This document shows, in pieces, positions 1 through 64,000 of a stretch of DNA of 64,000 nucleotides. Numbering within the stretch: the stretch's first letter is position 1; every line of letters begins with the position of its first letter. Origin of the DNA: Ramlibacter terrae (lineage in GTDB: Bacteria; Pseudomonadota; Gammaproteobacteria; Burkholderiales; Burkholderiaceae_C); the NCBI GenBank assembly GCA_013127575.1, contig CP053418.1, forward strand, positions 744,001-808,000, given 5' to 3'. The position numbers and the translations under genes were made by a program. The notes under the pieces were generated by a model. The model did no database searches. It saw only the letters and a program-made list of their open reading frames with translations, and was not told the origin of the DNA.

Positions 1-1
1 C

Positions 2-148
2 GAGAACAACCCCGCCGTCGGCCGCAACAACGGCGTGATGGGCGCGATCGCCAAGCAGTTCTCCAACGCCGAACTGAAGGCGCTGGCCAACTACATGGGT
101 TCGCTGGACAGCGAGCTGTCGATCAAGCCGGAACCGCGGTTCCGCTAG
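2..148 (+). CDS. c-type cytochrome, C-terminal end (partial)
   Basis: Only the last 48 codons lie in the window; the start and the CXXCH haem site are outside it. The visible part reads like the final helix of a small class I cytochrome c: a Met in the segment NNGVMGAIAKQFS that could be the sixth haem ligand, followed by an amphipathic helix with SNAELKALANYM, the usual end of such domains. The protein would be periplasmic. A bidirectional hairpin terminator follows within 25 bases. The family call rests on this short tail, so it is moderately sure; the exact electron partner cannot be told. Confidence 0.6.
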   Translation, partial: ENNPAVGRNNGVMGAIAKQFSNAELKALANYMGSLDSELSIKPEPRFR

Positions 149-169
149 GGCCTGGCGGCTCCATGAAGA

Positions 170-192
170 AAGGCCCCGCGAGGGGCTTTTTG
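170..192. terminator. Bidirectional intrinsic terminator
   Basis: GCCCC/GGGGC stem with a GCGA loop, followed by TTTTT on the plus strand; on the minus strand the same hairpin is followed by CTTTCTT. It sits between the cytochrome c end and the end of the convergent DUF1841 gene. Confidence 0.75.
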
Positions 193-194
193 CA

Positions 195-274
195 TTGTCA
201 TTGCGGGCTTGACCCGCAATCCAGCGACAGCCGTGGATCCGGCATGGATCCCGGGTCGAGCCCGGGATGACAGC
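195..274. repeat. Composite double-hairpin intergenic repeat, copy 1
   Basis: Two adjacent palindromes: TTGCGGGCTTGACCCGCAA and, after a spacer, CCCGGGTCGAGCCCGGG, the whole bounded by TGTCAT and ATGACA. The same unit recurs at 5625-5683 (inverted) and 12684-12743. This copy has about 20 extra bases between the two hairpins (around 233-251), which looks like a partial internal duplication of the spacer. Confidence 0.8.
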
Positions 275-283
275 GGGGGTAGG

Positions 284-718
284 TCAATCCCGCGTGGCCC
301 TGCGCTGCACGCACTCCACGTACGCCTGCCCGTCCGGCGGCCGGCCCGAGCGCTGGCTCTCCCACAGCATCTGGCCGAGGCACTCCATCGCTTCATGGTG
401 GGCGTCGTGCAGGGACTGCCGGCGGGCGGCCAGCAGTTCCACCGCCTGCCGGATGCCGCGCGGCTGGTCGATCGAGCATTGCTCGCTGATCGACAGGTGC
501 ATCGAGAGATGGAGGAACGGGTTGGCGGCGCCGCTGGAGCCGTCGTAGACCCGGGCCACCGCCGCCTCGGCGTCGGCCATGTCGGGGTCGTACTCGGGGT
601 GCTCCTTCAGCCATTCGTGGGCCAGCGTCTCCGGGGCGTCCGGGAGCTGCCCGGACCGGGCCTTCGCGTGCACGCCGCAGAAGAAGCGCCGCACGTCTTC
701 CTGCGAGGGATTGAACAT
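284..718 (-). CDS. DUF1841 family protein
   Basis: A 144-residue intact protein that matches the DUF1841 pattern over its full length: N-terminal MFNPSQEDVRRFF, the central NPFLHLSMHLSISEQ segment and SIDQPRGIR, then DAHHEAMECLGQMLWE near the C-terminus. No signal peptide or membrane segment is visible, so it is probably cytoplasmic. The function of the family is not known. The start lies 4 bases after the stop of the IlvD-family gene upstream, so the two are likely co-transcribed on the minus strand. One of the few genes here with an uninterrupted frame. Confidence 0.88.
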   Translation of the reverse strand: MFNPSQEDVRRFFCGVHAKARSGQLPDAPETLAHEWLKEHPEYDPDMADAEAAVARVYDGSSGAANPFLHLSMHLSISEQCSIDQPRGIRQAVELLAARRQSLHDAHHEAMECLGQMLWESQRSGRPPDGQAYVECVQRRATRD

Positions 719-722
719 GCCC

Positions 723-2467
723 CTACTTTACTTCCGGCACGCGCTTCCCATTGGCCGGAGGCACCGGGAAGGCGAAGTCCACGCCCCGGTCCGCCTGCGT
801 CACGTTCTCCGGGAACAGCTTGCGGTAGCCGCGCTCTGCACTGGGTTCCGTCACCGGCTCCGCCTTCATCCGCGCCGCCAGTTCCTCGTCGGACACCAGC
901 AGCGCCAGCTCGCGGTTGCTCACGCTGAGCCGGATGCGGTCGCCGTTGCGCACCCAGGCCAGCGGCCCACCCACGGCGGCCTCGGGCGTCACATGCAGCA
1001 CCACGGTGCCGAATGCCGTGCCGCTCATGCGGCCGTCGCTGATGCGCAGCATGTCCTTCACGCCTTGCCGTGCCAGCTTCATCGGCATCGGCAGCGCGCC
1101 GGCTTCCGGCATGCCGGGGTGGCCCTTGGGGCCGATGCGCTTGAGCACCAGCACGTCGTCGGCGGTCACGTCGAGGTCCGGGTCATCGATGCGCGCGGCC
1201 AGGTCGGCGGCGTTCTCGAAGACCACGGCGCGCCCCTCGTGCTCCATCAGCTTCGCGCTGGCCGCCGACTGCTTGATGATCGCGCCGCCGGGCGCCAGGT
1301 TGCCGCGCAGCACGGCGATGCCGCCCTGCGGGTAGATCGGGTTGTCGAACGGACGCACCACGTCCTGCTTGAACGCCGGACGCGCCGCTTCCAGTTCCTC
1401 GCCGAGCGTGCGGCCGGTGACGGTCATCGCGTCCGGGTGCAGCAGCGGCTTCAGCTCGCGCAGCAGCGTCGCCATGCCGCCCGCGTGGTGGAAGTCTTCC
1501 ATGTAGTGGTCGCCGCTGGGCTTCAGGTCCAGCAGCACCGGCGTTTCGCGGCCCATGCGGTCCAGCGCCTGCAGGTCCACCTCGAGCCCCATGCGGCCCG
1601 CCATCGCCGTCAGGTGGACGATGGCGTTGGTGGTGGAGCCGCCGATCGCCAGCAGCACGCGCATCGCGTTCTCGAAGGCCTGCGGCGTCAGGATCTTGTC
1701 GATCGTCAGCCGCTGCTTCGCCGCCTGCACCGCGATGCGCCCGCTTTCTTCGGCGACGCGCATGCGGTCGGCCGTCACCGCCGGCGGGCTGGCGCCGCCC
1801 GGCACCGTCATGCCCAGCGCTTCGGAAACGCAGGCCATCGTGCTGGCCGTTCCCATCACCGAGCAGGTGCCCACGCTGGCCACGAGCTGGTCGTTGACGT
1901 CGTCGATCTCTTCCTGGTCGATGTCCTGCGCACGGAAGCGCGCCCAGTAGCGCCGGCAATCCGTGCACGCGCCGACGCGCGCGCCGCGGTGCGAGCCGGT
2001 CAGCATCGAACCGGTGATCAGTTGCACGGCGGGCAGCCCGGCGGACGCCGCGCCCATCAACTGCGCCGGCACCGTCTTGTCGCAGCCGCCGATCAGCACC
2101 ACCGCGTCCATCGGCTGCGCGCGCACCTCTCCTCGGTGTCCATCGCCATCAGGTTGCGCAGGTACATGCTGGTGGGCGACGCGAAGCTCTCGTGCAGCGA
2201 GATCGTCGGGAACTCCATCGGCAATCCGCCGGCCAGCATGATCCCGCGCTTGAGCGCCTCGATCAGCGCGGGGGCGTTGCCGTGGCACGGGTTGTAGGCG
2301 CTGCCGGTGCTGGCGATGCCGATCACCGGGCGGTCCAGGGCGGCGTCGGTGTAGCCCGCGCCCTTGATGAAGGCCTTGCGCAGGAACAGCGAAAAGCCTT
2401 CGTCGCCGTAGCTGGTGAGGCCCTTGCGCATGCCCGTGGCGGGCGGTTTCGGATTGTCGTTGCTCAT
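723..2467 (-). CDS. IlvD/Edd family dehydratase (dihydroxy-acid or sugar-acid dehydratase)
   Basis: About 580 residues. Iron-sulfur/metal cysteines typical of the family are visible: YNPCH near residue 61, GGCDK near 133, GACTDCRR near 165 and GTCSVMGTA near 206; GGSTTNAIVHL and HHAGGM follow. The enzyme would remove water from a 2,3-dihydroxy acid to give a 2-keto acid. Details such as YNPCH and the DapA-family gene 3 kb away fit an L-arabonate-type sugar-acid dehydratase as well as branched-chain IlvD; I cannot decide. The frame breaks near 2132: one missing base (an ATG codon, giving EEMVRAQPMD) restores it. The chosen start (MSNDNPKPP) gives the usual family length. Confidence 0.85.
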
Positions 2468-2623
2468 CGGTCTGCCTCGCTTTGCAGCGCGATCATGCCC
2501 GCAGCCGGGGCCGCCGGACTGTGGGTAAGTCTGTAGTGACCAGCCCGCCATGCCCCGCCAGAATGGCCCGGACCCGTGCCCCGGGCATGCGGCGTGAGTG
2601 CTTTTTCCTACGGAGACAAGTCC

Positions 2624-3575
2624 ATGAAGTCCATCAAGGCCACCATCCTCGCACTGCTCGCCGGCTTCGGCCGGCCGCGGGCGCCCAGAACATTTCCATC
2701 GCCACCGGCGGCACCGGCGGGGTGTACTACCCCATGGGCGGCGGCATCGCGGCCGTGCTCTCCAAGCACGTGCCCGGCATGTCGGCCACGGCCGAAGTCA
2801 CGGGCGGTTCGGTCGACAACCTCAAGCTGATCGGCAGCGGCAAGCCCTACGTCGGCTTCACCATGACCGACGCCGCGCAGGACGCCGCCAAGGGCGAAGA
2901 CAAGTTCAAGGGCAACAAGGTACCCCTGAAGACGCTGATGGTGCTGTACCCGAACCGCATGCACGTGGTGACGGTCGAAGGCAAGGGGATCACGAAGTTC
3001 TCCGACCTGAAGGGCAAGCGCGTTTCCACCGGCTCGCCCGGCAGCGCCACCGAGGTGATGGCCTTCCGCGTGATCGAGGCGGCCGGTTTCGACAAGGACA
3101 AGGACCTCAAGCGCGAGCGCCGGGCGCCGCCGAATCGGTCAATGCCATCAAGGACGGCAAGATCGACGCGTTCTTCTGGGTGGGCGGCCTGCCGACCGCC
3201 GCCGTGTCCGACCTGGCGAACACGCCCGGCACCAAGCTCAAGATGATCGACCATGCCGAGCTGGTGGCCAAGATGAACCAGAAGTACGGCAACCTGTACG
3301 TCGAGGACACCATCGAGAAGTCGGTCTACAAGGGCATGGACACCGACAACAAGCAGGCCACCGTGATGAACATCCCGGTGGCCCACGAGACGATGGACGA
3401 GAAGACCGCGTACAACATCGTCAAGACCATCTTCGACAAGAAGCCCGACCCGGTGGCGGTGCACAAGGAAGCCGAGAACTTCAAGCTGGAGAACCAGAAG
3501 AGCGCCGCCTCGCCGGTGCCCTTCCACCCCGGCGCGGTCAAGTACTTCGCCGAAAAAGGCATCAAGCTGAACTGA
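2624..3575 (+). CDS. TAXI-family TRAP transporter solute-binding protein
   Basis: Periplasmic receptor of a tripartite ATP-independent transporter. It starts with a signal peptide (MKSIKATILALLAGF), then the TAXI hallmark ISIATGGTGGVYYPMGGG, and later SDLKGKRVSTGSPGSATE and DAFFWVGGLPTAAV. About 318 residues once repaired, the normal size. Two single-base losses interrupt it: near 2675 in the signal peptide, and near 3121, where adding T recreates CCTGG and gives RLGAAESVNA. The fused permease starts 13 bases downstream, so binding protein and permease form one unit. The ligand cannot be read from the sequence; neighbours (DapA-like, RraA-like, IlvD-like) suggest an organic or sugar acid. Confidence 0.9.
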
Positions 3576-3588
3576 CGCGGCGCACCGC

Positions 3589-5615
3589 GTGAGCGAGATC
3601 CCCACCACGACGGCGCCCGCCGTCGTGAGCTCCGAGGCGCTGCACAAGGCCGAGGAGTTCATCGAAGCCGAGGAAGGCGCCGCCAACAAGCTCAAGGGCT
3701 GGCTGGCGGTGTTCGTCATGGTGACGGCCATCGTCATGTCGGCCTTCCACCTCTACACGGCCTACGCGATCGTGCCGACGCAGACGCTGCGCCCGGTGCA
3801 CGTGGCGTTCGTGCTGTTCCTGACCTTCCTCGTGTTCCCGGTGGCCGCGCGCTACCGCCACCGCATCATGTGGTGGGACTGGCTGGCCGCGGCCCTGTCA
3901 ATCGCGGTGGTGGTCTACCTGATCCGGGCGGCGACGACTTCACCGACCGCAACACCTCTCCGCTGCCGTGGGACATCGTGTTCGGCATTGCGCTGATCGT
4001 GCTGGTGCTGGAGGCCATGCGCCGCACCAACGGCTGGATCATGCCGGTCATCACGTGTGCCTTCCTCGCGTACGCGCTGGCGGGCCCATGGCTGCCGGCG
4101 CCGTGGACGCACAAGGGCTACGAGATCGGGCGGCTGGTGGGCGTGATGTACATGACGCTCGAAGGCATCTTCGGCGTGGCGGTCGACGTCTCGTCGTCGC
4201 TCATCATCCTGTTCACGATCTTCGGCGCCTTCCTGCAGTACTCGCAGGCCGGCAAGTTCTACATCGACTTCTCGTTCTCGGCGATGGGCGGCAAGCCGAC
4301 GGGCGCCGGCCGCACGGTGGTGCTCGCGTCCTTCCTGCTCGGCGGCCCGTCGGGCTCCGGGGTGGCGACGACGGTCACGCTGGGCTCCGTCGCGTATCCG
4401 ATGCTGGCGAAGGTCGGCTACGAGCGCAACGCGGCTGGCGGATTGCTCGCGGCGGGCGGACTCGGCGCGATCATCTCGCCGCCCGTGCTGGGCGCCGCGG
4501 CCTTCCTGATCGCCGAGTTCCTCAAGATCTCGTACCTCGACGTGCTGCTGATGGCGGTGATCCCGACGCTGCTCTTCTACTTCGCGCTGTTCCTGATGGT
4601 GGAGATCGACGCGCGCAAGTACGGCATGGGCAACGTGGCCTTCGAGAAGGTCGACACGGTCTGGAACCTCACGCGCAAGTACTGGTTCCACTTCCTGTCG
4701 CTGGTCTCCATCGTGGCCTTCATGATGTGGGGCTTCTCGCCGGTGATGTCTGTGTTCGCGGCGACCATCGTCTCGTTCTTCACCAGCTTCCTGCGGCGCG
4801 ACACGGCGCTGCTGCCCTACGACCTGTTCACCGGGCCGGGATCGTTCTGGAAGCGGCTGGGCGGATCGGGCCTGGTCAAGGCGATGGAAGGCGGCTCGAT
4901 CGGCATGCTGAACGTGGCGGCCACCTGCGCCGGCGCCGGCATCATCGTCGGCGTCGTCACGCTCACCGGGCTGGGCCTGAAGTTCAGTTCCATCGTCGTC
5001 GACTACGCCGCCGGTTCGCTGTTGCTCACGGCGATCTTCACCGCGCTGGTGGTGTGGATCGTAGGGCTCGCGGTGCCGGTGACCGCGTCGTACATCATCT
5101 GCGCCGTGATCGCCGCCCCGGCGCTGATCAAGCTGGGCGTGCCCGACTTCGCGGCGCACATGTTCATCTTCTACTACGCCGTGCTGTCGGAGGTTTCGCC
5201 GCCCACCGCGCTGTCGCCGTTCGCCGCCGCCGCCATCACGGGCGGCGATCCGTACAAGACCACGCTGCAGTGCTGGAAGTACACCGTGCCGGCCTTCCTC
5301 GTGCCGTTCATGTTCGTGCTGGATCCGAGCGGGCTCGGGCTGCTGCTCATGGGCTCGACCAAGGCGCTGGCCACGGCCAACTGGTGGATGATCGCCGAGG
5401 TGACGATCACCTGCGCCATCGGCATCGCCGCGCTGGCGGCCGGCTTCCGGGCTGGGCGCTGCGGCGCACCAACAAGGTCGAGCGCGTGCTGTTGATCGTC
5501 GCCGGCGTGGCGCTCGCCTACCCGAGCTGGGGTCGCCGACGTCATTGGCCTCGGCGGCGTCGCGGCCGTGCTGGCGATGCAGTTCATGCGACGGCACGAG
5601 CCGCAATTGGCATGA
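3589..5615 (+). CDS. TRAP transporter fused permease (TAXI-associated 4TM/12TM)
   Basis: Inner-membrane permease in which the small DctQ-like and large DctM-like parts are fused, about 675 residues with many hydrophobic segments. Characteristic stretches: FVLFLTFLVFPVAAR, LEAMRRTNGW, the GGPSGSGVATT loop, NAAGGLLAAGGLGAIISPPVLG and YYAVLSEVSPPTALSPFAA. Start is GTG (MSEIPTTTAP). Frame breaks: near 3931 (one base missing, consistent with CCTGG or an extra G), near 5450 (T missing from CCTGG, giving GFLGWALRR), and near 5531 (one base extra or two missing), after which the protein ends in VADVIGLGG...RRHEPQLA. It works with the TAXI receptor just upstream. Composite repeat copy 2 follows the stop. 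Confidence 0.9.
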
Positions 5616-5624
5616 TGATGACCT

Positions 5625-5683
5625 GCTGTCATCCCGGGCTCGACCCGGGATCCATGGATTGCGGGGCAAGCCCGCAATGACAA
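5625..5683. repeat. Composite double-hairpin intergenic repeat, copy 2 (inverted)
   Basis: Reverse-complement orientation relative to copy 1: GCTGTCATCCCGGGCTCGA, then ATCCATGGATTGCGGG, ending AATGACA. The two hairpins are CCCGGGCTCGACCCGGG and TTGCGGGGCAAGCCCGCAA. It lies between the permease stop and the start of the DapA-family gene, so it is in the transcript of the cluster and could affect downstream expression; that role is inference. Confidence 0.8.
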
Positions 5684-5693
5684 GGCTTTGCAC

Positions 5694-6628
5694 ATGAACC
5701 AACTCACTGCCGACGCCAAAGGCGTCTACCTGATCACGGTCACGCCCTTCACCGACAGCGGCGCGCTGGACCTCGCCAGCACCGACCGCATGGTGGACTT
5801 CTGCCGGAGAAGGGCGTCACCGGCCTGACCATCCTGGGGATCATGGGCGAAGCCACCAAGCTCACCGCCGACGAGTCGCGCACCTACGTCCGGCAGGTGC
5901 TGGCGCGGGTGGGTGGCCGCGTGCCGGTCGTGGTCGGCGCTTCCGCGCCCGGCTTCGCGCCGATGAAGGAACTGAGCGATGCGGTGATGGAGATGGGTGC
6001 GTCCGGCGTCATGGTCGCGCCGCCGTCCACGGTGCGCACCGACGACCAGATCGTCGCCTACTTCGACCAGGTGAACGAGACGCTCGGGCCGAAGGTGCCG
6101 TGGGCGCTGCAGGACCACCCGGTCTCCACCGGCGTGCAGATGTCGGCATCGGTCATCCTGCGCATCCTGAAGAACTCGCCCACCTGCGTGATGCTCAAGC
6201 ACGAGGACTGGCCGGGGCTGGCGAAGCTGTCGGCGATCCGCGCCGCCGGCGAACGGGGCGACGTGAAGCGCGTGTCCATCCTCACCGGCAACGGCGGCGG
6301 CCTGTTCCTGCCGGAAGAGATGACGCGCGGCGCCGACGGCGCCATGACGGGCTTCGCGTATCCGGAGATGATGGTCGACGTGGTGGCGGCGCATGCGCGC
6401 GGCGACGTCGAACGCGCGCACGACCTGTTCGATGCCTACCTGCCGCTGGCGCGCTACGAGCAGCAGGCCGGCGTCGGCCTGGCGGTGCGCAAGCACATCC
6501 TGCAGCAGCGAGGCGTGATCGCGTCGGCGGCCGTGCGCAAGCCCGGCCCGAAGCTGTCGGCCCAGGACGTCGCCGACATCGCGCTGCTGACGCGGCGGCA
6601 GGAAAAGCGTTTGCGCGAGATCGGCTGA
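5694..6628 (+). CDS. DapA-family aldolase/dehydratase (dihydrodipicolinate synthase-like)
   Basis: A cytoplasmic TIM-barrel lyase of about 311 residues. The N-terminal GVYLITVTPF, GITGLTILGIMGEATKL-type phosphate/carboxylate-binding segment (the usual GTTGE is GIMGE here) and the Schiff-base lysine in VMLKHEDWPG (about residue 169) are seen. The tyrosine motif of true DapA (YNVP) is replaced by LQDHPVSTG, typical of non-lysine-biosynthetic members acting on 2-keto acids, so a keto-acid aldolase or dehydratase is more likely than lysine synthesis. One base is missing near 5805; adding T recreates CCTGG (FCLEKGVTG). The stop is 11 bases before the RraA-like gene, with a good ribosome site between them. 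Confidence 0.85.
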
Positions 6629-6639
6629 AGGAGGACACG

Positions 6640-7358
6640 ATGAGCGACACCCCGAACATGGACCTCGATGCGAAGGCGCGCGAGATCCTCACCCAGGTCA
6701 CGACGGCCACGCTGACGACCGTGCTGCTGAAGAAGGGCCTGCGCAACCTGTGGATCCGCGGCTCGCGGCCGATCCGCACCGGTCAGCCGCGGCTGGTCGG
6801 CCGCGTGTTCACGCTGCGCTTCGTGCCCGCGCGCGAAGACTGGCGACGCCGGAATCGTGGTCGTCGCCCATCTCGACGCGGGCCGCCATCGAGGCGATGC
6901 CGCCCGGCTGCATCGCCGTGGTCGATTCGATGGGCGTGCAGGACGCCGGCATTTTCGGCGACATCCTGTGCGCGCGCATGGCCAAGCGCGGCATCACGGC
7001 GCTGGTCACCGACGGCGTCGTGCGCGACCTGCACGGCGTGCTCGGCACCGGCCTCAACGTCTGGTGCAGCGGCGCCGCGGCGCCCGCGTCGGTGGCGGGG
7101 CTGACGTTCGTCGACTGGCAGCGTCCCATCGGCTGCGGCGGGGTCGCGGTGTTCCCGGGCGACGTCGTGGTCTGCGACGACGATGGCGCGGTGCTGATCC
7201 CCGCCGCGATGCTCGACCACGTGCTGGAGCACGCGCCCGAGCAGGAGCGGCTGGAAGGCTGGATCATGGACGAGGTGAACCGGGGCGCCGCGCTGCCCGG
7301 CCTGTATCCGCCGAATGCGGAGAACAAGGCGCGCTACGAGGCGTCGAAGAAGAAGTAA
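6640..7358 (+). CDS. RraA-family protein (hydroxy-keto-acid aldolase/decarboxylase-like)
   Basis: About 239 residues of the RraA/HMG aldolase fold. The key conserved block VTDGVVRDLHG carries the Arg-Asp pair that binds substrate and metal in the aldolase members, and it is followed by GGVAVFPGDVVVCDDDGAVLIP. Presence of the Arg-Asp pair argues for catalysis (aldol cleavage of 4-hydroxy-2-keto acids or oxaloacetate decarboxylation) rather than the RNase E inhibitor role. One C is missing near 6844; CTGG becomes CCTGG and gives REDLATPESW. It is the last gene of the TRAP-DapA-RraA run and ends facing the convergent IclR gene across a short palindrome. Confidence 0.85.
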
Positions 7359-7363
7359 GCGTC

Positions 7364-7388
7364 GTCATTCCCGCGAAGGGGGGATGAC
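7364..7388. repeat. Short palindromic repeat between convergent genes
   Basis: GTCATTCCCGCGAAGGGG followed by GGATGAC: outer arms GTCAT/ATGAC and inner arms CCC/GGG around CGCGAA. It resembles the common genomic repeat of the form GTCATTCCCGCGAAGGCGG. It may also serve as a weak bidirectional terminator for the RraA-like and IclR genes. Confidence 0.5.
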
Positions 7389-7393
7389 GGAAT

Positions 7394-8182
7394 TCAGGAG
7401 CCTGCCAGCCGCTGCGAAATCAAGCGCGCCGTCTCCCGCAACCGCGGCAGCATCGCCTCCTGCATCTGCCGCGGCGGCGTGCGGTTCACGGCCGCTGATG
7501 TTGATCGCGGCGATGGTTCGGCCCGCGCGGTTGACGACCGGTGCCGCCATCGACACCAGCCCTTCTTCCAGTTCCTGGTTCACCAGGCACCAGCCTTGCC
7601 GCCGCGCCTGCTGCACCTTTGCCAGCAGCGCATCGGCATCGGTCAACGTGTGGCGCGTGCGCGCTTCGAGCGGGCTCGCGCGCAGCAGCGGCACCACCTC
7701 TTCGTCCGGCAATCCCGCCAGCAGCACGCGGCCCATCGACGTGCAGTAGGCCGGCAGCCGCGAGCCCACGCCCAGCGTGTTGCGCATGATCTTGCGGGTG
7801 GACACGCGCAGCACGTAGATGATGTCCGTGCCCTCCAGCACGCCGGCCGAGCACGACTCCGGACCTGCTCCACCAGCGCTTCCATCAGCGGCTCGGCCAC
7901 GTTCCACATCGGCATCGACGACAGGTAGGCGAAGCCGAGGTCGAGGATGCGCGGTGTCAGCATGAACTGCTTGCCGTCCGATTCCACATAGCCCAGCGTC
8001 TGCAGCGTCAGCAGGATGCGCCGCGCGCCGGCGCGCGTCAGGCCGGTGCGGCCCGCCACTTCCGTTAGCGTCTGCCGTGGCGCCGCCGCGCTGAACGAGC
8101 GGATCACCTCCAGCCCGCGGGCGAACGACTGCACGTAGGCGTCGCCCGGGCGAAGGTCGGCTGTGGGGCTTTTGTCGGCCAT
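7394..8182 (-). CDS. IclR-family transcriptional regulator (PcaR-like)
   Basis: About 263 residues. N-terminal winged helix-turn-helix: YVQSFARGLEVIRSF, LTEVAGRTGLTRAGARRILLTLQTLGYVE. The C-terminal effector domain follows (IIYVLRVSTRKIMRNTLGVGSRLPAYCTSMGRVLLA, SMAAPVVNRAGRTIAAINIS). Divergent from pcaI with a near-palindrome between the two, so it very likely controls the pcaIJF operon in response to a beta-ketoadipate-pathway compound, as PcaR/PcaU proteins do. Frame breaks: near 7861 (restoring CCAGG or CCTGG) and near 7467 (one extra or two missing bases), after which it ends RTPPRQMQEAML...RLAGS. Assignment to IclR is firm; the effector is inferred. Confidence 0.88.
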
Positions 8183-8194
8183 GTAGAATTCATT

Positions 8195-8215
8195 ATACGA
8201 ACACCGGTTCGGTAT
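8195..8215. promoter_or_regulatory. Putative IclR operator in the iclR-pcaI intergenic region
   Basis: Near-perfect inverted repeat ATACGAAC-ACCG-GTTCGGTAT (one extra G in the right arm), with a further GCGAACAATT half-site just downstream (8216-8225). It sits 12 bases upstream of the regulator's start and 25 bases upstream of pcaI, the right place for a divergent operator. Confidence 0.6.
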
Positions 8216-8239
8216 GCGAACAATTCAGGGAGACCTCCC

Positions 8240-8938
8240 ATGATCGACAAGATCGCGCCTTCGGTTGCCGATGCGCTGGCGGGCGTGAAGGACGGCGCCA
8301 CCGTCCTGATCGGCGGCTTCGGCACCGCCGGCATCCCGGGTGAACTGATCGACGGCCTGATCGAACAGGGCGCGCGCGACCTCACCGTCGTCAACAACAA
8401 CGCGGGCAACGCCGACCACGGGCTGGCCGCGCTGCTGAAGACGGGACGCGTGCGCAAGATCATCTGCAGCTTTCCGCGCAGGTCGACAGCTACGTCTTCG
8501 ACGAGCTGTACCGCAGCGGCAAGCTGGAGCTGGAACTGGTGCCGCAAGGCAACGGCCGAGCGCATCCGCGCCGCCGGCGCCGGCATCGGCGCGTTCTTCT
8601 GCCCGACGGCCGCCGGCACCGAGCTGGCGCAGGGCAAGGAGACGCGCGTGATCGACGGCAAGACGTACGTGCTCGAGTACCCGATCCACGGCGACGTCGC
8701 GCTGATCAAGGCCGAGGCGGGGGACCGCTGGGGCAACCTCGTGTACCGCAAGTCGGCGCGCAACTTCGGCCCGGTGATGGCCACCGCCGCGAAGCTCACG
8801 GTCGCGACGGTGCACGAGATCCGGCAACTGGGCGAGCTCGATCCCGAAGCGATCGTCACGCCCGGCATCTACGTCGGCAAGATCGTGAAGATCGACCGCG
8901 TGGCCACGCAGGCCGGCGGTTTCAAGAAGGCGGCATGA
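8240..8938 (+). CDS. pcaI: 3-oxoadipate CoA-transferase subunit A
   Basis: Alpha subunit of the CoA-transferase that moves CoA from succinyl-CoA to 3-oxoadipate. It shows [49 protein letters not shown] and [18 protein letters not shown], all typical of PcaI. About 233 residues. The frame stays open through the middle only by chance: a base is missing near 8483 (CGCAGG for CGCCAGG) and two near 8563 (AACGGC for AACCTGGC); repaired, the middle reads [18 protein letters not shown] and VPQGNLAERI. Both sites are CCWGG. It overlaps the next gene by ATGA, so translation of the two subunits is coupled. Confidence 0.9.
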
Positions 8939-9579
8939 CCATGGCTTACCAGCGACGCACCAAGGACCAGCTCGCCGCGCGCGTGGCGCAGGACATCCAC
9001 GACGGCGCCTACGTCAACCTCGGCATCGGCATGCCGACGACCGTGGCGAACCACATTCCCGCCGGCCGTGAGGTGATCCTGCAAAGCGAGAACGGCATCC
9101 TCGGCATGGGCCCGGCGCCCCCACCGGCGGCGAGGACTACGACCTGATCAACGCAGGCAAGCAGCCGGTGACGCTGCTGGCCGGCGGCGCCTACTTCCAC
9201 CACGCCGACTCGTTCGCGATGATGCGCGGCGGCCACCTCGACATCTGCGTGCTGGGCGCCTTCCGGTGTCGGCCACCGGCGACCTCGCCAACTGGAGCAC
9301 CGGCGAGCCCGGCGCGATCCCCGCGGTCGGCGGTGCGATGGACTTGGCCATCGGCGCCAAGCAGACCGGGTGATGATGGACCTGCTGACCAGGCAGGGCC
9401 AGAGCAAGGTGGTGGAGCGCTGCACCTACCCGCTGACCGGCCCCGGCTGCGTCAAGCGGATCTACTCCGACCTTGCGACGCTGGAATGCACGCCGCAAGG
9501 GCTGAAGCTGGTGGACGTGGTGGAAGGCCTCACGCACGCCGAACTCGAACAACTGGTGGGCCTCCCCATCGCCGCCTGA
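8935..9579 (+). CDS. pcaJ: 3-oxoadipate CoA-transferase subunit B
   Basis: Beta subunit, about 216 residues, with [14 protein letters not shown] and the catalytic-glutamate region [10 protein letters not shown], then [20 protein letters not shown]. The ATGA overlap with pcaI sets the start at 8935; an ATG at 8941 is also possible. Three losses: near 9117 in a C run, near 9264 (A of CCAGG, giving GAFQVSATGDL) and near 9367 (T of CCTGG, giving KQTWVMMD). The heterodimer makes 3-oxoadipyl-CoA for the thiolase encoded 15 bases downstream. Confidence 0.9.
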
Positions 9580-9594
9580 ACTGGAGACATAGTC

Positions 9595-10795
9595 ATGACC
9601 CGCCAAGCTTTCATCTGCGACGCCATCCGCACCCCCTTCGGCCGCTACGGCGGTTCGCTGTCTTCGGTGCGCACCGACGACCTCGGCGCCATCCCGATCC
9701 GCGCGCTGATGGAGCGCAACGCCAAGGTCGACTGGGCCAGCGTGTCCGACGTGCTGTACGGCAACGCCAACCAGGCCGGCGAAGACAACCGCAACGTCGC
9801 GCGCATGGCCAGCCTGCTCGCGGGCCTGCCGATCGACGTGCCCGGCGCCACCATCAACCGCCTGTGCGGCTCGGGCTGGACGCGGTCGGCAGCGCCGCGC
9901 GGGCCATCAAGTCCGGCGAAGCCACGCTGATGATCGCCGGCGGCGTCGAGAGCATGAGCCGCGCGCCCTTCGTGATGCCCAAGGCCGAGAGCGCCTTCAG
10001 CCGCACCAACGCCATCTACGACACCACCATCGGCTGGCGCTTCATCAACAAGCGCATGAAGGAGCTGTACGGCGTGGACGCGATGCCGGAGACGGCGGAG
10101 AACGTCGCGGTCGACTACAAGATCGAACGCGAGGCGCAGGACCGCATGGCGCTGGCTTCGCAGCTCAAGGCGGTGGCGGCGCAGCAGCGCGGCTTCTTCG
10201 ACGCCGAGATCGTGCCGGTGACCATCCCGCAGAAGAAGGGCGACGCGGTCGTCGTCGGCAAGGACGAACACCCGCGCGAAACTTCGCTGGAAGCGCTGGC
10301 CAAGCTGAAGGGCGTGGTGCGTCCCGACGGCACCGTCACCGCCGGCAATGCGAGCGGCGTCAACGACGGCGCCTGCGCGCTGCTGCTGGCCGACGAGTCC
10401 ACCGCCGCGAAGAACGGCCTGACGCCGCGCGCCCGCATCGTCGGCATGGCGACGGCCGGCGTGGCGCCGCGCGTGATGGGCATCGGCCCGGCGCCGGCCA
10501 CGCAGAAGGTGCTGGCCCTCACCGGCCTCACCATCGAGCAGATGGACGTGATCGAGCTGAACGAAGCCTTCGCGGCGCAAGGCGGCCGTGCTGCGCATGC
10601 TGGGCCTGAAGGACGACGACGCGCGTCAACCCGAACGGCGGCGCGATCGCGCTGGGCCACCCGCTGGGCGCTTCCGGCGCGCGGCTGGCGACCACGGCGG
10701 TGAACCAGCTGCACGCGGGCGGCGGCCGCTACGCGCTGTGCACGATGTGCATCGGCGTGGGGCAGGGCATCGCCGTGATCCTCGAACGCGTGTAG
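9595..10795 (+). CDS. pcaF: 3-oxoadipyl-CoA thiolase
   Basis: About 401 residues of the thiolase family, cutting 3-oxoadipyl-CoA to succinyl-CoA and acetyl-CoA. Seen: [17 protein letters not shown], the active-site Cys in [13 protein letters not shown] (after repair), [12 protein letters not shown], and [20 protein letters not shown] with the catalytic His; near the end [10 protein letters not shown] holds the second Cys. Breaks: near 9878 (C of CCTGG), near 10582 (CT of CCTGG) and near 10624 (two bases lost from a CGCGCG run). Third gene of the pcaIJF operon under the IclR regulator. Its substrate is inferred from the neighbours, but the family motifs fit PcaF closely. Confidence 0.88.
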
Positions 10796-10805
10796 TCCTG
10801 GATTT

Positions 10806-10909
10806 CTCCCTCCCCCTCCGGGGGAGGGCAGGGTGGGGGCTCCCCCGTCCTTCGCCTCGGCCGCCGCGCCCCCATCCCGGCCTTCCCCCAGAGGGGGAAG
10901 GAGCAACCC
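10806..10909. repeat. Paired GC-rich palindromes between pcaF and the SDR gene
   Basis: Two hairpins of one kind: CCCTCCCCCTCCGGGGGAGGG at the left and CCTTCCCCCAGAGGGGGAAGG at the right, separated by about 60 bases of CCCCC/GGGGG-rich sequence. A related palindrome (CCCTCTCCCGC-AG-GCGGGAGAGGG) lies inside the livM-livG gene at 40868-40891. Such elements are common in Burkholderiales intergenic DNA; the left hairpin may end pcaIJF transcription. Confidence 0.6.
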
Positions 10910-10917
10910 CATATCCC

Positions 10918-11641
10918 ATGAAACCAGAAACCACCCTCGTCACCGGGGCCAGCAGCGGCATTGGCCGCGCGATCGCCGAAGCCGTGCTGGCACAGGCCCG
11001 CACGGTCCTCAACCTCGACCACAAGCTTCCCGAGTGGTCGCACCCCAACCTGGTGTCGCTGCAGGCCGACCTGACCAGCGAGCGCGACACGCGCGACCGC
11101 TGCGAGCAGGTCGCGCGCGAGTTCAACGTGACCGCCATCGTCAACAACGCCGGCGCCACGCGGCCCGGCACGATCGACACGGCGACCGTCGCCGATCTCG
11201 ACTACGTCGTCGCGCTGCATTTCCGCGCGACGATGCTGCTGACGCAAGCCGTGCTGCCGACGCTGCGCGCCAGCGGGCACGGCCGCATCGTCAACATCGC
11301 CTCGCGCGCCGCGCTGGGCAAGACCGAACGCATCGTCTATTCCGCCACCAAGGCGGGACTGGTCGGGATGACGCGCACGCTGGCCATGGAGCTGGGCGGC
11401 GACGGCATCACCGTGAACGCGGTCGCCCCCGGGCCGATCGCGACCGAGCTGTTTCGCAACAGCAACCCCGAAGGCGCGCCGCGCACCCAGCGGATCATCG
11501 ACAGCATCGTCGTCAAGCGCATCGGGACGCCGGAAGACGTGGCCCGCGCCGCGCTCTTCTTCCTCTCGCCGGACAACGGCTTCGTCACCGGCGGTGCTGT
11601 ACGTCTGTGGCGGCACCACGCTGGGCGTCGCCCCCGTCTGA
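10918..11641 (+). CDS. SDR-family NAD(P)-dependent oxidoreductase
   Basis: About 241 residues of the classical short-chain dehydrogenase fold: nucleotide-binding TGASSGIGRA at the N-terminus, NNAG motif at IVNNAGAT, active-site Ser and YxxxK in NIASRAALGKTERIVYSATKAG, and AVAPGPIATELF. The C-terminus reads FVTGQVLYVCGGTTLGVAPV after replacing two lost bases (CA of CCAGG) near 11595. It would reduce or oxidise a hydroxy/keto group; the substrate is unknown. The Bug receptor gene follows after 35 bases, suggesting both serve one imported compound. Confidence 0.88.
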
Positions 11642-11676
11642 GCTTTTTCCCTCCCGCAGTACACGAGGATTTCCGC

Positions 11677-12677
11677 ATGAACAATGCATTCGCTTCCACC
11701 CGCCGCCGCCTGACCCCGGGCGCTCTCGCCGTCGCCGCCTCGCTGGCCGCCGCGCCCTTCGCCGCCTCTGCGCAGGCCGGCTATCCCACGAAGCCGATCA
11801 ACCTCGTGGTGCCGTTCTCGGCCGGCGGCACCACCGACATCCTCGCCCGCATCGTCGGCGAGGCCCTGAAGAAGGAGCTGGGCCAGGCGGTGATCGTCGA
11901 CAACCGCGCCGGCGCGGGCGGCAACATCGGCGGCGCGCTGGCCGCCAAGGCCAAGCCGGACGGCTACACGCTGTTCATGGGCACGGTCGGCACGCACGCG
12001 ATCAACGCGAGCCTGTACAGGAAGATGCCCTTCGACCCGATCAAGGACTTCGCGCCGCTGACGCGCGTGGCGATGGTGCCCAACCTGCTGGTGGCGCATC
12101 CTTCGCGCCCGTACAGGAACGTCAAGGAACTGATCGCCTATGCCGGGGCGAACCCGGGAAAGGTGAACTTCGGTTCGTCCGGCAGCGGCAGCTCGATCCA
12201 CCTCTCGGGCGAGCTGTTCAACTCGCTGGCCAAGGTCGACATGGTTCACGTGCCGTACAAGGGCAGCGCGCCGGCCGTGACCGACCTCGTCGGCGGCCAG
12301 ATCGCCTGATGTTCGACAACATGCCGTCGGCCATCCAGCACGTGCGTTCGGGCCGCCTGCGGCCGCTGGCTGTCACCACGGCCAAGCGCTCGCCGGAACT
12401 GCCGGAGGTGCCGACCATCGCCGAAGCCGGCGTGCCGGGCTACGAGGCGACGTCGTGGTTCGGCATGTTCACCACGGCCGGCACGCCCGCGCCGGTGGTG
12501 GCCAAGCTGAATGCCGCGCTGGTGAAGGTGCTGGCCGACCCGGAGGTGAAAAAGAAGTTCGCCGAGCAGGGCGCTGAAGCCGTGGCCGAGAAGCCGGAGC
12601 AGTTCGCCGAGTTCATCCGCAAGGAATCGGCGAAATGGAGCGAGGTGGTGAAGACCTCGGGCGCCAGCGCCGACTGA
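11677..12677 (+). CDS. Bug-family (TctC) tripartite tricarboxylate receptor
   Basis: Periplasmic solute-binding protein of the Bug family, about 333 residues: signal peptide ending at AASAQA, then YPTKPINLVVPFSAGGTTDILAR, the typical first strand and loop that bind a carboxylate, AGGNIGGALAAKAKPDGYTL, and VPYKGSAPAVTDLVGGQI. One C is missing near 12308 (GCCTGATG for GCCCTGATG), which creates an apparent TGA; the rest, MFDNMPSAIQHVRSG onward, is in the next frame. First of four Bug receptors in the window. No TctA/TctB membrane genes are nearby, the usual case for this expanded family. Confidence 0.9.
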
Positions 12678-12683
12678 TCGGGC

Positions 12684-12743
12684 GCTGTCATTGCGGGCTT
12701 GACCCGCAACCCATGGATCCTGGGCCGAGCCCGGGATGACAGC
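12684..12743. repeat. Composite double-hairpin intergenic repeat, copy 3
   Basis: GCTGTCATTGCGGGCTTGAC, then CCGCAACCCATGGATCC, TGGGCCGAGCCCGGGATGAC and AGC. It is the cleanest direct-orientation copy: the hairpins TTGCGGGCTTGACCCGCAA and CTGGGCCGAGCCCGG joined by CCCATGGATC. It begins 6 bases after the Bug receptor stop codon. Confidence 0.8.
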
Positions 12744-12825
12744 CCATCTCCTTTTGCGGGCGACGGAAATCAGTTTTCCGTCGCCCGCATTGCTTTGTGC
12801 CTCGCGCCGGCCAGACACTGCGCGC

Positions 12826-13755
12826 ATGGAGACAAACGACAAGATCGGATGGATCGGCCTCGGCCGGATGGGCGAGGCCATGGTCAAGCGGCTGCTCGGG
12901 GCGGCTTCGGGGCCAGCGTGTGGAACCGCACCCGCAGCAAGGCGGAGCCGCTGGCCGCGTACGGCGCGCACCTCGCCGCCAGCAAGCTCGAACTGGCGCA
13001 ATGCGAGACCGTGTTCACCATGGTCTCGACCACCGACGACCTGAAGGACGTGCTGTTCGGCGAAGGCGGCCTCGTCACCGGCGAGCGCAAGCCGCGGCTG
13101 GTGGTCGACAGTTCGTCCATCTCGCAGGAAGGCTCCGCGCAGGTGCGCGAGAAGCTGGAAGCGCTCGGCGTCGCCTATCTCTGCGCGCCTGTCTCGGGCA
13201 ACGCCAAGGTGGCGAAGGCCGGCAAGCTGCTGATCGTCGCCTCGGGCCCGAAGGATCTCTACGACAAGGTGCAACCCTACCTGCAGGCCATGGGCCGCAA
13301 GGCGATGTGGGTGGGCGAGGGCGAACTGGCGCGCATCTGGAAGATCGCGCACAACACGATGTTCGGCGTGGTGATCCAGAACCTGTGCGAGATCACGGTG
13401 CTGGCCGAGAAGGCCGGCATCCCGCGCCACGTCTTCCTCGAGAGCATCAACGATTCGGTGCTCGGCTCCATGTACACGCGCTACAAGACGCCGGTGCTGA
13501 CCAACCTCACCTTCGAACAGGTGACCTTCACGCCCAAGCTGCTGCTCAAGGACATGGACTTGGGCATGGGCGCGGCCAAGGCGCACGGCGTGGCGATGCC
13601 CGCGGCCGCGGCCACGCGCGAGAGTCGGTGGCCCGCATGGTCGGCCGCGGCTACGGCGACATCGACTTCGCCGTGCTGCTGGCCGAGACGGCCAAGGACG
13701 CGGGGCTCGAACTGAAACCCGAGAACGTGAAGATCAGCGACGGCCGGAATCCTGA
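12826..13755 (+). CDS. NAD(P)-dependent beta-hydroxyacid dehydrogenase (HIBADH/GarR family)
   Basis: About 311 residues. N-terminal Rossmann fold IGWIGLGRMGEAMVKRLL and SVWNRT, the substrate-binding block APVSGNAKVAKAGKL, and the catalytic lysine in ARIWKIAHNTMFGV. It would oxidise a beta-hydroxy acid such as 3-hydroxyisobutyrate, or reduce tartronate semialdehyde. Breaks near 12900 and 13625 each need one base; a third near 13745, where adding T gives CCTGG, makes the protein end in DGLES with stop 13753-13755 instead of running into the next gene. A ribosome site (GAAGGAGG) and the second Bug gene follow at once. Confidence 0.85.
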
Positions 13756-13787
13756 GCCGCCGCTGCCGGCATTCGAAGGAGGCTCGC

Positions 13788-14748
13788 ATGAAGCGATCGA
13801 TTTCCGTGTTGATGGGCGCCGTGTTCGCGGCCGCGGCGGCAGCGCAGCCCGCGCCCTTCCCGAGCAAGCCGATCCGGCTGGTGGTGCCGTTCACCGCCGG
13901 CAGCGGCACCGACATCATCGCCCGCCTCGTCGGCGAAGCCATGGGCAAGAGCCGGGCCAGCCGGTCGTGATCGAGAACAAGCCCGGCGCCGGCGGCACGA
14001 TCGGCGCGGCGCAGGTCGCGCGCAGCGAGCCGGACGGCCACACGCTGCTGGTCCACTCCTCCGGCCACGCACTCAATCCGGCCATTTACCCGGGCCTGCC
14101 GTACGACACGCTCAAGGACCTGACCGGCGTCACGCCCCGGCGGCGCTGCCGAACGTGATGGTCGTCTCGCCGCAGCGCGGCTGGAAGACCGTGGCCGACG
14201 TGGTGGCCGCGGCGAAGGCGAAGCCGGGCCAGTTGAACTATGCATCGGCCGGCATGGGCAGCGCCACCCACATGAACGCCGAGAAGTTCAGGCTGCAGGC
14301 GGGCATCGACGCGCAGCACGTGCCCTTCAAGGGAACGCCCGAGGCCCCGGGCGACGTGATCGGCGGGCGCAACGACTGGTTCTTCGCGCCGCTGTCGTCG
14401 GCGCTGCCCCTGATCAAGGACGGCAAGCTGCAGGCGCTCGCGGTCAGCACCGCCGAGCGGGCGCCGACGCTGCCGGACGTGCCCACCACGGTCGAGGCCG
14501 GCGTGCCGGGCTCCGACTACACGTTCTGGGTCGGCCTGATCGCGCCGGCCGCCACCCCGCTGCCCGTGGTCCGGCGCCTGCAGGAAGAAGCGGTCAAGGC
14601 CCTGGCGCAGCCCGAGGTGCGGGAGCGCATGGCGAAGCTGGGCGCCGACCCGTTCACCATGGCCCCGGCCGCCTTCAACGGTTTCATCCGGCTGGAGATG
14701 GAGTCGGCGGCGCGCATCGCGAAGGCGGCAAACCTCAGGGCGCCGTAG
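13788..14748 (+). CDS. Bug-family (TctC) tripartite tricarboxylate receptor
   Basis: Second Bug receptor, about 320 residues: short signal peptide (MKRSISVLMGAVFAAAAAAQPA), FPSKPIRLVVPFTAGSGTDIIAR, KPGAGGTIGAAQVARSEPDG and HVPFKGTPEAPGDVIGGR. Two T bases are missing, near 13953 (KSLGQPVVIENK) and near 14139 (TPLAALPNVMVV), both recreating CCTGG. The start is set by GGAGG 7 bases upstream. It probably brings in the substrate of the dehydrogenase upstream; the ligand is not predictable. Confidence 0.88.
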
Positions 14749-14762
14749 GCCACGCCTGGCTC

Positions 14763-15257
14763 CTAGCTGCGCAGGATCGGCTGCTGCCGGATCTTGCGCT
14801 GCAGCTGCATCACCCCATAGAGCAGCGCTTCCGGCGTCGGCGGGCAGCCCGGCACGTAGACGTCCACCGGCAGGATGCGGTCGCAGCCGCGCACCACCGA
14901 GTAGGCGTAGTGGTAGTAGCCGCCGCCGTTGGCGCACGACCCCATCGAGATCACGTAGCGCGGTTCGGCCATCTGGTCGTACACCTTGCGGATCGCGGGC
15001 GCCATCTTGTTGGTGAGCGTGCCCGCGACGATCATCAGGTCCGCCTGCCGCGGACTGGCGCGCGGGATCATCGAGAAGCGATCGAAGTCGTAGCGCGCCA
15101 TCGCGGTGTGGATCATCTCCACCGCGCAGCAAGCCAGCCCGAACGTGAGGTACCAGAGACTGCCGGCGCGGGCGGCGCGGATCGCCTCGTCGACGGTGGT
15201 CAGGATGTAGCCGGCTTCGCCGCTTCTTGCCGCGGGCGCGGGATGTTCTGCTGCCAT
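14763..15257 (-). CDS. nuoB: Stand-alone NADH-quinone oxidoreductase subunit B-like protein
   Basis: 164 intact residues matching NuoB over its length. All four ligands of the N2 [4Fe-4S] cluster are present: the Cys pair in [11 protein letters not shown] (43, 44), Cys in [12 protein letters not shown] (108) and Cys in [16 protein letters not shown] (138). In complex I this subunit passes electrons to quinone. Here no other nuo gene is near; the neighbours are an AraC regulator upstream on the same strand and a Bug receptor that converges. It is therefore an extra, orphan copy or part of another hydrogenase-like module. Family call is firm, role open. Confidence 0.88.
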
Positions 15258-15272
15258 CCCTGCAGCGTAGGG

Positions 15273-16086
15273 TCAGGACGGGCGCGCGTCTTGAACGAAT
15301 CGGACACGCGCGGGCGAGAGCGACCAATGGCCTTGCGCCGTCTCGACCGCATGCCGCAGCCGCGCGGGAGGCGCGCCCGCGAAGGCGCGCGTCTCGCGCG
15401 TGAGGTGCGCCTGGTCCGCATAGCCGGCGGCGAGCGCCACATCCGTGAGCGCGTGCTGTTCGCCGCCGGCCAGCTCGCCGAGCGCACGCTCCCAGCGCAC
15501 GAGACGCGCCCACACCGTCGGCGCCAGTCCCATCGCCGCATGGAAGCGGCGGCGGTAGTGGCGCACGCTCCAACCCAGTTGCGTGCTGGCTTCGCCCACG
15601 CCGTGCGCCAGCAGCGCTTCCAGTGCCAGTTCCGGCGCCTCGGCCGAGCGTCGATGCGTCCCACGTCGACCAGAGCTGTGCGATGGCGCCGGCGTCGTCG
15701 ATGCAACTTTCGAGCTGCTCGATCAGGCCGCCTGGCGCCGACTGGATTTCGCGCAAGCCATCGGCGAGTTCGCCGGCCGGGCACGAGAACAGGGGCGCGA
15801 GCAGCCATGGCGGAAACACCAGGCTGCACGATGCGAGTCCGCCGAACGCCGTGGTGGCGAGCGGCGCCGAAAGCGGCCCGCAGAGAAAGACCCGCGGGAG
15901 CGATGTGCCGCCGGATTGCACGCGGCCGGAGGCGACGAGGTTCAGGCACGCATACGGGTTGGCGTGCACGGCCGCGTGCAGGGGTTCCGTCGGCGCACCG
16001 TCGATACGCCGCACCAGCAGGCAGGCGGCGCGGGGGCGCAGCGCCGCGGGAGCGGCGTGGACCGTGACCTGTTCGCGCACCGCCAT
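15273..16086 (-). CDS. AraC-family transcriptional regulator
   Basis: About 272 residues. The C-terminal third holds the two helix-turn-helix motifs: STQLGWSVRHYRRRFHAAMGL and LTDVALAAGYADQAHLTRETRAFAGAPPARLRH. The N-terminal part, starting MAVREQVTVHAAPAALRPRA, is a poorly conserved effector region. The frame shifts near 15650 between WSTWDAS and the AEAPELALEALL segment (two bases missing or one extra). The start at 16086 was chosen because it is the last ATG before the conserved region; an upstream in-frame ATG exists. It ends 15 bases before the nuoB-like gene, so the two may be one transcript. Confidence 0.78.
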
Positions 16087-16148
16087 CGGCGCAGATGGTA
16101 GCGGAGGCCGGCCGCTAGACTTTCGCACTTGTGCACCGGAGCCCAAGC

Positions 16149-16723
16149 ATGTTTCCTGACCCGTGGCTCGATCGTTGGTTGCCCCTCATCCGGGAGCGGG
16201 CGGCAGGCCGGCCGGTGCTCGAAGTGGGGTGCGGGCACGGCGACGACACCGTCACGCTGGTGGCCGCGGGCCTGGCGGTGATCGGCTTCGACCTGTCGCG
16301 CACGGCGGTGACCGTCGCGCGGTTGCGCGCGCCGGCGGCGCGGATCACCTGCCGTGACGTGCGCGACCCCTTGCCCGAAGCCGCCAGCGATCTGGGCGTC
16401 GTGATCGCCAGCCTGTCGCTGCACTACTTTCCCGGCGTGAGACCGAGCGCATCGTCGCCGGGTTGCGCGCGGCGCTCCGGCCGCATGGCGTCATCGCGTG
16501 CCGCCTGAACTCCACGGAGGACAAGAACTTCGGCGCGCAGGGCGGCGTCGAGATCGAGCCCGGCCTGTTCGAAGTGGACGGCCACCCCAAGCGCTTCTTC
16601 GACCGCGACAGCGCGGAGGCGCTGTTCGCGCGGGGATGGAAGATCCTCTCCATCGAACACGTGGTGACCGGCAAGTACCTGAAGCCGAAGGTTGCACGGG
16701 AGCTGGTCGCCGAGCGGGTGTAG
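16149..16723 (+). CDS. Class I SAM-dependent methyltransferase
   Basis: About 191 residues with the Rossmann methyltransferase core: SAM-binding motif I VLEVGCGHGDDTVTL, motif II acidic residue in VIGFDLSRTAV, motif III ITCRDVRDPLP and motif IV VIASLSLHYFPW. T is missing near 16434; restoring CCTGG gives HYFPWRETERIVAGLRAALRP. No domain points to a particular substrate. It ends 6 bases from the end of the convergent Spy-like gene. Confidence 0.8.
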
Positions 16724-16729
16724 CACGCC

Positions 16730-17238
16730 TCAGCGCGCGTAGCCGCGCAGCCGGTCGTACGCCGCCACCCGGTCCGCGCGCAGCAAGCGCGTCTGCTCTC
16801 AGTGCGTGTTCAGGTGCGACGCACGGATGCGCGCCTGCAGCCCGCCGATCGCCGCGGTGAGTTCACTCACGGTGTCGGGTGTCGCGCGACGTGTCCGGAA
16901 CAGCTCGTCCAGGCGCCGTTCGGCGGCGACGAGTTCCGCGCCGAGTGCGCGCACCTCCGACTTGTGGCGTTGCATCAACGCCTGCGTCTGGGCTTGCTGC
17001 GATGGGCTGAGCTCGAGGGCCTGCGCGTGTTCGAGCACGTGCATCGGGCCCGGGTGCCCGTTCAGTTCCGCCGCCTTGGCGAGCCCGAAGCCCCGGCCCT
17101 CGAGCCGGGCACGCTCTCCCGGGCCGACAGGGCCTTGATGTCGCGCGCTTCTTCACCGGCGTACGGTGAATGGGCGTGGTGCTGTGCCGAGGCGTGGGCG
17201 CAGGCGAGCAAGGCGAGGGCCGGGAGCAGTCTGTTCAT
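16730..17238 (-). CDS. Periplasmic Spy/CpxP-like (heavy-metal-sensor-type) protein
   Basis: Small exported helical protein, about 170 residues. Signal peptide MNRLLPALALLACAHASAQ, a His-rich start of the mature part (HHAHSPYAGEE), then the helical core PMHVLEHAQALELSPSQQAQTQALMQRHK and ERRLDELFRTR, the pattern of Spy/CpxP/ZraP proteins. Breaks near 17112 (CCTGG restorable) and near 16804, where CACCTGGAG is read as CACTGAGAG and makes a false stop; the true end is HLEQTRLLRADRVAAYDRLRGYAR at 16730. Likely a periplasmic chaperone or metal-stress protein. It is divergent from the Crp-family gene. Confidence 0.7.
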
Positions 17239-17272
17239 GGCTCGATGCTGGAGCATCGGCCCCGGTGCTGCC

Positions 17273-17817
17273 ATGATCGCGATCATGTTCGCCTCGCACG
17301 TGGCCCGCCTGCTCCCGCTTTCCGATCGCGACGTTGCTCTGCGCGACGGACAGCGCGTCTTCCTCGCCGGCGAGACCGTTCGCCACCTGTTCGTCGTGCG
17401 CGAGGGCGGGGTGCAGATGCTGCGCCGGCAGGCCTCGGGCGCCGCGCTGGTGGTGCAGCGCGTGCAGCCGGGCGGGTTGCTGGCGGAGGCCTCGCTGTTC
17501 GCGGCCCGGTACCACTGCGATGCGACGGCGACGGGCCGGACGCTGCTCGCGCGCATCCCGAAGGCCCGGGTGGTCGAGCTGCAGGCGCAGGAGCCGGGCT
17601 GGTTGCTGGCGTTCGCCGCGCACCGGCGGCGGAGGTCCAGCGCACGCGGGCCCGCGCGGAGTTGCTGTCGCTCAGGAAAGTCGGGGAGCGGGTCGACGCC
17701 TGGCTCAGCCTCCAGCAGGGTCAGGTTCCGGACCGCGGCCGCTGGGCCGACTGGGCCGGCGAGCTCGGCGTCAGCCCGGAAGCGCTGTACCGGGAGCTCG
17801 CGAAGCGACGTCCTTGA
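17273..17817 (+). CDS. Crp/Fnr-family transcriptional regulator
   Basis: About 181 residues. Cyclic-nucleotide-binding-like barrel at the N-terminus: LLPLSDRDVALRDGQRVFLAGETVRHLFVVREGGVQM, GGLLAEASLFAARYHCDATA. The C-terminal winged helix is short: WADWAGELGVSPEALYRELAKRRP. T is missing near 17630 (FAAHLAAEVQRTRARAELLSLRK after restoring CCTGG). Start may be 17273 or 17285; neither has a clear ribosome site. Being divergent from the Spy-like gene across 34 bases, it may regulate it; that is inference. Confidence 0.8.
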
Positions 17818-17890
17818 CTTCGCCCCGGGCTGACCATCGATGCGGTTCAGGCTGCTTTTTCCGAACCCCGAAGCGGCGTATGGTCGCCGC

Positions 17891-18291
17891 ATGATTGCTT
17901 TGAACTGGACCGTCTTCGGGCTGCTGGCCCTGTTCTGGACCGGCAGCGCCGGATCGCGGCGGCTGCCACCGAGTGGCTGGCGCAAGCGCTCGCCTCGGGC
18001 ACCGCCGCCCCAGGCCGCGCGCGATATCGCGAGCCTGCCGCTGCCGGCGTGGCTGCAGTTGTGGATCGACCCGGCCGGCTGCAGGCGCTGCAGTCGCTGG
18101 TGCGATGGGCCGTCGACGGCGCGGGCGCGGGATTGCCGTTCGCCGGCACGGCGGCGGGCTGGCTCGTTCCCGCCATCTGGATCGCGTGGGGCCTCGGCTT
18201 CGCGCTGCTTCTTCTCGGCGCGGTCGCCGTCCACATCGTGCTGCGGCGCTTCGCGCGGCGCCGGACCGCGGGCCAGCCGGGTTTCGCGTAA
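17891..18291 (+). CDS. Small membrane protein of unknown function
   Basis: About 134 residues with an N-terminal hydrophobic segment (LNWTVFGLLALFWTG) and a C-terminal one (LVPAIWIAWGLGFALLLLGAV), a Trp-rich stretch ASLPLPAWLQLWIDPAWLQALQ between them, and a basic tail FARRRTAGQPGFA. Two T losses recreate CCTGG near 17954 (SAWIAAAATEWLAQ) and near 18080 (DPAWLQALQSL); a third break lies near 18000. I do not recognise a named family, but the order TM-Trp-rich loop-TM suggests an inner-membrane protein with two helices. Confidence 0.6.
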
Positions 18292-18300
18292 CCTTCGGCA

Positions 18301-18873
18301 TGGGCGTGAGCGACGAGCAGATCCGCGCGGGCATCGCGTCCCTGCTGCAAGACCGGCTGCCGCCGGCGACGATCTGCCCTTCGGAAGTCGCCCGCGCGCT
18401 CGCGCCGGACGCGTGGCGCCCGTTGATGCCGCGCGTGCGCGCCGCCGCCCTCGACATGGCGCGAAGCGGCGCGCTGGAAATCCGCCGGGGCGGGCACACG
18501 GTCGATCCCGACGGAACGTTGCGGGGTCCCCTTCGCTGGGGCCGCCGGCGCAGACGCCCGGTCCGCCGACCACGCCCGACGGCCGCTACTTCGTCGTGCG
18601 CGGCCGCCTGTGGCGCAAGACGAACCCCTGCTGCCGCCCGCCGAGCGGGATGCGCTGGTCCGGCAACTGATGGACGCGCGGCGCGCACTGCGCGGTTCGC
18701 GTCCGGAGGAGGAGCGGCGCGCCGCCCGCGCGGAGGTGGACCGCGTGAAGCGTGCGCTCGGGGAGCGCGGCCCGGTGTGGTGGACCGACGGCGCGCCCGA
18801 CTTCAACCGCAAGATGGCGAAGAACACGCCCTACAAGGAGTGGTTCGCGCGACTCAGCTCCGGCGTTGCTTGA
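18301..18873 (+). CDS. DUF3253 protein plus a second conserved module (fused or two genes)
   Basis: The first 80 residues (from ATG 18301, [16 protein letters not shown]) match DUF3253, a small winged-helix-like domain: [37 protein letters not shown]. After a frame change near 18545 a different conserved module follows: [38 protein letters not shown], then [29 protein letters not shown] is missing near 18629 (CCCC for CCCCC). I cannot tell whether the two are one fused protein or two overlapping genes, because no start codon is visible for the second. Functions of both are unknown. The 3-prime end overlaps the convergent Prx-Grx gene by 20 bases. Confidence 0.6.
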
Positions 18874-19596
18874 GCCATGCCTCCACCGCATCGCTGTCGC
18901 CGACCAGCTCGCCGTTGACGAACATCTGCGGCACCGTCTGCGCCTTGGCGATGGCGCCCAGCGCGCGGGTGCGGATGCTGTGCGGCAAAGGCACCTCCGC
19001 GTACGTCACGCCGGCGTCGTCGAGCAGCTTCTTGGCCTTGGCGCAGAACGGGCAGCCTTCGCGGGTGAGCAGCGCCACCTGGTCGGGCTCGTGGGCGTTC
19101 TTGTTGAGGTAGTGCAGCAGCGTGTCGGCGTCCGACACCTTGAACGGGTCGCCGGGCTCCTCGGGCTCGACGAACATCTTCTCGACCACGCCGTCGCGCA
19201 CGAGCATCGAATAGCGCCACGACCGCTTGCCGAAGTTGAGGTCGCTCTTGTCGACCAGCATGCCCATCTGTTCGGTGAACGCGCCGTTGCCGTCGGGCAG
19301 CATGAAGACGTTGTCGCACTCTCGGCTCTTGGCCCACTCCTCCATCACGAAGGGGTCGTTCACGGCGATGCAGACCACCTCGTCGACGCCGTTCTCCTTG
19401 AAGGTCGGCGCCAGCTCGTTGAAGCGGGGCAGGTGCGTGCTCGAGCAGGTGGGCGTGAACGCGCCCGGCAGCGAAAAGACGGCCACCGTTCGGCCCTTGA
19501 AGAGGGCGTCGGAGCCGATCTCCTTCCACTCGTTGCCCGAGCGGTAGCGGAACTGGACTGGGGGACCGACTGGCCTTCGCGGGTCGGTTGGGGCAT
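18854..19596 (-). CDS. Peroxiredoxin-glutaredoxin hybrid (Prx5-Grx fusion)
   Basis: About 247 residues in two domains. Residues 1-165 are a Prx5-type peroxiredoxin with the peroxidatic Cys in [18 protein letters not shown]. Residues from about 170 form a glutaredoxin with the active site [14 protein letters not shown] and the glutathione-binding [16 protein letters not shown]. The fusion lets the Grx domain reduce the Prx with glutathione to remove hydroperoxides. A G is missing near 19557 (CCAG for CCAGG); repair joins [13 protein letters not shown] to [13 protein letters not shown]. The SRPBCC gene lies upstream on the same strand. Confidence 0.92.
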
Positions 19597-19671
19597 GGCG
19601 GGCTCTCTTGCAAATGACGATGCGCCATCTTGCAACGGATGGCGCGCGCCGTGTTGCAGGCGGCGCGTGCC

Positions 19672-20117
19672 TCAGCTGGACGGCTGCTTGTCGGCGATCA
19701 AGCCAAGGTCGATGCCGTGTTCCAGCCACGCCTTGCAGGCGGCGATCACTAGGTTGAACCCTTCGGTGGAATCGAGCGCCTGCGCGACCTGCTCGTCGTC
19801 GGTGCCGGTGAAGCCCGAGGCGGTGATCGTGACGAAGGTCGCATCGGCGCCCTTGGGTTCGAAGAGCCATTCCACCGGCGTCGGCCATTCGATGGCGATG
19901 CGGCGCGCCGGCTCCAGCGCGACCACGCGCACTTCGCCCGAGACGCCGTAGTGGTCCCACCACCACGTCACCGTGCTGCCGGCGGCCAGCCTGCCCGACG
20001 AGCGGCTGAACCAGAACCGCGTGGTGACGGCCGGATCGGCGAAAGCTTCGAACACCTCGGCCGCGGGGCGGCGGATCAGCATGGTGGCGCGGGCGATCGG
20101 GGGTGGAGCAGGGGCAT
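19672..20117 (-). CDS. SRPBCC/AHSA1-domain protein
   Basis: About 148 residues of the START-like SRPBCC fold (AHSA1 type): [29 protein letters not shown], then [30 protein letters not shown] is probably missing in a C run near 20105; with it the protein starts [18 protein letters not shown] at 20117, 10 bases after the oxidoreductase stop. Without that repair the first ATG is 20082, which would cut the first strand. Members bind hydrophobic ligands; the role here is unknown. Confidence 0.75.
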
Positions 20118-20127
20118 GGTGTGGTCC

Positions 20128-21290
20128 TCAGCGCTGCACGTCGGCCCATGCGCCGCGCTCCTGCGACGCGATGCAGGCTTCGATGAACGCCATGGTGTGC
20201 GCGCCGTCCTCGGCGCGCGGATAGGAAAGGGCGGCACCGGCTCGCCGAGCTTGAGGGCCATGCGTTCCTGCGCCACCTCGGCGTAGATGTTGGCGAAGGC
20301 TTCACGCAGACCCTCGGGATGGCCGCGCGGCGTGCGGCCCAGCGCGATGATCTCCGCCGGCAGGTCGGGGTCGCCGCGGCCGATGGTGCGGACCGGCTGG
20401 CCCTGCATGGCCAGCTTCAGGTAGCTCGCGTCGCGGTGCGACCAGTCGATCATGCCGGCCTCGCCGTACACGCGCAGCCGGATGTCGTTCTCGCCGCCGG
20501 CGGCCGCCTGCGTCACGGTGAAGGTGCCGCGGGCGCCGCCATCGAACTCGAGCAGCGCGGAGACATGGTCGACCACGGTGCGGCCGGGCCTGAGCGTGCC
20601 GACGTCCGCCATCACGCGGTGCACGTTCGCACCCGCGACGAAGGTGGCGAGGTGCTGCGCGTGGCAGCCGATCGCGCTCATCACCAGCGCCTGCCCGCTG
20701 CGCGCGGGATCGAACAGCCAGCGCAGCCGATTGTTCAAAGGCCCGTCCTCGACCCGCGTGGCCAGGCCGGACTGGATGTACTCCACCTGCACCAGGCGCA
20801 CGGGCCCGATGGCGCCGTTGCGCACCAGCTGGCGGGCGTAGCGCGTCATGGGATAGGCGGAGTAGCCGTGCGCGACGGCGAACAGACGCTGGTTCGCGCG
20901 CGCCCGCTGCACGAGGTCGCGCGCCTGCGCGAAGTCATGGGCGACCGGCTTGTCGCAGACCACGTCGAGCCGGGCATCGAGCGCGGCCGCCGCGATGGGG
21001 TAGTGCGTGTCGTTGGGCGTCATGACCGCCACGGCGTCGACACCGTCGGCGCGCGCGGATTCGCCGGCGAGCATCTCGGGCACGCTGCCGTAGCAACGTG
21101 CGGCGTCCGGGCCCATCGCGATGCCGGCCGCACGCGAGCGCTGTGCGTCGCTCGACAACACGCCCGCCGTCACCCGGAACCAGCCGTCCATTTCCGCCGC
21201 GCCGCGGTGCATGTTGCCGATCCATGAGCCGGGGCCGCCGCCGATGACGGCCAGGCGGAGGGGGCGCCCGAAGGTGGTGAGGAGGGACAT
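20128..21290 (-). CDS. Gfo/Idh/MocA-family oxidoreductase
   Basis: About 388 residues. N-terminal Rossmann fold [20 protein letters not shown], the conserved EKP-like motif appears as [11 protein letters not shown], and the substrate domain has [13 protein letters not shown] and [25 protein letters not shown]. Such enzymes oxidise or reduce sugars and cyclitols with NAD(P). One T is missing from a T run near 20230; repaired, the end reads [31 protein letters not shown]. The SRPBCC gene follows 10 bases later. The integrase remnant begins 50 bases upstream of its start. Confidence 0.85.
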
Positions 21291-21340
21291 GGGGGGCGGG
21301 GTTGGGTGAGTTGCGGTGATGCTCCAAGAATAATCCGATG

Positions 21341-21402
21341 CCGCTGGGTCGTCGACCTCGACGCCCCAGTACCTCACGGTGCTTTCCAGCCTCGTGTCGT
21401 CG
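21341..21402 (-). pseudogene. Remnant of tyrosine-recombinase C-terminus
   Basis: On the minus strand this piece reads TRLESTVRYWGVEVDDPA, which matches SKLESTVRYLGIEVDDA at the end of the intact recombinase at 26144-26767 (13 of 16 aligned residues identical). Only about 20 codons remain, with no start, carrying the catalytic Tyr block. It is in the opposite orientation to the intact gene 5 kb away. I read it as the left-hand scar of an island. Confidence 0.75.
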
Positions 21403-21446
21403 CTTCTTGCGCTGCATGACGGCGGCCGGCCCGCCCTGGATGGCCT

Positions 21447-22059
21447 GTGTACCATCATCCGGTGGACTTCTTCCTTCTCCTGCCCATTGCGCTGGCCGCC
21501 TTGTGGATCGCCAGGACCCGGCAGCAGCAACGGCGCATGGCCATCCCTGGCCCGGTACCTGTCCGGCCACGACATCGAAAAGAACATCGAGACGCTTTCG
21601 CAGGGCTACTCGCGCGCCCTGGACGAATCGGACCCCGCCGGCCTCGAGCAGGTCTGGGGCGTGCTGCGAGCGACCGAAGACGTCCTGTGCCGGCAGGTCC
21701 GCAAGCTCTCGGAGGACTTCGCGGGCGTCGAGCCCACGGCCACGCGCGTGAGCAAGTTTCCGATCTGGCTGCCCCGCTCGCCCGCGTTCGACAGGTCCTT
21801 CGACATGCGCGAGGCGCTGCGCGTGCACGCGCGCGGCATCTGCCGTGCCGTCGAAGAACAGGACGCCTCCTCTTCGAAGGACCGCGCCTTCGCCATCCTG
21901 GCCGAGGTGCTCCTGATGCAGCACACCTGCCACTGGTATTGCCGCTCGAAGTCCGCGGCATCGGCCCGCATGCTGGCCAGCCACCGCACGTCCTACGAGC
22001 AACTCGTCGGGGCCGTGTTGCCGCAGACGCGAGAGGAGTATCTCGGGCTGGTGGCATGA
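21447..22059 (+). CDS. Hypothetical membrane-anchored protein
   Basis: About 204 residues that I do not recognise. It starts with one strong hydrophobic segment (FFLLLPIALAALWIARTRQQQ) and continues as a soluble, mostly helical domain: YLSGHDIEKNIETLSQGYSRALDESD, VWGVLRATEDVLCRQVRKL, MREALRVHARGICRAVEEQ, AEVLLMQHTCHWYCRSK. The two parts are in different frames (break near 21545, two bases missing or one extra). GTG at 21447 is the likely start; GTG 21462 is an alternative. It lies just inside the left scar of the island, so it may be accessory. Confidence 0.5.
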
Positions 22060-22122
22060 CGGCGGCGGGACTTGTCGCGGAGCCGACGAAACGGAGGCCG
22101 CACTAAATGGTTCGCCAGTGCT

Positions 22123-22622
22123 TCATTTCGCCGGCAGTGTCTCCCGCTCGTCATCCGTGGTGGCAGTCGCCAGCACCTTGTGCTGGCCGTCGAACGTCAC
22201 TTCGAAGACCTTCTTCAAGCTGCCGTCTGGACGAATCGCCACTGCCAGACTTCTTCGCCAGGCTTCATGGCGTAGCGCACCACCTTCGCGTGCCGCCCCA
22301 GCAAGCGGGTCACGTCCGCCTCGTCCATGCCAGGCTACACCCGTGCGAAGTTCGCGGGCGTGAGCAGCTGCCGCAGCGAGTTCATCTTGCCGTCGGGGCC
22401 GATGCCGATCTCGTAGTTGGTGGAGCCTTCCGGCTGGCGCGGGTAAGCAAGAACCTTGCTGCCGTCCGCCCGATCCGTGATTTGCACAGGGACGCCGAAT
22501 TCGCGCCGCACGTCGGCTTCGGTGGAAACCCCTTCCTCCAGTCTGCCGGCGCGCTGTTCGTCGCACGCCCCAAGCAGGAGCGCAGCAGTCACGAGCAGCA
22601 CAAAGGTCAAGGGAAAGCGCAT
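22123..22622 (-). CDS. BamE-like lipoprotein with an in-frame TAG
   Basis: A lipoprotein of about 166 residues: signal peptide and lipobox MRFPLTFVLLVTAALLLGAC, then DEQRAGRLEEGVSTEADVRREFG and GSTNYEIGIGPDGKMNSLRQLLTPANFARV, followed by PGMDEADVTRLLGRHAKVV. This is the doubled SmpA/OmlA-like pattern. Codon 96, expected Gln in VQPGM, is TAG, so the frame stops; a further break near 22270 separates VWQW from RPDGSLKKVFEVTFDGQHK. Either the gene is decaying or both changes are consensus errors (the TAG abuts an intact CCTGG). A role in outer-membrane assembly is family inference. Confidence 0.65.
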
Positions 22623-23182
22623 GGAAGGCGACTCCGGTGGCAGTGGCATTGATTCTGCGCCCATCTCGCCCGAGGCCGGCGGGCCACCCGGTGCGGTCAC
22701 CCGAAGCGGGGCGTCATGCATCGGCTTGGTGGATGCAATGGGGCCTCTGCTACCCAGGTTCTCGAGGTCCAGCTTGGTTGTTCGTCCACGGCCTGCGACG
22801 GGGGCGAAGCCGGCTCCCGGACTCGGGTCGCGAACGCCAGAGCACTGTGCAATTCGCAAGAAGCCCATGGATGTTCGGTGCAGGCGTCTGCTCACGGGGG
22901 CGGAGGCGGACGTCGATGTGATGTGAGCCTCCGAACAGTGAATGGCTGCTGCAGACTGGGTGCGGCCGGTCAGATTGGGAGCGCCCACTAGCGGAGGTTG
23001 CCGATACCCGACATGGGCGACGGGCGCGAAGAGCGGTCGCGATTGGCCGGAGCAGGCATCCTTGCAGATGCGCTCTGTGGAGTGCCGGGAAGCGCAATCA
23101 TCAACTGGCCGCACCAACCTCTATGGAAATCACGGTTGCAAGTTGGGCGCAGAAGCTGCGGGCTCGGAAATCGGCGCCGCGC
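22623..23182. other. 560-base stretch without a convincing gene
   Basis: No open frame here has codon use or residue patterns of a real protein on either strand, and I saw no tRNA fold, hairpin terminator or repeat longer than a few bases. Base composition drifts from the GC-rich left side towards the lower-GC island genes on the right. It separates the BamE-like gene from the end of the HEPN-like gene and may hold decayed island sequence. Confidence 0.5.
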
Positions 23183-24190
23183 CTACTCGCCTGGTTGAAG
23201 TGTCTGGTGCGGCTGCTCCTCTAGTCGGGCCAACATCGCTTCCAACGTCTTGACCTGCCGCTCTTGGAAGTCAGCCAGTAGCGTCGGAAGGCGCAAGTTG
23301 ATTCTGTCCTCCGCGCCGTAGAACAGGTGCCTATTCTTGTAGCGGGCGAACTGCGCGCCCGCTCGGTTCGGAAGCAGCACGAACTTTTCGACTGCAACGC
23401 CACCCTGAATTGCCTTGTATGCCTTGGGCATGTCGTCCAGCGGGCCCTCATGGATGATGTGGTTTCGGAACAGTTCTACCTCGTCAACGGTGTCGGATCT
23501 TTTGAACAAGGTCCCGTTCTTGCCATTCCAGCCATGGTATTTGTGTGCGCCGAATAGTGCGCCCGATGAAGCAAGTTTGGGGTACATCTTGAAGTCCGAT
23601 CGAAGCTTCTCGATCTCCACTACAAGTTTGGTCAGACAGTCCAACAGGCTGTGTAGCCGCACGTAGACCATATTGAGCACCGCGATCATCGTTGTCACCG
23701 CAGGTGACGTGTAATACCGGATACCGTCATCTTCTTTCATAGGCGGAACGAAGAAGTCTTCGAAGTTTAGGATCCGATAGAACTCTCCAACCAAGAGGCA
23801 CGCTTCCTTCGTGCATTCTTGTACGCCGCTCACAAGCTGACGACAATCGTAGAGATACAGGAGCCGATTGAGATGTGGAAAGTCCTTTGATCTCTCCAGA
23901 AACTGCTCAAACAGCTCTCGCGACAATGGCGCTTCGGAATTCAACCCACTGATAGTCACGAACTGGGGAACCACCGGGAGGATGGCGTAGTAGTTGTCAA
24001 TTCCGCCGAAGAGCACTGTTGCGAAGGCATCGTGAAGCCGCACACAAATAGCCTCGATGTCGTACAGCCTATCGCCCCGGACAGGTCGCCGGGCTCCTTG
24101 TGGGTCGCGAAGGTAGCCGGCCTCACGCCAATCTCCGCCAAATTCCTTCGGAATTCCGTGGAGGGTTGCCAAGACCAAAGTGGAGGTCAT
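23183..24190 (-). CDS. HEPN-like protein of unknown function (third gene of island cassette)
   Basis: 335 intact residues, no signal peptide or membrane segment. I do not recognise the whole protein. The C-terminal half carries a helix pair ending in VELFRNHIIHEGPLDD, where R242-N243-(3)-H247 fits the Rx4H catalytic motif of HEPN RNases; the preceding helix VRLHSLLDCLTKLVVEIEKL would be the HEPN partner helix. The N-terminal half (1-150) has no known motif. GC content is visibly lower than in the flanking chromosome and the frame has no indel. It follows the 4-TM gene by 57 bases on the same strand. Function, possibly RNA cleavage in a conflict or stress system, is inference. Confidence 0.6.
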   Translation of the reverse strand: MTSTLVLATLHGIPKEFGGDWREAGYLRDPQGARRPVRGDRLYDIEAICVRLHDAFATVLFGGIDNYYAILPVVPQFVTISGLNSEAPLSRELFEQFLERSKDFPHLNRLLYLYDCRQLVSGVQECTKEACLLVGEFYRILNFEDFFVPPMKEDDGIRYYTSPAVTTMIAVLNMVYVRLHSLLDCLTKLVVEIEKLRSDFKMYPKLASSGALFGAHKYHGWNGKNGTLFKRSDTVDEVELFRNHIIHEGPLDDMPKAYKAIQGGVAVEKFVLLPNRAGAQFARYKNRHLFYGAEDRINLRLPTLLADFQERQVKTLEAMLARLEEQPHQTLQPGE

Positions 24191-24247
24191 GACGCTGATC
24201 CGAGGCGAAGACGTTGGGCGAAGAACTGATGCTGCTTCATGGGACCG

Positions 24248-24943
24248 TCAGGCAGCCGCAGAACCACCTGAAGAAGTCGCCTTAGCGGGAGCCGTTGCCT
24301 TCGGCGTCGTGAATTGTTTGGCCGAATGCACTGCCAGCACGTTACACACGAAGCGCTCACCCGCGTTCCGAGCGCTGATAGCGGTCAGCACGTACTGCAC
24401 GACGAACATCGCAGCACCAATCCACAGGGCCTTCGTGCTCGCATCGGCTATGTACAGTCCGAGCGGCGCGAGGACAATGAGCGGCAGCGACAGCACGGCC
24501 ATGTCGCGGTACATCAAGAAGTCCTTCTGTGCGTAGGCGACCTCTGGCGTGGTCTCAACCTGCTTGTACAGCTTGTACCACTTCGAGTTCTGTTCCTTCG
24601 GCTCCTCAGCCCACGTGCCGACGTTCTTCTTCAGGTGAGCCATGTCCACACGGTGATCCGCCGGACCGAACTTGGTGAACGCCTCACAGCCCGGCAGCCA
24701 GCCGTACGGCTTCCAGTACACGAGCATGGCCTTGAAGTTCGAAGACATCACGTTCATCAGTAGGAGCACGGCGATCGGTAACACTGCGGCGCCGAGCGCG
24801 CGATAAAGGCCGAGCTGTGTAGTTGTGGCGCTGGTGATCAGTTCGGGCGCGATGAAGAGGGCCAGGACGATGGCATCAGCCGTCGCGAGGGCGACGTGCC
24901 ACGCGAAGTTCAGCGACTTCAAGGAACGTTCAGCGCTTTTCAT
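24248..24943 (-). CDS. Four-helix membrane protein (second gene of island cassette)
   Basis: 231 intact residues with two pairs of transmembrane helices: about 12-34 (NFAWHVALATADAIVLALFI), 46-68 (ALGAAVLPIAVLLLMNV), 150-168 (MAVLSLPLIVLAPLGLYIA) and 172-192 (ALWIGAAMFVVQYVLTAISA). Between the pairs is a soluble loop of about 80 residues containing KKNVGTWAEEPKEQNSKWYKLYKQVE; the C-terminus is Ala/Thr/Lys-rich and soluble. No family recognised; the layout resembles membrane effectors or sensors of bacterial conflict systems. Its ATG overlaps the stop of the MBL-fold gene (ATGA), so the two are translationally coupled. Low GC compared with the chromosome. Confidence 0.65.
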   Translation of the reverse strand: MKSAERSLKSLNFAWHVALATADAIVLALFIAPELITSATTTQLGLYRALGAAVLPIAVLLLMNVMSSNFKAMLVYWKPYGWLPGCEAFTKFGPADHRVDMAHLKKNVGTWAEEPKEQNSKWYKLYKQVETTPEVAYAQKDFLMYRDMAVLSLPLIVLAPLGLYIADASTKALWIGAAMFVVQYVLTAISARNAGERFVCNVLAVHSAKQFTTPKATAPAKATSSGGSAAA

Positions 24944-25821
24944 CCGTGGTACTCCGTGTCAATGGTGTAGCTCTGATCGTCCACATCGAACACGATCCAC
25001 CCGTCTCTGCGTGTCGTCAGCACGTGCCTGTTCTTCATTGTTGTTCGCACCCGCACGCCACCTTTCCGGACTACCTTGCGGTAGTCCGGCACCATCTCCT
25101 GCGTCTTGTGCACGATCGGCTTGTCGGAGATCACCACGCACGAAGGCGTGAAGTGCTTGAAGATGTCCTCGCAGTACCCGCTCTCCCGTCCATGGTGCGA
25201 TGCCATCAGGACGTCGGTGCCCGACAATTCGGCCCGAAAGTCAGCCCGCTGTAGCAGGGCGGTCCAGCCTGCCTTTTCGAGGTCGCCGGGGAACAGCATC
25301 TTGAAGTTCGCGTACTTGATAAACGTCGCGAGGCTCAGGTTGTTCGTGTCTTTGAACTGACCGTGCCCACTGCCGTACGAGTTGTAGAACGAGTTGTACG
25401 TGATGCCGCCCATGCTCGTGTTGAACGGGGCGGTGACGTTGTCGGTGTATATACCGAGCGCGTTCACGTACCAAGTAGCATCGTTGGTGAGCGGGCCACT
25501 CACGAGCTTGATGCGACGCATCTCTTCGCCCGTGTACGTCGGATTTCGTAGCAGCGTGACCACCTCAATGCCGGCGTCTTCCAACCCTCCTAGGTCGGAC
25601 ATGTGGTCTTGGTCGGCGTTGGTAATGAAAAGATAGTCGAGCTTGTCGCGGCCCATCGCCTTGATCGCCGTGCTCGGTTTGAAGGCGGCTGATGAGCCGG
25701 AGTCGATCATGGCCAGGCGTCCACCGATCTCTTGGTTCAGGCCGACCTTGCTCACGTGCTGGAGCAGCGCACAGCAGCCATGTTCGACATCCTCCACCCG
25801 AATTCGCATGAATCCCGGCAT
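24940..25821 (-). CDS. ComEC-like metallo-beta-lactamase-fold hydrolase (first gene of island cassette)
   Basis: 293 residues of the metallo-beta-lactamase fold, ComEC/Rec2-related branch. Motifs in order: RLAMIDSGSS (36-44), FITNADQDHMSDLGG with D70, D72 and H73, NNLSLATFIKYANFKMLFPGD ending at D180 (given in two parts: NNLSLATF and MLFPGD), MASHHGRESG with H209-H210, and ISDKPIVHKT with H238. The first His of the usual HxDxDH is Asn68. It has no membrane part of its own, but the next gene encodes one. The ATG 25821 start is safe; an upstream frame (from 25936) could add about 39 residues if two bases are missing near 25826, where GCCGGGATT could be GCCCTGGGATT. Confidence 0.75.
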   Translation of the reverse strand: MPGFMRIRVEDVEHGCCALLQHVSKVGLNQEIGGRLAMIDSGSSAAFKPSTAIKAMGRDKLDYLFITNADQDHMSDLGGLEDAGIEVVTLLRNPTYTGEEMRRIKLVSGPLTNDATWYVNALGIYTDNVTAPFNTSMGGITYNSFYNSYGSGHGQFKDTNNLSLATFIKYANFKMLFPGDLEKAGWTALLQRADFRAELSGTDVLMASHHGRESGYCEDIFKHFTPSCVVISDKPIVHKTQEMVPDYRKVVRKGGVRVRTTMKNRHVLTTRRDGWIVFDVDDQSYTIDTEYHG

Positions 25822-26143
25822 CCGTCACCTCCACCTTCTTGTTCTTGCCTCGGCGCCCAGTTAAAGCGTCGAGGCGAAAATCCTCAACCGCGGGCATCTC
25901 CGTGTTGAGCGTCCTCGGCAATTGAGCTTGGACCATCACGCTCAATTGTCGCCAGACTCCGCCTGCCTACGGCTTGGCGCGCACTTTAAGGCGAGTGTCG
26001 GCTTGTGGCCGGGGCCGCGAGTCGGAAGCCTCGCTCCACAGCCGGGCGTTACCGCCAGCCTTCCGATCACAGTCACGCGGAAAGTGGCCCGCCCGTGGCC
26101 AAAAGCGCATCCTAGATGGCCCTCAACTCGATGGGAGACCATC

Positions 26144-26767
26144 ATGGTAGCCGAAGGCAATACTACTCATCGCGAGCCGTGGAACAAGGGCAAGATCGTC
26201 GGGCAAAAGGCACCCTTCAAGGTGAAAGACATCTGGGTGCTGCGTGTCCGCCTGCAGATGGAGGGGCGGGCGCGAGATCTCGCACTCTTTAACTTGGGTA
26301 TCGACAGCAAGCTTCGCGGATGTGATCTCGTCGCCCTCAAAGTCCGAGACGTCTGTCATGGAGACCAGGTCGCGACGCGCGCCACTGTGATGCAACACAA
26401 GACCCAACGCCCCGTGCAGTTCGAGATCACGGCAGTCGCCCGGGACGCTCTGCAGGCGTGGATCAAGCTCGCCGGGCTGAAGTCGGAAGCCTTCCTGTTC
26501 CCCAGCCGGCTTCATGGTTCGCCCCATCTCGGAACTAGGCAGTACGCGAGAATCCTCCAGCATTGGGTTGACGTTCTGGGTCTGGACAGCACCGACTACG
26601 GCACGCACTCAATGCGAAGGACAAAGGCGACGCTGATCTATCGGCGCACCAAGAACCTTCGCGCCGTGCAACTGCTCCTCGGACACTCCAAGCTGGAATC
26701 GACGGTAAGGTACCTCGGCATCGAAGTCGATGATGCTCTCGAGCTCTCCGAGCAGACGGAAATCTGA
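26144..26767 (+). CDS. Small tyrosine-type recombinase/integrase
   Basis: 207 intact residues of a widespread short integrase family that lacks the usual N-terminal core-binding domain. Begins MVAEGNTTHREPWNKGKIVG. Catalytic residues: Arg in IDSKLRGCDLVALKVRDV, Lys in MQHKTQRPVQFEI, the HxxR of YGTHSMRRTKATLIY, His in LLLGHSKLESTV and the nucleophile Tyr in STVRYLGIEV. The start follows GGGAGACCATC. It reads towards the IS30 element and away from the MBL cassette. A remnant of the same C-terminus lies at 21341-21402. It may have mobilised the island. Confidence 0.9.
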   Translation: MVAEGNTTHREPWNKGKIVGQKAPFKVKDIWVLRVRLQMEGRARDLALFNLGIDSKLRGCDLVALKVRDVCHGDQVATRATVMQHKTQRPVQFEITAVARDALQAWIKLAGLKSEAFLFPSRLHGSPHLGTRQYARILQHWVDVLGLDSTDYGTHSMRRTKATLIYRRTKNLRAVQLLLGHSKLESTVRYLGIEVDDALELSEQTEI

Positions 26768-26963
26768 GGAAGGAGAAAGCGACCGCGTCGGGGCTTAGTT
26801 TGGTGCGGTCGTTCTCGATGGCGCCTATCGGGGCGCCGACTTGGAAAATGTCGTCAACACTCTGGATACCGGCCTTTGGCGCCGCAATCGGGTGGGTAAC
26901 CCAGTGTCCGCATTGAAGCAAGTCCCCGCACTTGGCGCGCTCCGGCGAACGACCGCAACCGCT
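26768..26963. other. Intergenic stretch between recombinase and IS30 element
   Basis: 196 bases with no gene I can support. The piece around 26805-26900 has no hairpin or repeat beyond short matches. It is the flank into which the IS30 element inserted; if an attachment site of the recombinase exists, it could be here, but I see no duplicate of any part of it near 21.3 kb. Confidence 0.4.
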
Positions 26964-26990
26964 GGCGGATTCAACCGGTCAACGCAACAC
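26964..26990 (+). repeat. IS30 element left inverted repeat
   Basis: Starts GGCGGATTCAACCGGTCAA and ends GCAACAC. Matches the reverse complement of 28170-28196 at 26 of 27 bases. Confidence 0.9.
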
Positions 26991-28144
26991 ATTCGCTGAA
27001 CATCTCAGCGGGCGTGTGGAAGCCGAGCGTCTTGCGCGGCCTCTCGTTCAATTGTCTCGCTATTGCGTTGAGCTGGGTCTGGGAGAAGTCCGAGAGGTCC
27101 ATGCCCTTCGGCATGTACTGACGGAGTAGACCGTTGGTGTTCTCGTTGCTTCCGCGTTGCCGGGGGCTCTGGGGGTCGCAGAAGAAGACTTGGATGTCGG
27201 TGGCCATGGTGAACTGCTTGTGGGCATGCATCTCTGTGCCTCGATCCCGAGGTCAGGGATTTATAGAGCTCCTGCGGCAGCTTGCGGGCATTCTTGATCA
27301 GGGCGTTGACGACCGTCTGCGAGTCTTTGCCACCGAGCTTCACCAGCATCACGTATCGCGTCTGTCGCTCGACCAGCGTGGCAATCTGGCTGTTGCGACT
27401 GCCGAAGACCAAGTCACCTTCCCAGTGGCCAGGCACGGCTCGATCTTCGACCGAAGCGGGTCGCTCGCTGATCGAAACGGCATCGGCGATCTGCCCGTGG
27501 ATCGCCGTCTTCTGCGTGTAGTGCCGAGAGCGGCGCATCCCGCGCGTGCGTCTCAGGTGTTCCAGCAGCTCCTTCTTCAAGGCGCCACGCGCTTGAATGA
27601 ACAGGCTGCGGTAGATGGTCTCGTGTGACACGTGGAGGCTCTGGTCGCCCGGATAAGTATGCTTGAGCCAACCTGCAATCTGCTCCGGCGCCCAGAGCAG
27701 CCGGAGCTTCTCAGCTACGAGCCGGGCCAACGCGCGGTTGTTCCGCAACTTGCAGGTCTTAGGGCGCCGCGCTCGATCCCAAGCCGCCGCATCGGCTAGG
27801 CTAGCGCGATAGCCGTCGCAGCCGCCGTTGCGCTTTATCTCTCGGCTGATCGTCGATGGTGCTCGCCCAAGTCGAGCCGCGGTTGATCGAATAGATTCGC
27901 CGGCCACCATCGCCCCGGAGATCTCCTCGCGTTCGGCCAGAGTCAGCGCATCTGGTGATCGCGCTCGTTGCGGCGGCCGGAATCCACCCGTCGCCGCAAG
28001 AATCTGGTGGATCGACGTGTGAGGCCGATCAAACAGCTTGCCAATCTCATGCAGTGTCCAGCCTTGTTTCCAGCGCTCCCACATCAGCGCCTTCTGGCTG
28101 TCCGAGTAGTAGATCCGTGGCCGCCGTCGCTTCATCTGCAACAC
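26971..28144 (-). CDS. IS30-family transposase
   Basis: About 390 residues. N-terminal helix-turn-helix segments (WTLHEIGKLFDRPHTSIHQIL and LTLAEREEISGAMVAGESIRSTAARLGRAPSTISREI, the second the IS30 signature), then the DDE domain: first Asp in VPGHWEGDLVFG, second in TWDRGTEMHAHKQF, Glu in RGSNENTNGLLRQYMPKG. One extra C near 27249 (CCTCGGG for CCTGGG) splits the frame; removing it gives SLTWDRGTEM, so the enzyme is probably whole. Start at 28144 (MLQMKRRR) or 28135. The stop codon TGA is inside the left inverted repeat. Confidence 0.92.
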
Positions 28145-28169
28145 TCCTTCCGCCTCCGCGGTGGTTAGT

Positions 28170-28196
28170 GTGTTGCATTGACCGGTTGAATCCGCC
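28170..28196 (-). repeat. IS30 element right inverted repeat
   Basis: Starts GTGTTGC and ends TTGACCGGTTGAATCCGCC. Partner of 26964-26990. Confidence 0.9.
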
Positions 28197-28223
28197 CTGC
28201 GAAGCAGTCACTCGCGAGCCAAG

Positions 28224-28242
28224 TGGACCGATTAAATCCGCC
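28224..28242. repeat. IS30-end-like half-site outside the element
   Basis: TGGACCGATTAAATCCGCC, matching the element's right end (TTGACCGGTTGAATCCGCC) at 16 of 19 bases in the same orientation. It could be an old IS end or the IR-like target next to which the element inserted. Confidence 0.5.
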
Positions 28243-28298
28243 ACCCCAAAGCAGCCATCCAACCCCGCTCCACCGGGCGCAACCACTCCCCCGCCCCC

Positions 28299-29223
28299 TC
28301 AATACCCGAACCTCCCCGTCCACTTCCGCTCGTACTCCATCTTCTGGAAATGCTCCGCGATGAAGTCGATGAAGGTCCGCACCTTGGCCGACAGGTGCTT
28401 GCGGCTGGGATAGGCCGGGTTGACGGTCAGGCGGGGGAGGTCCCATGCGTCGAGCACGGGCACCAGCCGTCCCGCCACGATGTCTTCGTACAGGATGTAC
28501 GTCGGCTGCACGAGGATGCCCATCCCGTCGAGCGCCGCCGCGCGCAGTACGGCCATCGTTCGATTCCAGCACGCCCTTGATGGCGACCGTGCTCACCTCG
28601 CCATCGCGCGTGAACCGCAGTTCGTGTGGGTTGTTGGCATAGGTGTAGACCAGCAGCGCATGCTTGGCCGGTCGGCCAGCTCGCGCGGCGTGCCGGCGCG
28701 GGCCGGGTAGCCCGGCGACGCGGCCAGGATGCGGCGCGTTTCGGCCAGCCTTCGGATCGTGATGTTGGAATCGGGCTCGAACTCGCGGGTGCGGATCGCG
28801 ATGTCGATGTTGTTGTCGATCAGGTCGAGGTAGCGGTTGGCCGTTTCGACATGCACGCTCACGTCCGGGTAGCGGCGCGTGTACTCCGGCAGCAGCGGCG
28901 CGATGTGCTGCATCGAGAACGAGAGCGACGCCGTCAGTCGCAGCGTGCCGGTCGGGTTGAGGGTGGAGGCGTTCACCGCCGACTCGGCGTCGTGCAGGTC
29001 GGCCGGGGATGGCCTTGCTGCGGCGCAGGAACTCCTGCCCCGTCTCGGTCACGAACAGCCGCCGCGTGTTGCGCTCGACCAGCCGCGCGCCCAGCCTCTC
29101 CTCCAGCGACGACAAGTGGCGGCTCGCGGCCGCGTTGGACAGCCCCAGTTCGTCCGCGGCACGGCTCAGGCTGCCGGTTTCGGCCACCTGCACGAACAAC
29201 GCCATCTCGCTCCAGCGGTCCAC
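28299..29223 (-). CDS. LysR-family transcriptional regulator
   Basis: About 310 residues. N-terminal winged HTH: MALFVQVAETGSLSRAADELGLSNAAASRHLSSLEERLGARLVERNTRRL. The effector domain has GTLRLTASLSFSMQHIAPLLPEY, IDIAIRTREFEPDSNI and AVLRAAALDGMGILVQPTYI. Start is GTG at 29223. Breaks near 29010 and 28558 (two bases each or one extra) and near 28667, where T restores CCTGG and gives ELADLAKHALLVYTYANNPHELRF. Divergent from the dioxygenase gene with a 45-base element between them that also occurs at 44036-44080, so it probably controls both promoters. Confidence 0.88.
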
Positions 29224-29257
29224 CGGGTCTCCTGCTGCCGGCGGCGCCGGTCATTTG

Positions 29258-29302
29258 TTGCGCCGGGCGGAAAACTCATTTGCCCCGGCGCGCTTCCGCA
29301 AA
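29258..29302. promoter_or_regulatory. 45-base conserved regulatory element, copy A
   Basis: Begins TTGCGC, contains GCGGAAAACTCATTTGC and ends CTTCCGCAAA. 36 of 45 positions match copy B at 44036-44080, with no gap. GCGGAA and TTCCGC form an inverted pair. It lies between the LysR gene and the divergent dioxygenase gene. Confidence 0.7.
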
Positions 29303-29344
29303 TTATGGCCGCACCCTACAGTTGCCGCGATCAGCGGAGACCCC

Positions 29345-30181
29345 ATGCGCAATCTGACCCGAGGACAACATCACGCAGGCGGTGATCGCGCGGCTGGCCG
29401 ATACCCCCGATCCCCGGCTCAAGGAGATCATGACCAGCCTGGTGCAGCACCTGCACGCCTTCGCCCGCGACGTGAAGCTCACCGAGGAGGAATGGTTCCG
29501 CGGCGTCGAGTTCCTCACCCGCGTCGGCCACACCACCGACGACAAGCGGCAGGAATTCATCCTGCTGTCGGACACGCTCGGCCTGTCGATGCTGACGGTG
29601 GCGATGAACAACGAGAAGCCGGCGGGTTGCACCGAAGCCACCGTGTTCGGCCCCTTCTACGTCGAGGGCGCCCCCACGTTCGACCTGGGCGAGGACGTCG
29701 CCCGGGGCGCCGCCGGCGTGCCCTGCGAGGTGCGCGGCCGGTGCGCGGCCTCGACGGCGAGCCGGTGCCCGGCGCTGAGATGCACGTCTGGCAGGCCGAT
29801 GCCGAAGGCAAGTACGACGTGCAGCGCGAAGGCGGCGACCACCAGGCGCGCGGCGTGCTGCAGGCCGGCCGCGATGGCCGCTACCACTTCCGCTCCATCC
29901 TGGCCGAGGCCTACCCGATCCCCGACGACGGCCCGGTCGGCGACATGCTCAAGGCGACCGGGCGCCATCCCCGGCGGCCGGCGCACCTGCACTTCATGAT
30001 CAAGGCGCCCGGCTACGAGACGCTCATCACCCACGTGTTCCGCAATGGCGACGCCTACCTCGACTCCGATGCGGTGTTCGGCGTGCGCGAGTCGCTGGTG
30101 GCCGACTGGGTGAAGCAGCCCGACGGGCGCTATCTCGTGGAGTACGACTTCGTGCTCAATCCGGCGAGGGCCGCCGCTTGA
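29345..30181 (+). CDS. Intradiol ring-cleavage dioxygenase (hydroxyquinol 1,2-dioxygenase type), copy 1
   Basis: About 278 residues. N-terminal helical dioxygenase domain (NITQAVIARLADTPDPRLKEIM, DDKRQEFILLSDTLGLSML), then the barrel with Fe(III) ligands: Tyr in ATVFGPFYVEGAP, Tyr in LAEAYPIPDDGPVG and the two His of RPAHLHFMIKAPGYE. It would cleave hydroxyquinol to maleylacetate; the maleylacetate reductase two genes on supports this over catechol. One extra C near 29365 (true start MRNLTEDNITQ) and a base missing near 29742 (CCWGG or G run). First gene of a tightly packed operon; the stop overlaps the TTG start of the Dabb gene. Confidence 0.88.
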   Translation: MRNLTRGQHHAGGDRAAGRYPRSPAQGDHDQPGAAPARLRPRREAHRGGMVPRRRVPHPRRPHHRRQAAGIHPAVGHARPVDADGGDEQREAGGLHRSHRVRPLLRRGRPHVRPGRGRRPGRRRRALRGARPVRGLDGEPVPGAEMHVWQADAEGKYDVQREGGDHQARGVLQAGRDGRYHFRSILAEAYPIPDDGPVGDMLKATGRHPRRPAHLHFMIKAPGYETLITHVFRNGDAYLDSDAVFGVRESLVADWVKQPDGRYLVEYDFVLNPARAAA

Positions 30182-30497
30182 TCCGCCACATCGTGATGTG
30201 GGACGTGCGCGGTGCGGGCGAGGAGAAGGCGCGCAACGTCGCGCGGCTGCAGGACAGCTTCCACAGCCTGCGCGGGCGGATCCCCGGGCTGCTGCACCGG
30301 AGATCGGCGTCGACAGCAGCGGCGCCGACTACGCCTGCGACGTCGTGCTGGTCAGCGACTTCGCATCGCAGGCGGCGCTCGACGCGTACGCCGTCCACCC
30401 CGAACACCTGCGCGTCAAGGCGGAGGTGGCGGACCTGCGCACCGCCCGCCACCAGGTCGATTACCGCGTGCCCGACGCGGGGGAGCAAACGGCATGA
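30178..30497 (+). CDS. Dabb-family (stress-responsive alpha/beta barrel) protein
   Basis: About 106 residues of the dimeric alpha/beta barrel: MIRHIVMWDVRGAGEEKARNVARLQDSFHSLRGRIPGLLHLEIG, then DVVLVSDFASQAALDAYAVHPEHLRV. Starts with TTG overlapping the dioxygenase stop and ends with an ATGA overlap into the amidohydrolase, so it is clearly a member of the operon. T is missing near 30298 (CCTGG). Dabb proteins in catabolic operons may be small cyclases, decarboxylases or binding proteins; nothing more exact can be said. Confidence 0.82.
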
Positions 30498-31841
30498 ACG
30501 ACGGCACCTTGATCCGTGGTGCGGCCATCGTCACGATGGACCGGCAGGGCGACCTCGCGCGCGGCGACATCCTCGTCAGCGGCGGCCGCATCGTGGAGAT
30601 CGCGCCCGTGCTCCACGCCGACGGCGTGGAGGTGGTGAACGCGTCCGGGTGCATCGTCATCCCGGGCCTGGTCAACGCGCACATGCACACCGGCAGACGG
30701 CGCTGCGCGGCGTGGCCGCCAACTGGACGTTGCTGGAATACTTCCGCAACATGCACGCGGGGCTGGCCACCGTGTTCGCTCCGGAAGACCTGTACATCGC
30801 CACCCGCATGGGCGCGCTGAACCAGCTCAATTGCGGGACGACGACGCTGGCCGACTGGTGCCACAACAACCCGACGCCGCAGCACAACGACGCCGCGATC
30901 GAAGGATTGAAAGCCAGCGGCATCCGCGCCGCCTACTTCCACGGCACGCCCAAGCCCGATCCGCAGCCGGGGCAGAAGCCGTTCTGGGAGGTGCCGCATC
31001 CGCGCCGCGAGCTCGAACGGTTGCTGGCGGCGCATGCGGGCGACCCGCTGCTGTCGATCCAGGCGGCGGTGCTCGGGCCGCACTACTGCACGCTCGAAGT
31101 GGCGCTGCACGACTTCCGCATGGCGCGCGAACTCGGCTTGATCGCGTCGCTGCACCGGGGCGGCGGCCCCGCGCGCTGCCCGGACGGCTGGGAGCGGCTG
31201 GAGGCCGAAGGCCTGCTGGGCCCGAACATCAACATCGTCCATGGGCACGCGCTGAGCGACGCGCAACTGGAACGTTTCTGCGCGCTGGGCATGAGCTTCT
31301 CGGCGGCGGCCGAAAGCGAGATGTCGCAAGGCCACGGCCATCCGCTGACCGGGCGGCTGCGCCGGTTCGGTCGCGCGCCTTCGCTCGGCGTCGACCGGAG
31401 AGCATGACCAGCGGCGACATGCTGTCGCAGGCCCGCATCGCGCTGGGCATCCAGCGCAGCTGGACAACGTGGCGCACCGCGAGGCGCACGGCACCATCCC
31501 GCCGACTTCCACCATCACCACGCGCGAAGCGCTGGCGTGGGTCACGATTGAAGGCGCGCGCATGCTGCAGCAGGAAGACCGCATCGGCTCGCTGGCGCCC
31601 GGCAAGCAGGCCGACCTGGTCGTGATCCGCGCGAGCGACCTCAACATGCAGCCGGTGCACGATCCGGTGAGTTCGGTGGTGTTCAGGCATCGCTGTCCAA
31701 CATCGACAGCGTGATGGTGGCCGGGCGCTGGAAGAAGCGCGCCGGCAAGCTGGTCGACGTGGACTGGGCCCAGGCCTCGAGGCGCTGCGCGCCTCCGGCC
31801 GCAAGATCACGGCGGCCATGGGCCTGCCGCAGGCGGCATGA
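30494..31841 (+). CDS. Amidohydrolase-superfamily protein (TRZ/ATZ type)
   Basis: About 450 residues. Metal-binding HxH in IPGLVNAHMHTWQTALRG, the N-terminal and C-terminal beta-sandwich strands (SGGRIVEIAPVLHADGVEVVNASG and IGSLAPGKQADLVVIRASDLNM), GTTTLADWCHN, and IVHGHALSDAQ. It would hydrolyse a C-N bond (deaminase or chloro/amino-hydrolase type) in the cytoplasm. Five losses: near 30697, 31397 (T of CCTGG), 31465 (C of CCTGG), 31692 (C of CCAGG) and 31785. Overlaps both neighbours by ATGA. It hints that the aromatic feeding the cluster carries an amino or similar group. Confidence 0.85.
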
Positions 31842-32896
31842 AAGACTTCGTCTACATCGGCCGCCCGGCGCGGGTCATCTTCGGCGCGGGGAGCTTGAAG
31901 CAACTGCCGGACGAGGTCGACCGGCTGGGTGCGCGCAAGGCGCTGGTGCTGTCGACGCCGGAGCAGCGCGCTTCGGCGGAACAGGTGGCGTCATTGCTCG
32001 GTGCGCGTGCCGCCGGGGTGTTCGATCGCGCCGTGATGCACGTGCCGATCGAGACGGCGCGCGAGGCGCGGGCGGAAGCCGCACGCATCGGCGCCGATTG
32101 CGCGGTGGCGATCGGCGGCGGGTTCAACCGTCGGCCTCGGCAAGGCGATCGCGCTGGAGTCGGCGCTGCCGGTGATCGCGATCCCGACCACCTATGCCGG
32201 TTCCGAGATGACGTCGATCTACGGCATCACCGAGGCGGGCCTGAAGAAGACCGGCCGCGCCGACCGGTGCTGCCGCGCACGGTGATCTACGACCCCGAGC
32301 TCACGCTGGGGCTGCCGGTCGGCATGAGCATCACCAGCGGCATGAACGCGATCGCGCATGCGGCCGAGGGGCTGTACTCGGCGACGACCAACCCGATCAT
32401 CGAACTGATGGCGCAGGAGGGCATCCGCGCACTCGGCCGCGCGCTGCCCGCTGTTCGCGCGCAGCCGCGCGACCTGGAAGCACGCGGCGATGCGCTGTAC
32501 GGCGCATGGTTGTGCGGCACGGTGCTGGCTTCGGTGGACATGGCGCTGCACCACAAGCTGTGCCACACGCTGGGCGGCACCTTCAACCTGCCGCACGCCG
32601 AGACGCACACGATCGTGCTGCCGCACGCGCTGGCGTACAACGCGGCGGCTGCGCCACAGGCGATGGAGCGTATCGCTTCGGCCCCGGGCGGCAAGAGTGC
32701 GCCGCAGGCGGTGTACGACCTGGCGAAGGAGAACGGCGCGCCGGTCGCCTTGCGCGACATCGGCATGAAGGAAGCCGACCTGGAGCGGGCCTGCGAGATC
32801 GCGATGAGCAACCAGTACCCGAATCCGCGGCCGCTGGAGAAGGGGGCGATCCGGCAGTTGCTGCAGGATGCGTTCGAGGGGAACCGGCCGGAGTGA
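31838..32896 (+). CDS. Maleylacetate reductase (iron-containing alcohol dehydrogenase family)
   Basis: About 352 residues: FVYIGRPARVIFGAGSLKQLPDEV at the start, GGGSTVGLGKAIAL for the nucleotide site, IPTTYAGSEMTSIYGIT, and metal-region His in SGMNAIAHAAEGLYS, HHKLCHTLGGTFNLPHAETH. It reduces maleylacetate, the product of hydroxyquinol cleavage, to 3-oxoadipate with NAD(P)H. The frame has one extra base near 32130 and one missing near 32271; between them the listed translation is wrong but stays open. Last gene of the dioxygenase operon. Confidence 0.92.
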   Translation: MKDFVYIGRPARVIFGAGSLKQLPDEVDRLGARKALVLSTPEQRASAEQVASLLGARAAGVFDRAVMHVPIETAREARAEAARIGADCAVAIGGGFNRRPRQGDRAGVGAAGDRDPDHLCRFRDDVDLRHHRGGPEEDRPRRPVLPRTVIYDPELTLGLPVGMSITSGMNAIAHAAEGLYSATTNPIIELMAQEGIRALGRALPAVRAQPRDLEARGDALYGAWLCGTVLASVDMALHHKLCHTLGGTFNLPHAETHTIVLPHALAYNAAAAPQAMERIASAPGGKSAPQAVYDLAKENGAPVALRDIGMKEADLERACEIAMSNQYPNPRPLEKGAIRQLLQDAFEGNRPE

Positions 32897-32907
32897 ACGG
32901 CCGGGAT

Positions 32908-32973
32908 GGTGCGCAGCAAGCTGCACACCCTACGGTCCCGGTGTTCGTAGGGTGTGCAGCTGCGCTGCGCACC
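32908..32973. repeat. Long imperfect hairpin after maleylacetate reductase
   Basis: Arms 32908-32934 and 32946-32973: GTGCGCAGCAAGCTGCACAC plus CCTACG against CGTAGGGTGTGCAGCTGCGC plus TGCGCAC, one small bulge, 11-base loop. No T run follows, so it is more like a mobile palindromic repeat than a classical terminator, though it could stop transcription of either convergent unit. Confidence 0.65.
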
Positions 32974-32999
32974 ACGGCCTTCCTTCAACTCCGCGCCCC

Positions 33000-33878
33000 T
33001 CAAGCCCCCGCCGCCCGCCGAATGATCTCCGCGAAATGCTTCAGCACCGGTGAGCGCGTCGCCCCCTTGTGCCACAGCATCCCCGGCGTGCGGATCGGAG
33101 TCGGGTCCTCCAGCGGGATCACGCGCAGGTCCGCCGCCTGCGACAGCGCCGTCTCCGTGATGATCCCCGCCAGGTCGGTCTGCCGGATCAGCTCCAGCAT
33201 CGGCGCCACCGAGTTGATCTGCGCTGCCACCAGCGGCTTGGCGCCGGCCTGCTCGAAGCATTCGTCCAGCAGCTTGCGCGTGACGAACTGGCGCGGCAGC
33301 AGCACCATGCGCACGTTGTGCAGTTCCACCATCCGCACGCGCCGCCGCCGCGCGAGCGGGTGCGAGGTGCCGACCACCAGCCGCAGCTCCTCGTTGTAGA
33401 GCGGCTCGAACCACAGTTCGCTGCCTTCACCGGGCCGGTACGAGACGGCCAGGTCGAGGTGGCCGGAGGCGAGGCGCTTGGTGATCATGCCGGCCGGCAG
33501 TTCCTCCACGCTCACCCGGATGTTCGGATAGTGGTTCAGCAAGGTGGCGACGCACTGCGGAACCATCCGCGTGTTGAAGCTGGAAGTGGCGCCCAGCCGG
33601 ATGCTCGCCGTGATCGCCCCGCCGGGCGCGCGCAGCGCCTGCAGGCCCCGGTCGATCTGCTGCAGCGCCGGCGTCATGTGGCTGCGCAGGATCTCGCCGG
33701 TTTCCGTCATCCGCACCCGCTTGGCGCTGCGGTCGAACAGCGGGGCGCCGAGTTCCTCTTCCAGCTGCTTGATCTGGTGCGAAAGCGTCGATTGCGTGAC
33801 GTGCAGGCGCTCCGCCGCGCGGGTGAAGTTGAGCGTTTCGGCGACGGCGTCGAAGTAGCGGAGGTGGCGGAGTTCCAT
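33000..33878 (-). CDS. LysR-family transcriptional regulator
   Basis: 292 residues, intact. N-terminal HTH: MELRHLRYFDAVAETLNFTRAAERLHVTQSTLSHQIKQLEEELGAPLFDR. Effector domain has SIRLGATSSFNTRMVPQCVATLLNHYPNIRV and LDLAVSYRPGEGSELWFEPL, the CynR/CatM-like arrangement. The start at 33878 (MELRHLRYF, the usual family start) is preferred to 33911, since a 17-base palindrome at 33900-33916 would otherwise lie in coding sequence. Divergent from the second dioxygenase, which it probably regulates. Confidence 0.92.
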   Translation of the reverse strand: MELRHLRYFDAVAETLNFTRAAERLHVTQSTLSHQIKQLEEELGAPLFDRSAKRVRMTETGEILRSHMTPALQQIDRGLQALRAPGGAITASIRLGATSSFNTRMVPQCVATLLNHYPNIRVSVEELPAGMITKRLASGHLDLAVSYRPGEGSELWFEPLYNEELRLVVGTSHPLARRRRVRMVELHNVRMVLLPRQFVTRKLLDECFEQAGAKPLVAAQINSVAPMLELIRQTDLAGIITETALSQAADLRVIPLEDPTPIRTPGMLWHKGATRSPVLKHFAEIIRRAAGA

Positions 33879-33899
33879 GTGCGGGTTACCTCGCATTGC

Positions 33900-33916
33900 G
33901 ATCGATGGCATCGATC
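33900..33916. promoter_or_regulatory. Palindromic site between LysR gene and dioxygenase 2
   Basis: Perfect palindrome GATCGATG-G-CATCGATC, 22 bases before the LysR start and 82 before the dioxygenase start. Position and symmetry fit a LysR-type binding site; binding is inferred. Confidence 0.55.
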
Positions 33917-33998
33917 ATAGCGGTCGAAATTCATCACTTTCCGGCCCGGCCGTGCGCTCCTAGACTCGCGCCGAACGGCAGCAGAAGGAGACACACGC

Positions 33999-34879
33999 AT
34001 GTCGCAACGGGAAGTCACCGATTTCACCCAGGCGGTCATCGACCGCATGGGCGAGTGCAAGGACGAACGCTTCAAGCAGGTGATGGCGGCGCTGGTGAAG
34101 CACGCGCATGCCTTCGCGCGCGAAGTCGACCTGACGCCGGACGAATGGATGGCCGGCATCCAGTTCCTCACCGCGGTCGGCCAGAAGTGCGACGAGAAGC
34201 GCCAGGAGTTCATCCTGCTCTCCGACACGCTCGGCCTGTCGATGCTGGTGGTGGCGCTGGAGCAGGCGCGCGGCTCGAAGCACCATGCCGGCGACGGCCC
34301 CAGCGAGGCGACGGTGCAAGGCCCGTTCTTCTGGCCCGGCGCGCCGCAGCTGGAACTCGGCGCCGACATCGGCGAAGGCCATCCGGGCGAACCCGCCTAT
34401 TACTTCGGCCGGGTGACCGACACGGCCGGCCAGCCGATCGCGAACTGCGCCGTCGACGTCTGGTCCGGCGACGGCGAAGGCTTCTACGACATGCAGAAGG
34501 GCGACGCCATGAGCCTGCGCGCCCAGTTCAAGACCGACGCCGACGGCAACTACCGCTTCTGGTCGATCAAGCCCAACTACTACCCGGTGCCGGGCGACGG
34601 GCCGGTGGGCGCGATGCTCGCGCGCATGGGGCGCCACCTGAACCGCCCCGGCCACATGCACATGATGCTGACGGCGCCCGGCCACGAGCGCCTGACCACG
34701 CACATCTTCGTCAAGGACAGCCCGTACCGGATTCGGATGCGGTCTTCGGCGTGCGCAACAGCCTGATCGTCGATTTCCCGAAGCACGCGCCGGGCAAGGC
34801 GCCCGACGGCCGCGCGATGGCCAAGCCGTACTACACGGCGCGCTACGACTTCCGCCTGGTGCCTTCGGCCGCCGCCTGA
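33999..34879 (+). CDS. Intradiol ring-cleavage dioxygenase, copy 2
   Basis: About 293 residues, paralogue of the enzyme at 29345. N-terminal domain DFTQAVIDRMGECKDERFKQVMAALVKHAHAFAREVDL, then RQEFILLSDTLGLSMLVVALEQARG. Iron site: Tyr in KPNYYPVPGDGPVG and His pair in RPGHMHMMLTAPGHE, but the first Tyr ligand position (GPFY in copy 1) is Phe here: ATVQGPFFWPGAP. Such a change could alter or abolish iron binding, or my alignment may be off by one. T is missing near 34729 (SPYLDSDAVFGVRNSL). First gene of a second operon running through the citryl-CoA lyase-like and CoA-transferase genes. Confidence 0.85.
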
Positions 34880-34893
34880 CCGGGAGACATGCT

Positions 34894-35698
34894 TTGAAAA
34901 TCGGCAAGGCGACGGTGCCTCGCTCCGCCATCTGCGTCTCGAGCGAAGACGCGATCGTGGTGCGCGGGTCCAACCCGGCGGAAGACCTCATCGGGCAGGT
35001 GAACTTCGGCGACTACTTCTTCCTGCTGCTGACGGGGCGCAAGCCCGATGCCGCGGCCAGCGCGGTGCTGAACTCCACGCTGGTGGCGATCGCCGAACAC
35101 GGCCTCGTGCCCAGCGTGCAGGCCGCGCGGATGACGCTTGCCGCCGCGCCCGATGCGATGCAGGGCGCGGTGGCGGCAGGCATCCTCGGCTCGGGCTCCG
35201 TCATCCTCGGCGCATCCGAAACGGCGGGCCGGCTGTACGTGGAGATCGAGCAGGCCGCGCAGCAGCATGGCGGCGACCTGCGCGCGGCGGCGAAAGCCGT
35301 GGTCGCCGCACGCCGCGCGAACAAGCTGCCCATCGCCGGCTACGGCCATCCCGAGCACAAGAAGCGCGACCCGCGCGTCGAAGCGCTGTTCGGCGTTTCG
35401 CAGCGCGCCGGCGGCGGCCAGCGCTATGTCGAGATCGCGCGCATCGTCGAAGAGATCATCCCCGAGGTCGTCGGCAAGGAACTGAAGCTGAACGTCTCCG
35501 GCGCCATCCCCGCCGTTCTGCTCGGCGTCGGCTTCCCGGTCAACGCGCTCAAGGGCGTGCCGATGCTCGCCCGCACGGCCAGCCTGATCGCGCACCTGAA
35601 CGAGGAGCTCGCCGACCCGATCGGCTTCGCGCTCTCGTACCCAGGCCACGCGCGAGTACGAATACACCGGCGGCATGCCCGGCGAGGGGGCCGCATGA
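34894..35698 (+). CDS. Citryl-CoA lyase / citrate-synthase-family protein
   Basis: About 268 residues, shorter than citrate synthase (about 430) and like stand-alone citryl-CoA lyase-type proteins. Seen: NPAEDLIGQVNFGDYFFLLLTGRKP, GSGSVILGASETAGRLYVEIEQ, and KLPIAGYGHPEHKKRDPRVEALFG, where the His of GYGHPEHKKRDPR is the expected catalytic His. Starts with TTG at 34894, 8 bases after GGGAG. One extra C near 35643 (CCCAGG for CCAGG); removing it gives ALSYQATREYEYTGGMPGEGAA and stop 35696-35698, overlapping the CoA-transferase start. It would cleave or form a C-C bond in a CoA ester; the substrate is unknown. Confidence 0.8.
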
Positions 35699-36857
35699 TC
35701 AAGGTGCTGGAAGGCGTGCGGGTGCTGGAGCACGGCACCTTCATCACCGGGCCCGCCGCCTCGATGCTGCTGGCCGACATGGGCGCCGACGTCGTGAAGG
35801 TGGAACTGCCCGGCACCGGCGACCCGTTCCGCGCCTTCAAGGGCGGCCTGTATTCGCCGCACTACCAGACGGTCAACCGCAACAAGCGCAGCGTCGCCCT
35901 CAACACCAAGAAGCCGGAAGACCTGGCACGCTTCGATGCGCTGGTGGCCGACGCCGACGTCTACCTGCAGAACTTCCGCCAGGCTTCGCCGAGCAGATCG
36001 GCGCCGGCGCCGAGCGGCTGCGCGGGATCAATCCCAAGCTGGTCTACTGCGCGATCAGTGGCTTCGGCGCCAGCGGCCCCGCGGCGGGCCGGCCGACCTA
36101 CGACACCGTGGCGCAGGCCGCCAGCGGCTTCCTGCGGCTGCTGGTCAACCCGAACAACCCGCGCGTGACGGGCCCCGCGATCGCCGACCTGGTCACCGGT
36201 TTCTATGCCGCACTCGGCATCCTCGGCGCGCTGCACGAGCGCGAGCGCAGCGGCGTCGCGCGCAAGGTGGAACTGTCGATGTTCGAGGCGATGACGCACT
36301 TCAACCTCGACGCCTTCCAGCACCTCTTCTCCGCCGACGAGGTGATGGACGCGTTCAGCCGGCCCAGCGTCTCGCAGTCGTACGTGCTGCAGTGCGCCGA
36401 CGGCAAGTGGGTGGCGCTGCACATGTCCTCGCCCGAGAAGTTCTGGCAGGGGCTGGCCACGGCGATGGAGCGGCCCGACATCTTCGAGGACCCGCGCTTC
36501 GCCAGCCGGCTTGCGCGCATCGAGAACCAGGAAGCGCTGATCGACGTCATGGGGCCGATCTTCCGCGCCCACGATCGCCCCGAGTGGTGCCGGCGTCTCG
36601 AAGCCAACGACGTGCCGCATTCCCCCATGTACACGACGGCCGAAGTGCCGGAAGATGCGCAGGCGAAGCACCTGCAGCTGTTCGTGGAGACCGAGCACCC
36701 GGTGGTGGGGTCCTGGCGCACCGTGCGCTCGCCCCTTTCCTTCGACGGCGAACGCCCGCTGGAAGTCACGGCGCCCCCGCTGCTCGGGGAACACAACGAC
36801 GAACTGCGGGACGGCTGGAAGCCGCGCACCGCCGCACCGAAGGAGACAAGGCAGTGA
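35695..36857 (+). CDS. CaiB/BaiF-type (class III) CoA-transferase
   Basis: About 387 residues: MIKVLEGVRVLEHGTFITGPAASMLLADMGADVVKVE at the start, the catalytic Asp in PTYDTVAQAASGFLRL, then DLVTGFYAALGILGALHERERSG and RKVELSMFEAMTHFNLDAFQH. It moves CoA between carboxylic acids. C is missing near 35984 (restoring CCCAGG, NFRPGFAEQIGAG). ATGA overlap with the lyase-like gene means the CoA ester made here is probably the lyase substrate or product. The third Bug receptor starts 2 bases after its stop. Confidence 0.9.
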
Positions 36858-36859
36858 CC

Positions 36860-37818
36860 ATGCGCCGCACCCTGCTGGCCGCCCTCGCGGGGCTCGTCCT
36901 CGCGGCCCCGGCGCTGGCACAGGATTTTCCGAGTCGCCCGCTCAAGCTCGTGGTGCCTTTCGGCCCCGGCACCACCACCGACATCGTCTCGCGCGTGTTC
37001 GCGGACGCCTTGGGCAAGCAGCTCGGGCAGACCGTGGTGGTCGAGAACAAGTCGGGCGCCGGCGGCAACATCGGCGCCGACCTCGTGGCCAAGGCGCCCG
37101 CCGACGGCTACACGATCGTGATGGGCACGGTCGGCACGCATGCGATCAACCCCGGCCTGTACCGCAAGATGCCCTACGACGCGCAGAAGGACTTCGCGCC
37201 GATCGGCTTCGCGGGCTACACGCCCACGCTGCTGGTGGTGGGCGCGGGCTCGCCGCACAAGACGCTGAAGGACCTGCAGTCGGCAGCCAAGGCGTCGGGC
37301 AACGTGAGCTTCGCCTCGGCCGGCAACGGCACCTCGGGCCACCTTGCCGGCGAACTGCTCAAGGCACGGCTGGGCGGCGAGATGGTGCACGTGCCGTACA
37401 AGGAAGGCGGGCTGGCCTTGTCGGACGTGATGTCCGGCCAGGTGCAGTTCATGTTCTATCACCCGGCCGCCGTGCTGCCGCAGATCAAGGCGGGCAAGCT
37501 GCGCGCGCTGGGCGTGTCGAGCGCCAAGCGCACCAACAGCGCGCCCGACGTGCCTTCGATTTCCGAGCAGGGCTTCGGTGAGTTCGACCTCGTCGCGTGG
37601 TTCATGCTCTACGCGCCCGCTGCCACGCCCGCGCCGGTGCTGGCGAAGCTGCGCGACGCCGTCAACCGGTGGTCGCCCATCCCGACGTGAAGGCGAAGCT
37701 CGCGGCGCAGGGCCTGGAAGTGCCCGCGCTCAAGCCCGACGAGCTCACCGCCTTCGGCCGCACCGAAATCGCCAAGTGGTCCGAGCTCGTGAAGCGCTCG
37801 GGCGCGCAGGTCGATTGA
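36860..37818 (+). CDS. Bug-family (TctC) tripartite tricarboxylate receptor
   Basis: Third Bug receptor, about 320 residues: signal peptide MRRTLLAALAGLVLAAPALAQ, FPSRPLKLVVPFGPGTTTDIVSR, KSGAGGNIGADLVAKAPADGYTI, HVPYKEGGLALSDVMSGQVQFMFYHPAA. A base is missing near 37671 (CCTGG or GGG). GTG at 36854, overlapping the CoA-transferase stop, is another possible start. Inside an operon with dioxygenase, lyase and CoA-transferase genes, it should bind the carboxylated aromatic or an intermediate that the cluster uses. Confidence 0.9.
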
Positions 37819-37845
37819 TCCAACGACAACGACAGGAGACACAGC

Positions 37846-39049
37846 ATGACCCTCACCCGCCGCCGCATCCTCTCCGCCACGGGGGCCGCCAGCGCGGCCC
37901 TGCTGGGCCCTGGGCTCCGTCCATGCGCAAGGACAACCGATCCGCATCGGCAGCACGCTGGCCCTGACCGGTCCGCTGTCGGCGACCGCGCTCACGCACA
38001 AGCTGGTGGGCGAGATCTACGTGGAGCAGTTGAACAAGCGCGGCGGCCTGATGGGCCGGCAGGTGCAGTGGATCGTGAAGGACGACCAGTCCAAGCCCGA
38101 CCTGGCGCGCACGCTCTACGAGCAGCTGGTGACGAGCGACAAGGTCGACCTGCTGATGGGCCCGTACGCCACCGGCGCCATCCTGTCGGCGATGGGCGTC
38201 GCCCAGCGCTACAACAAGGTGCTGGTGCACCACACCTTCGGCATCCCCTCGCTGGCCAAGTACGACATGCAGTTCCCGGCGTGGTCGCTCGGGCCCAACC
38301 CGCAGGTGACGGTGTCGAACTCGCTGTTCGACATGCTGGCCGCTTCCGGCAAGCCGCCGAAGACCATCGCCATCGTCACCAGCAAGTTTCCGTCGATCCA
38401 CTTCATGTCGCTGGGCGGGCGCGAGATCGCCAAGAAGCGTGGCCTCAACGAAGTGCTGTTCCTCGAATGGGATTTCGGCAACCGCGACTTCGGGCCGATC
38501 GCGGCGCGCGTCAAGGACGCCAAGCCCGACCTCGTGTGGATCGGCGACATCGGGCTCGAAGGCAACATGCTGCTCGACGCGATGAAGAAGATCGACTACG
38601 TGCCGCCGATCCACTTCCACCTGTACCCCGCGCCCGGCCCGATGACGAAGTCGCCCGAAGGCGACAAGGCCTTGTCGCTGACCATCTTCGAGGAGCATCC
38701 GCCCTTCACCAACCACGGCGTGGCGGCGGAGTTCGTCAAGATCTTCAACGAGCGCGCCAAGGCGGCGAACCTGCCCGACACCACGGTCGAAGTGCAGGCC
38801 GCGGCCTCGTACTCGGCCTGGCAGATCCTCGAGGCCGGCGTGCGCGGCGCGAACAGCCTCGACGACAAGAAGATCGCCGAGTTCCTGCGCAAGAACCGCA
38901 TCGACACCATCCGGGGACGGCTGCGCTTCGACGGCCCCGGCAACTTCGGCGACGACCTCATGAAGATCAAGCAGGTGCAGGGCGGCGCACGGAAGGTCGT
39001 CTACCCCGAGTCGTTCGCGGCGCCGGGCGCGAAACTGCAGGTGCGCTGA
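37846..39049 (+). CDS. Branched-chain-amino-acid-type ABC transporter substrate-binding protein (LivJ family)
   Basis: About 401 residues. Twin-Arg-like N-terminus (MTLTRRRILSATGAASAAL), mature start QGQPIRIGSTLALTGPLSATA, then LMGRQVQWIVKDDQSKPDLARTLYEQL and VDLLMGPYATGAILSAMG, the type I periplasmic binding fold. Signal peptide and mature part are in different frames (break near 37910; two bases missing or one extra). Followed in order by LivH, LivM-LivG and LivF genes, forming a complete importer. In catabolic clusters such importers often carry aromatic acids; the ligand is not known. Confidence 0.9.
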
Positions 39050-39062
39050 GGCGCGTCCCGCA

Positions 39063-39924
39063 GTGACGCTCCCAAGCTTCAACCTGCTGGCGCAGTCGAT
39101 CCTCTCGGGCATCTTCATCGGCTCGCTGTACGGGCTGATCGGGCTGGGGCTGGGCCTCACACGGGGCCTGCTGCGCCAGATCAACCTGTCGCACTTCGGG
39201 CTGGTGTTCCTCGGCGGCTACCTCAGCTACCAGATGGGCACCGTCTGGAAGCTCGACCCGCTGCTGGCGCTGCTCGTTGTGCCGCCGCTGTTCTTCCTGA
39301 TCGGCGTCGGCATGCAGTGGGTGCTGGCGAAGTTCGCCATCACGCCCTTCAATTCGCTGCTGGTGACCTTCGGGCTGACCGTGATGATCGAGAGCGGCAT
39401 CCGGGCATCTGGACGGCCGACTACCGCCGGCTCGAGTCGCACTACAACCAGCTCAAGTTCACCATCGGCAGCCTCTACGTGCCGGTGCCGGAACTGATCA
39501 CGCTGGTGCTGTCGGTGGCGATCGCGCTCGGCGTCTGGGCGGCGATGCGCTACACGGACCTCGGCAAGGCGATGCGCGCGATGGCGGAGGACGGCCCGAT
39601 CGCCGCGGCCTTCGGCGTCGATGCGCGGAGGCTGTCGCTGATGCTCGCCGGCAGCTGCGCCGCGCTGGCCGGCGTCGCCGGCGTCTGCCTGGCGCTGATC
39701 TTCACGCTGGCGCCGTCGCAGATCTTCGCGTGGGTCGGCGTCGTGTTCGCCGCGGTGATGCTCGGGGACTCGGCAGCGCGCTCGGCCCGCTCGTGGCCGG
39801 CCTGGTCATCGGCGTGAGCGAAGCCATCACGATGGCCGTCGCGTCGCCTTCGTGGGCGCCCATCGTTTCCTTCTCGCTGCTGATCGTCATGCTGCTGTTC
39901 CGCCCCGGAAAGCCCGGTACATGA
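39063..39924 (+). CDS. livH: LivH-type ABC transporter permease
   Basis: About 288 residues, polytopic: NLLAQSILSGIFIGSLYGLIGLGLGLTRGLL, INLSHFGLVFLGGYLSYQM, then FNSLLVTFGLTVMIESGIQGIWTADY. The EAA-like loop is ALGVWAAMRYTDLGKAMRAMAED. Start is GTG at 39063, 14 bases after the LivJ stop. Breaks near 39404 (restoring CCAGG) and near 39770 (one G lost from a G run: LGGLGSALGPLVAGL). Ends in an overlapping TGA with the ATG of the next gene. Confidence 0.88.
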
Positions 39925-41662
39925 ACAAGACCTTGATGGGCATCGGCCGCGGGCGCGCTGCTGCTCGCCGTGCCCTGGCTGGGCCTGCCGACGTTCTACG
40001 AATCCATCCTGTACCCGGTGTGCCACTGGATGGTGCTGGCGCTGTCGTGGAACATCCTCTCCGGCTATTCGGGCTACTTCTCGTTCGGGCACGGCGCGTT
40101 CTTCGGCATCGGCATGTACACCACCGCCTTCTGGCGGGCAAGCAGAACTGGCCGTTCCTGGCAACCTTGCCGTTCGCCGCCTTGCTGCCGGCGTTGCTGG
40201 CGGTCGGGCTTGGGTTCGTGGTGTTCCGCGTGAAGTCGGTGCGCGGCGAACTGTTCGCGCTGCTGACGCTGGCGGTGACCTTCGTCGTCGCCACCGTGAT
40301 CCTGAACTCGCCGGTCGACGGCGGGCCGGGCGTGTACCTGAACGCGGTGGAGACGCCGAAGCTCGGACCTTCGCCCTCGTCGTCGATCTACCTGATGGCG
40401 GCGCTCGCGGCGATCGTTGCCTTGCTGGTGTCGTGGAAGGTCCACGGCTCCAAGCTGGGAACCGGCCTGTTCGCCATCCACGACGACGAAGACGTGGCCG
40501 AGGTGATGGGCGTGCCCACCTTCCGCTACAAGCTGGTGGCGTTCGCGATGTCGTGTGCGCTGGCCGGGCTGGCGGGCGGGATCCACGCGCTGTTCGTTTC
40601 GTACGTGACGGCGGGCGAGACCTTCAACATCACCGTGCCGCTGACGGTGGTGCTCATGAGCGTTCTGGGCGGCACGCGGCACTGGGCCGGGCCGGCCGTG
40701 GGCGCGGCGGCGATCACCGCGCTGCTGTATGCGTTCACGGCAGGCGACCACGCGGTGGCCGGCAAGGCGGCGGTGGGGGCGATCCTGGTGCTGGTGATCC
40801 TGTTCCTGCCGAACGGGATCCTCGGAGTCGTCCTGAAGAAGCGCAAGGGGGTCGCCCTCGCCCCCAGCCCTCTCCCGCAGGCGGGAGAGGGAGCGAAGGC
40901 AGAGGCCCCGCGGGCGCCATCCGTGGTGACGGGCAAGCCGCTGCTGGAAGTGCATGGGCTGTCGAAAGCGTTCAAGGGCGTGCAGGCGCTGGACAAGGTC
41001 AGCCTGCAGGTGCGGCAGGGCGAGATCCTCGGGCTGCTGGGTCCGAACGGCTCGGGCAAGTCGACGTTCATCAACGTCGTCAGCGGCCACTATCCGCTGA
41101 GCGGCGGCGAGATCGTGTTCGACGGCAAGCCGCTGACGGGATTGCCGGCGCACCGCATCGCGCATGCCGGCATCGCGCGCACCTACCAGATCCCGCGGCC
41201 CTTCAAGCACATGACGGTGCTGCAGAACGTCGCGATGGTCGGCATGTTCGGCGGGGCTTCGCTGCCGCGGGCGCAGGCCACCCGCGAGGCGTGGAAGTGG
41301 CTGGAGTTCACCGGCCTGCAGGACCGCGCCCACGCGCTGCCCGACGACATCAACCTGCACCAGCGCAAGTTCCTCGAACTGGCGCGGGCGCTCGCCGCGC
41401 GGCCGCGGCTGGTGCTGCTCGACGAAGTGCTGTCGGGCCTGACGCCCGGCGAGATCAACGAGGCGATCGCACTGATCCGCCGCATCCGCGACCGGGCTCC
41501 ACCATCGTCTTCGTCGAGCACGTGATGCGGGCGGTGATGGCGTTGACCGACCGCATCGTGGTGCTGAACCACGGCAAGCTGATCGCGCAGGGCCGGGCGT
41601 CCGACGTGATGCAGGACCGGGAAGTGGTCAGCGCCTACCTCGGACGGCCCGCCCATGCTTGA
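39921..41662 (+). CDS. Fused LivM permease - LivG ATPase
   Basis: About 580 residues. The first 310 are a LivM-type permease (VLALSWNILSGYSGYFSFGHGAFFGIGMYTTAF, LFALLTLAVTFVVATVI). The last 245 are a LivG-type ATPase: Walker A LLGPNGSGKSTFINV, Q-loop/Liv-specific ARTYQIPRPFKHMTVLQNV, Walker B RLVLLDEVLSGL; the usual LSGGQ is INLHQRKFLELARAL, as in many LivG. The linker (about 310-340) encodes a genomic palindrome, SPLPQAGEGAKAE. Breaks near 39945, near 40135 (C of CCTGG, AFLAGKQNWP) and near 41496 (T of CCTGG, RDLGSTIVFVEH). The ATPase continues to stop 41660-41662, overlapping livF. Confidence 0.88.
40868..40891. repeat. Perfect 11-base palindrome inside the LivM-LivG linker
   Basis: CCCTCTCCCGC-AG-GCGGGAGAGGG, inserted in frame between the permease and ATPase domains. 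Same family as the palindromes at 10806-10909. Confidence 0.85.
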
Positions 41663-42365
41663 AGTCACGAACCTCCGGGCGGCCTACGGCGCCGCGCCCG
41701 CGCTGTGGGACGTGTCGCTGAAGGTCGACACCGGAGAACTCGTTTGCGTCGTCGGGCCGAACGGGGCCGGCAAGAGCACGCTGATCAACGTGGTGGCCGG
41801 CCTGCACCGGGCGGGCGGCGGCAGCCTGCGCTTCGAAGGCAACGACATCACGCGCCTGCCGCCGCACCGCTTCTGCGGGGCCGGCATCGCGATCGTGCCG
41901 GAGGGCCGCCGCCTGTTCACCGGCATGACGGTGCGCGAAAACCTCGAGCTGGGGAGCTACCTGCCGGAAGCGAAGCGGCTTCGCACCCAGTCGCTCGACG
42001 AAGTGCTGGCGCTGTTCCCGGCCTTGCAGCAGAAGCTGCCGCAGCCGGCCGGCTCGCTGTCGGGCGGGCAGCAGCAGATGGTGGCGATCGGCCGCGCGCT
42101 CATGAGCCGGCCCCGGCTGCTGCTGCTGGACGAGCCCTCGCTGGGCCTCGCGCCGATGGTGGTGCTGGACATGTTCGCGGCCATCCGTTCCATCAACGCC
42201 CGCGGCACCTCGGTGCTGCTGGTGGAGCAGAACGTGGCGATGGCGATGGAGATCGCCCACCGGGCCTACGTGATGGAAGAAGGCCGCATCGTGGCCGACG
42301 GGCTGGCGAGCGAATTGATGGAGCGGCCGGAGATCCAGCGCGCCTATCTCGGGATCGAGGCGTAG
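41655..42365 (+). CDS. livF: LivF-type ABC transporter ATP-binding protein
   Basis: 236 intact residues: Walker A VVGPNGAGKSTLINVVAG, Q-loop GIAIVPEGRRLFTGMTVRENLELG (the usual LivF block), signature SLSGGQQQMVAIGRALMS, Walker B RLLLLDEPSLGLAP and the switch His replaced by Gln in LLVEQN, which is normal for LivF. Second ATPase of the importer. Starts 8 bases before the LivG stop. Its 3-prime end overlaps the convergent monooxygenase by 22 bases. Confidence 0.95.
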   Translation: MLEVTNLRAAYGAAPALWDVSLKVDTGELVCVVGPNGAGKSTLINVVAGLHRAGGGSLRFEGNDITRLPPHRFCGAGIAIVPEGRRLFTGMTVRENLELGSYLPEAKRLRTQSLDEVLALFPALQQKLPQPAGSLSGGQQQMVAIGRALMSRPRLLLLDEPSLGLAPMVVLDMFAAIRSINARGTSVLLVEQNVAMAMEIAHRAYVMEEGRIVADGLASELMERPEIQRAYLGIEA

Positions 42366-44009
42366 CCGCTGGCGGTACGGAGGACGCTCTCGGCGGCGGC
42401 ATCATCGAAGCCGCGCCACGCCACGATCTGGTCGGGGCGGACCAACGCCAGCGGCGCTTCGTACAGCGCGCGCAGCATCGGCGATGCATGCCGCACCACC
42501 TGCAGGTCCGGGCCCGAAGCCCGTGCCGCTTCCGTGAACGCGTCGGTCGGCGGCGGCGCCTCCCCCAGCACCACCAAGGTCCATTCCGGCCCGAAGCTGT
42601 CGAACAGCGAACGCCCGTCTTCCAGCCACGCATGCGGCGGGCGGCCGCCGGGGCAGGCGGTCGGCACGTAGGCATTCGGTTCGTCGGGCGGCGGCGTGGT
42701 GCCGTCGCCCACGATGACCGGCGAACCGTCGTAGCGGCCGCCGAAGGTCACGCCGGGGATGTTGAACTCGAGCCGCACGTGCGCGTTGAGGCGATGCGAC
42801 GCGTCGGCGCGGGCGGCCTCGCCTTCGGCGCCCGCTTGCTCCAGCACGGGCAAGGCAGTGAACAGGCCCACCGAGTCCGCGAAGTGCTTCGCATACGCGG
42901 TGTTGCGCTCGGCCAGCGGACGGCGCTCGCGCTCGTAGCTTTCGAGCAGCGCCGGCGCGCCGGTGCCGCGCAGCACGCTCGCCAGCTTCCAGGCGAGGTT
43001 CACCGCGTCTTCGACCGCCGTGTTGTAGCCGAGCCCGCCGGCGGGCGTGAACAGGTGCGCGGCGTCGCCGCCGATGAACACGCGGCCGCGGCCGAACGAC
43101 TGCGCCACCAGCGAATGCCCGGCCGTCCGGTGCCGCACGACAGCACCTCGATGCCGATCTCGCGGCCCAGCGCCTGCGCGAACACGCGCCGCGCCTCCGC
43201 TTCGCCCCACTGCTCCGCGTCTTCCTCCGGATGCACGGCCGCATGGAAGGCGAACTCGGAACGGCCGTCCACCGACGCCATGAAGGCGCGCCGCTCGTGG
43301 TTGACCGACACGTACATCCACGCACGCGCGTGGGGGAACACCTCGTAGAACGAAGGCGCGCGCAGGTATACCGCGAACATCTGCCCGCCCATGAAGTCGC
43401 GCTTGACTCCGCTGTGGCCGCCCGGGAGATGCCGAGCTGCTGCCGCACCATGCTGCGCGGCCCGTCGGCGCCCACCAGGTAGCGCGCGCGCACCGCCTGC
43501 GCTTCGCCGCCGTCCACCGGCTGCACGACCGCATCGACGTGCTCGCCGCGGTCGGTGAACTCCAGCAGCTTCCAGCCGTAGCGGATGTCGTTGGTGGCGA
43601 AAGCCTCCGCATGCCGGCGCAGCGTCGCTTCGACGAACTTCTGCGAGATGCGGTGCGGCAGCTCGGCGGCGCTCCACGACCCGGCCATGCCGCGCACGTT
43701 GCGCACCGCTTCGGCGGCGGTGGGCAGCGTCAGCCGCGCGAGCTCGTGCGCCGTGTAGCGCGTGAAGTAGGCGATGTCGGTCGGGTGGTCCGGCGGCAGT
43801 CCCTGCGCGCGGATTTCCTGCGCGAAGCCGAGGCGCCGGAAGTGCTCCATCGTGCGCGCCTGCGTCGCGTTGGCCTGCGGGTTGAAGGCCGTGCCGGGCT
43901 TGGCATCGACCAGCAGGGTGGGGACGCCGCGGCGGCCGAGCTCGTTGGCCAGCACCAGGCCGCACGGCCCGCCGCCTGCGACCAGCACGTCGGTGGTCAG
44001 GACTTTCAT
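42344..44009 (-). CDS. FAD-dependent aromatic monooxygenase (PheA/TfdB family)
   Basis: About 556 residues of the class A flavoprotein hydroxylases: FAD motif TTDVLVAGGGPCGLVLANELGRRG, the DG motif LVGADGPRSMVRQQLG, and the second FAD motif GRGRVFIGGDAAHLFTPAGGLGYNTAVEDAVNLAWKLA (here in two parts: GRVFIGGDAAHLF and GGLGYNTAVEDAVNL), with a thioredoxin-like C-terminal region. It would hydroxylate a phenolic ring with NAD(P)H and O2, for example resorcinol to hydroxyquinol. T missing near 43421 (SLGGHSGVKRDF) and near 43128 (GTWTAGHSLVAQ), both CCTGG. Divergent from the NTF2-like gene across the 45-base element. Confidence 0.88.
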
Positions 44010-44035
44010 GGCGGCCGAGCGTAGCAGCCGCAATG

Positions 44036-44080
44036 TTGCGCACCGCGGAAAACTCATTTGCGCACGGGTTCTTCCGCAAA
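44036..44080. promoter_or_regulatory. 45-base conserved regulatory element, copy B
   Basis: Begins TTGCGC, contains GCGGAAAACTCATTTGC and ends CTTCCGCAAA, 36 of 45 identical to 29258-29302. It starts 27 bases upstream of the monooxygenase start and ends 45 upstream of the NTF2-like start. Confidence 0.7.
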
Positions 44081-44124
44081 GGCAGACTGCCGCCTAGAGT
44101 GCCGGCCAAGGAGACACAGACACC

Positions 44125-44739
44125 ATGCAACAAGAGATGACCGACAAGCTCCTGATCCGCGAGCTGGTCGAGCGCTGGGCCGTCTGGCGCGACGCCGGCG
44201 ACTGGGAGCGCTTCGCCACGGTGTGGCACCCGGAAGGCGTGATGATGGCGACCTGGTTCGGGGGCCGTTCCGCGACTTCATCCGCGTCACGCAGGAGGGC
44301 TGGGCCAAGGGCGTGAGCATCCTGCACTTCTGGGAGGCTCGGCCATCGAGGTGGCCGGCGACCGCGCCATCGCGCAGACCAAGATGACCATCTCGCAGCG
44401 CGGCATGGTCGAAGGCGTCGACGGCCCGGTGCTGTGCGACGTGGTGTGCACCGGCCGCTTCTACGACTTCATCACGAAGCACGACGGCGCACGGAAGGTG
44501 CTGCACCGCCAGCCGATCTACGAGAAGGACCGCATCGACCCGGTCGACCCGACGGCGCAGCTGAAGCTGGATGCGGCGTCGCTCGCGACCTTCCCCGAAG
44601 GCTATCGCCACCGGCCTACATCCAGACGCGCATCGGCTACGTGGTGAAGATGGACATGCCCATGCTCAAGGGCGACGTGGTGCAGGAGCTGTACCGCCGC
44701 GGCGAACGCTGGCTGGCCGGCGGCGCGCTGGAACGCTGA
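44125..44739 (+). CDS. NTF2-like/SnoaL-type protein
   Basis: About 206 residues of the cone-shaped NTF2-like fold: KLLIRELVERWAVWRDAGDWERFATVWHPEGVMMATWFGG, GWAKGVSILHFWGGSAIEVAGDRAIAQTKM, VVCTGRFYDFITKHDG and WLAGGALER at the end. Breaks: near 44267 (one G lost from a G run), near 44337 (one G lost, HFWGGSAIEV) and near 44613 (T of CCTGG, RHLAYIQTRIGY). Such proteins act as small dehydratases or isomerases or as the small subunit-like partner of ring hydroxylases. Its link to the divergent monooxygenase is inferred from the shared promoter. Confidence 0.8.
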
Positions 44740-45707
44740 TGCCGCGCCGCCGCCGACTGCTGGCCGCCGGCGCGCTGTCGCTGGCGCTGCCGGCGCTGCA
44801 CGCCCGGGGCGCCTACCCGAACCGCGCGGTCCGCATCATCGTGCCGCAGCCGCCCGGCGGCGGCTTCGACAGCGTCGGCCGGCTGATGGCGGACCGCCTC
44901 GGCAAGCTGGCCGGGCAGGGCTTCGTCGTCGAGAACCGCACCGGGTCCGGCACGCTCGTGGGCACCGAGCTCGCGGCCAAGGCGGCGCCGGACGGCTACA
45001 CGCTGCTGGTGGGTTCGATCTCCAACATCGCGCTGAACCCGGGCCTGTACGCCAGCCTGCCTTACGACAGCCTGCGGGACTTCGAACCCGTCGGCCTGCT
45101 GGTCGCGTACAGCTATACGCTGATGGCGCGCAAGGACCTGCCGTTCAAGTCGCTGGCCGAAGTCATCGCGCACGCGAAAGCCAATCCGGGCAAGCTGACC
45201 TATGCGTCGGCGGGCAACGGTTCCGGCCAGCATGTGCTGCCCGCTGCGCTGTGGCTTTGGCCGGCGTCGACGTCACGCACGTCCCGTACCGCGGGGCGCA
45301 GGCGGCCTACCGGGACCTGCTGGGCGGCCGCGTCGACCTGTTCTTCGACCTCTCGCCGACGGCGCGGCCGCAGGTGGACGCGGGCAACGTGCGCGCGCTG
45401 GCCGTGTCCGGGCCCGCCCGCAACCCGATGCATCCGCAGGTGCCGACCGTGCAGGAAAGCGGCGTCGCGCTGGAGCTCGAATCGTGGTTCGGGCTGTTCG
45501 CGCCGGCCAAGACCCCGCGCGAGGTGCTGGACCGCCTGCGCACCGAGTTCGCGAAGCTTGCCGCCGCGCCCGACGTGCAGGAGAGAGCCGGCCAAGGGCG
45601 GCGGCAAGCCGATGGCGCTGGTGGGCGAGCCGGCGCGCGCGCTGGTGCAGCGCGACGTGGAGCACTGGTCGAAGCTGGTGCGCACGCTGGCGATCAAGGC
45701 CGAATAG
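44739..45707 (+). CDS. Bug-family (TctC) tripartite tricarboxylate receptor
   Basis: Fourth Bug receptor, about 323 residues: MPRRRRLLAAGALSLALPALHARG signal, then YPNRAVRIIVPQPPGGGFDSVGR, VVENRTGSGTLVGTELAAKAAPDGYTL, HVPYRGAQAAYRDLLGGRVDLFFDL. Frames change near 45250 and near 45590 (two bases missing or one extra each). Its ATG overlaps the stop of the NTF2-like gene, so both are one transcript starting at the 45-base element. Confidence 0.88.
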   Translation: MPRRRRLLAAGALSLALPALHARGAYPNRAVRIIVPQPPGGGFDSVGRLMADRLGKLAGQGFVVENRTGSGTLVGTELAAKAAPDGYTLLVGSISNIALNPGLYASLPYDSLRDFEPVGLLVAYSYTLMARKDLPFKSLAEVIAHAKANPGKLTYASAGNGSGQHVLPAALWLWPASTSRTSRTAGRRRPTGTCWAAASTCSSTSRRRRGRRWTRATCARWPCPGPPATRCIRRCRPCRKAASRWSSNRGSGCSRRPRPRARCWTACAPSSRSLPPRPTCRREPAKGGGKPMALVGEPARALVQRDVEHWSKLVRTLAIKAE

Positions 45708-45734
45708 CCTCGCGCCTGGAAGCTGAAAGTACGC

Positions 45735-46527
45735 GTGGGCCGGGGAGCGCGGCGCGGCGACAATACGCCGCTTGATTTCCCCCTCATCACCGACTGGCAG
45801 TTCTACGCCGTCGCCATCCCCGCCGTGCTGCTGCTCGGCATCAGCAAGAGCGGATTCGGCGCCGGCTTCGGTTCCCCTGGCCGTGCCGATCATGGCGCTG
45901 GCCGTCACCGTGCCGCAGGCCGCCGCCATCCTGATGCCCATCCTGCTGGTGATGGACATCATGGGACTCGCGGCATACCGCAAGCACTTCGACTGGAAGC
46001 TGCTGCGCTTCCTCATTCCGCTGGGCCTGGTCGGCACCGTGATCGGGACGCTTTCGTTCCGCCTGCTGGATGCGCGGCTGGTCGCCGGCATCGTGGGCCT
46101 GTTCACGCTGGCCTTCTGGCGCAGCGCCCTGCTGTTCCCGCCGCGCGCCGACAGCCCGCCACCGCCGAAGTGGGTCGGCGCCGTGCTGACGGCGACATCG
46201 GGTTTCACCAGCTTCGTGGCGCATGCGGGCGGCCCGCCCATCAACGCCTACCTGATCCCGATGCGGCTGCCGCCGCTTGCTTTCACGGCCAGCATGGCGG
46301 TCTTCTTCGCCGTGCTGAACCTGAGCAAGTGGATCCCGTACGCCTGGCTCGGCCTGCTCGACATGCGCAACATGGCCACCTCGATGGCGCTGATGCCTTT
46401 CGCGCCGATCGGCGTGGTGGTCGGCGTCAAGCTGGCGCACCGCATCCAGCCGCTGCTGTTCTACCGGCTGATCTACCTCGGGATGCTGTTGACCGGCTTG
46501 AAGCTGGTGTACGACGGCTTCCTGTAA
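45735..46527 (+). CDS. TauE/SafE (TSUP) family membrane transporter
   Basis: About 260 residues, eight hydrophobic stretches in two halves: [24 protein letters not shown], the first family repeat, and [29 protein letters not shown], the second. The family exports or imports small sulfur or carboxylate anions such as sulfite, sulfoacetate or 2-keto acids. A break near 45867, next to CCCCTGG, shifts the N-terminal part. The start is unsure: GTG 45735 gives [24 protein letters not shown], but a start just before DFPLITDWQ would be more usual. Confidence 0.8.
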
Positions 46528-46531
46528 ACCG

Positions 46532-48368
46532 CTAAGCGTCCTTGTTCCACGCGGGGATGTCCTCCTCGCCGCGGCGCCGCCGCTCCTCGCGCTCGGCGCG
46601 CTCGCGCGCCATCTGCTCCTCGAGCTGGTGCCGGCCTTCCTTGGCCACCGCGATCATGCGGGCGCGGTCGCGGTAGAGCGGGTACATCTTCTCGAACAGT
46701 TCGAGGTTGTGGCGGCGAAAGCGCATCGCCTGCCGCCGCGCCTCGTGCGGCGCTTCGCCCAGCAGTTCCAGCACCGTACGGCCGCTGCGCAGGCTCGACT
46801 CGAACACCTCGCGCTCCACGCGCATCACGCCGCGGTCGCGCAGCGCGTTCCAGTGCGTCACGTCGCGCGCGCGGGCCACCAGTTGCAGGTGGGGGAAATG
46901 CTCGCTCACCAGGTCCACGATGCGCAGCGACTGCTCCTTGTCGTCGACGGCGATCACCAGCACGCGCGCCGATCCGGCCCCCGCCGTGCGCAGCAGGTCG
47001 AGCCGCGTGGCGTCGCCGTAGTGCACCTTGTAGCCGAACGAGCGCGCCGACTCGATCATGTCGGCGTCGTGGTCCAGCACGGTGGCGGCGATGCCCTCGG
47101 CGTCCAGCAGGCGGCCGATGATCTGCCCGTAGCGCCCGAAGCCCGCGATGATCACCGGCGCGTGCTGCGGCTCGCTCAGTTCTTCCATGACCTTCGCCGC
47201 GCCCTTGGCGAGCCGCGCCGCCCAGCGGTCCGCGGCCAGCAGCATCAGCGGCGTGAGCAGCATCGACAGCGTGATCGCGGCCACCAGCAGCGACGACGTG
47301 GGCGCGTCGAGCACGCGCGCGCCAAGCGCGGTCTGCAGCACCACGAAGCCCACTTCGCCGCCTTGCGCCAGCAGCACGATGAACACCGGCCGCTCGCCCG
47401 CCGGGATCGGCATCAGGCGCGTCATCACCCAGAGCACCAGCGCCTTCGCGACGAGGAAGCCGATCACGATCGCCGCCACCAGCAGCGGCTGCTGCAGCAC
47501 CACGGCGAAGTCGATGCTCATGCCGATGGCGATGAAGAACAGGCCGAGCAGCAGCCCCTTGAACGGCTCGATGTCGGTCTCGAGTTCGCGCCGGTATTCG
47601 CTTTCCGCCAGCAGCACGCCGGCGAGGAAGGCGCCCAGCGCCATCGACAGCCCGACGGAGTGCATCAGGTAGGCCGTGGCCACCACGAGCAGCAGCGCCG
47701 CCGCGGTGAAGATCTCCGGCGACTCGCTGCGCGCGATCCAGCGCAGGGTGGGGCGCAGCAGCAGGCGTCCGCCCAGCACGATGGCGGCGATCACGCCGAT
47801 GGCCTTGGCTGCGCCCAGCCAGCCGCTGCCCTGCGCTTGCGCGTCGGCCACCGCCAGCAGCGGCAGCAGCGCCAGCACCGGGATGGCCGCCACGTCCTGC
47901 AGCAGCAACACGCTCAACGCGCTGCGGCCCGAAGTGGTGGGCATCAGGTTCCGGTCGGCCATGCCGCGCAGGCCCGTGGCCGTCGACGAATCGGCGAGCG
48001 CGAGCGCACCGACCGCGGCGATGCGCCAGTCGACGCCGCAGGCGATGGCGATGCCCGCCATCACCGCCGCGGACCCGAACAGCTGCACGCTGCCCCAGCC
48101 GAAGATCGGCCGCCGCAGGTTCCAGAGAGGGCGCGGCTCCAGTTCGAGGCCGACCGGGGAACAGCATCAGCACCACGCCGAACTCGGCGAAGTGCAGCAC
48201 GTCCTGCACGTTGGGTACCAGCTTCAGCCCCCGGGGCCCGATGGCGATGCCGGCGGCGAGGTAGCCGAGGATGGCGCCGAGGCCGAGCGCACGCGAAAGC
48301 GGAACGGCGATCACCGCCGCCGCGAGGTAGATGAAGCTGAAGCTCAGCCAGGCCGGTGCGTGTTCCAT
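46532..48368 (-). CDS. kefC: KefB/KefC-type monovalent cation:proton antiporter
   Basis: About 612 residues. Membrane part of a CPA2 exchanger (residues 1-390): [97 protein letters not shown]. Then an RCK/TrkA-N domain: [44 protein letters not shown], and a charged C-terminal tail. It would release K+ under electrophile stress, gated by glutathione adducts. The only break is near 48157 where CCTGG is read as CCCCGG (true [13 protein letters not shown]). TGATG overlap with the KefF-like gene. Confidence 0.9.
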
Positions 48369-49019
48369 CAGCGCGCCGCCGCCTGGTCGTGCACCGCGGG
48401 GCGGTCGCCTTGCGGCACGTCGCAGGCAGGGCAGGCCGGCATGTCCTCCAGCTCCGGCCAGTCGGGATAGCTGCCCAGGCGCTGCGTGAAGGTCTGCACG
48501 TGCGCGGCGATCTCCTCCGCCGACACGCGGTGCGCGCCGTGCAGCAGCATCGGCGGCAGGAAGCGCATGCCGCAGAGGGCGGCCGTCTGCTCGTACGGCG
48601 GCAGGAAGGCGTCGAAGAAGTAGCGGTTGTAGCCCTGCGGGTGGTACGACGCCTCGGTACCGCCGGTGGTGGCCACCAGCCACAGGTCCTTGCCCTGCAG
48701 CGCGGTGCCGTGCGGGCCATAGGCCCAGCCGTAGCGCAGCACCTCGTCCAGCCAGAGCTTCATCAGCGCGGGCATGGAGTACCACTGCACCGGGTGGAGC
48801 AGCACCACCAGGCTCGCCGCGGCCACCGCCTCCTGTTCGGCCGGCACGTCGATGTCGTAGTCGGGGTAGCTGGCATACAGGTCGCGCACCTGCACCCAAG
48901 GCAGGGTTCGGGCCCCGTCGAGCAGCAGCCGGTTGACGCGCGACTCGCGCCAGTTGGGGTGGGCGGCGAGGAGGACCACGCCCGGAGCAGGTTTTGCGAA
49001 CTCATCCATGGGCTGTAAC
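48368..49019 (-). CDS. kefF: KefF-type NAD(P)H quinone oxidoreductase (antiporter ancillary subunit)
   Basis: 216 residues, flavodoxin-like fold, intact: [23 protein letters not shown] (FMN phosphate loop), [31 protein letters not shown], which is the KefF/YheR signature, and [21 protein letters not shown]. In known pairs KefF binds KefC on the cytoplasmic side and is needed for full activity. The start codon of kefC overlaps its stop, so the pairing holds here. The C-terminus [23 protein letters not shown] is an extra Cys-rich tail not usual for KefF. Confidence 0.88.
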
Positions 49020-49064
49020 ATAGCTGATGCGGCTGCCCGGCCGCGCAGCTGAGGAGCCCGTCGC

Positions 49065-49681
49065 ATGCCGGTCGTTGTCGTTGCGAACCCGAAGGGCGGG
49101 GTGGGCAAGTCCACCGTCGCCACCAACATCGCCGGCTATTACGCCAGCCGGGGGCACCACGTGATGCTAGGCGATGCGGACCGGCAGCAATCATCGCGCC
49201 TTTGGCTGGGCTTGCGGCCGCCGGAAGCGCGGACGATCGCCGGATGGGACATCGGCGAGGGCCGGATCGCCAAGCCGCCGCGCGGCACGACGCACGTCGT
49301 GCTCGATACGCCGGCCGGCCTGCAGGGCAAGCTCTTCGGGGAAGCGCTGCGCCACGCCGACAAGGTGGTGGTGCCGCTGCAGCCCAGCGTGTTCGACATC
49401 TTCGCCACGCGCGCCTTCTGGACGAACTGGCGCAGCACCGCAAGTCGCACCGCATGCAGGTCGGCATCATCGGCACGCGCGTCGACGCCCGCACCATCTC
49501 CGCCGACAAGCTGCAGGAGTTCGTGGGCGGCCTGGGCCTGCCGGTGCTGGGCTACCTGCGGCCGACGCAGAACTACGTGCACCTCGCAGCCCGCGGGCTG
49601 ACGCTGTTCGACGTCGCCCCGAACAAGGTCGAGCGCGACCTGGAGCAATGGCAGGGGATCACCCGCTGGCTCGACAGCTGA
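49065..49681 (+). CDS. ParA/MinD-type ATPase
   Basis: About 205 residues of the deviant Walker A family: VVVVANPKGGVGKSTVATNIAGYYASRG with the signature KGGxGKST, GDADRQQSSRLWL, and HVVLDTPAGLQGKL in the Walker B position. C is missing near 49428 (CTGG for CCTGG, AFLDELAQHRKSHRMQVGIIG). No ParB or centromere-like repeats are adjacent, so it is an orphan ParA, more like those that position cytoplasmic or membrane complexes than a plasmid partition protein. Confidence 0.88.
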
Positions 49682-49730
49682 GCGCGCCTGCGCGACGTTC
49701 CGCGGGGCGCCGCCTTGCTACATTGGCGGG

Positions 49731-50186
49731 ATGAGAATCTTCGAATCGCTCGCCGAGCTGGCCCCGCTGGTGGGGCAGGACGTCGCCACCAGCGACTGGA
49801 TCACCGTGACCCAGCAGCAGGTGAACCTGTTTGCCGAGGCGACCGGCGACCACCAGTGGATCCACGTCGATGAAGAACGTGCGAAAGCAGGGCCGTTCGG
49901 CGCGCCGATCGCGCACGGCTTCCTCACGCTGGCGCTGGTGCCGAAATTCTTCGAAACCTCGATCGAGATCCGAAACACACGCGTGAGCGTCAACTATGGC
50001 CTGAACCGCGTGCGCTTCACCGCCCCGGTGCCGGTGGGCAGCCGGCTGCGGGCCGTGATGCGGCTGGTCGAGCACCGCGCCGTCGAAAACGACGGCGTGC
50101 AGATGACCTGGCAGGTGACGGTGGAGAGGGAAGGCAGCGACAAGCCCGTGTGCATCGCCGAGACGCTGGCCCGCCGCTACCCCTGA
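49731..50186 (+). CDS. MaoC-family dehydratase
   Basis: 151 intact residues with the hot-dog fold of (R)-specific enoyl-CoA hydratases: WITVTQQQVNLFAEATGDHQWIHVDEERAKAGPFGAPIAHGFLTLAL carries the catalytic Asp and His (TGDHQWIHVD, IAHGFLTL). The C-terminal half has NRVRFTAPVPVGSRLRAVM. It hydrates 2-enoyl-CoA esters in fatty-acid or polyhydroxyalkanoate metabolism; no partner gene is adjacent. Confidence 0.92.
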   Translation: MRIFESLAELAPLVGQDVATSDWITVTQQQVNLFAEATGDHQWIHVDEERAKAGPFGAPIAHGFLTLALVPKFFETSIEIRNTRVSVNYGLNRVRFTAPVPVGSRLRAVMRLVEHRAVENDGVQMTWQVTVEREGSDKPVCIAETLARRYP

Positions 50187-50202
50187 GCTTCGCGGCCAGG
50201 CA

Positions 50203-50228
50203 AAAAGACGCCCGCTTGCGCGGGCGTG
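50203..50228 (-). terminator. Intrinsic terminator for the minus-strand comF/trmL unit
   Basis: ACGCCCGC-TTGC-GCGGGCGT stem-loop. Read on the minus strand it is followed by CTTTTTG; on the plus strand no T run follows. Located 135 bases past the trmL stop and just after the MaoC stop. Confidence 0.7.
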
Positions 50229-50362
50229 GAACAAAGGAGTCTGGGTTGCGTGGCCTGCCGATGAAGGCGGGTCCCTTCTCACATGCGGTTGCCGCGTTGG
50301 CTTTCAAACACAGCGGGGTGCAAGCAGATATTGCCGTTGTGCGCCCGCTGTCACATTGCGGA

Positions 50363-50832
50363 TCAGCCAGCGCCTTCGAAGCCCTGCTGTCGCCAGGCCT
50401 CGAACACCGTGACCGCCACGGCGTTGGAAAGGTTCAGGCTGCGCTGGCCGGGCCGCATCGGCAGGCGCAGGCGCTGCTGCGGCGGGAAGCTCTCGCGCAG
50501 GTCCACCGGCAGTCCCGCCGTCTCGGAACCGAAGACCAGCCAGTCGCCCGGCTGGAAAGCCACCTCGTGCACGGGGCGGCTGCCGTGGGTGGTCATGGCG
50601 AACATGCGCCCAGCTTGAGGGTGCTCCGCCTCGAGCAGCGCCTGCCAATCCGCATGGCGCTTCACCTCGGCGTACTCGTGGTAGTCCAGCCCCGCGCGCC
50701 GCATCAGCCGGTCTTCCATGGAGAAACCCAGCGGCTCGACCGGTGCAGCGTGCAGCCGGTGTTGGCGGCCAGCCGGATCACGTTGCCTGTGTTGGGCGGG
50801 ATTTCGGGGGCGACCAGGACGATATGGAACAT
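50363..50832 (-). CDS. trmL: tRNA (cytidine/uridine-34 2'-O)-methyltransferase TrmL
   Basis: About 156 residues of the SPOUT/trefoil-knot methyltransferases: [68 protein letters not shown] and [29 protein letters not shown] (knot and SAM site). It methylates the wobble base of two tRNA-Leu isoacceptors. T is missing near 50745 (CACCTGGTC), the only break. It follows comF by 10 bases on the same strand. Confidence 0.93.
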
Positions 50833-50842
50833 CCGGCGATTG

Positions 50843-51545
50843 TCAGTGCGGCTCGTCGGTGCGCGCCAGCACGACGGCGGTGACCTGCACGGCGCCCGCG
50901 GCGCAAGGCCGTGGCGGCCGCGTGCAGCGACGCGCCGCTGGTCATCACGTCGTCCACCAGCAGCACCCTGCAGCCGCGCACCTCCGCCTGCCGCAACGGA
51001 TCGACGCCGAAGGCCCCGCGCACGTTGGCCCTCCGCCCGGCCCGGTCGAGCGTGGCTTGCGACGCGGTCTCGCGCAGCCGCAGCAGCAACGCGGCATCGA
51101 CCCGGCGGCCCGCGAGCACGCGGGCGAGCTGCAGCGCCTGGTTGAAGCCGCGGCGCGCCAGCCTGGAGGGCGCCAGCGGCATCGGCAGCACCCGGTCGGC
51201 CTGCGCGATGGCGGCCGGCACGCCCGGCACCCGCGCCATCAGGCCGGCAAGCGTGCCCGCCCAGCCCGGTTCGGCCGGAACTTGAAGCGCGCCACCAGCC
51301 CCGACCACGGGTAGGCGTACGACACGGCGGCGAAGCAGGCGTCGAGGGGCGGCGCCTCGCGGATGCAGGCGCCGCACGTTGCCACGCCGTCCGGCACGGG
51401 CAGCGCGCACGTGCGGCAGCGCGGCTGGGGCCGGGCGAAGCGCAGGGTGCAGGCGCCGCATACCGGCTGCGCGGGCCGGGGCGCCGCAGAGCGCGCAGCG
51501 GCTGGGCGGCGCCGCGGCGAGTCGCTGCAGCCGGGCGAAGGACAT
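50843..51545 (-). CDS. comF: ComF-family phosphoribosyltransferase-like protein
   Basis: About 236 residues. N-terminal Cys-pair zinc fingers ([33 protein letters not shown]), then [31 protein letters not shown] and the PRTase core [25 protein letters not shown] with the PRPP loop [23 protein letters not shown]. Family members are linked to DNA uptake and transformation. Breaks near 51480, near 51284 (CCAGG restorable) and near 50930 (two bases lost from a GC repeat: [23 protein letters not shown]). Divergent from the methyltransferase at 51580. Confidence 0.85.
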
Positions 51546-51579
51546 CGGGTCAATATACTGGCTCCCCTTCCCATTGCCC

Positions 51580-52469
51580 ATGGCCGACCGTCCACCCACC
51601 ATCGCCCCCGCCGCCGCCCGCGCTGGGAGCGCGCCGCCCCGCCGCACAGCCCCCGGCTGCACGAGGAGGTGGCGCGGCGCATGGCCGAGCGGCTGGAGTG
51701 GATCAAGCGCAGCCCGAAGGCGTGGGCCGACTGGGAGCCGGTGCGCGGCGGGCTGGAGGGCCATGCGCTGGTCGCCCAGCGCTATCCGCAGGCGCGCAGC
51801 CACGTGGTGGAATCGCAGCCCGGCCGGGCGGCCGCGGCCCGCGCGGCGCTGGAGAAACCGTGGTGGAAGCGCCTCGGTGGGGCAGCCGGCGTCGACTTCG
51901 GGCCGCCGCCGGCGGGCGGCGCGGAAATGGTGTGGTCCAACATGCAGCTCCACATGGCGGCGGAACCCCAGGCGTTGATGGCGCAATGGCAGCAGGCGCT
52001 CGCGGTGGACGGGTTCCTGATGTTTTCCTGTCTGGGCCCCGATACGCTGCGCGAGCTGCGTTCGGCCTACGACGCCGCCGGGTGGCCGCCGCCGGCGCAC
52101 GAGTTCACCGACATGCACGACTGGGGCGACATGCTGGTCGCCGGCGGCTTCGCCGAGCCGGTGATGGACATGGAGCGCATCACGCTGTCGTACGAGACGC
52201 CGGCCCGGTTGCTGCAGGAGCTGCCGGAGCTGGGGGCCAACCTGCATCCCGGCCGCTTTCCCGGCCTGCGCGGCCGTGGCTGGCGGGCCGCCCCCGAGCG
52301 GCTGGTCGACGAGCACCTGCGCGGGGCCGACGGACGGCTGGCGCTCACCTTCGAGATCATCTACGGCCACGCGCTCAAGCCCCTGCCGCGGGCGCGCGTG
52401 AGCGAGCAGAGCGCCGTCTCGCTTGCCGACATGCGTGCGATGCTGCACGCCGACAAGCCCCGCCCTTGA
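51580..52469 (+). CDS. SAM-dependent methyltransferase (BioC/methyltransferase-11 like)
   Basis: About 296 residues. LHEEVARRMAERLEWIKRSPKAWADWEPVRGG at the N-terminus is the pattern of the BioC-like group; later EMVWSNMQLHMAAEPQALMAQWQQALAVDGFLMFSCLGPDTLRELR, corresponding to motifs III-IV. The classic GCGxG of motif I is not seen (ALVAQRYPQARSHVVE instead), so catalytic ability is unsure. One base is missing near 51622. In biotin synthesis BioC methylates malonyl-ACP; here no bio genes are adjacent. Confidence 0.78.
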
Positions 52470-52521
52470 GGGGGCGCAGGCAAGCCCGCTACAATGCGCG
52501 GTTGATTTTTGTGCGTCGCCC

Positions 52522-52997
52522 GTGCCGAACCTCGTATTCCGTTTCGCCACTGTCCGGGGCCAGAACATCCACTGGTTCCTGAGGCGCAACTGTTCGCTGA
52601 CGCCCGCCCAGATGGGCTGGCTGTACGCGTCGCTGTGCGTCGTGTCGCTGGGGATCGCCACCTTCTTCTGGTTCCGGGGGCGGTGATGGTCCTGCCCTTC
52701 GCCTGGCTGGAGCTCGCAGCCGTCGGATTCGCGTTCATGGCGTACGCACGCCACGCCGCCGACCGCGAGCACATCCTGCTGGAGGGACGGCGGCTGGTGG
52801 TCGAACTCGAAAACGCCGGACGGCTGGAGCGCGCCGAATTCGACCGCGACTCGGTCCGGGTGGAGCCCGGCGCGGACGACCGCTCGCTGATCGAGGTGTC
52901 GGGGCGCGGGCGGAGGATGATCGTGGGGCGCTACCTGCGGCCGGAACTGCGGCCGGCGCTGGCGCGGGAACTGCGCCGGGCGTTGCGCGAGGCGTAG
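52522..52997 (+). CDS. DUF2244 family membrane protein
   Basis: About 158 residues: FRFATVRGQNIHWFLRRNCSLTPAQMGWLYASLCVVSLGIATFFWFRG, then VMVLPFAWLELAAVGFAFMAYARHAADREHI, giving two adjacent transmembrane helices, and a soluble C-terminal part. It is often found just before cox genes in beta-proteobacteria, as here. A G is missing in a G run near 52676. GTG at 52522 is the likely start. Function unknown. Confidence 0.82.
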
Positions 52998-53002
52998 CAG
53001 GC

Positions 53003-53024
53003 ACCTGGTTCGGACCAGTTTTTT
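53003..53024 (+). terminator. Intrinsic terminator before the cox operon
   Basis: CTGGT-TCGG-ACCAG stem-loop followed by TTTTTT, 6 bases after the DUF2244 stop and 22 before the cox operon start. It would shield the cox genes from upstream transcription. Confidence 0.7.
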
Positions 53025-53045
53025 GAAGGCTCGAGGCTGAAAACG

Positions 53046-54203
53046 ATGACTAGTATTTCGAAGATCGCGGCGCTGCTGATGGCGGCCGGTGGGATCGCCG
53101 GCGCGGCCCACGCGGTGGAGGACCTGCCCGGCGGCCCGGCCGTCCGCCAGCTCAACCTGCACGCCGCCGCCACCCGCATCGGCGTCGAGATCGCCTGGCT
53201 GCACTGGTTCATGCTGATCACCTGCATCGTGATCTTCGTGCTGGTGTTCTCGGTGATGTTCTATTCCATCTGGAAGCACCGCAAGTCGGTCGGCCACAAG
53301 CCGGCCAACTTCCACGAGTCGGTCACCGTCGAAGTGATCTGGACCATCATCCCCTTCCTGATCGTGATCGGGATGGCGCTGCCGGCCACGAAGGTGCTGG
53401 TCGCCGCCAAGGACACCAGCAACGCCGACATCACCATCAAGGCGACCGGCTACCAGTGGAAGTGGGGCTACGACTACCTCAACGGCGAAGGCACGGGCAT
53501 CAGCTTCCTGTCGGCGCTGGACACCACGCACCGTGAAATGTCCAACGACGGCGGCAACGCGGCCAGCAAGCCCAACGACTACCTGCTGAAGGTCGACAAC
53601 CCCGTGGTCGTCCCCGTCAACAAGAAGGTCCGCGTCATCACCACGGCCAACGACGTGATCCACGCCAGGGCATCCCGGCCTTCGGCCTGAAGCAGGACGC
53701 GATCCCCGGCTTCGTGCGCGACACCGGTTCCGCAGCGAGAAGACCGGCGACTTCTACGGCCAGTGCTACGAGCTGTGCGGCAAGGAACACGCCTACATGC
53801 CGATCCACGTGAAGGTGGTCTCGGCGCAGGAGTACACGGCCGGGTGGCCGAGCAGGGCAAGAAGATGGCCGCCAAGCAGGACGACCCGGCCAAGGTCTGG
53901 ACGCTGACCGACATCGTCGCCCGCGGCGAGAAGGTCTATGCCTCCAATTGCGCCGCCTGCCACCAGCCCAACGGCAAGGGCGCCGGCCCGATCAAGCCGC
54001 TGGACGCCTCGGCCATCGTGCTCGACGCCGACAAGACCAAGGAAATCCACGTGGTGCTCAATGGCCGTGGCGCCATGCCCGCACGGAAGCAGCTGAGCGA
54101 CACCGACATCGCGGCCGTGATCAGCTATACCAAGAACAACTGGTCCAACAAGACCGGCCGGGTGGTGCAGCCGTCCGAAGTGCTGGCCCAGCGCGGCAAG
54201 TAA
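53046..54203 (+). CDS. ctaC: caa3-type cytochrome c oxidase subunit II with C-terminal cytochrome c
   Basis: About 387 residues: signal segment, two membrane helices (IAWLHWFMLITCIVIFVLVFSVMFYSIW, VIWTIIPFLIVIGMALPA), the CuA domain with CYELCGKEHAYMP, and a fused cytochrome c with VYASNCAACHQPNGKGAGPIKP (CAACH haem site). This makes the enzyme of caa3 type. Three breaks, near 53670 (DVIHAWGIPAFG), near 53725 (RDTWFRSEK) and near 53841 (YTAWVAEQG), all at CCTGG. Because this subunit is needed for respiration, it is the best proof that the breaks are not real. Confidence 0.93.
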
Positions 54204-54230
54204 GCCGCCGCAAGAGGAATAGAGGAAACC

Positions 54231-55918
54231 ATGAGCGCAGTTCTCGACCCCCACGGCCACGCGGCCGACCACCACGACGACCACCACGACCATGCGCCCG
54301 CCGGCTGGCGGCGCTGGGTCTACGCGACCAACCACAAGGACATCGGGACGCTGTACCTGCTGTTCTCGTTCACGATGCTGATGATCGGCGGCCTGCTGGC
54401 GCTGGGCATCCGCGCCGAGCTGTTCCAGCCCGGCCTGCAGGTGATGAACCCGGAGCTTTTCAACCAGCTCACTACCATGCACGGCCTGATCATGGTGTTC
54501 GGCGCGATCATGCCGGCCTTCGTGGGCTTCGCGAACTGGATGATCCCGCTGCAGATCGGCGCGCCGGACATGGCCTTCGCGCGGATGAACAACTTCAGCT
54601 TCTGGCTGATGATCCCCGCCGCGCTGATGCTGGTGCTGTCGTTCTTCATGCCGGGCGGCGCCCCCGCCGCCGGCTGGACGCTGTACGCGCCGCTGACGCT
54701 GCAGATGGGCCCGTCGATGGACGCCGGCATCTTCGCGATGCACATCCCGGGCGCCTCGTCGATCATGGGGTCGATCAACATCATCGTGACCATCCTCAAC
54801 ATGCGCGCCCCGGGCATGACGCTGATGAAGATGCCGATGTTCTGCTGGACGTGGCTGATCACCGCCTACCTGCTGATCGCCGTGATGCCCGTGCTGGCCG
54901 GCGCGATCACCATGACGCTGACCGACCGCCACTTCGGCACGACGTTCTTCAACCCCGCGGGCGGCGGCGACCCGGTGATGTACCAGCACATCTTCTGGTT
55001 CTTCGGCCACCCCGAGGTCTACATCATGATCCTGCCGGCCTTCGGCATCGTCAGCCAGTCGTCCCGGCGTTCGCCCGCAAGCGCCTGTTCGGCTATGCGT
55101 CGATGGTCTACGCCACCAGCTCGATCGCGATCCTGTCGTTCATCGTCTGGGCGCACCACATGTTCACCACCGGCATGCCGGTGACGGGCCAGCTGTTCTT
55201 CATGTACGCCACGATGCTGATCGCCGTGCCGACCGCCGTGAAGATCTTCAACTGGATCGCGACCATGTGGCAGGGCTCGATGACCTTCGAGACGCCGATG
55301 CTGTTCGCCGTGGGCTTCATCTTCGTGTTCACCATCGGCGGCTTCACCGGCCTGATCCCGGCCATGGCCCCGATCGACCTGCTGCTGCAGGACACCTACT
55401 ACGTGGTGGCCCACTTCCACTACGTGCTGGTGGCCGGCTCGCTGTTCGCGATGTTCTCCGGCGCCTACTACTGGATGCCCAAGTGGACGGGCGTGATGTA
55501 CAACGAGACGCGCGGCAAGATCCACTTCTGGTGGACCCTGATCGCCTTCAACGTCACGTTCTTCCCGATGCACTTCCCGGGCCTGGCCGGCATGCCCCGC
55601 CGCTACGCCGACTACCCGATGCAGTTCGCCGACTTCAACGCGATCGCCTCGGTCGGCGCCTTCGCCTTCGGCATCGCGCAGGTCTACTTCTTCCCGGCCA
55701 TCGTGGTCCCGTGCATGCGCGGCAAGGGCGTGCCCGCCCCGCAGCGCCCCCCGAACGACGCCGACGGCAAGGGCGCCGAGGGCCTCGAATGGGAAGTGGC
55801 GTCGCCCGCGCCCTTCCACACCTTCGAAGTGCCGCCCAAGCTGAACGCCGCCGCCAACCGCCTGGCCGCCACCGAGGAATCGCTGGCGAGCCCGGTGCGC
55901 ACCGCCGGCGTCCACTGA
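54231..55918 (+). CDS. ctaD: Cytochrome c oxidase subunit I
   Basis: About 562 residues with twelve membrane helices. Haem a and haem a3-CuB ligands: His in [25 protein letters not shown] with the covalent His-Tyr pair, [13 protein letters not shown], and [14 protein letters not shown] His/Asp-rich N-terminus ([18 protein letters not shown]) precedes [18 protein letters not shown]. One A is missing near 55062 ([15 protein letters not shown]). It is the catalytic subunit that reduces O2 and pumps protons. Confidence 0.97.
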
Positions 55919-55946
55919 AGAAGCAGCAGGCCGCAGGCAGTACCGC

Positions 55947-56060
55947 ATGACCGACGACCAACGCAGGAAGAACAACCGGCGCACGGGGCTGATCCTGGCC
56001 TCCATCGCGGTCGCCTTCTTCCTCGGCTTCATCGCCAAGTTCGTGGTGCTGGGCGGCTGA
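55947..56060 (+). CDS. Small cytochrome oxidase assembly protein (single TM)
   Basis: 37 residues, MTDDQRRKNNRRTGLILASI plus AVAFFLGFIAKFVVLGG: charged N-terminus and one membrane helix. It lies between subunit I and cox11 with a 1-base gap to the latter, the position of the small assembly protein found in many beta-proteobacterial cox operons. Too short to be called by length alone; position makes it convincing. Confidence 0.75.
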   Translation: MTDDQRRKNNRRTGLILASIAVAFFLGFIAKFVVLGG

Positions 56061-56061
56061 C

Positions 56062-56655
56062 ATGAACCTGCGGCGCGAGAACGTGAAGATGGTGGGCAAG
56101 CTGGCCGTGGTCACGGCGGGCATGTTCGCCTTCGGCTACGCGCTCATTCCCATCTACAAGCACGTGTGCGAAGCGCTCGGCATCAACATCCTCGCCGTCG
56201 GCGAGAAGCAGGTGCCGGGTTCGTCGCGCGCGGCCGCCAACACGCAGGTGGACACCAGCCGCACCATCACGGTGGAGTTCGACGCCAATTCGCGCGGCCC
56301 CCGGAAGTTCAAGCCGGCGCAGGCCTCGGTGCAGGTGCACCCCGGCCAGCTCGCGACCGTCATGTACGAGTTCCAGAACGTGCAGGACCGCCGCATGGCT
56401 GCGCAGGCCATTCCGAGCTACGCGCCGCGCAACGCCACGGCGCACTTCAACAAGCTGGAATGCTTCTGCTTCAACCAGTACGTGCTGGAGCCGGGCGAGA
56501 AGAAGGAATGGCCGGTGGCTTTCGTGATCGACCCGCGGCTGCCCAAGGACGTGACGACCATCACCCTGTCGTACACCTTCTTCGAGGTGGGCGGCAAGAC
56601 GCCGCCGGCGCCGGTGGCCGAAGCGCCCGCGCCGCACGGAAAGGCGCCGTCGTGA
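56062..56655 (+). CDS. ctaG: Cytochrome c oxidase assembly protein CtaG/Cox11
   Basis: 197 intact residues. One N-terminal membrane helix (VGKLAVVTAGMFAFGYALIPIYKHVCEALG), then the periplasmic copper-binding immunoglobulin-like domain with NKLECFCFNQYVLEPGE, whose CFCF pair binds Cu(I), and SYAPRNATAHF. It delivers CuB to subunit I. Ends with a GTGA overlap into the DUF2970 gene. Confidence 0.97.
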   Translation: MNLRRENVKMVGKLAVVTAGMFAFGYALIPIYKHVCEALGINILAVGEKQVPGSSRAAANTQVDTSRTITVEFDANSRGPRKFKPAQASVQVHPGQLATVMYEFQNVQDRRMAAQAIPSYAPRNATAHFNKLECFCFNQYVLEPGEKKEWPVAFVIDPRLPKDVTTITLSYTFFEVGGKTPPAPVAEAPAPHGKAPS

Positions 56656-56827
56656 GCGTGCTGCATACCGTCAAGGCGGTGGCCTGGGCTTTCCGGGCAT
56701 CCGCAAGCGCAGCGGCTACGAGGAAGACCTCGGCAAGCTGAACCCCTTCGCGATCATCGCGGTGGCGCTCGTCGGCGTCGCCCTGTTCGTCGGCGGGCTG
56801 ATCGCGCTGGTCAACTGGATCGTTTGA
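56652..56827 (+). CDS. DUF2970 family membrane protein
   Basis: About 58 residues: MSVLHTVKAVAWAFLGIRKRSGYEEDLGKLNPFAIIAVALVGVALFVGGLIALVNWIV, cited here only as landmarks: AWAFLGIRKRSGYEEDLGKL and one C-terminal helix. GTG start overlaps the cox11 stop. T is missing near 56692 (CCTGG), while an intact CCTGG stands 14 bases before it. Constant companion of cox operons in Burkholderiales. Confidence 0.85.
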
Positions 56828-56862
56828 AGAATTACAGAGAAATTTGAGGATCAGGAGTCAAC

Positions 56863-57744
56863 ATGAGCTCTAGCGCACCGGGGACCACGCCCCACTACTA
56901 CGTGCCCCAGCCCTCGCGCCACCCGGCGTCGGCGGCGCTCGGGCTGTTCTTCATCATCCTCGGCGCGTCCCAGTGGATCAATGGCCACGACTGGGGCAAG
57001 TGGTCGCTGTTCGCCGGCCTGCTGTGGCTGTTCTGGGTGCTGTTCCAGTGGTTCGGCGACTCGATCCGCGAGAGCGAGACCGGCCAGTACGGCCGCAAGA
57101 TCGACCTCTCGTTCCGCTGGAGCATGAGCTGGTTCATCTTCTCGGAAGTGATGTTCTTCGGCGCCTTCTTCACCGCCTTGTGGTGGATGCGCACGCACTC
57201 GGTGCCGGCGCTCGGCGGCCTCGACAACGCGCTGCTGTGGCCCGACTTCAAGGCCGTGTGGCCGAGCACCGCGCCCGGCACCACCGCTTCGCCCGGCGGC
57301 ATCATCGAGCCCTTCCAGACCATGGGCCCGTTCTGGCTGCCCACGATCAACACGGCGCTGCTGCTGTCCTCGGGCGTCACGCTGACGATCGCCCACCACG
57401 CGCTGCGCGAGAACCACCGCGGCCGCACCATCGCCTTCATGTGGGCGACCGTGCTGCTGGGCATCGTCTTCCTGTTCGTGCAGGGCTACGAATACGCGCA
57501 CGCCTACTCCGACCTGAACCTCAAGCTCAGCTCGGGCGCCTACGGCTCCACGTTCTTCATGCTCACCGGCTTCCACGGCTTCCACGTGCTGGTCGGCATG
57601 CTGATGCTGCTGTTCATCACGCTGCGCCTGATGAAGGGCCACTTCACCGCCGACAAGCACTTCGGCTTCGAAGGCGCCGCCACGGTACTGGCACTTCGTG
57701 GACGTGGTGTGGCTGGGGCTGTACATCTGGTGTACTGGATGTAA
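56863..57744 (+). CDS. ctaE: Cytochrome c oxidase subunit III
   Basis: About 294 residues, seven membrane helices: HPASAALGLFFIILGASQWI, SMSWFIFSEVMFFGAFFTALWWMR (conserved SEVMFF), QGYEYAHAYSDLNLKLSSGAYGSTFFMLTGFHGFHVLVG. The true C-terminus is WYWHFVDVVWLGLYIWVYWM; near 57687 CCTGG is read as CCACGG and near 57731 a G is lost, so the listed end differs but the stop is the same. Followed by a bidirectional terminator. Confidence 0.95.
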   Translation: MSSSAPGTTPHYYVPQPSRHPASAALGLFFIILGASQWINGHDWGKWSLFAGLLWLFWVLFQWFGDSIRESETGQYGRKIDLSFRWSMSWFIFSEVMFFGAFFTALWWMRTHSVPALGGLDNALLWPDFKAVWPSTAPGTTASPGGIIEPFQTMGPFWLPTINTALLLSSGVTLTIAHHALRENHRGRTIAFMWATVLLGIVFLFVQGYEYAHAYSDLNLKLSSGAYGSTFFMLTGFHGFHVLVGMLMLLFITLRLMKGHFTADKHFGFEGAATVLALRGRGVAGAVHLVYWM

Positions 57745-57767
57745 GCAGCGCCGCAGCGCAAGAAAGA

Positions 57768-57790
57768 AGGGCCGCGCAAGCGGCCCTTTT
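57768..57790. terminator. Bidirectional intrinsic terminator
   Basis: GGGCCGC-GCAA-GCGGCCC stem-loop with TTTT on the plus side and CTTTCTTT on the minus side, between the convergent subunit III and DUF2909 genes. Confidence 0.8.
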
Positions 57791-58006
57791 ACCTGAGCGG
57801 CAGCCCCGTGGGCTTGATGTACCCGAACTTCCGGGCGAGCAGCACGCAGATGAACAGCACGATGGAAAAGCCGACGCGAAACGCCAGCGCGCGCGCCATC
57901 TTGTTGCCGCGCGCCTTGTCGTCCTGGCTGCCGCGCATCATGAAGAACAGCGCCGCGGCGGGCTGCCGAGGATGGCCACGAACGCCAGGATCACGAGGTA
58001 TGTCAT
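57789..58006 (-). CDS. DUF2909 (twin-TM) protein
   Basis: About 72 residues: MTYLVILAFVAILGS, first helix, AAALFFMMRGSQDDKARGNK, loop, and FRVGFSIVLFICVLLARKFG, second helix. Break near 57966, where AGCCTGGCC is read as AGCCCGCC. The family (DUF2909, twin transmembrane) regularly sits beside surf1 in cox clusters. It is divergent from the SURF1 gene with 30 bases between starts. Confidence 0.82.
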
Positions 58007-58036
58007 TGCCCCGATTATCGGCGGCGGTGCCCGGCC

Positions 58037-58753
58037 ATGCTGAAGCGCTGGCTGATCGCACTCGCGGCGGTGGTGGGTATCGGCGTCACGCTGGCACTGG
58101 GCACGTGGCAGTGGGGGCGGGCGCACCAGAAGCTCGCGCTGCAGGCTGCCGTGGCCGAACGCCGGGCGCGGCGCCGCTGGCGAACGCCGACCTCCTGCGG
58201 CGGCAGGCGGAGCTGCCGGCCCCGGGTCCACACGCCGGTGGAGCTGCGCGGGGAATGGCTGCCTGCGCGCACCGTGTACCTCGACAACCGGCAGATGGGC
58301 GGCAAGCCCGGGTTCTATGTCGTCACCCCGCTGCGGCTGGAGGCCAGCGACGCGGTCGTGCTCGTGCAGCGCGGCTGGGTGCAACGCAACTTCCAGCAGC
58401 GCGAGCAGGTGCCGCCGGTCGTGTCGCCGCGCGGAACGGTCGCCGTGCGCGGCCGCTTGGCCCCGCCGCCCGCCAAGCTTTATGCCTTCGCCGAGGAAGA
58501 GCAGGGCGTGATCCGGCAGAATCTGGACATCGCCCGGTTCCGCTCCGAAACCGGGCTGCCCTTGCTGCCGATGTCGGTGCAGCAGCTGGGCGCCGCTTCG
58601 GAAGGCCTGCTGCGTGACTGGCCGCAGGCCGCCAGCGGCGCCGCCAAGAACTACGGCTATGCCGCCCAGTGGTGGGCGCTCTCCGGCCTGATCGCGATCC
58701 TGTATGCCTGGTTCCAAATCATCGTCCCCCGCCGCCAAGCCCGGCGCCTTTGA
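58037..58753 (+). CDS. SURF1-family cytochrome oxidase assembly protein
   Basis: About 240 residues: N-terminal helix (MLKRWLIALAAVVGIGVTLALGTWQWGRA), the soluble domain with VELRGEWLPARTVYLDNRQMGGKPGFYVVTPL and VVLVQRGWVQRN, and a C-terminal helix [18 protein letters not shown]. The piece 58175-58230 is out of frame by compensating losses; the real reading is close to AAAPLANADLLRRQAELPAP. It helps insert haem a into subunit I. Confidence 0.88.
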   Translation: MLKRWLIALAAVVGIGVTLALGTWQWGRAHQKLALQAAVAERRARRRWRTPTSCGGRRSCRPRVHTPVELRGEWLPARTVYLDNRQMGGKPGFYVVTPLRLEASDAVVLVQRGWVQRNFQQREQVPPVVSPRGTVAVRGRLAPPPAKLYAFAEEEQGVIRQNLDIARFRSETGLPLLPMSVQQLGAASEGLLRDWPQAASGAAKNYGYAAQWWALSGLIAILYAWFQIIVPRRQARRL

Positions 58754-59423
58754 CCAGCCGCTCGGGCTGACGGTGCACTCGCTGCCCGAGCCGCGCGAAG
58801 CGGTAGTGGTCGACGCGCAGCGCACCCGGCGCGGCCGCTGGAAGATGCTCGCCGTGCTGGCGGTGTGCGCGGCGCCGATGATCGCCTCGTACTTCACTTA
58901 CTACGTCGTGCGGCCCGAGGGCCGTCGCAACTATGGCGAGCTGGTCGAGCCGCAGCGCCCGATGCCGGCGCTGGCCGCGACCGACCTCGCCGGCAAGCCG
59001 GTGGACACCGCCACCCTGAAAGACCAGTGGCTGCTGGTCAGCGTCGCGGGCGGCGCTTGCGACGCGGCTTGCGAGCAGCACCTGTACCTCCAGCGCCAGT
59101 TCCGCGAGAGCCTGGGCCGCGAGAAGGACCGGATGGATTGGGTCTGGCTGGTCAACGACGACGTGCCCGTGCGCGACGCGCTCAAGCCCGCGCTGCAGCA
59201 GGCCACCGTGCTGCGCGTCGACGGCGCCCAGCTCGCGCAATGGCTGGCGCCCGCGCCCGGCCACCAGCTCCCGGACCACCTGTACGTGGTCGATCCCATG
59301 GGCAACTGGATGATGCGGTTCCCCGCCGGCCGCGAGCAGGCCGATGCGGCCAAGGTCCGCAAGGACCTCGACCGGCTGATGCGCGGTTCCGCGGGCTGGG
59401 ACAAGCCGGGGCGTCCGGAATGA
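58704..59423 (+). CDS. Membrane-anchored thioredoxin-like protein of the cox cluster
   Basis: Up to 239 residues. A single membrane helix ([24 protein letters not shown]) and a periplasmic domain with [53 protein letters not shown], where CDAAC is a CxxxC pair placed as in SCO proteins. The His that completes the copper site of SCO is not obvious; [14 protein letters not shown] ends the fold. ATG 58704 overlaps surf1; a later start in the same frame is possible. A role in thiol or copper handling for oxidase assembly is inference. Confidence 0.75.
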
Positions 59424-60563
59424 ACGGTTCGCTGTACGACCTCGCACCGGCCTTCGAGATGGCGCTGCTGGGCCTCGGGCTGGCCGCCATCCCGCTCGGG
59501 TGGGTCTGGTTGCGCAAGCGCAAGGCGGGCCCCGCGCAGTGGCTTGCCGCCGTCACCGTGCTCGCCCTGTACCTGACGTTCGACTGGTGCTGGTCGGCGC
59601 CTTCACGCGCCTCACGGATTCCGGCCTTGGTTGCCCCGACTGGCCGGGCTGCTACGGCAACGCCAGCCCGCTGGGCGCGGTCCACCAGATCGCGGCGGAG
59701 CAGGCGCGCATGCCCACCGGCCCCGTCACCCACGGCAAGGCATGGATCGAGATGGTCCACCGTTACCTCGCCACCGGCACCGGCGCGGTGGTAATGGCGC
59801 TGGCGATCGCGACGTGGCTGCTGCGCAAGCGCGGGCTGCCCCTCAGCCCCTTCTGGCCCACGATCACGCTGGTCGGCTTCTGCATCCGGGGCGCGTTCGG
59901 CGCCCTGACGGTGACCATGAAGCTGTTCCCCGCGATCGTCACGCTGCACCTGCTGGGCGCGCTGCTGCTGCTCGCCTTGCTGACGATGCAGGCGGTGGCG
60001 TATCGCCATGCCGAGCGCGGCGCGGGGCCCGTCGCCGTCTCCGCCGGCGCGCGCGGCTGGCTGGTCGCCGCCTTCGCGCTGCTCTGGCTGCAGGTGGCGC
60101 TGGGCGGCTGGGTCAGCACGAACTACGCCGTGCTCGCCTGCAGCGAGTTCCCGACCTGCCGGGGCAGCTGGTGGCCGGCAATGGACTTCCGCGGCGGCTT
60201 CGAGTTGTGGCGCCACCTCGGCGTGAGTGGCAGCGGCGAGACCATCACCTTCGCCGCGCTCACCGCGATCCACTACACGCACCGGCTATTGGCCTATGCG
60301 CTGTTCGTCGTGCTGGGCCTGCTCTCCTGGCAGCTGCGCGGCGGACCGCTGCGCAAGGTGTCGCGCTGGATCGCCTTCCTCGCGTTCTGGCAGTTCGCGT
60401 CCGGCCTGTCGAACGTCGTGCTCGGCTGGCCGCTGGTGGCTGCCGTGGCGCACACGGCCGGCGCGGCGGGGCTGGTGGTGGTGCTGACGTGGGCGCTGCG
60501 TTCGAGCCGCAGCGAGCGCTTGGCCGCCGTTCCCATGATGGCCGGCCGGGGGCTTCGGCATGA
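59420..60563 (+). CDS. ctaA: Haem A synthase (COX15/CtaA)
   Basis: About 382 residues, eight membrane helices. Signature stretches: [72 protein letters not shown] and [12 protein letters not shown] with His ligands of the two haem sites. It converts haem O to haem A. C is missing near 59589 ([14 protein letters not shown]); Gln in CIQGAFGAL is read as Arg near 59887 (CCAGG as CCGGG); a G is lost near 60545, giving the end AGRGASA with an ATGA overlap into ctaB. Confidence 0.92.
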
Positions 60564-61428
60564 GCCGTTTCCAGCAGTTCTACCAACTGACCAAGCCGCG
60601 CGTGGTGCAGCTGATCGTGTTCTGCGCGCTGATCGGCATGGTGCTGGCGGTGCCCGGCGTGCCCCACGGAACGACGTGCGCATCGCCGTCATCGCCTGCG
60701 CCGGCATCTGGCTGGTGGCCGGCGCGGCCGCCGCTTTCAACTGCCTGGTGGAAAAAGGCATCGACGCCAAGATGCGCCGCACCTCGTGGCGCGCCACCGC
60801 GCGCGGCGAGCTGAGCGACTGGCAGACGCTGCTGTTCGCCGCCGTGCTGTGCGCCGCCGGCGGCGGTCTGCTGTACGCGTGGATCAACCCGCTGACGATG
60901 TGGCTCACGCTGGCCACCTTCGTCGGGTACGCCGTCATCTACACGGTGATCCTGAAACCGCTGACGCCGCAGAACATCGTGATCGGCGGCGCGTCGGGCG
61001 CGATGCCGCCGGTGCTGGGCTGGGCGGCCATGACGGGCAACGTCGGGCCCGAGGCGCTGATCCTGTTCCTGATCATCTTCCTCTGGACGCCGCCGCACTT
61101 CTGGGCGCTGGCGCTGTACCGCGTCGAGGACTACCGCAAGTCGGGGCTGCCGATGCTGCCGGTGACGCACGGCAACGAGTTCACGCGCCTGCAGATCCTG
61201 CTGTACACGCTGGTGCTGTTCGCCGCCTGCCTGATGCCGTTCGCCTACGGCATGAGCTCGTGGCTGTACCTCGCCGTGGCGATCGTGCTGAGCGTCGGCT
61301 TCACCGCCTATGGCTTTCGCCTCTGGCGCGAATACTCCGACGCGCTCGCGCGCAAGACCTTCCGTTTCTCGTTGATCCACCTGAGCGTGCTGTTCGCGGC
61401 GCTGTTGCTGGACCACTACCTGCTGTGA
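60560..61428 (+). CDS. ctaB: Protohaem IX farnesyltransferase (haem O synthase, CtaB/COX10)
   Basis: About 290 residues of the UbiA prenyltransferase fold with nine helices: [19 protein letters not shown], the first Asp-rich motif [45 protein letters not shown] and [32 protein letters not shown]. The break near 60670 lies at ACCTGG read as CACGG (true [16 protein letters not shown]). It farnesylates haem B for the CtaA step. Confidence 0.94.
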
Positions 61429-61436
61429 AAGCCACC

Positions 61437-62030
61437 ATGCTGCGACGCACCGCCTGCCTGACCCTCGTCTCCGCGTTCGCGCTCGCCGCCGCGGGCTGCA
61501 TGGAGAGCAAGCCGCAGTTCAAGGGCGTGGACCTCACCGGCGCCGACTACGCCAAGGACCTGCGGCTGACCGACCACAACGGCCAGCCTCGCAGCCTGCA
61601 GGACTTCAAGGGCAAGGTGGCCGTGGTGTTCTTCGGCTACACGCAGTGCCCGGACGTCTGCCCGACGACGCTGGCCGAACTGGCCGAGGCGAAGAAGCTG
61701 CTGGGCGCCGACGGCGAGAAGGTGCAGGGCGTGTTCGTCACGGTCGACCCCGAGCGCGACACGCCGGACGTGCTCAAGGCGTACATGGCCAACTTCGATC
61801 CGAGCTTCATCGCCTTGCGGGGCACGCCGGAGCAGCTCGCCGCCGCCGCCAAGGACTTCAAGCTTTACTACAAGAAGGTGGAAGGCAAGACGGCCGGCAC
61901 GTACACGATGGACCACGGCGCCGCCAGCTACGTCTACGACCCGCAGGGCCGGCTTCGCCTGTACACGCGCTATGGGAGCGGTGCGCAGGCGATGGCGGAC
62001 GACATCCGGCTGCTGTTGAAGGGCGCGTGA
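61437..62030 (+). CDS. SCO1/SenC-family copper chaperone lipoprotein
   Basis: About 197 intact residues. Lipobox LALAAAGC, then GVDLTGADYAKDLRLTDHNGQPRSLQDFKGKVAVVFFGYTQCPDVCPTTL with the CxxxC copper site, TVDPERDTPDVLKAYMANF, and the copper His in YTMDHGAASYVYDP. It loads CuA of subunit II. ATG 61437 gives a normal signal peptide; GTG 61425, overlapping the ctaB stop, is an alternative. Confidence 0.93.
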   Translation: MLRRTACLTLVSAFALAAAGCMESKPQFKGVDLTGADYAKDLRLTDHNGQPRSLQDFKGKVAVVFFGYTQCPDVCPTTLAELAEAKKLLGADGEKVQGVFVTVDPERDTPDVLKAYMANFDPSFIALRGTPEQLAAAAKDFKLYYKKVEGKTAGTYTMDHGAASYVYDPQGRLRLYTRYGSGAQAMADDIRLLLKGA

Positions 62031-62051
62031 ACGCTCCAGATTCCGGAGTGA

Positions 62052-63776
62052 TCAGTTCAGTGGCTTGATCAGTTTGCGGGCGTCCGGCTCCATCTGGTCG
62101 AGGCCGCCCAGCACCCACTGCAGCGTCGTCGCCGCGTCCATGTCCTGGTGCGGAAGCAGGGCCACCGTCACGTGGAATTTCAGCGTCAGCGCCGCGGGCA
62201 GGGCGTCGATCTGGCGCAGGCCGCTGGCGACGAGCTGCTGCGCGCGCGAGCTGACGGTTTCCGGTGTGGTCGGGCACTCCAGCAGCACCGCGAACTCGCG
62301 TTCGCCCACGCGGGCTGCCATGTCGATCTCGAGGATGGCGCGGCGCAGGTGCGAACCCGCCACCACCAGCCCCTTTTCGGCCGCGTCGCGCCCGAACTCC
62401 TCGATGATCGCGTCGAGGTTGGAAACGCGCACGCCCAGCAGCGCGCAGGGCTGCTTGAGTCCGCGCGAGCGCGCCAGCGAAGTCTCGAGCCGCTCGAGCA
62501 GTCCCCACGGCGATGCGGCAAGCCCGTCAGCGGATCCGTGCGCGACAGCGCCGCGGCCCGCAGCTCGCTTTCGCGCGCCGCCATCGACCGCACCTGCAGC
62601 GCATAGAACATCAGCGGCATCTGCAGCGCCGTGCCGAAGTACAGCCCGTAGGCACCGCTTCCGGTCGCGGGCAGCAGCCCGAGCGCGCGCAGCAGCGGGA
62701 ACAGCGCCACCACCACCATCGGCACGAAGGCGAGCGCGATCAGCCGCAGGTTGCGGTCGCGGCCATCCAGCCAGCCCCACACCACCATGCTCAGGATGGC
62801 GGCGAGCGACAAGCCGGTCAGCAGCAGCACCGGGGAACATGCTCAGGCGCGTGGCGATCACCATGTCGAGCGCCACCGAGCACAGGAGCGCCGCGATCAG
62901 CGCCCAGACGCCGAGGTCCAGCGCCCGCGACAGGCGCGCCGGCTCCGTCACCACCTTCACGAACCAGAGCGCCGCGGCGGTCGGCAGCCCGGGCCACGCG
63001 GCGCTGGCGGCTTCGTTCCAGAAGCGCCACTCGGGCCAGAGGTGCTGCGCGCCCACGCCGACGCGCGCGAGCTGGCCGAAGGCGAGGAAGAAGGCGTAGA
63101 GCGAGAAGACGAGGAAGGCGCGGTCGCGGTAGGCCAGGCCGGCCACGAGAGCGGCCGGGGCGACCAGCCCCGCCAACCCGAAGTAGGCGCCGAACAGCAG
63201 CTGCTCCTGCGCGCGCAGGGCGAGCAGGGCCGTGTCGCGGTAGACGGCGATGCGCGGGGCGGCGTCCGTCCGCGCGTATTCGAGCCGCAGCCAGTAACGC
63301 GTCGGCTTGCCGGTGCTGGCCGCAAGTTCGAAGGCGGGAACGCGTCCCGGCACCGGCCAGCTGGAGACCGCCAGGTCCTGGCCTGCCTGCTGCTGCACCA
63401 GGCGCCACTGGCGTCCCGGTAGAAGAGCTGCGCCAGGTCGGTGCTCACGGAGGCGACTTCGAGGAAGAAGGAGCCGCGGTCGGTCCCGAGCAGGTCGAAC
63501 TGGAGCCAGAGCGCCTTGCCGTCCGGCGGTACTGCTCCCCCGGCGGAAGACCCGCCACGGCAGCGTGTCGCCGGCGGCTTCGACCTGCTCCGCGGTGCGG
63601 TCGCCGCGCTCGTCGATCCAGTAGCGGCTGTGTCCCTGCAATGGGACGACGCTGGCCGAGCCGGCCGTGATCGGCGGCACCACCGCCGGGACGTCGTCCG
63701 CCGCAGCCGACGCGCACCGGGGCGCGACCCAGAGCAGCACGGCGGCAACGAGGAATCGCAGGGAACTGCTCCGCAT
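62052..63776 (-). CDS. 7TM-DISM protein with degenerate GGDEF domain
   Basis: About 580 residues. Signal peptide (MRSSSLRFLVAAVLLWVAP), a periplasmic DISM-like domain (HSRYWIDERGD, LPWRVFPPG, RYWLRLEYARTD), seven helices (LFGAYFGLAGLVAPAALVAGL through LRLIALAFVPMVVVALFPLL), then a GGDEF-like domain starting ALSRTDPLTGL. The active-site loop is RVGEREFAVLLE in place of RYGGDEFAVLL, so cyclase activity is doubtful. Several breaks: near 63530, 63410, 62830 and 62520. Likely a sensor that binds rather than makes c-di-GMP. Confidence 0.75.
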   Translation of the reverse strand: MRSSSLRFLVAAVLLWVAPRCASAAADDVPAVVPPITAGSASVVPLQGHSRYWIDERGDRTAEQVEAAGDTLPWRVFRRGSSTAGRQGALAPVRPARDRPRLLLPRSRLREHRPGAALLPGRQWRLVQQQAGQDLAVSSWPVPGRVPAFELAASTGKPTRYWLRLEYARTDAAPRIAVYRDTALLALRAQEQLLFGAYFGLAGLVAPAALVAGLAYRDRAFLVFSLYAFFLAFGQLARVGVGAQHLWPEWRFWNEAASAAWPGLPTAAALWFVKVVTEPARLSRALDLGVWALIAALLCSVALDMVIATRLSMFPGAAADRLVARRHPEHGGVGLAGWPRPQPAADRARLRADGGGGAVPAAARARAAARDRKRCLRAVLRHGAADAADVLCAAGAVDGGARKRAAGRGAVAHGSADGLAASPWGLLERLETSLARSRGLKQPCALLGVRVSNLDAIIEEFGRDAAEKGLVVAGSHLRRAILEIDMAARVGEREFAVLLECPTTPETVSSRAQQLVASGLRQIDALPAALTLKFHVTVALLPHQDMDAATTLQWVLGGLDQMEPDARKLIKPLN

Positions 63777-63891
63777 GGGCCGGATTGTGCCGTCCAAGGA
63801 TGAGATACCGCCGGAGCGATGTGAAAAAATGTAACGGAGGCTCGACTTTCCGCATCACCCTGGTGCGTGCAGTCTTCTCCAGCCCACAAAA

Positions 63892-63916
63892 AGAAGCCCG
63901 GCAGGGCCGGGCTTCT
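63892..63916 (-). terminator. Intrinsic terminator of rpoH
   Basis: AGAAGCCCGGC-AGG-GCCGGGCTTCT, an 11-base stem. On the minus strand it is followed by TTTTTG, 15 bases past the rpoH stop. Confidence 0.8.
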
Positions 63917-63930
63917 CGGGCGTGCCGCGC

Positions 63931-64000
63931 TCAGGCGTAGGCGGCGAGCGCCTTCTTCATCTTCTTCATCGCGGCCGACTCGATCTGGCGGATGCGCTCC
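63931..64000 (-). CDS. rpoH: RNA polymerase sigma-32 factor, C-terminal end (partial)
   Basis: The last 22 codons only: ERIRQIESAAMKKMKKALAA, then YA and stop. The block ERIRQIE is the recognition helix of sigma region 4.2, and the AAMKKMKKALAAYA tail is that of RpoH in beta-proteobacteria rather than of RpoD or RpoS. The rest lies beyond the window edge. Confidence 0.75.
   Translation of the reverse strand, partial: ERIRQIESAAMKKMKKALAAYA

Follow-up and report, generated by a model that had tools for sequence, protein, structure and literature searches.

Frame-changing indels in the public Ramlibacter terrae genome concentrate at CCWGG and point to nanopore errors at sites of probable Dcm-type methylation

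The indels that break genes in a 64,000-nucleotide stretch of the Ramlibacter terrae genome (contig CP053418.1, positions 744,001 to 808,000; hereafter the window) are concentrated at CCWGG, and we hold it as nearly certain that most of them are uncorrected nanopore consensus errors at probable 5-methylcytosine in this motif. A previous sequence-only reading had regarded the broken genes as a footprint of Dcm-like methylation in long-read errors, an interpretation supported here by the behaviour of control motifs, by a Dcm-type gene in the genome, by the MinION record of the assembly and by comparison with the sister genome of R. montanisoli B156T.

The window was aligned to seven congeneric genomes (mean identity 76.0–84.5%), each covering 20.5–49.7 kb, and displayed 270 clusters of frame-changing gaps, 126 of them supported by a majority of relatives. 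We retained as clean the events covered by at least three relatives, all agreeing, with a net change of 1–2 bases and a span of at most 24; 71 of the 126 qualified and 55 were excluded as not clean. CCWGG was found within the event or at most 5 bases away in at least one relative for 53 of the 71 (11.3 for random event-free positions) and in half or more of the relatives covering it for 36 (random 3.4), while 18 showed no CCWGG in any relative. The earlier estimate that roughly fifty of about ninety breakpoints fall at CCWGG was about right. Control motifs, among them CCSGG and CWWGG, which had been suggested as a check, did not carry indels in the way CCWGG does: counted likewise in at least one relative, CCSGG was present at 5 of the 71 clean events (random 7.5), CWWGG at 11 (8.1), GCWGC at 16 (11.6) and CCWGC/GCWGG at 28 (23.5). 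When counted per site, an indel was present in the window at 47/364 CCWGG sites conserved in at least two relatives, compared with 10/232 for CCSGG, 8/269 for CWWGG, 19/538 for GCWGC and 38/1057 for CCWGC/GCWGG. Indels were somewhat raised at GGWCC (9/133 sites in the window and 10/177 in the flanking DNA). With relatives taken as the focal genome, indels were found at 4/330 CCWGG sites in G011, 4/319 in G023, 3/299 in G014, which is R. montanisoli B156T, and 2/289 in G021. The positions concerned in the window are as follows, with the number of covering relatives that show the frame-changing gap and CCWGG.

2100–61000: region in which the frame-changing indels lie, most of them where relatives have CCWGG (53/71 clean unanimous indels)
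151–155: CCWGG, intact in the sequence
955–959: CCWGG, intact in the sequence, start within one base
5802–5807: frame-changing indel at CCWGG (gap 6/6, CCWGG 4/6)
9264–9265: frame-changing indel at CCWGG (gap 5/5, CCWGG 5/5)
9367–9368: frame-changing indel at CCWGG (gap 5/5, CCWGG 5/5)
11593–11595: frame-changing indel at CCWGG (gap 4/4, CCWGG 3/4)
13742–13772: frame-changing indel, weak CCWGG support (gap 4/6, CCWGG 2/6 near 13745)
27249: frame-changing indel at CCWGG, single relative (gap 1/1, CCWGG 1/1)
30298–30303: frame-changing indel at CCWGG (gap 6/6, CCWGG 5/6)
35640–35643: frame-changing insertion at CCWGG (gap 5/5, CCWGG 5/5)
48156–48159: frame-changing insertion at CCWGG (gap 6/6, CCWGG 4/6)
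49418–49428: frame-changing indel at CCWGG (gap 5/5, CCWGG 3/5)
53725–53726: frame-changing indel at CCWGG (gap 4/4, CCWGG 4/4)
53822–53848: frame-changing indel, most relatives lacking CCWGG (gap 4/4, CCWGG 1/4 near 53841)
56692–56698: frame-changing indel, most relatives lacking CCWGG (gap 4/4, CCWGG 1/4)
57682–57687: frame-changing insertion at CCWGG (gap 6/6, CCWGG 6/6)
59887: unsupported example (gap 0/7, CCWGG 0/7 within 10 bases)

Fifteen of these positions had been singled out by the sequence-only reading as breakpoints at CCWGG, and at 14 of them one or more relatives revealed both the frame-changing gap and CCWGG; at 11, half or more of the relatives covering the position had the motif. 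Support was weaker at 13745, 53841, 56692 and 27249, and the example at 59887 did not hold, none of the seven relatives showing either the gap or the motif there. The two sites cited as intact, 151 and 955, are indeed present.

The same clustering was observed out of sample in 380 kb on either side of the window, in which 114,107 bases were covered by at least two of three relatives; flank matches below 74% identity were left out. Sites covered by a single relative, and those closer than about 12 columns to the end of an alignment, were likewise dropped from the counts. Indels were found at 89/475 conserved CCWGG sites over a background of 2.9%, and the p-value of CCWGG (5e-44) was the lowest among 378 pentamers, higher rates being reached on few sites by CTCCC (9/37) and CCCCC (6/25). 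CCWGG accompanied 132 of the 200 unanimous flank events (random 16.6), confirming the cluster of gene-breaking indels seen in the window. R. montanisoli B156T, described in the same paper as R. terrae H242T and likewise sequenced by MinION (PMC9705899), is the best control for this effect. No PF00145 methyltransferase was matched in its genome, and the effect was absent: indels affected 4/360 CCWGG sites and only 4/68 unanimous events were located at CCWGG. Outside CCWGG the two assemblies had similar indel densities, with 68 unanimous events per 114.1 kb (0.60 per kb) in R. terrae and 64 per 142.0 kb (0.45 per kb) in B156T. PF01555 (N6/N4 methyltransferase) had no match in either genome. Part of the events with no CCWGG in any relative (68/200 in the flanks and 18/71 in the window) fit an ONT baseline. 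Once the surroundings of CCWGG had been masked, the highest-ranking pentamers were CTCCC (11/59), CCCGC (38/603), CCCCC (8/52) and GGGGA (11/106), mainly C runs, followed by CATGG (23/380) and CATGA (17/243).

The errors have a characteristic signature, in which the central W or one C is lost or W is read as C or G. Among 838 pooled CCWGG sites there were 135 indels, with CCGG (52) and CTGG (29) among their alleles, 75 changes of the central W to C or G, and 156 intact sites. These W miscalls form a second large error class beyond the indels noted earlier. With sites oriented as CCTGG, the central T was replaced by C at 74/694 gap-free sites of R. terrae and at 2/651, 1/703 and 2/752 in relatives. 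Deamination products were almost absent: the second C was read as T at 5/694 sites (2/651, 3/703 and 1/752 in relatives), and no G-to-A change at the fourth position appeared among the changes listed at these gap-free sites. The bases flanking the motif affected the error (p = 1.7e-8 on the 5' side and 1.3e-6 on the 3' side).

According to the main text of its genome paper, R. terrae H242T was assembled with Unicycler from MinION reads at 306x and annotated with 5,653 genes, 2,807 of them protein-coding; Illumina is not mentioned there (PMC9705899). The DNA was probably native, because phenol-chloroform extraction was used. The record is that of a nanopore assembly from probably native DNA and, as far as the main text goes, one made without short-read correction.

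A search of the genome for a C5-cytosine methyltransferase of Dcm type, as had been proposed, yielded one PF00145 protein (280.7 bits). It scored 319.4 bits against TIGR00675 (cut-off 100.65) and exceeded the dcm superfamily cut-off, but did not pass NF007772, the closer NCBI DNA cytosine methylase model (418.9 bits, cut-off 710). Its best PDB matches were 3lx6 and 3me5 (E ~1e-104), both of which we take to be Dcm, and 40 of 57 residues were identical to Dcm in the stretch taken as the target-recognition domain. Judged by its C5-methyltransferase domain and closest similarity, the protein appears to be of Dcm type; the error motif and the identity in this one stretch suggest that it methylates the inner C of CCWGG. 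In a lower-GC island beside gyrB, the methyltransferase gene is adjoined by genes for Vsr and for a protein of the MvaI_BcnI family. The latter, a candidate endonuclease, matched Pfam MvaI_BcnI with 129.5 bits, and a profile of five of its homologues ranked R.MvaI (E 3.9e-8) well above R.BcnI (0.23); single-sequence searches with it found no solved structure. Taken together, the three genes look like part of a restriction-modification cassette. We lean, by a little, towards reading the CCWGG errors as a genome-wide read-out of an active cassette made of a predicted MvaI-like CCWGG endonuclease, a Dcm-type C5 guard and its own Vsr. The methyltransferase and endonuclease gene pair also occurs at locus L211, and together with a Vsr-like gene (judged by eye) at L212 and L213, so that the combination is present at other Burkholderiales loci too.

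The resulting scenario would run as follows. On both strands of CCWGG, the Dcm-type enzyme would modify the inner C, a base that the basecaller would not model in its modified form. By a rough estimate more than half of the genuine CCWGG sites would then fail, in the observed pattern of a dropped W or C or a W read as C or G. Failure depends on the flanking bases, as would be expected if the site were uniformly modified and the ambiguity of the pore signal varied with context. Since no short-read correction was reported, the errors would have stayed and split genes, including gyrB, which is split in the R. terrae assembly.

Could the genes be truly broken by genome decay, with Dcm sites acting as mutation hotspots? 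The frameshifts do stand in the deposited sequence and 5-methylcytosine is a known mutation hotspot, but deamination should turn the inner C into T or the opposite G into A, a change seen at five of 694 gap-free sites for the C, and what is observed is base loss or replacement of W by C or G. A split gyrB and a gene set only about half protein-coding would also ill fit a free-living isolate. Decay by deamination is rejected on this change spectrum and we regard it as extremely improbable. We give as little credence to ordinary nanopore errors in homopolymers or GC-rich DNA that coincide with CCWGG through base composition. The residual hot pentamers outside CCWGG, being mainly C runs such as CTCCC and CCCCC, speak for such errors, yet this explanation predicts equal indel densities at control motifs and in B156T, and neither was observed: CCSGG, GCWGC and CCWGC/GCWGG remained near background, homopolymers of at least 4 were no commoner at clean window events than at random positions (14/71 against 14.7) and C4/G4 runs at flank events numbered 24 against 24.4. 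Control motifs and sister genome together reject composition and homopolymers alone.

Restriction-site avoidance, by which CCWGG would have been truly lost under the organism's own restriction-modification system and lost sites would align like indels, has some observations in its favour. The observed/expected ratio of CCWGG is 0.51 in the window and 0.52 in the 380 kb against 0.89–0.97 in relatives, C|CTG|G sites were lost at the third position in 33/48 cases in the window and 46/82 in the flanks, and the odds ratios of this loss over controls were 9.99 and 7.53 respectively, against 1.48–3.22 in seven relative tests. These odds ratios are inflated, however, because mis-called sites leave the 'same' class; scaled by hand with an error fraction of about 57%, they drop to about 3–4.5. 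The same fraction raises the density of CCWGG to ~4.5–5 per kb, relatives having 4.8–7.2 per kb, so that the scarcity of the motif in the assembly would largely be an artefact of the errors. Furthermore, avoidance leaves the frame-changing indels and the nonsynonymous W changes unexplained, and G007, a relative in which the methyltransferase and the endonuclease both have homologues, shows no depletion of CCWGG (0.92). Avoidance is rejected as a sufficient main cause, for which we consider it very unlikely. A mild true avoidance of CCWGG beside the errors is possible, the synonymous loss over controls being larger than in relatives. We conclude that nanopore errors at methylated CCWGG are the preferred explanation.

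The putative cassette resembles known systems in part. Dcm of the E. coli dcm-vsr pair is a Dcm/M.EcoRII-type C5-cytosine methyltransferase and an orphan; the R. terrae protein is similar to Dcm and has an adjacent Vsr, but its gene lies on an island beside an endonuclease gene. R.MvaI is specific for CCWGG and its partner M.MvaI is an N4 methyltransferase. The R. terrae endonuclease shares the Pfam family and its homologue profile finds R.MvaI; it differs by ~190 extra N-terminal residues and by its pairing with a C5 instead of an N4 methyltransferase. Regarding the errors, Wick, Judd and Holt (2019; PMC6591954) reported that with then-current ONT basecallers ~70% of consensus errors in K. 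pneumoniae fell in Dcm motifs, concentrated in CCAGG/CCTGG of native DNA, which make up ~0.4% of the reference. The concentration is alike in R. terrae, a soil isolate that belongs to the Comamonadaceae and lies outside the Enterobacteriaceae; it was recognized from the deposited assembly alone, and a sister genome described in the same paper served as control. Chiou et al. (2023; PMC10687267) described modification-mediated nanopore errors at lineage-specific motifs, GCAGC and GCTGG, in Listeria. As in our analysis, the motif came from comparison with relatives and was weighed against methyltransferase-carrying systems; theirs used reads and whole-genome amplification, and the R. terrae motif, CCWGG, is a direct match to a Dcm-like gene. 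Among the papers found on Ramlibacter terrae or on restriction-modification in Ramlibacter, none appeared to report the artefact or the cassette.

The artefact is of a known kind, found here in a public complete type-strain genome (5,277,406 bp), in which, extrapolating from the window and flanks, false frameshifts would number in the thousands. Gene-content comparisons, pseudogene counts and restriction-site-avoidance statistics are misled by this assembly, as seen in the completeness of 63.7% in the quality figures kept with the genome against the 95.6% published (PMC9705899). R. terrae and B156T, coming from one paper, constitute a neat natural experiment, which shows that the motif at which a nanopore-only assembly errs can indicate what sequence a methyltransferase recognizes. 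This principle has already been published for reads and Listeria (PMC10687267). If the cassette reading is true, testing errors against relatives could assign C5-methyltransferase specificities in public nanopore-only assemblies without the reads.

According to its published description, R. terrae H242T was sequenced with MinION reads and assembled with Unicycler 0.4.7 at 306x, giving 5,653 genes, 2,807 of them protein-coding (PMC9705899); the genome is a single contig of 5,277,406 bp. Its completeness is 63.7% in database quality figures as against 95.6% in that publication. The window (G000:C1 744001-808000, 68.6% G+C) was aligned to seven relatives at 76-84.5% identity, yielding 71 clean unanimous frame-changing indels (50 of -1, 11 of +1, 8 of -2 and 2 of +2). 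At 53 of these, at least one relative carried the Dcm motif CCWGG (11.3 expected at random), and at 36 the motif occurred in half or more of the relatives covering the position (3.4 at random), other motifs being at or near the random level. When sites conserved in at least two relatives were scored individually, indels were found at 47/364 CCWGG sites compared with 10/232 CCSGG (p = 5e-4), 8/269 CWWGG (p = 6e-6) and 38/1057 CCWGC/GCWGG sites (p = 2e-9). Indels at GGWCC were somewhat raised (9/133 in the window and 10/177 in the flanks, L130-L149; 1/113, 2/113, 1/112 and 1/104 in four relatives).

The flanks, 380 kb from both sides of the window, were compared with regions of three relatives, with 114,107 bases covered by at least two of them. 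An unprompted pentamer scan, run with no preset motif, gave CCWGG the lowest p-value among 378 (indels at 89/475 sites), and the top hexamers include it. CCWGG was present in a relative at 132 of the 200 unanimous flank indels (16.6 at random), so that the clustering claimed by the sequence-only reading holds in the window and outside it.

Of the 838 CCWGG sites conserved in window and flanks together, 156 read intact and 135 hold an indel; at 75 the sole change is a C or G at the centre, 471 differ by other substitutions, and one has an in-frame gap. Oriented as CCTGG, the 135 indel alleles include CCGG (52) and CTGG (29). In R. terrae, 74 of the 694 sites free of gaps have C in place of the centre T, compared with 2/651, 1/703 and 2/752 in three relatives, and 5/694 have T in place of the second C. 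The remaining substitutions, located mostly at the wobble positions of codons, reflect ordinary divergence. If every indel or altered centre is scored as an error, 57% (210) of the 366 sites due to read CCWGG are wrong, a rough and slightly high figure that retains about 1% background indels. This fraction varies with the 5' flanking base (A 0.72, C 0.82, G 0.39, T 0.59; p = 1.7e-8); a signal-level effect accounts for this better than partial methylation, which may nevertheless play a part.

A sister genome, R. montanisoli B156T, also sequenced by MinION and published in the same paper (PMC9705899), served as control. Taken as focal genome, it has indels at 4/360 CCWGG sites, and two other relatives have them at 2/398 (G023) and 1/433 (G011). 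B156T carries 68 unanimous indels over 142.0 kb, a density of 0.48 per kb that exceeds those of G023 (0.21) and G011 (0.13), but only 4 of the 68 lie at CCWGG; R. terrae has 1.75 per kb, or 0.60 without CCWGG events, close to B156T. Searches covered the methyltransferase families PF00145 and PF01555, the latter (N6/N4 type) matching nothing in either genome. The C5-cytosine methyltransferase anticipated by the earlier reading appeared as one PF00145 match in R. terrae, and the PF00145 search of B156T gave no match. In this one genome pair, therefore, the excess follows the methyltransferase and not platform or laboratory alone.

CCWGG is also scarce in the assembly, with observed/expected ratios of 0.51 in the window and 0.52 in 380 kb versus 0.89-0.97 in relatives, while CCSGG lies a little above expectation (1.04 and 1.14). 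Since 57% of sites are mis-called, this depletion is mostly artefact. Mild real avoidance may exist beside the errors: a synonymous-loss test gave odds ratios of 9.99 and 7.53 versus 1.48-3.22 in relatives, and hand-scaling for lost intact sites to about 3-4.5 still leaves room for it. Against avoidance, G007, another Ramlibacter genome with homologues of both methyltransferase and endonuclease, has a normal CCWGG frequency (0.92).

The candidate genes follow gyrB in G000:C1 3201-8500, a region of 57.4% G+C with a single CCWGG, at 8298.

Genes of the R. terrae region and of L204, a locus in G007 (G007:C1:3140000-3159900)
G000:C1 3721-5214, +, HNH protein, 497 residues, hit by PADLOC models for type IV methyl-directed restriction (4e-16)
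G000:C1 5312-6646, +, MvaI_BcnI-family protein (putative endonuclease), 444 residues
G000:C1 6667-7086, -, Vsr
G000:C1 7091-8188, -, methyltransferase
L204 7595-8908, Dcm-like methyltransferase, 59% identical
L204 16507-17976, MvaI_BcnI protein, less closely related (29%), some 8 kb away from the former

The HNH protein adjoins a system that would methylate the host DNA. When the endonuclease was combined with four homologues into a profile, the match to R.MvaI had E 3.9e-8 and that to R.BcnI 0.23. A search of 60 genomes of the genus found the MvaI_BcnI family in 2; across the order, relatives of the whole endonuclease protein occurred in 5 of 399 genomes, its own included. In the Burkholderiales loci L212 and L213 the endonuclease stands in a row with a Vsr-like gene and part of a Dcm-like methyltransferase, and in L211 such a part accompanies the endonuclease. 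The genes thus resemble a transferable restriction-modification cassette. The methyltransferase homologues in L211 and L204 have an N-terminal helix-turn-helix-like extension; R. terrae (L202, G000:C1:1-19900, at 8188-8420, -) has a similar stretch upstream of the catalytic ORF, though in different frames, so that the assembly apparently splits the methyltransferase gene as well. The essential gyrB (L202, 547-3073, +) is likewise split into two overlapping ORFs in different frames, one spanning ATPase to Toprim/hook and the other the insert and C-terminal domains, as expected from consensus errors.

What the data show directly is the surplus of indels at CCWGG and its lack in the sister assembly, the pattern of base changes, the genes with their relationships, and the published sequencing platform. 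On the proposed explanation, the methyltransferase would be active on CCWGG in H242T, the basecaller would have lacked a model of that modification, and the affected genes would be intact in the cell. The observation originally made is right, and methylation-linked error, the interpretation offered with it, is supported. Consensus errors at Dcm sites (PMC6591954) and motif-tied modification errors in Listeria (PMC10687267) have been described; the phenomenon is a known artefact, of which R. terrae is a well-controlled new instance. As far as we searched, the evidence points to a CCWGG cassette that is new to the literature on R. terrae and on Ramlibacter restriction-modification.
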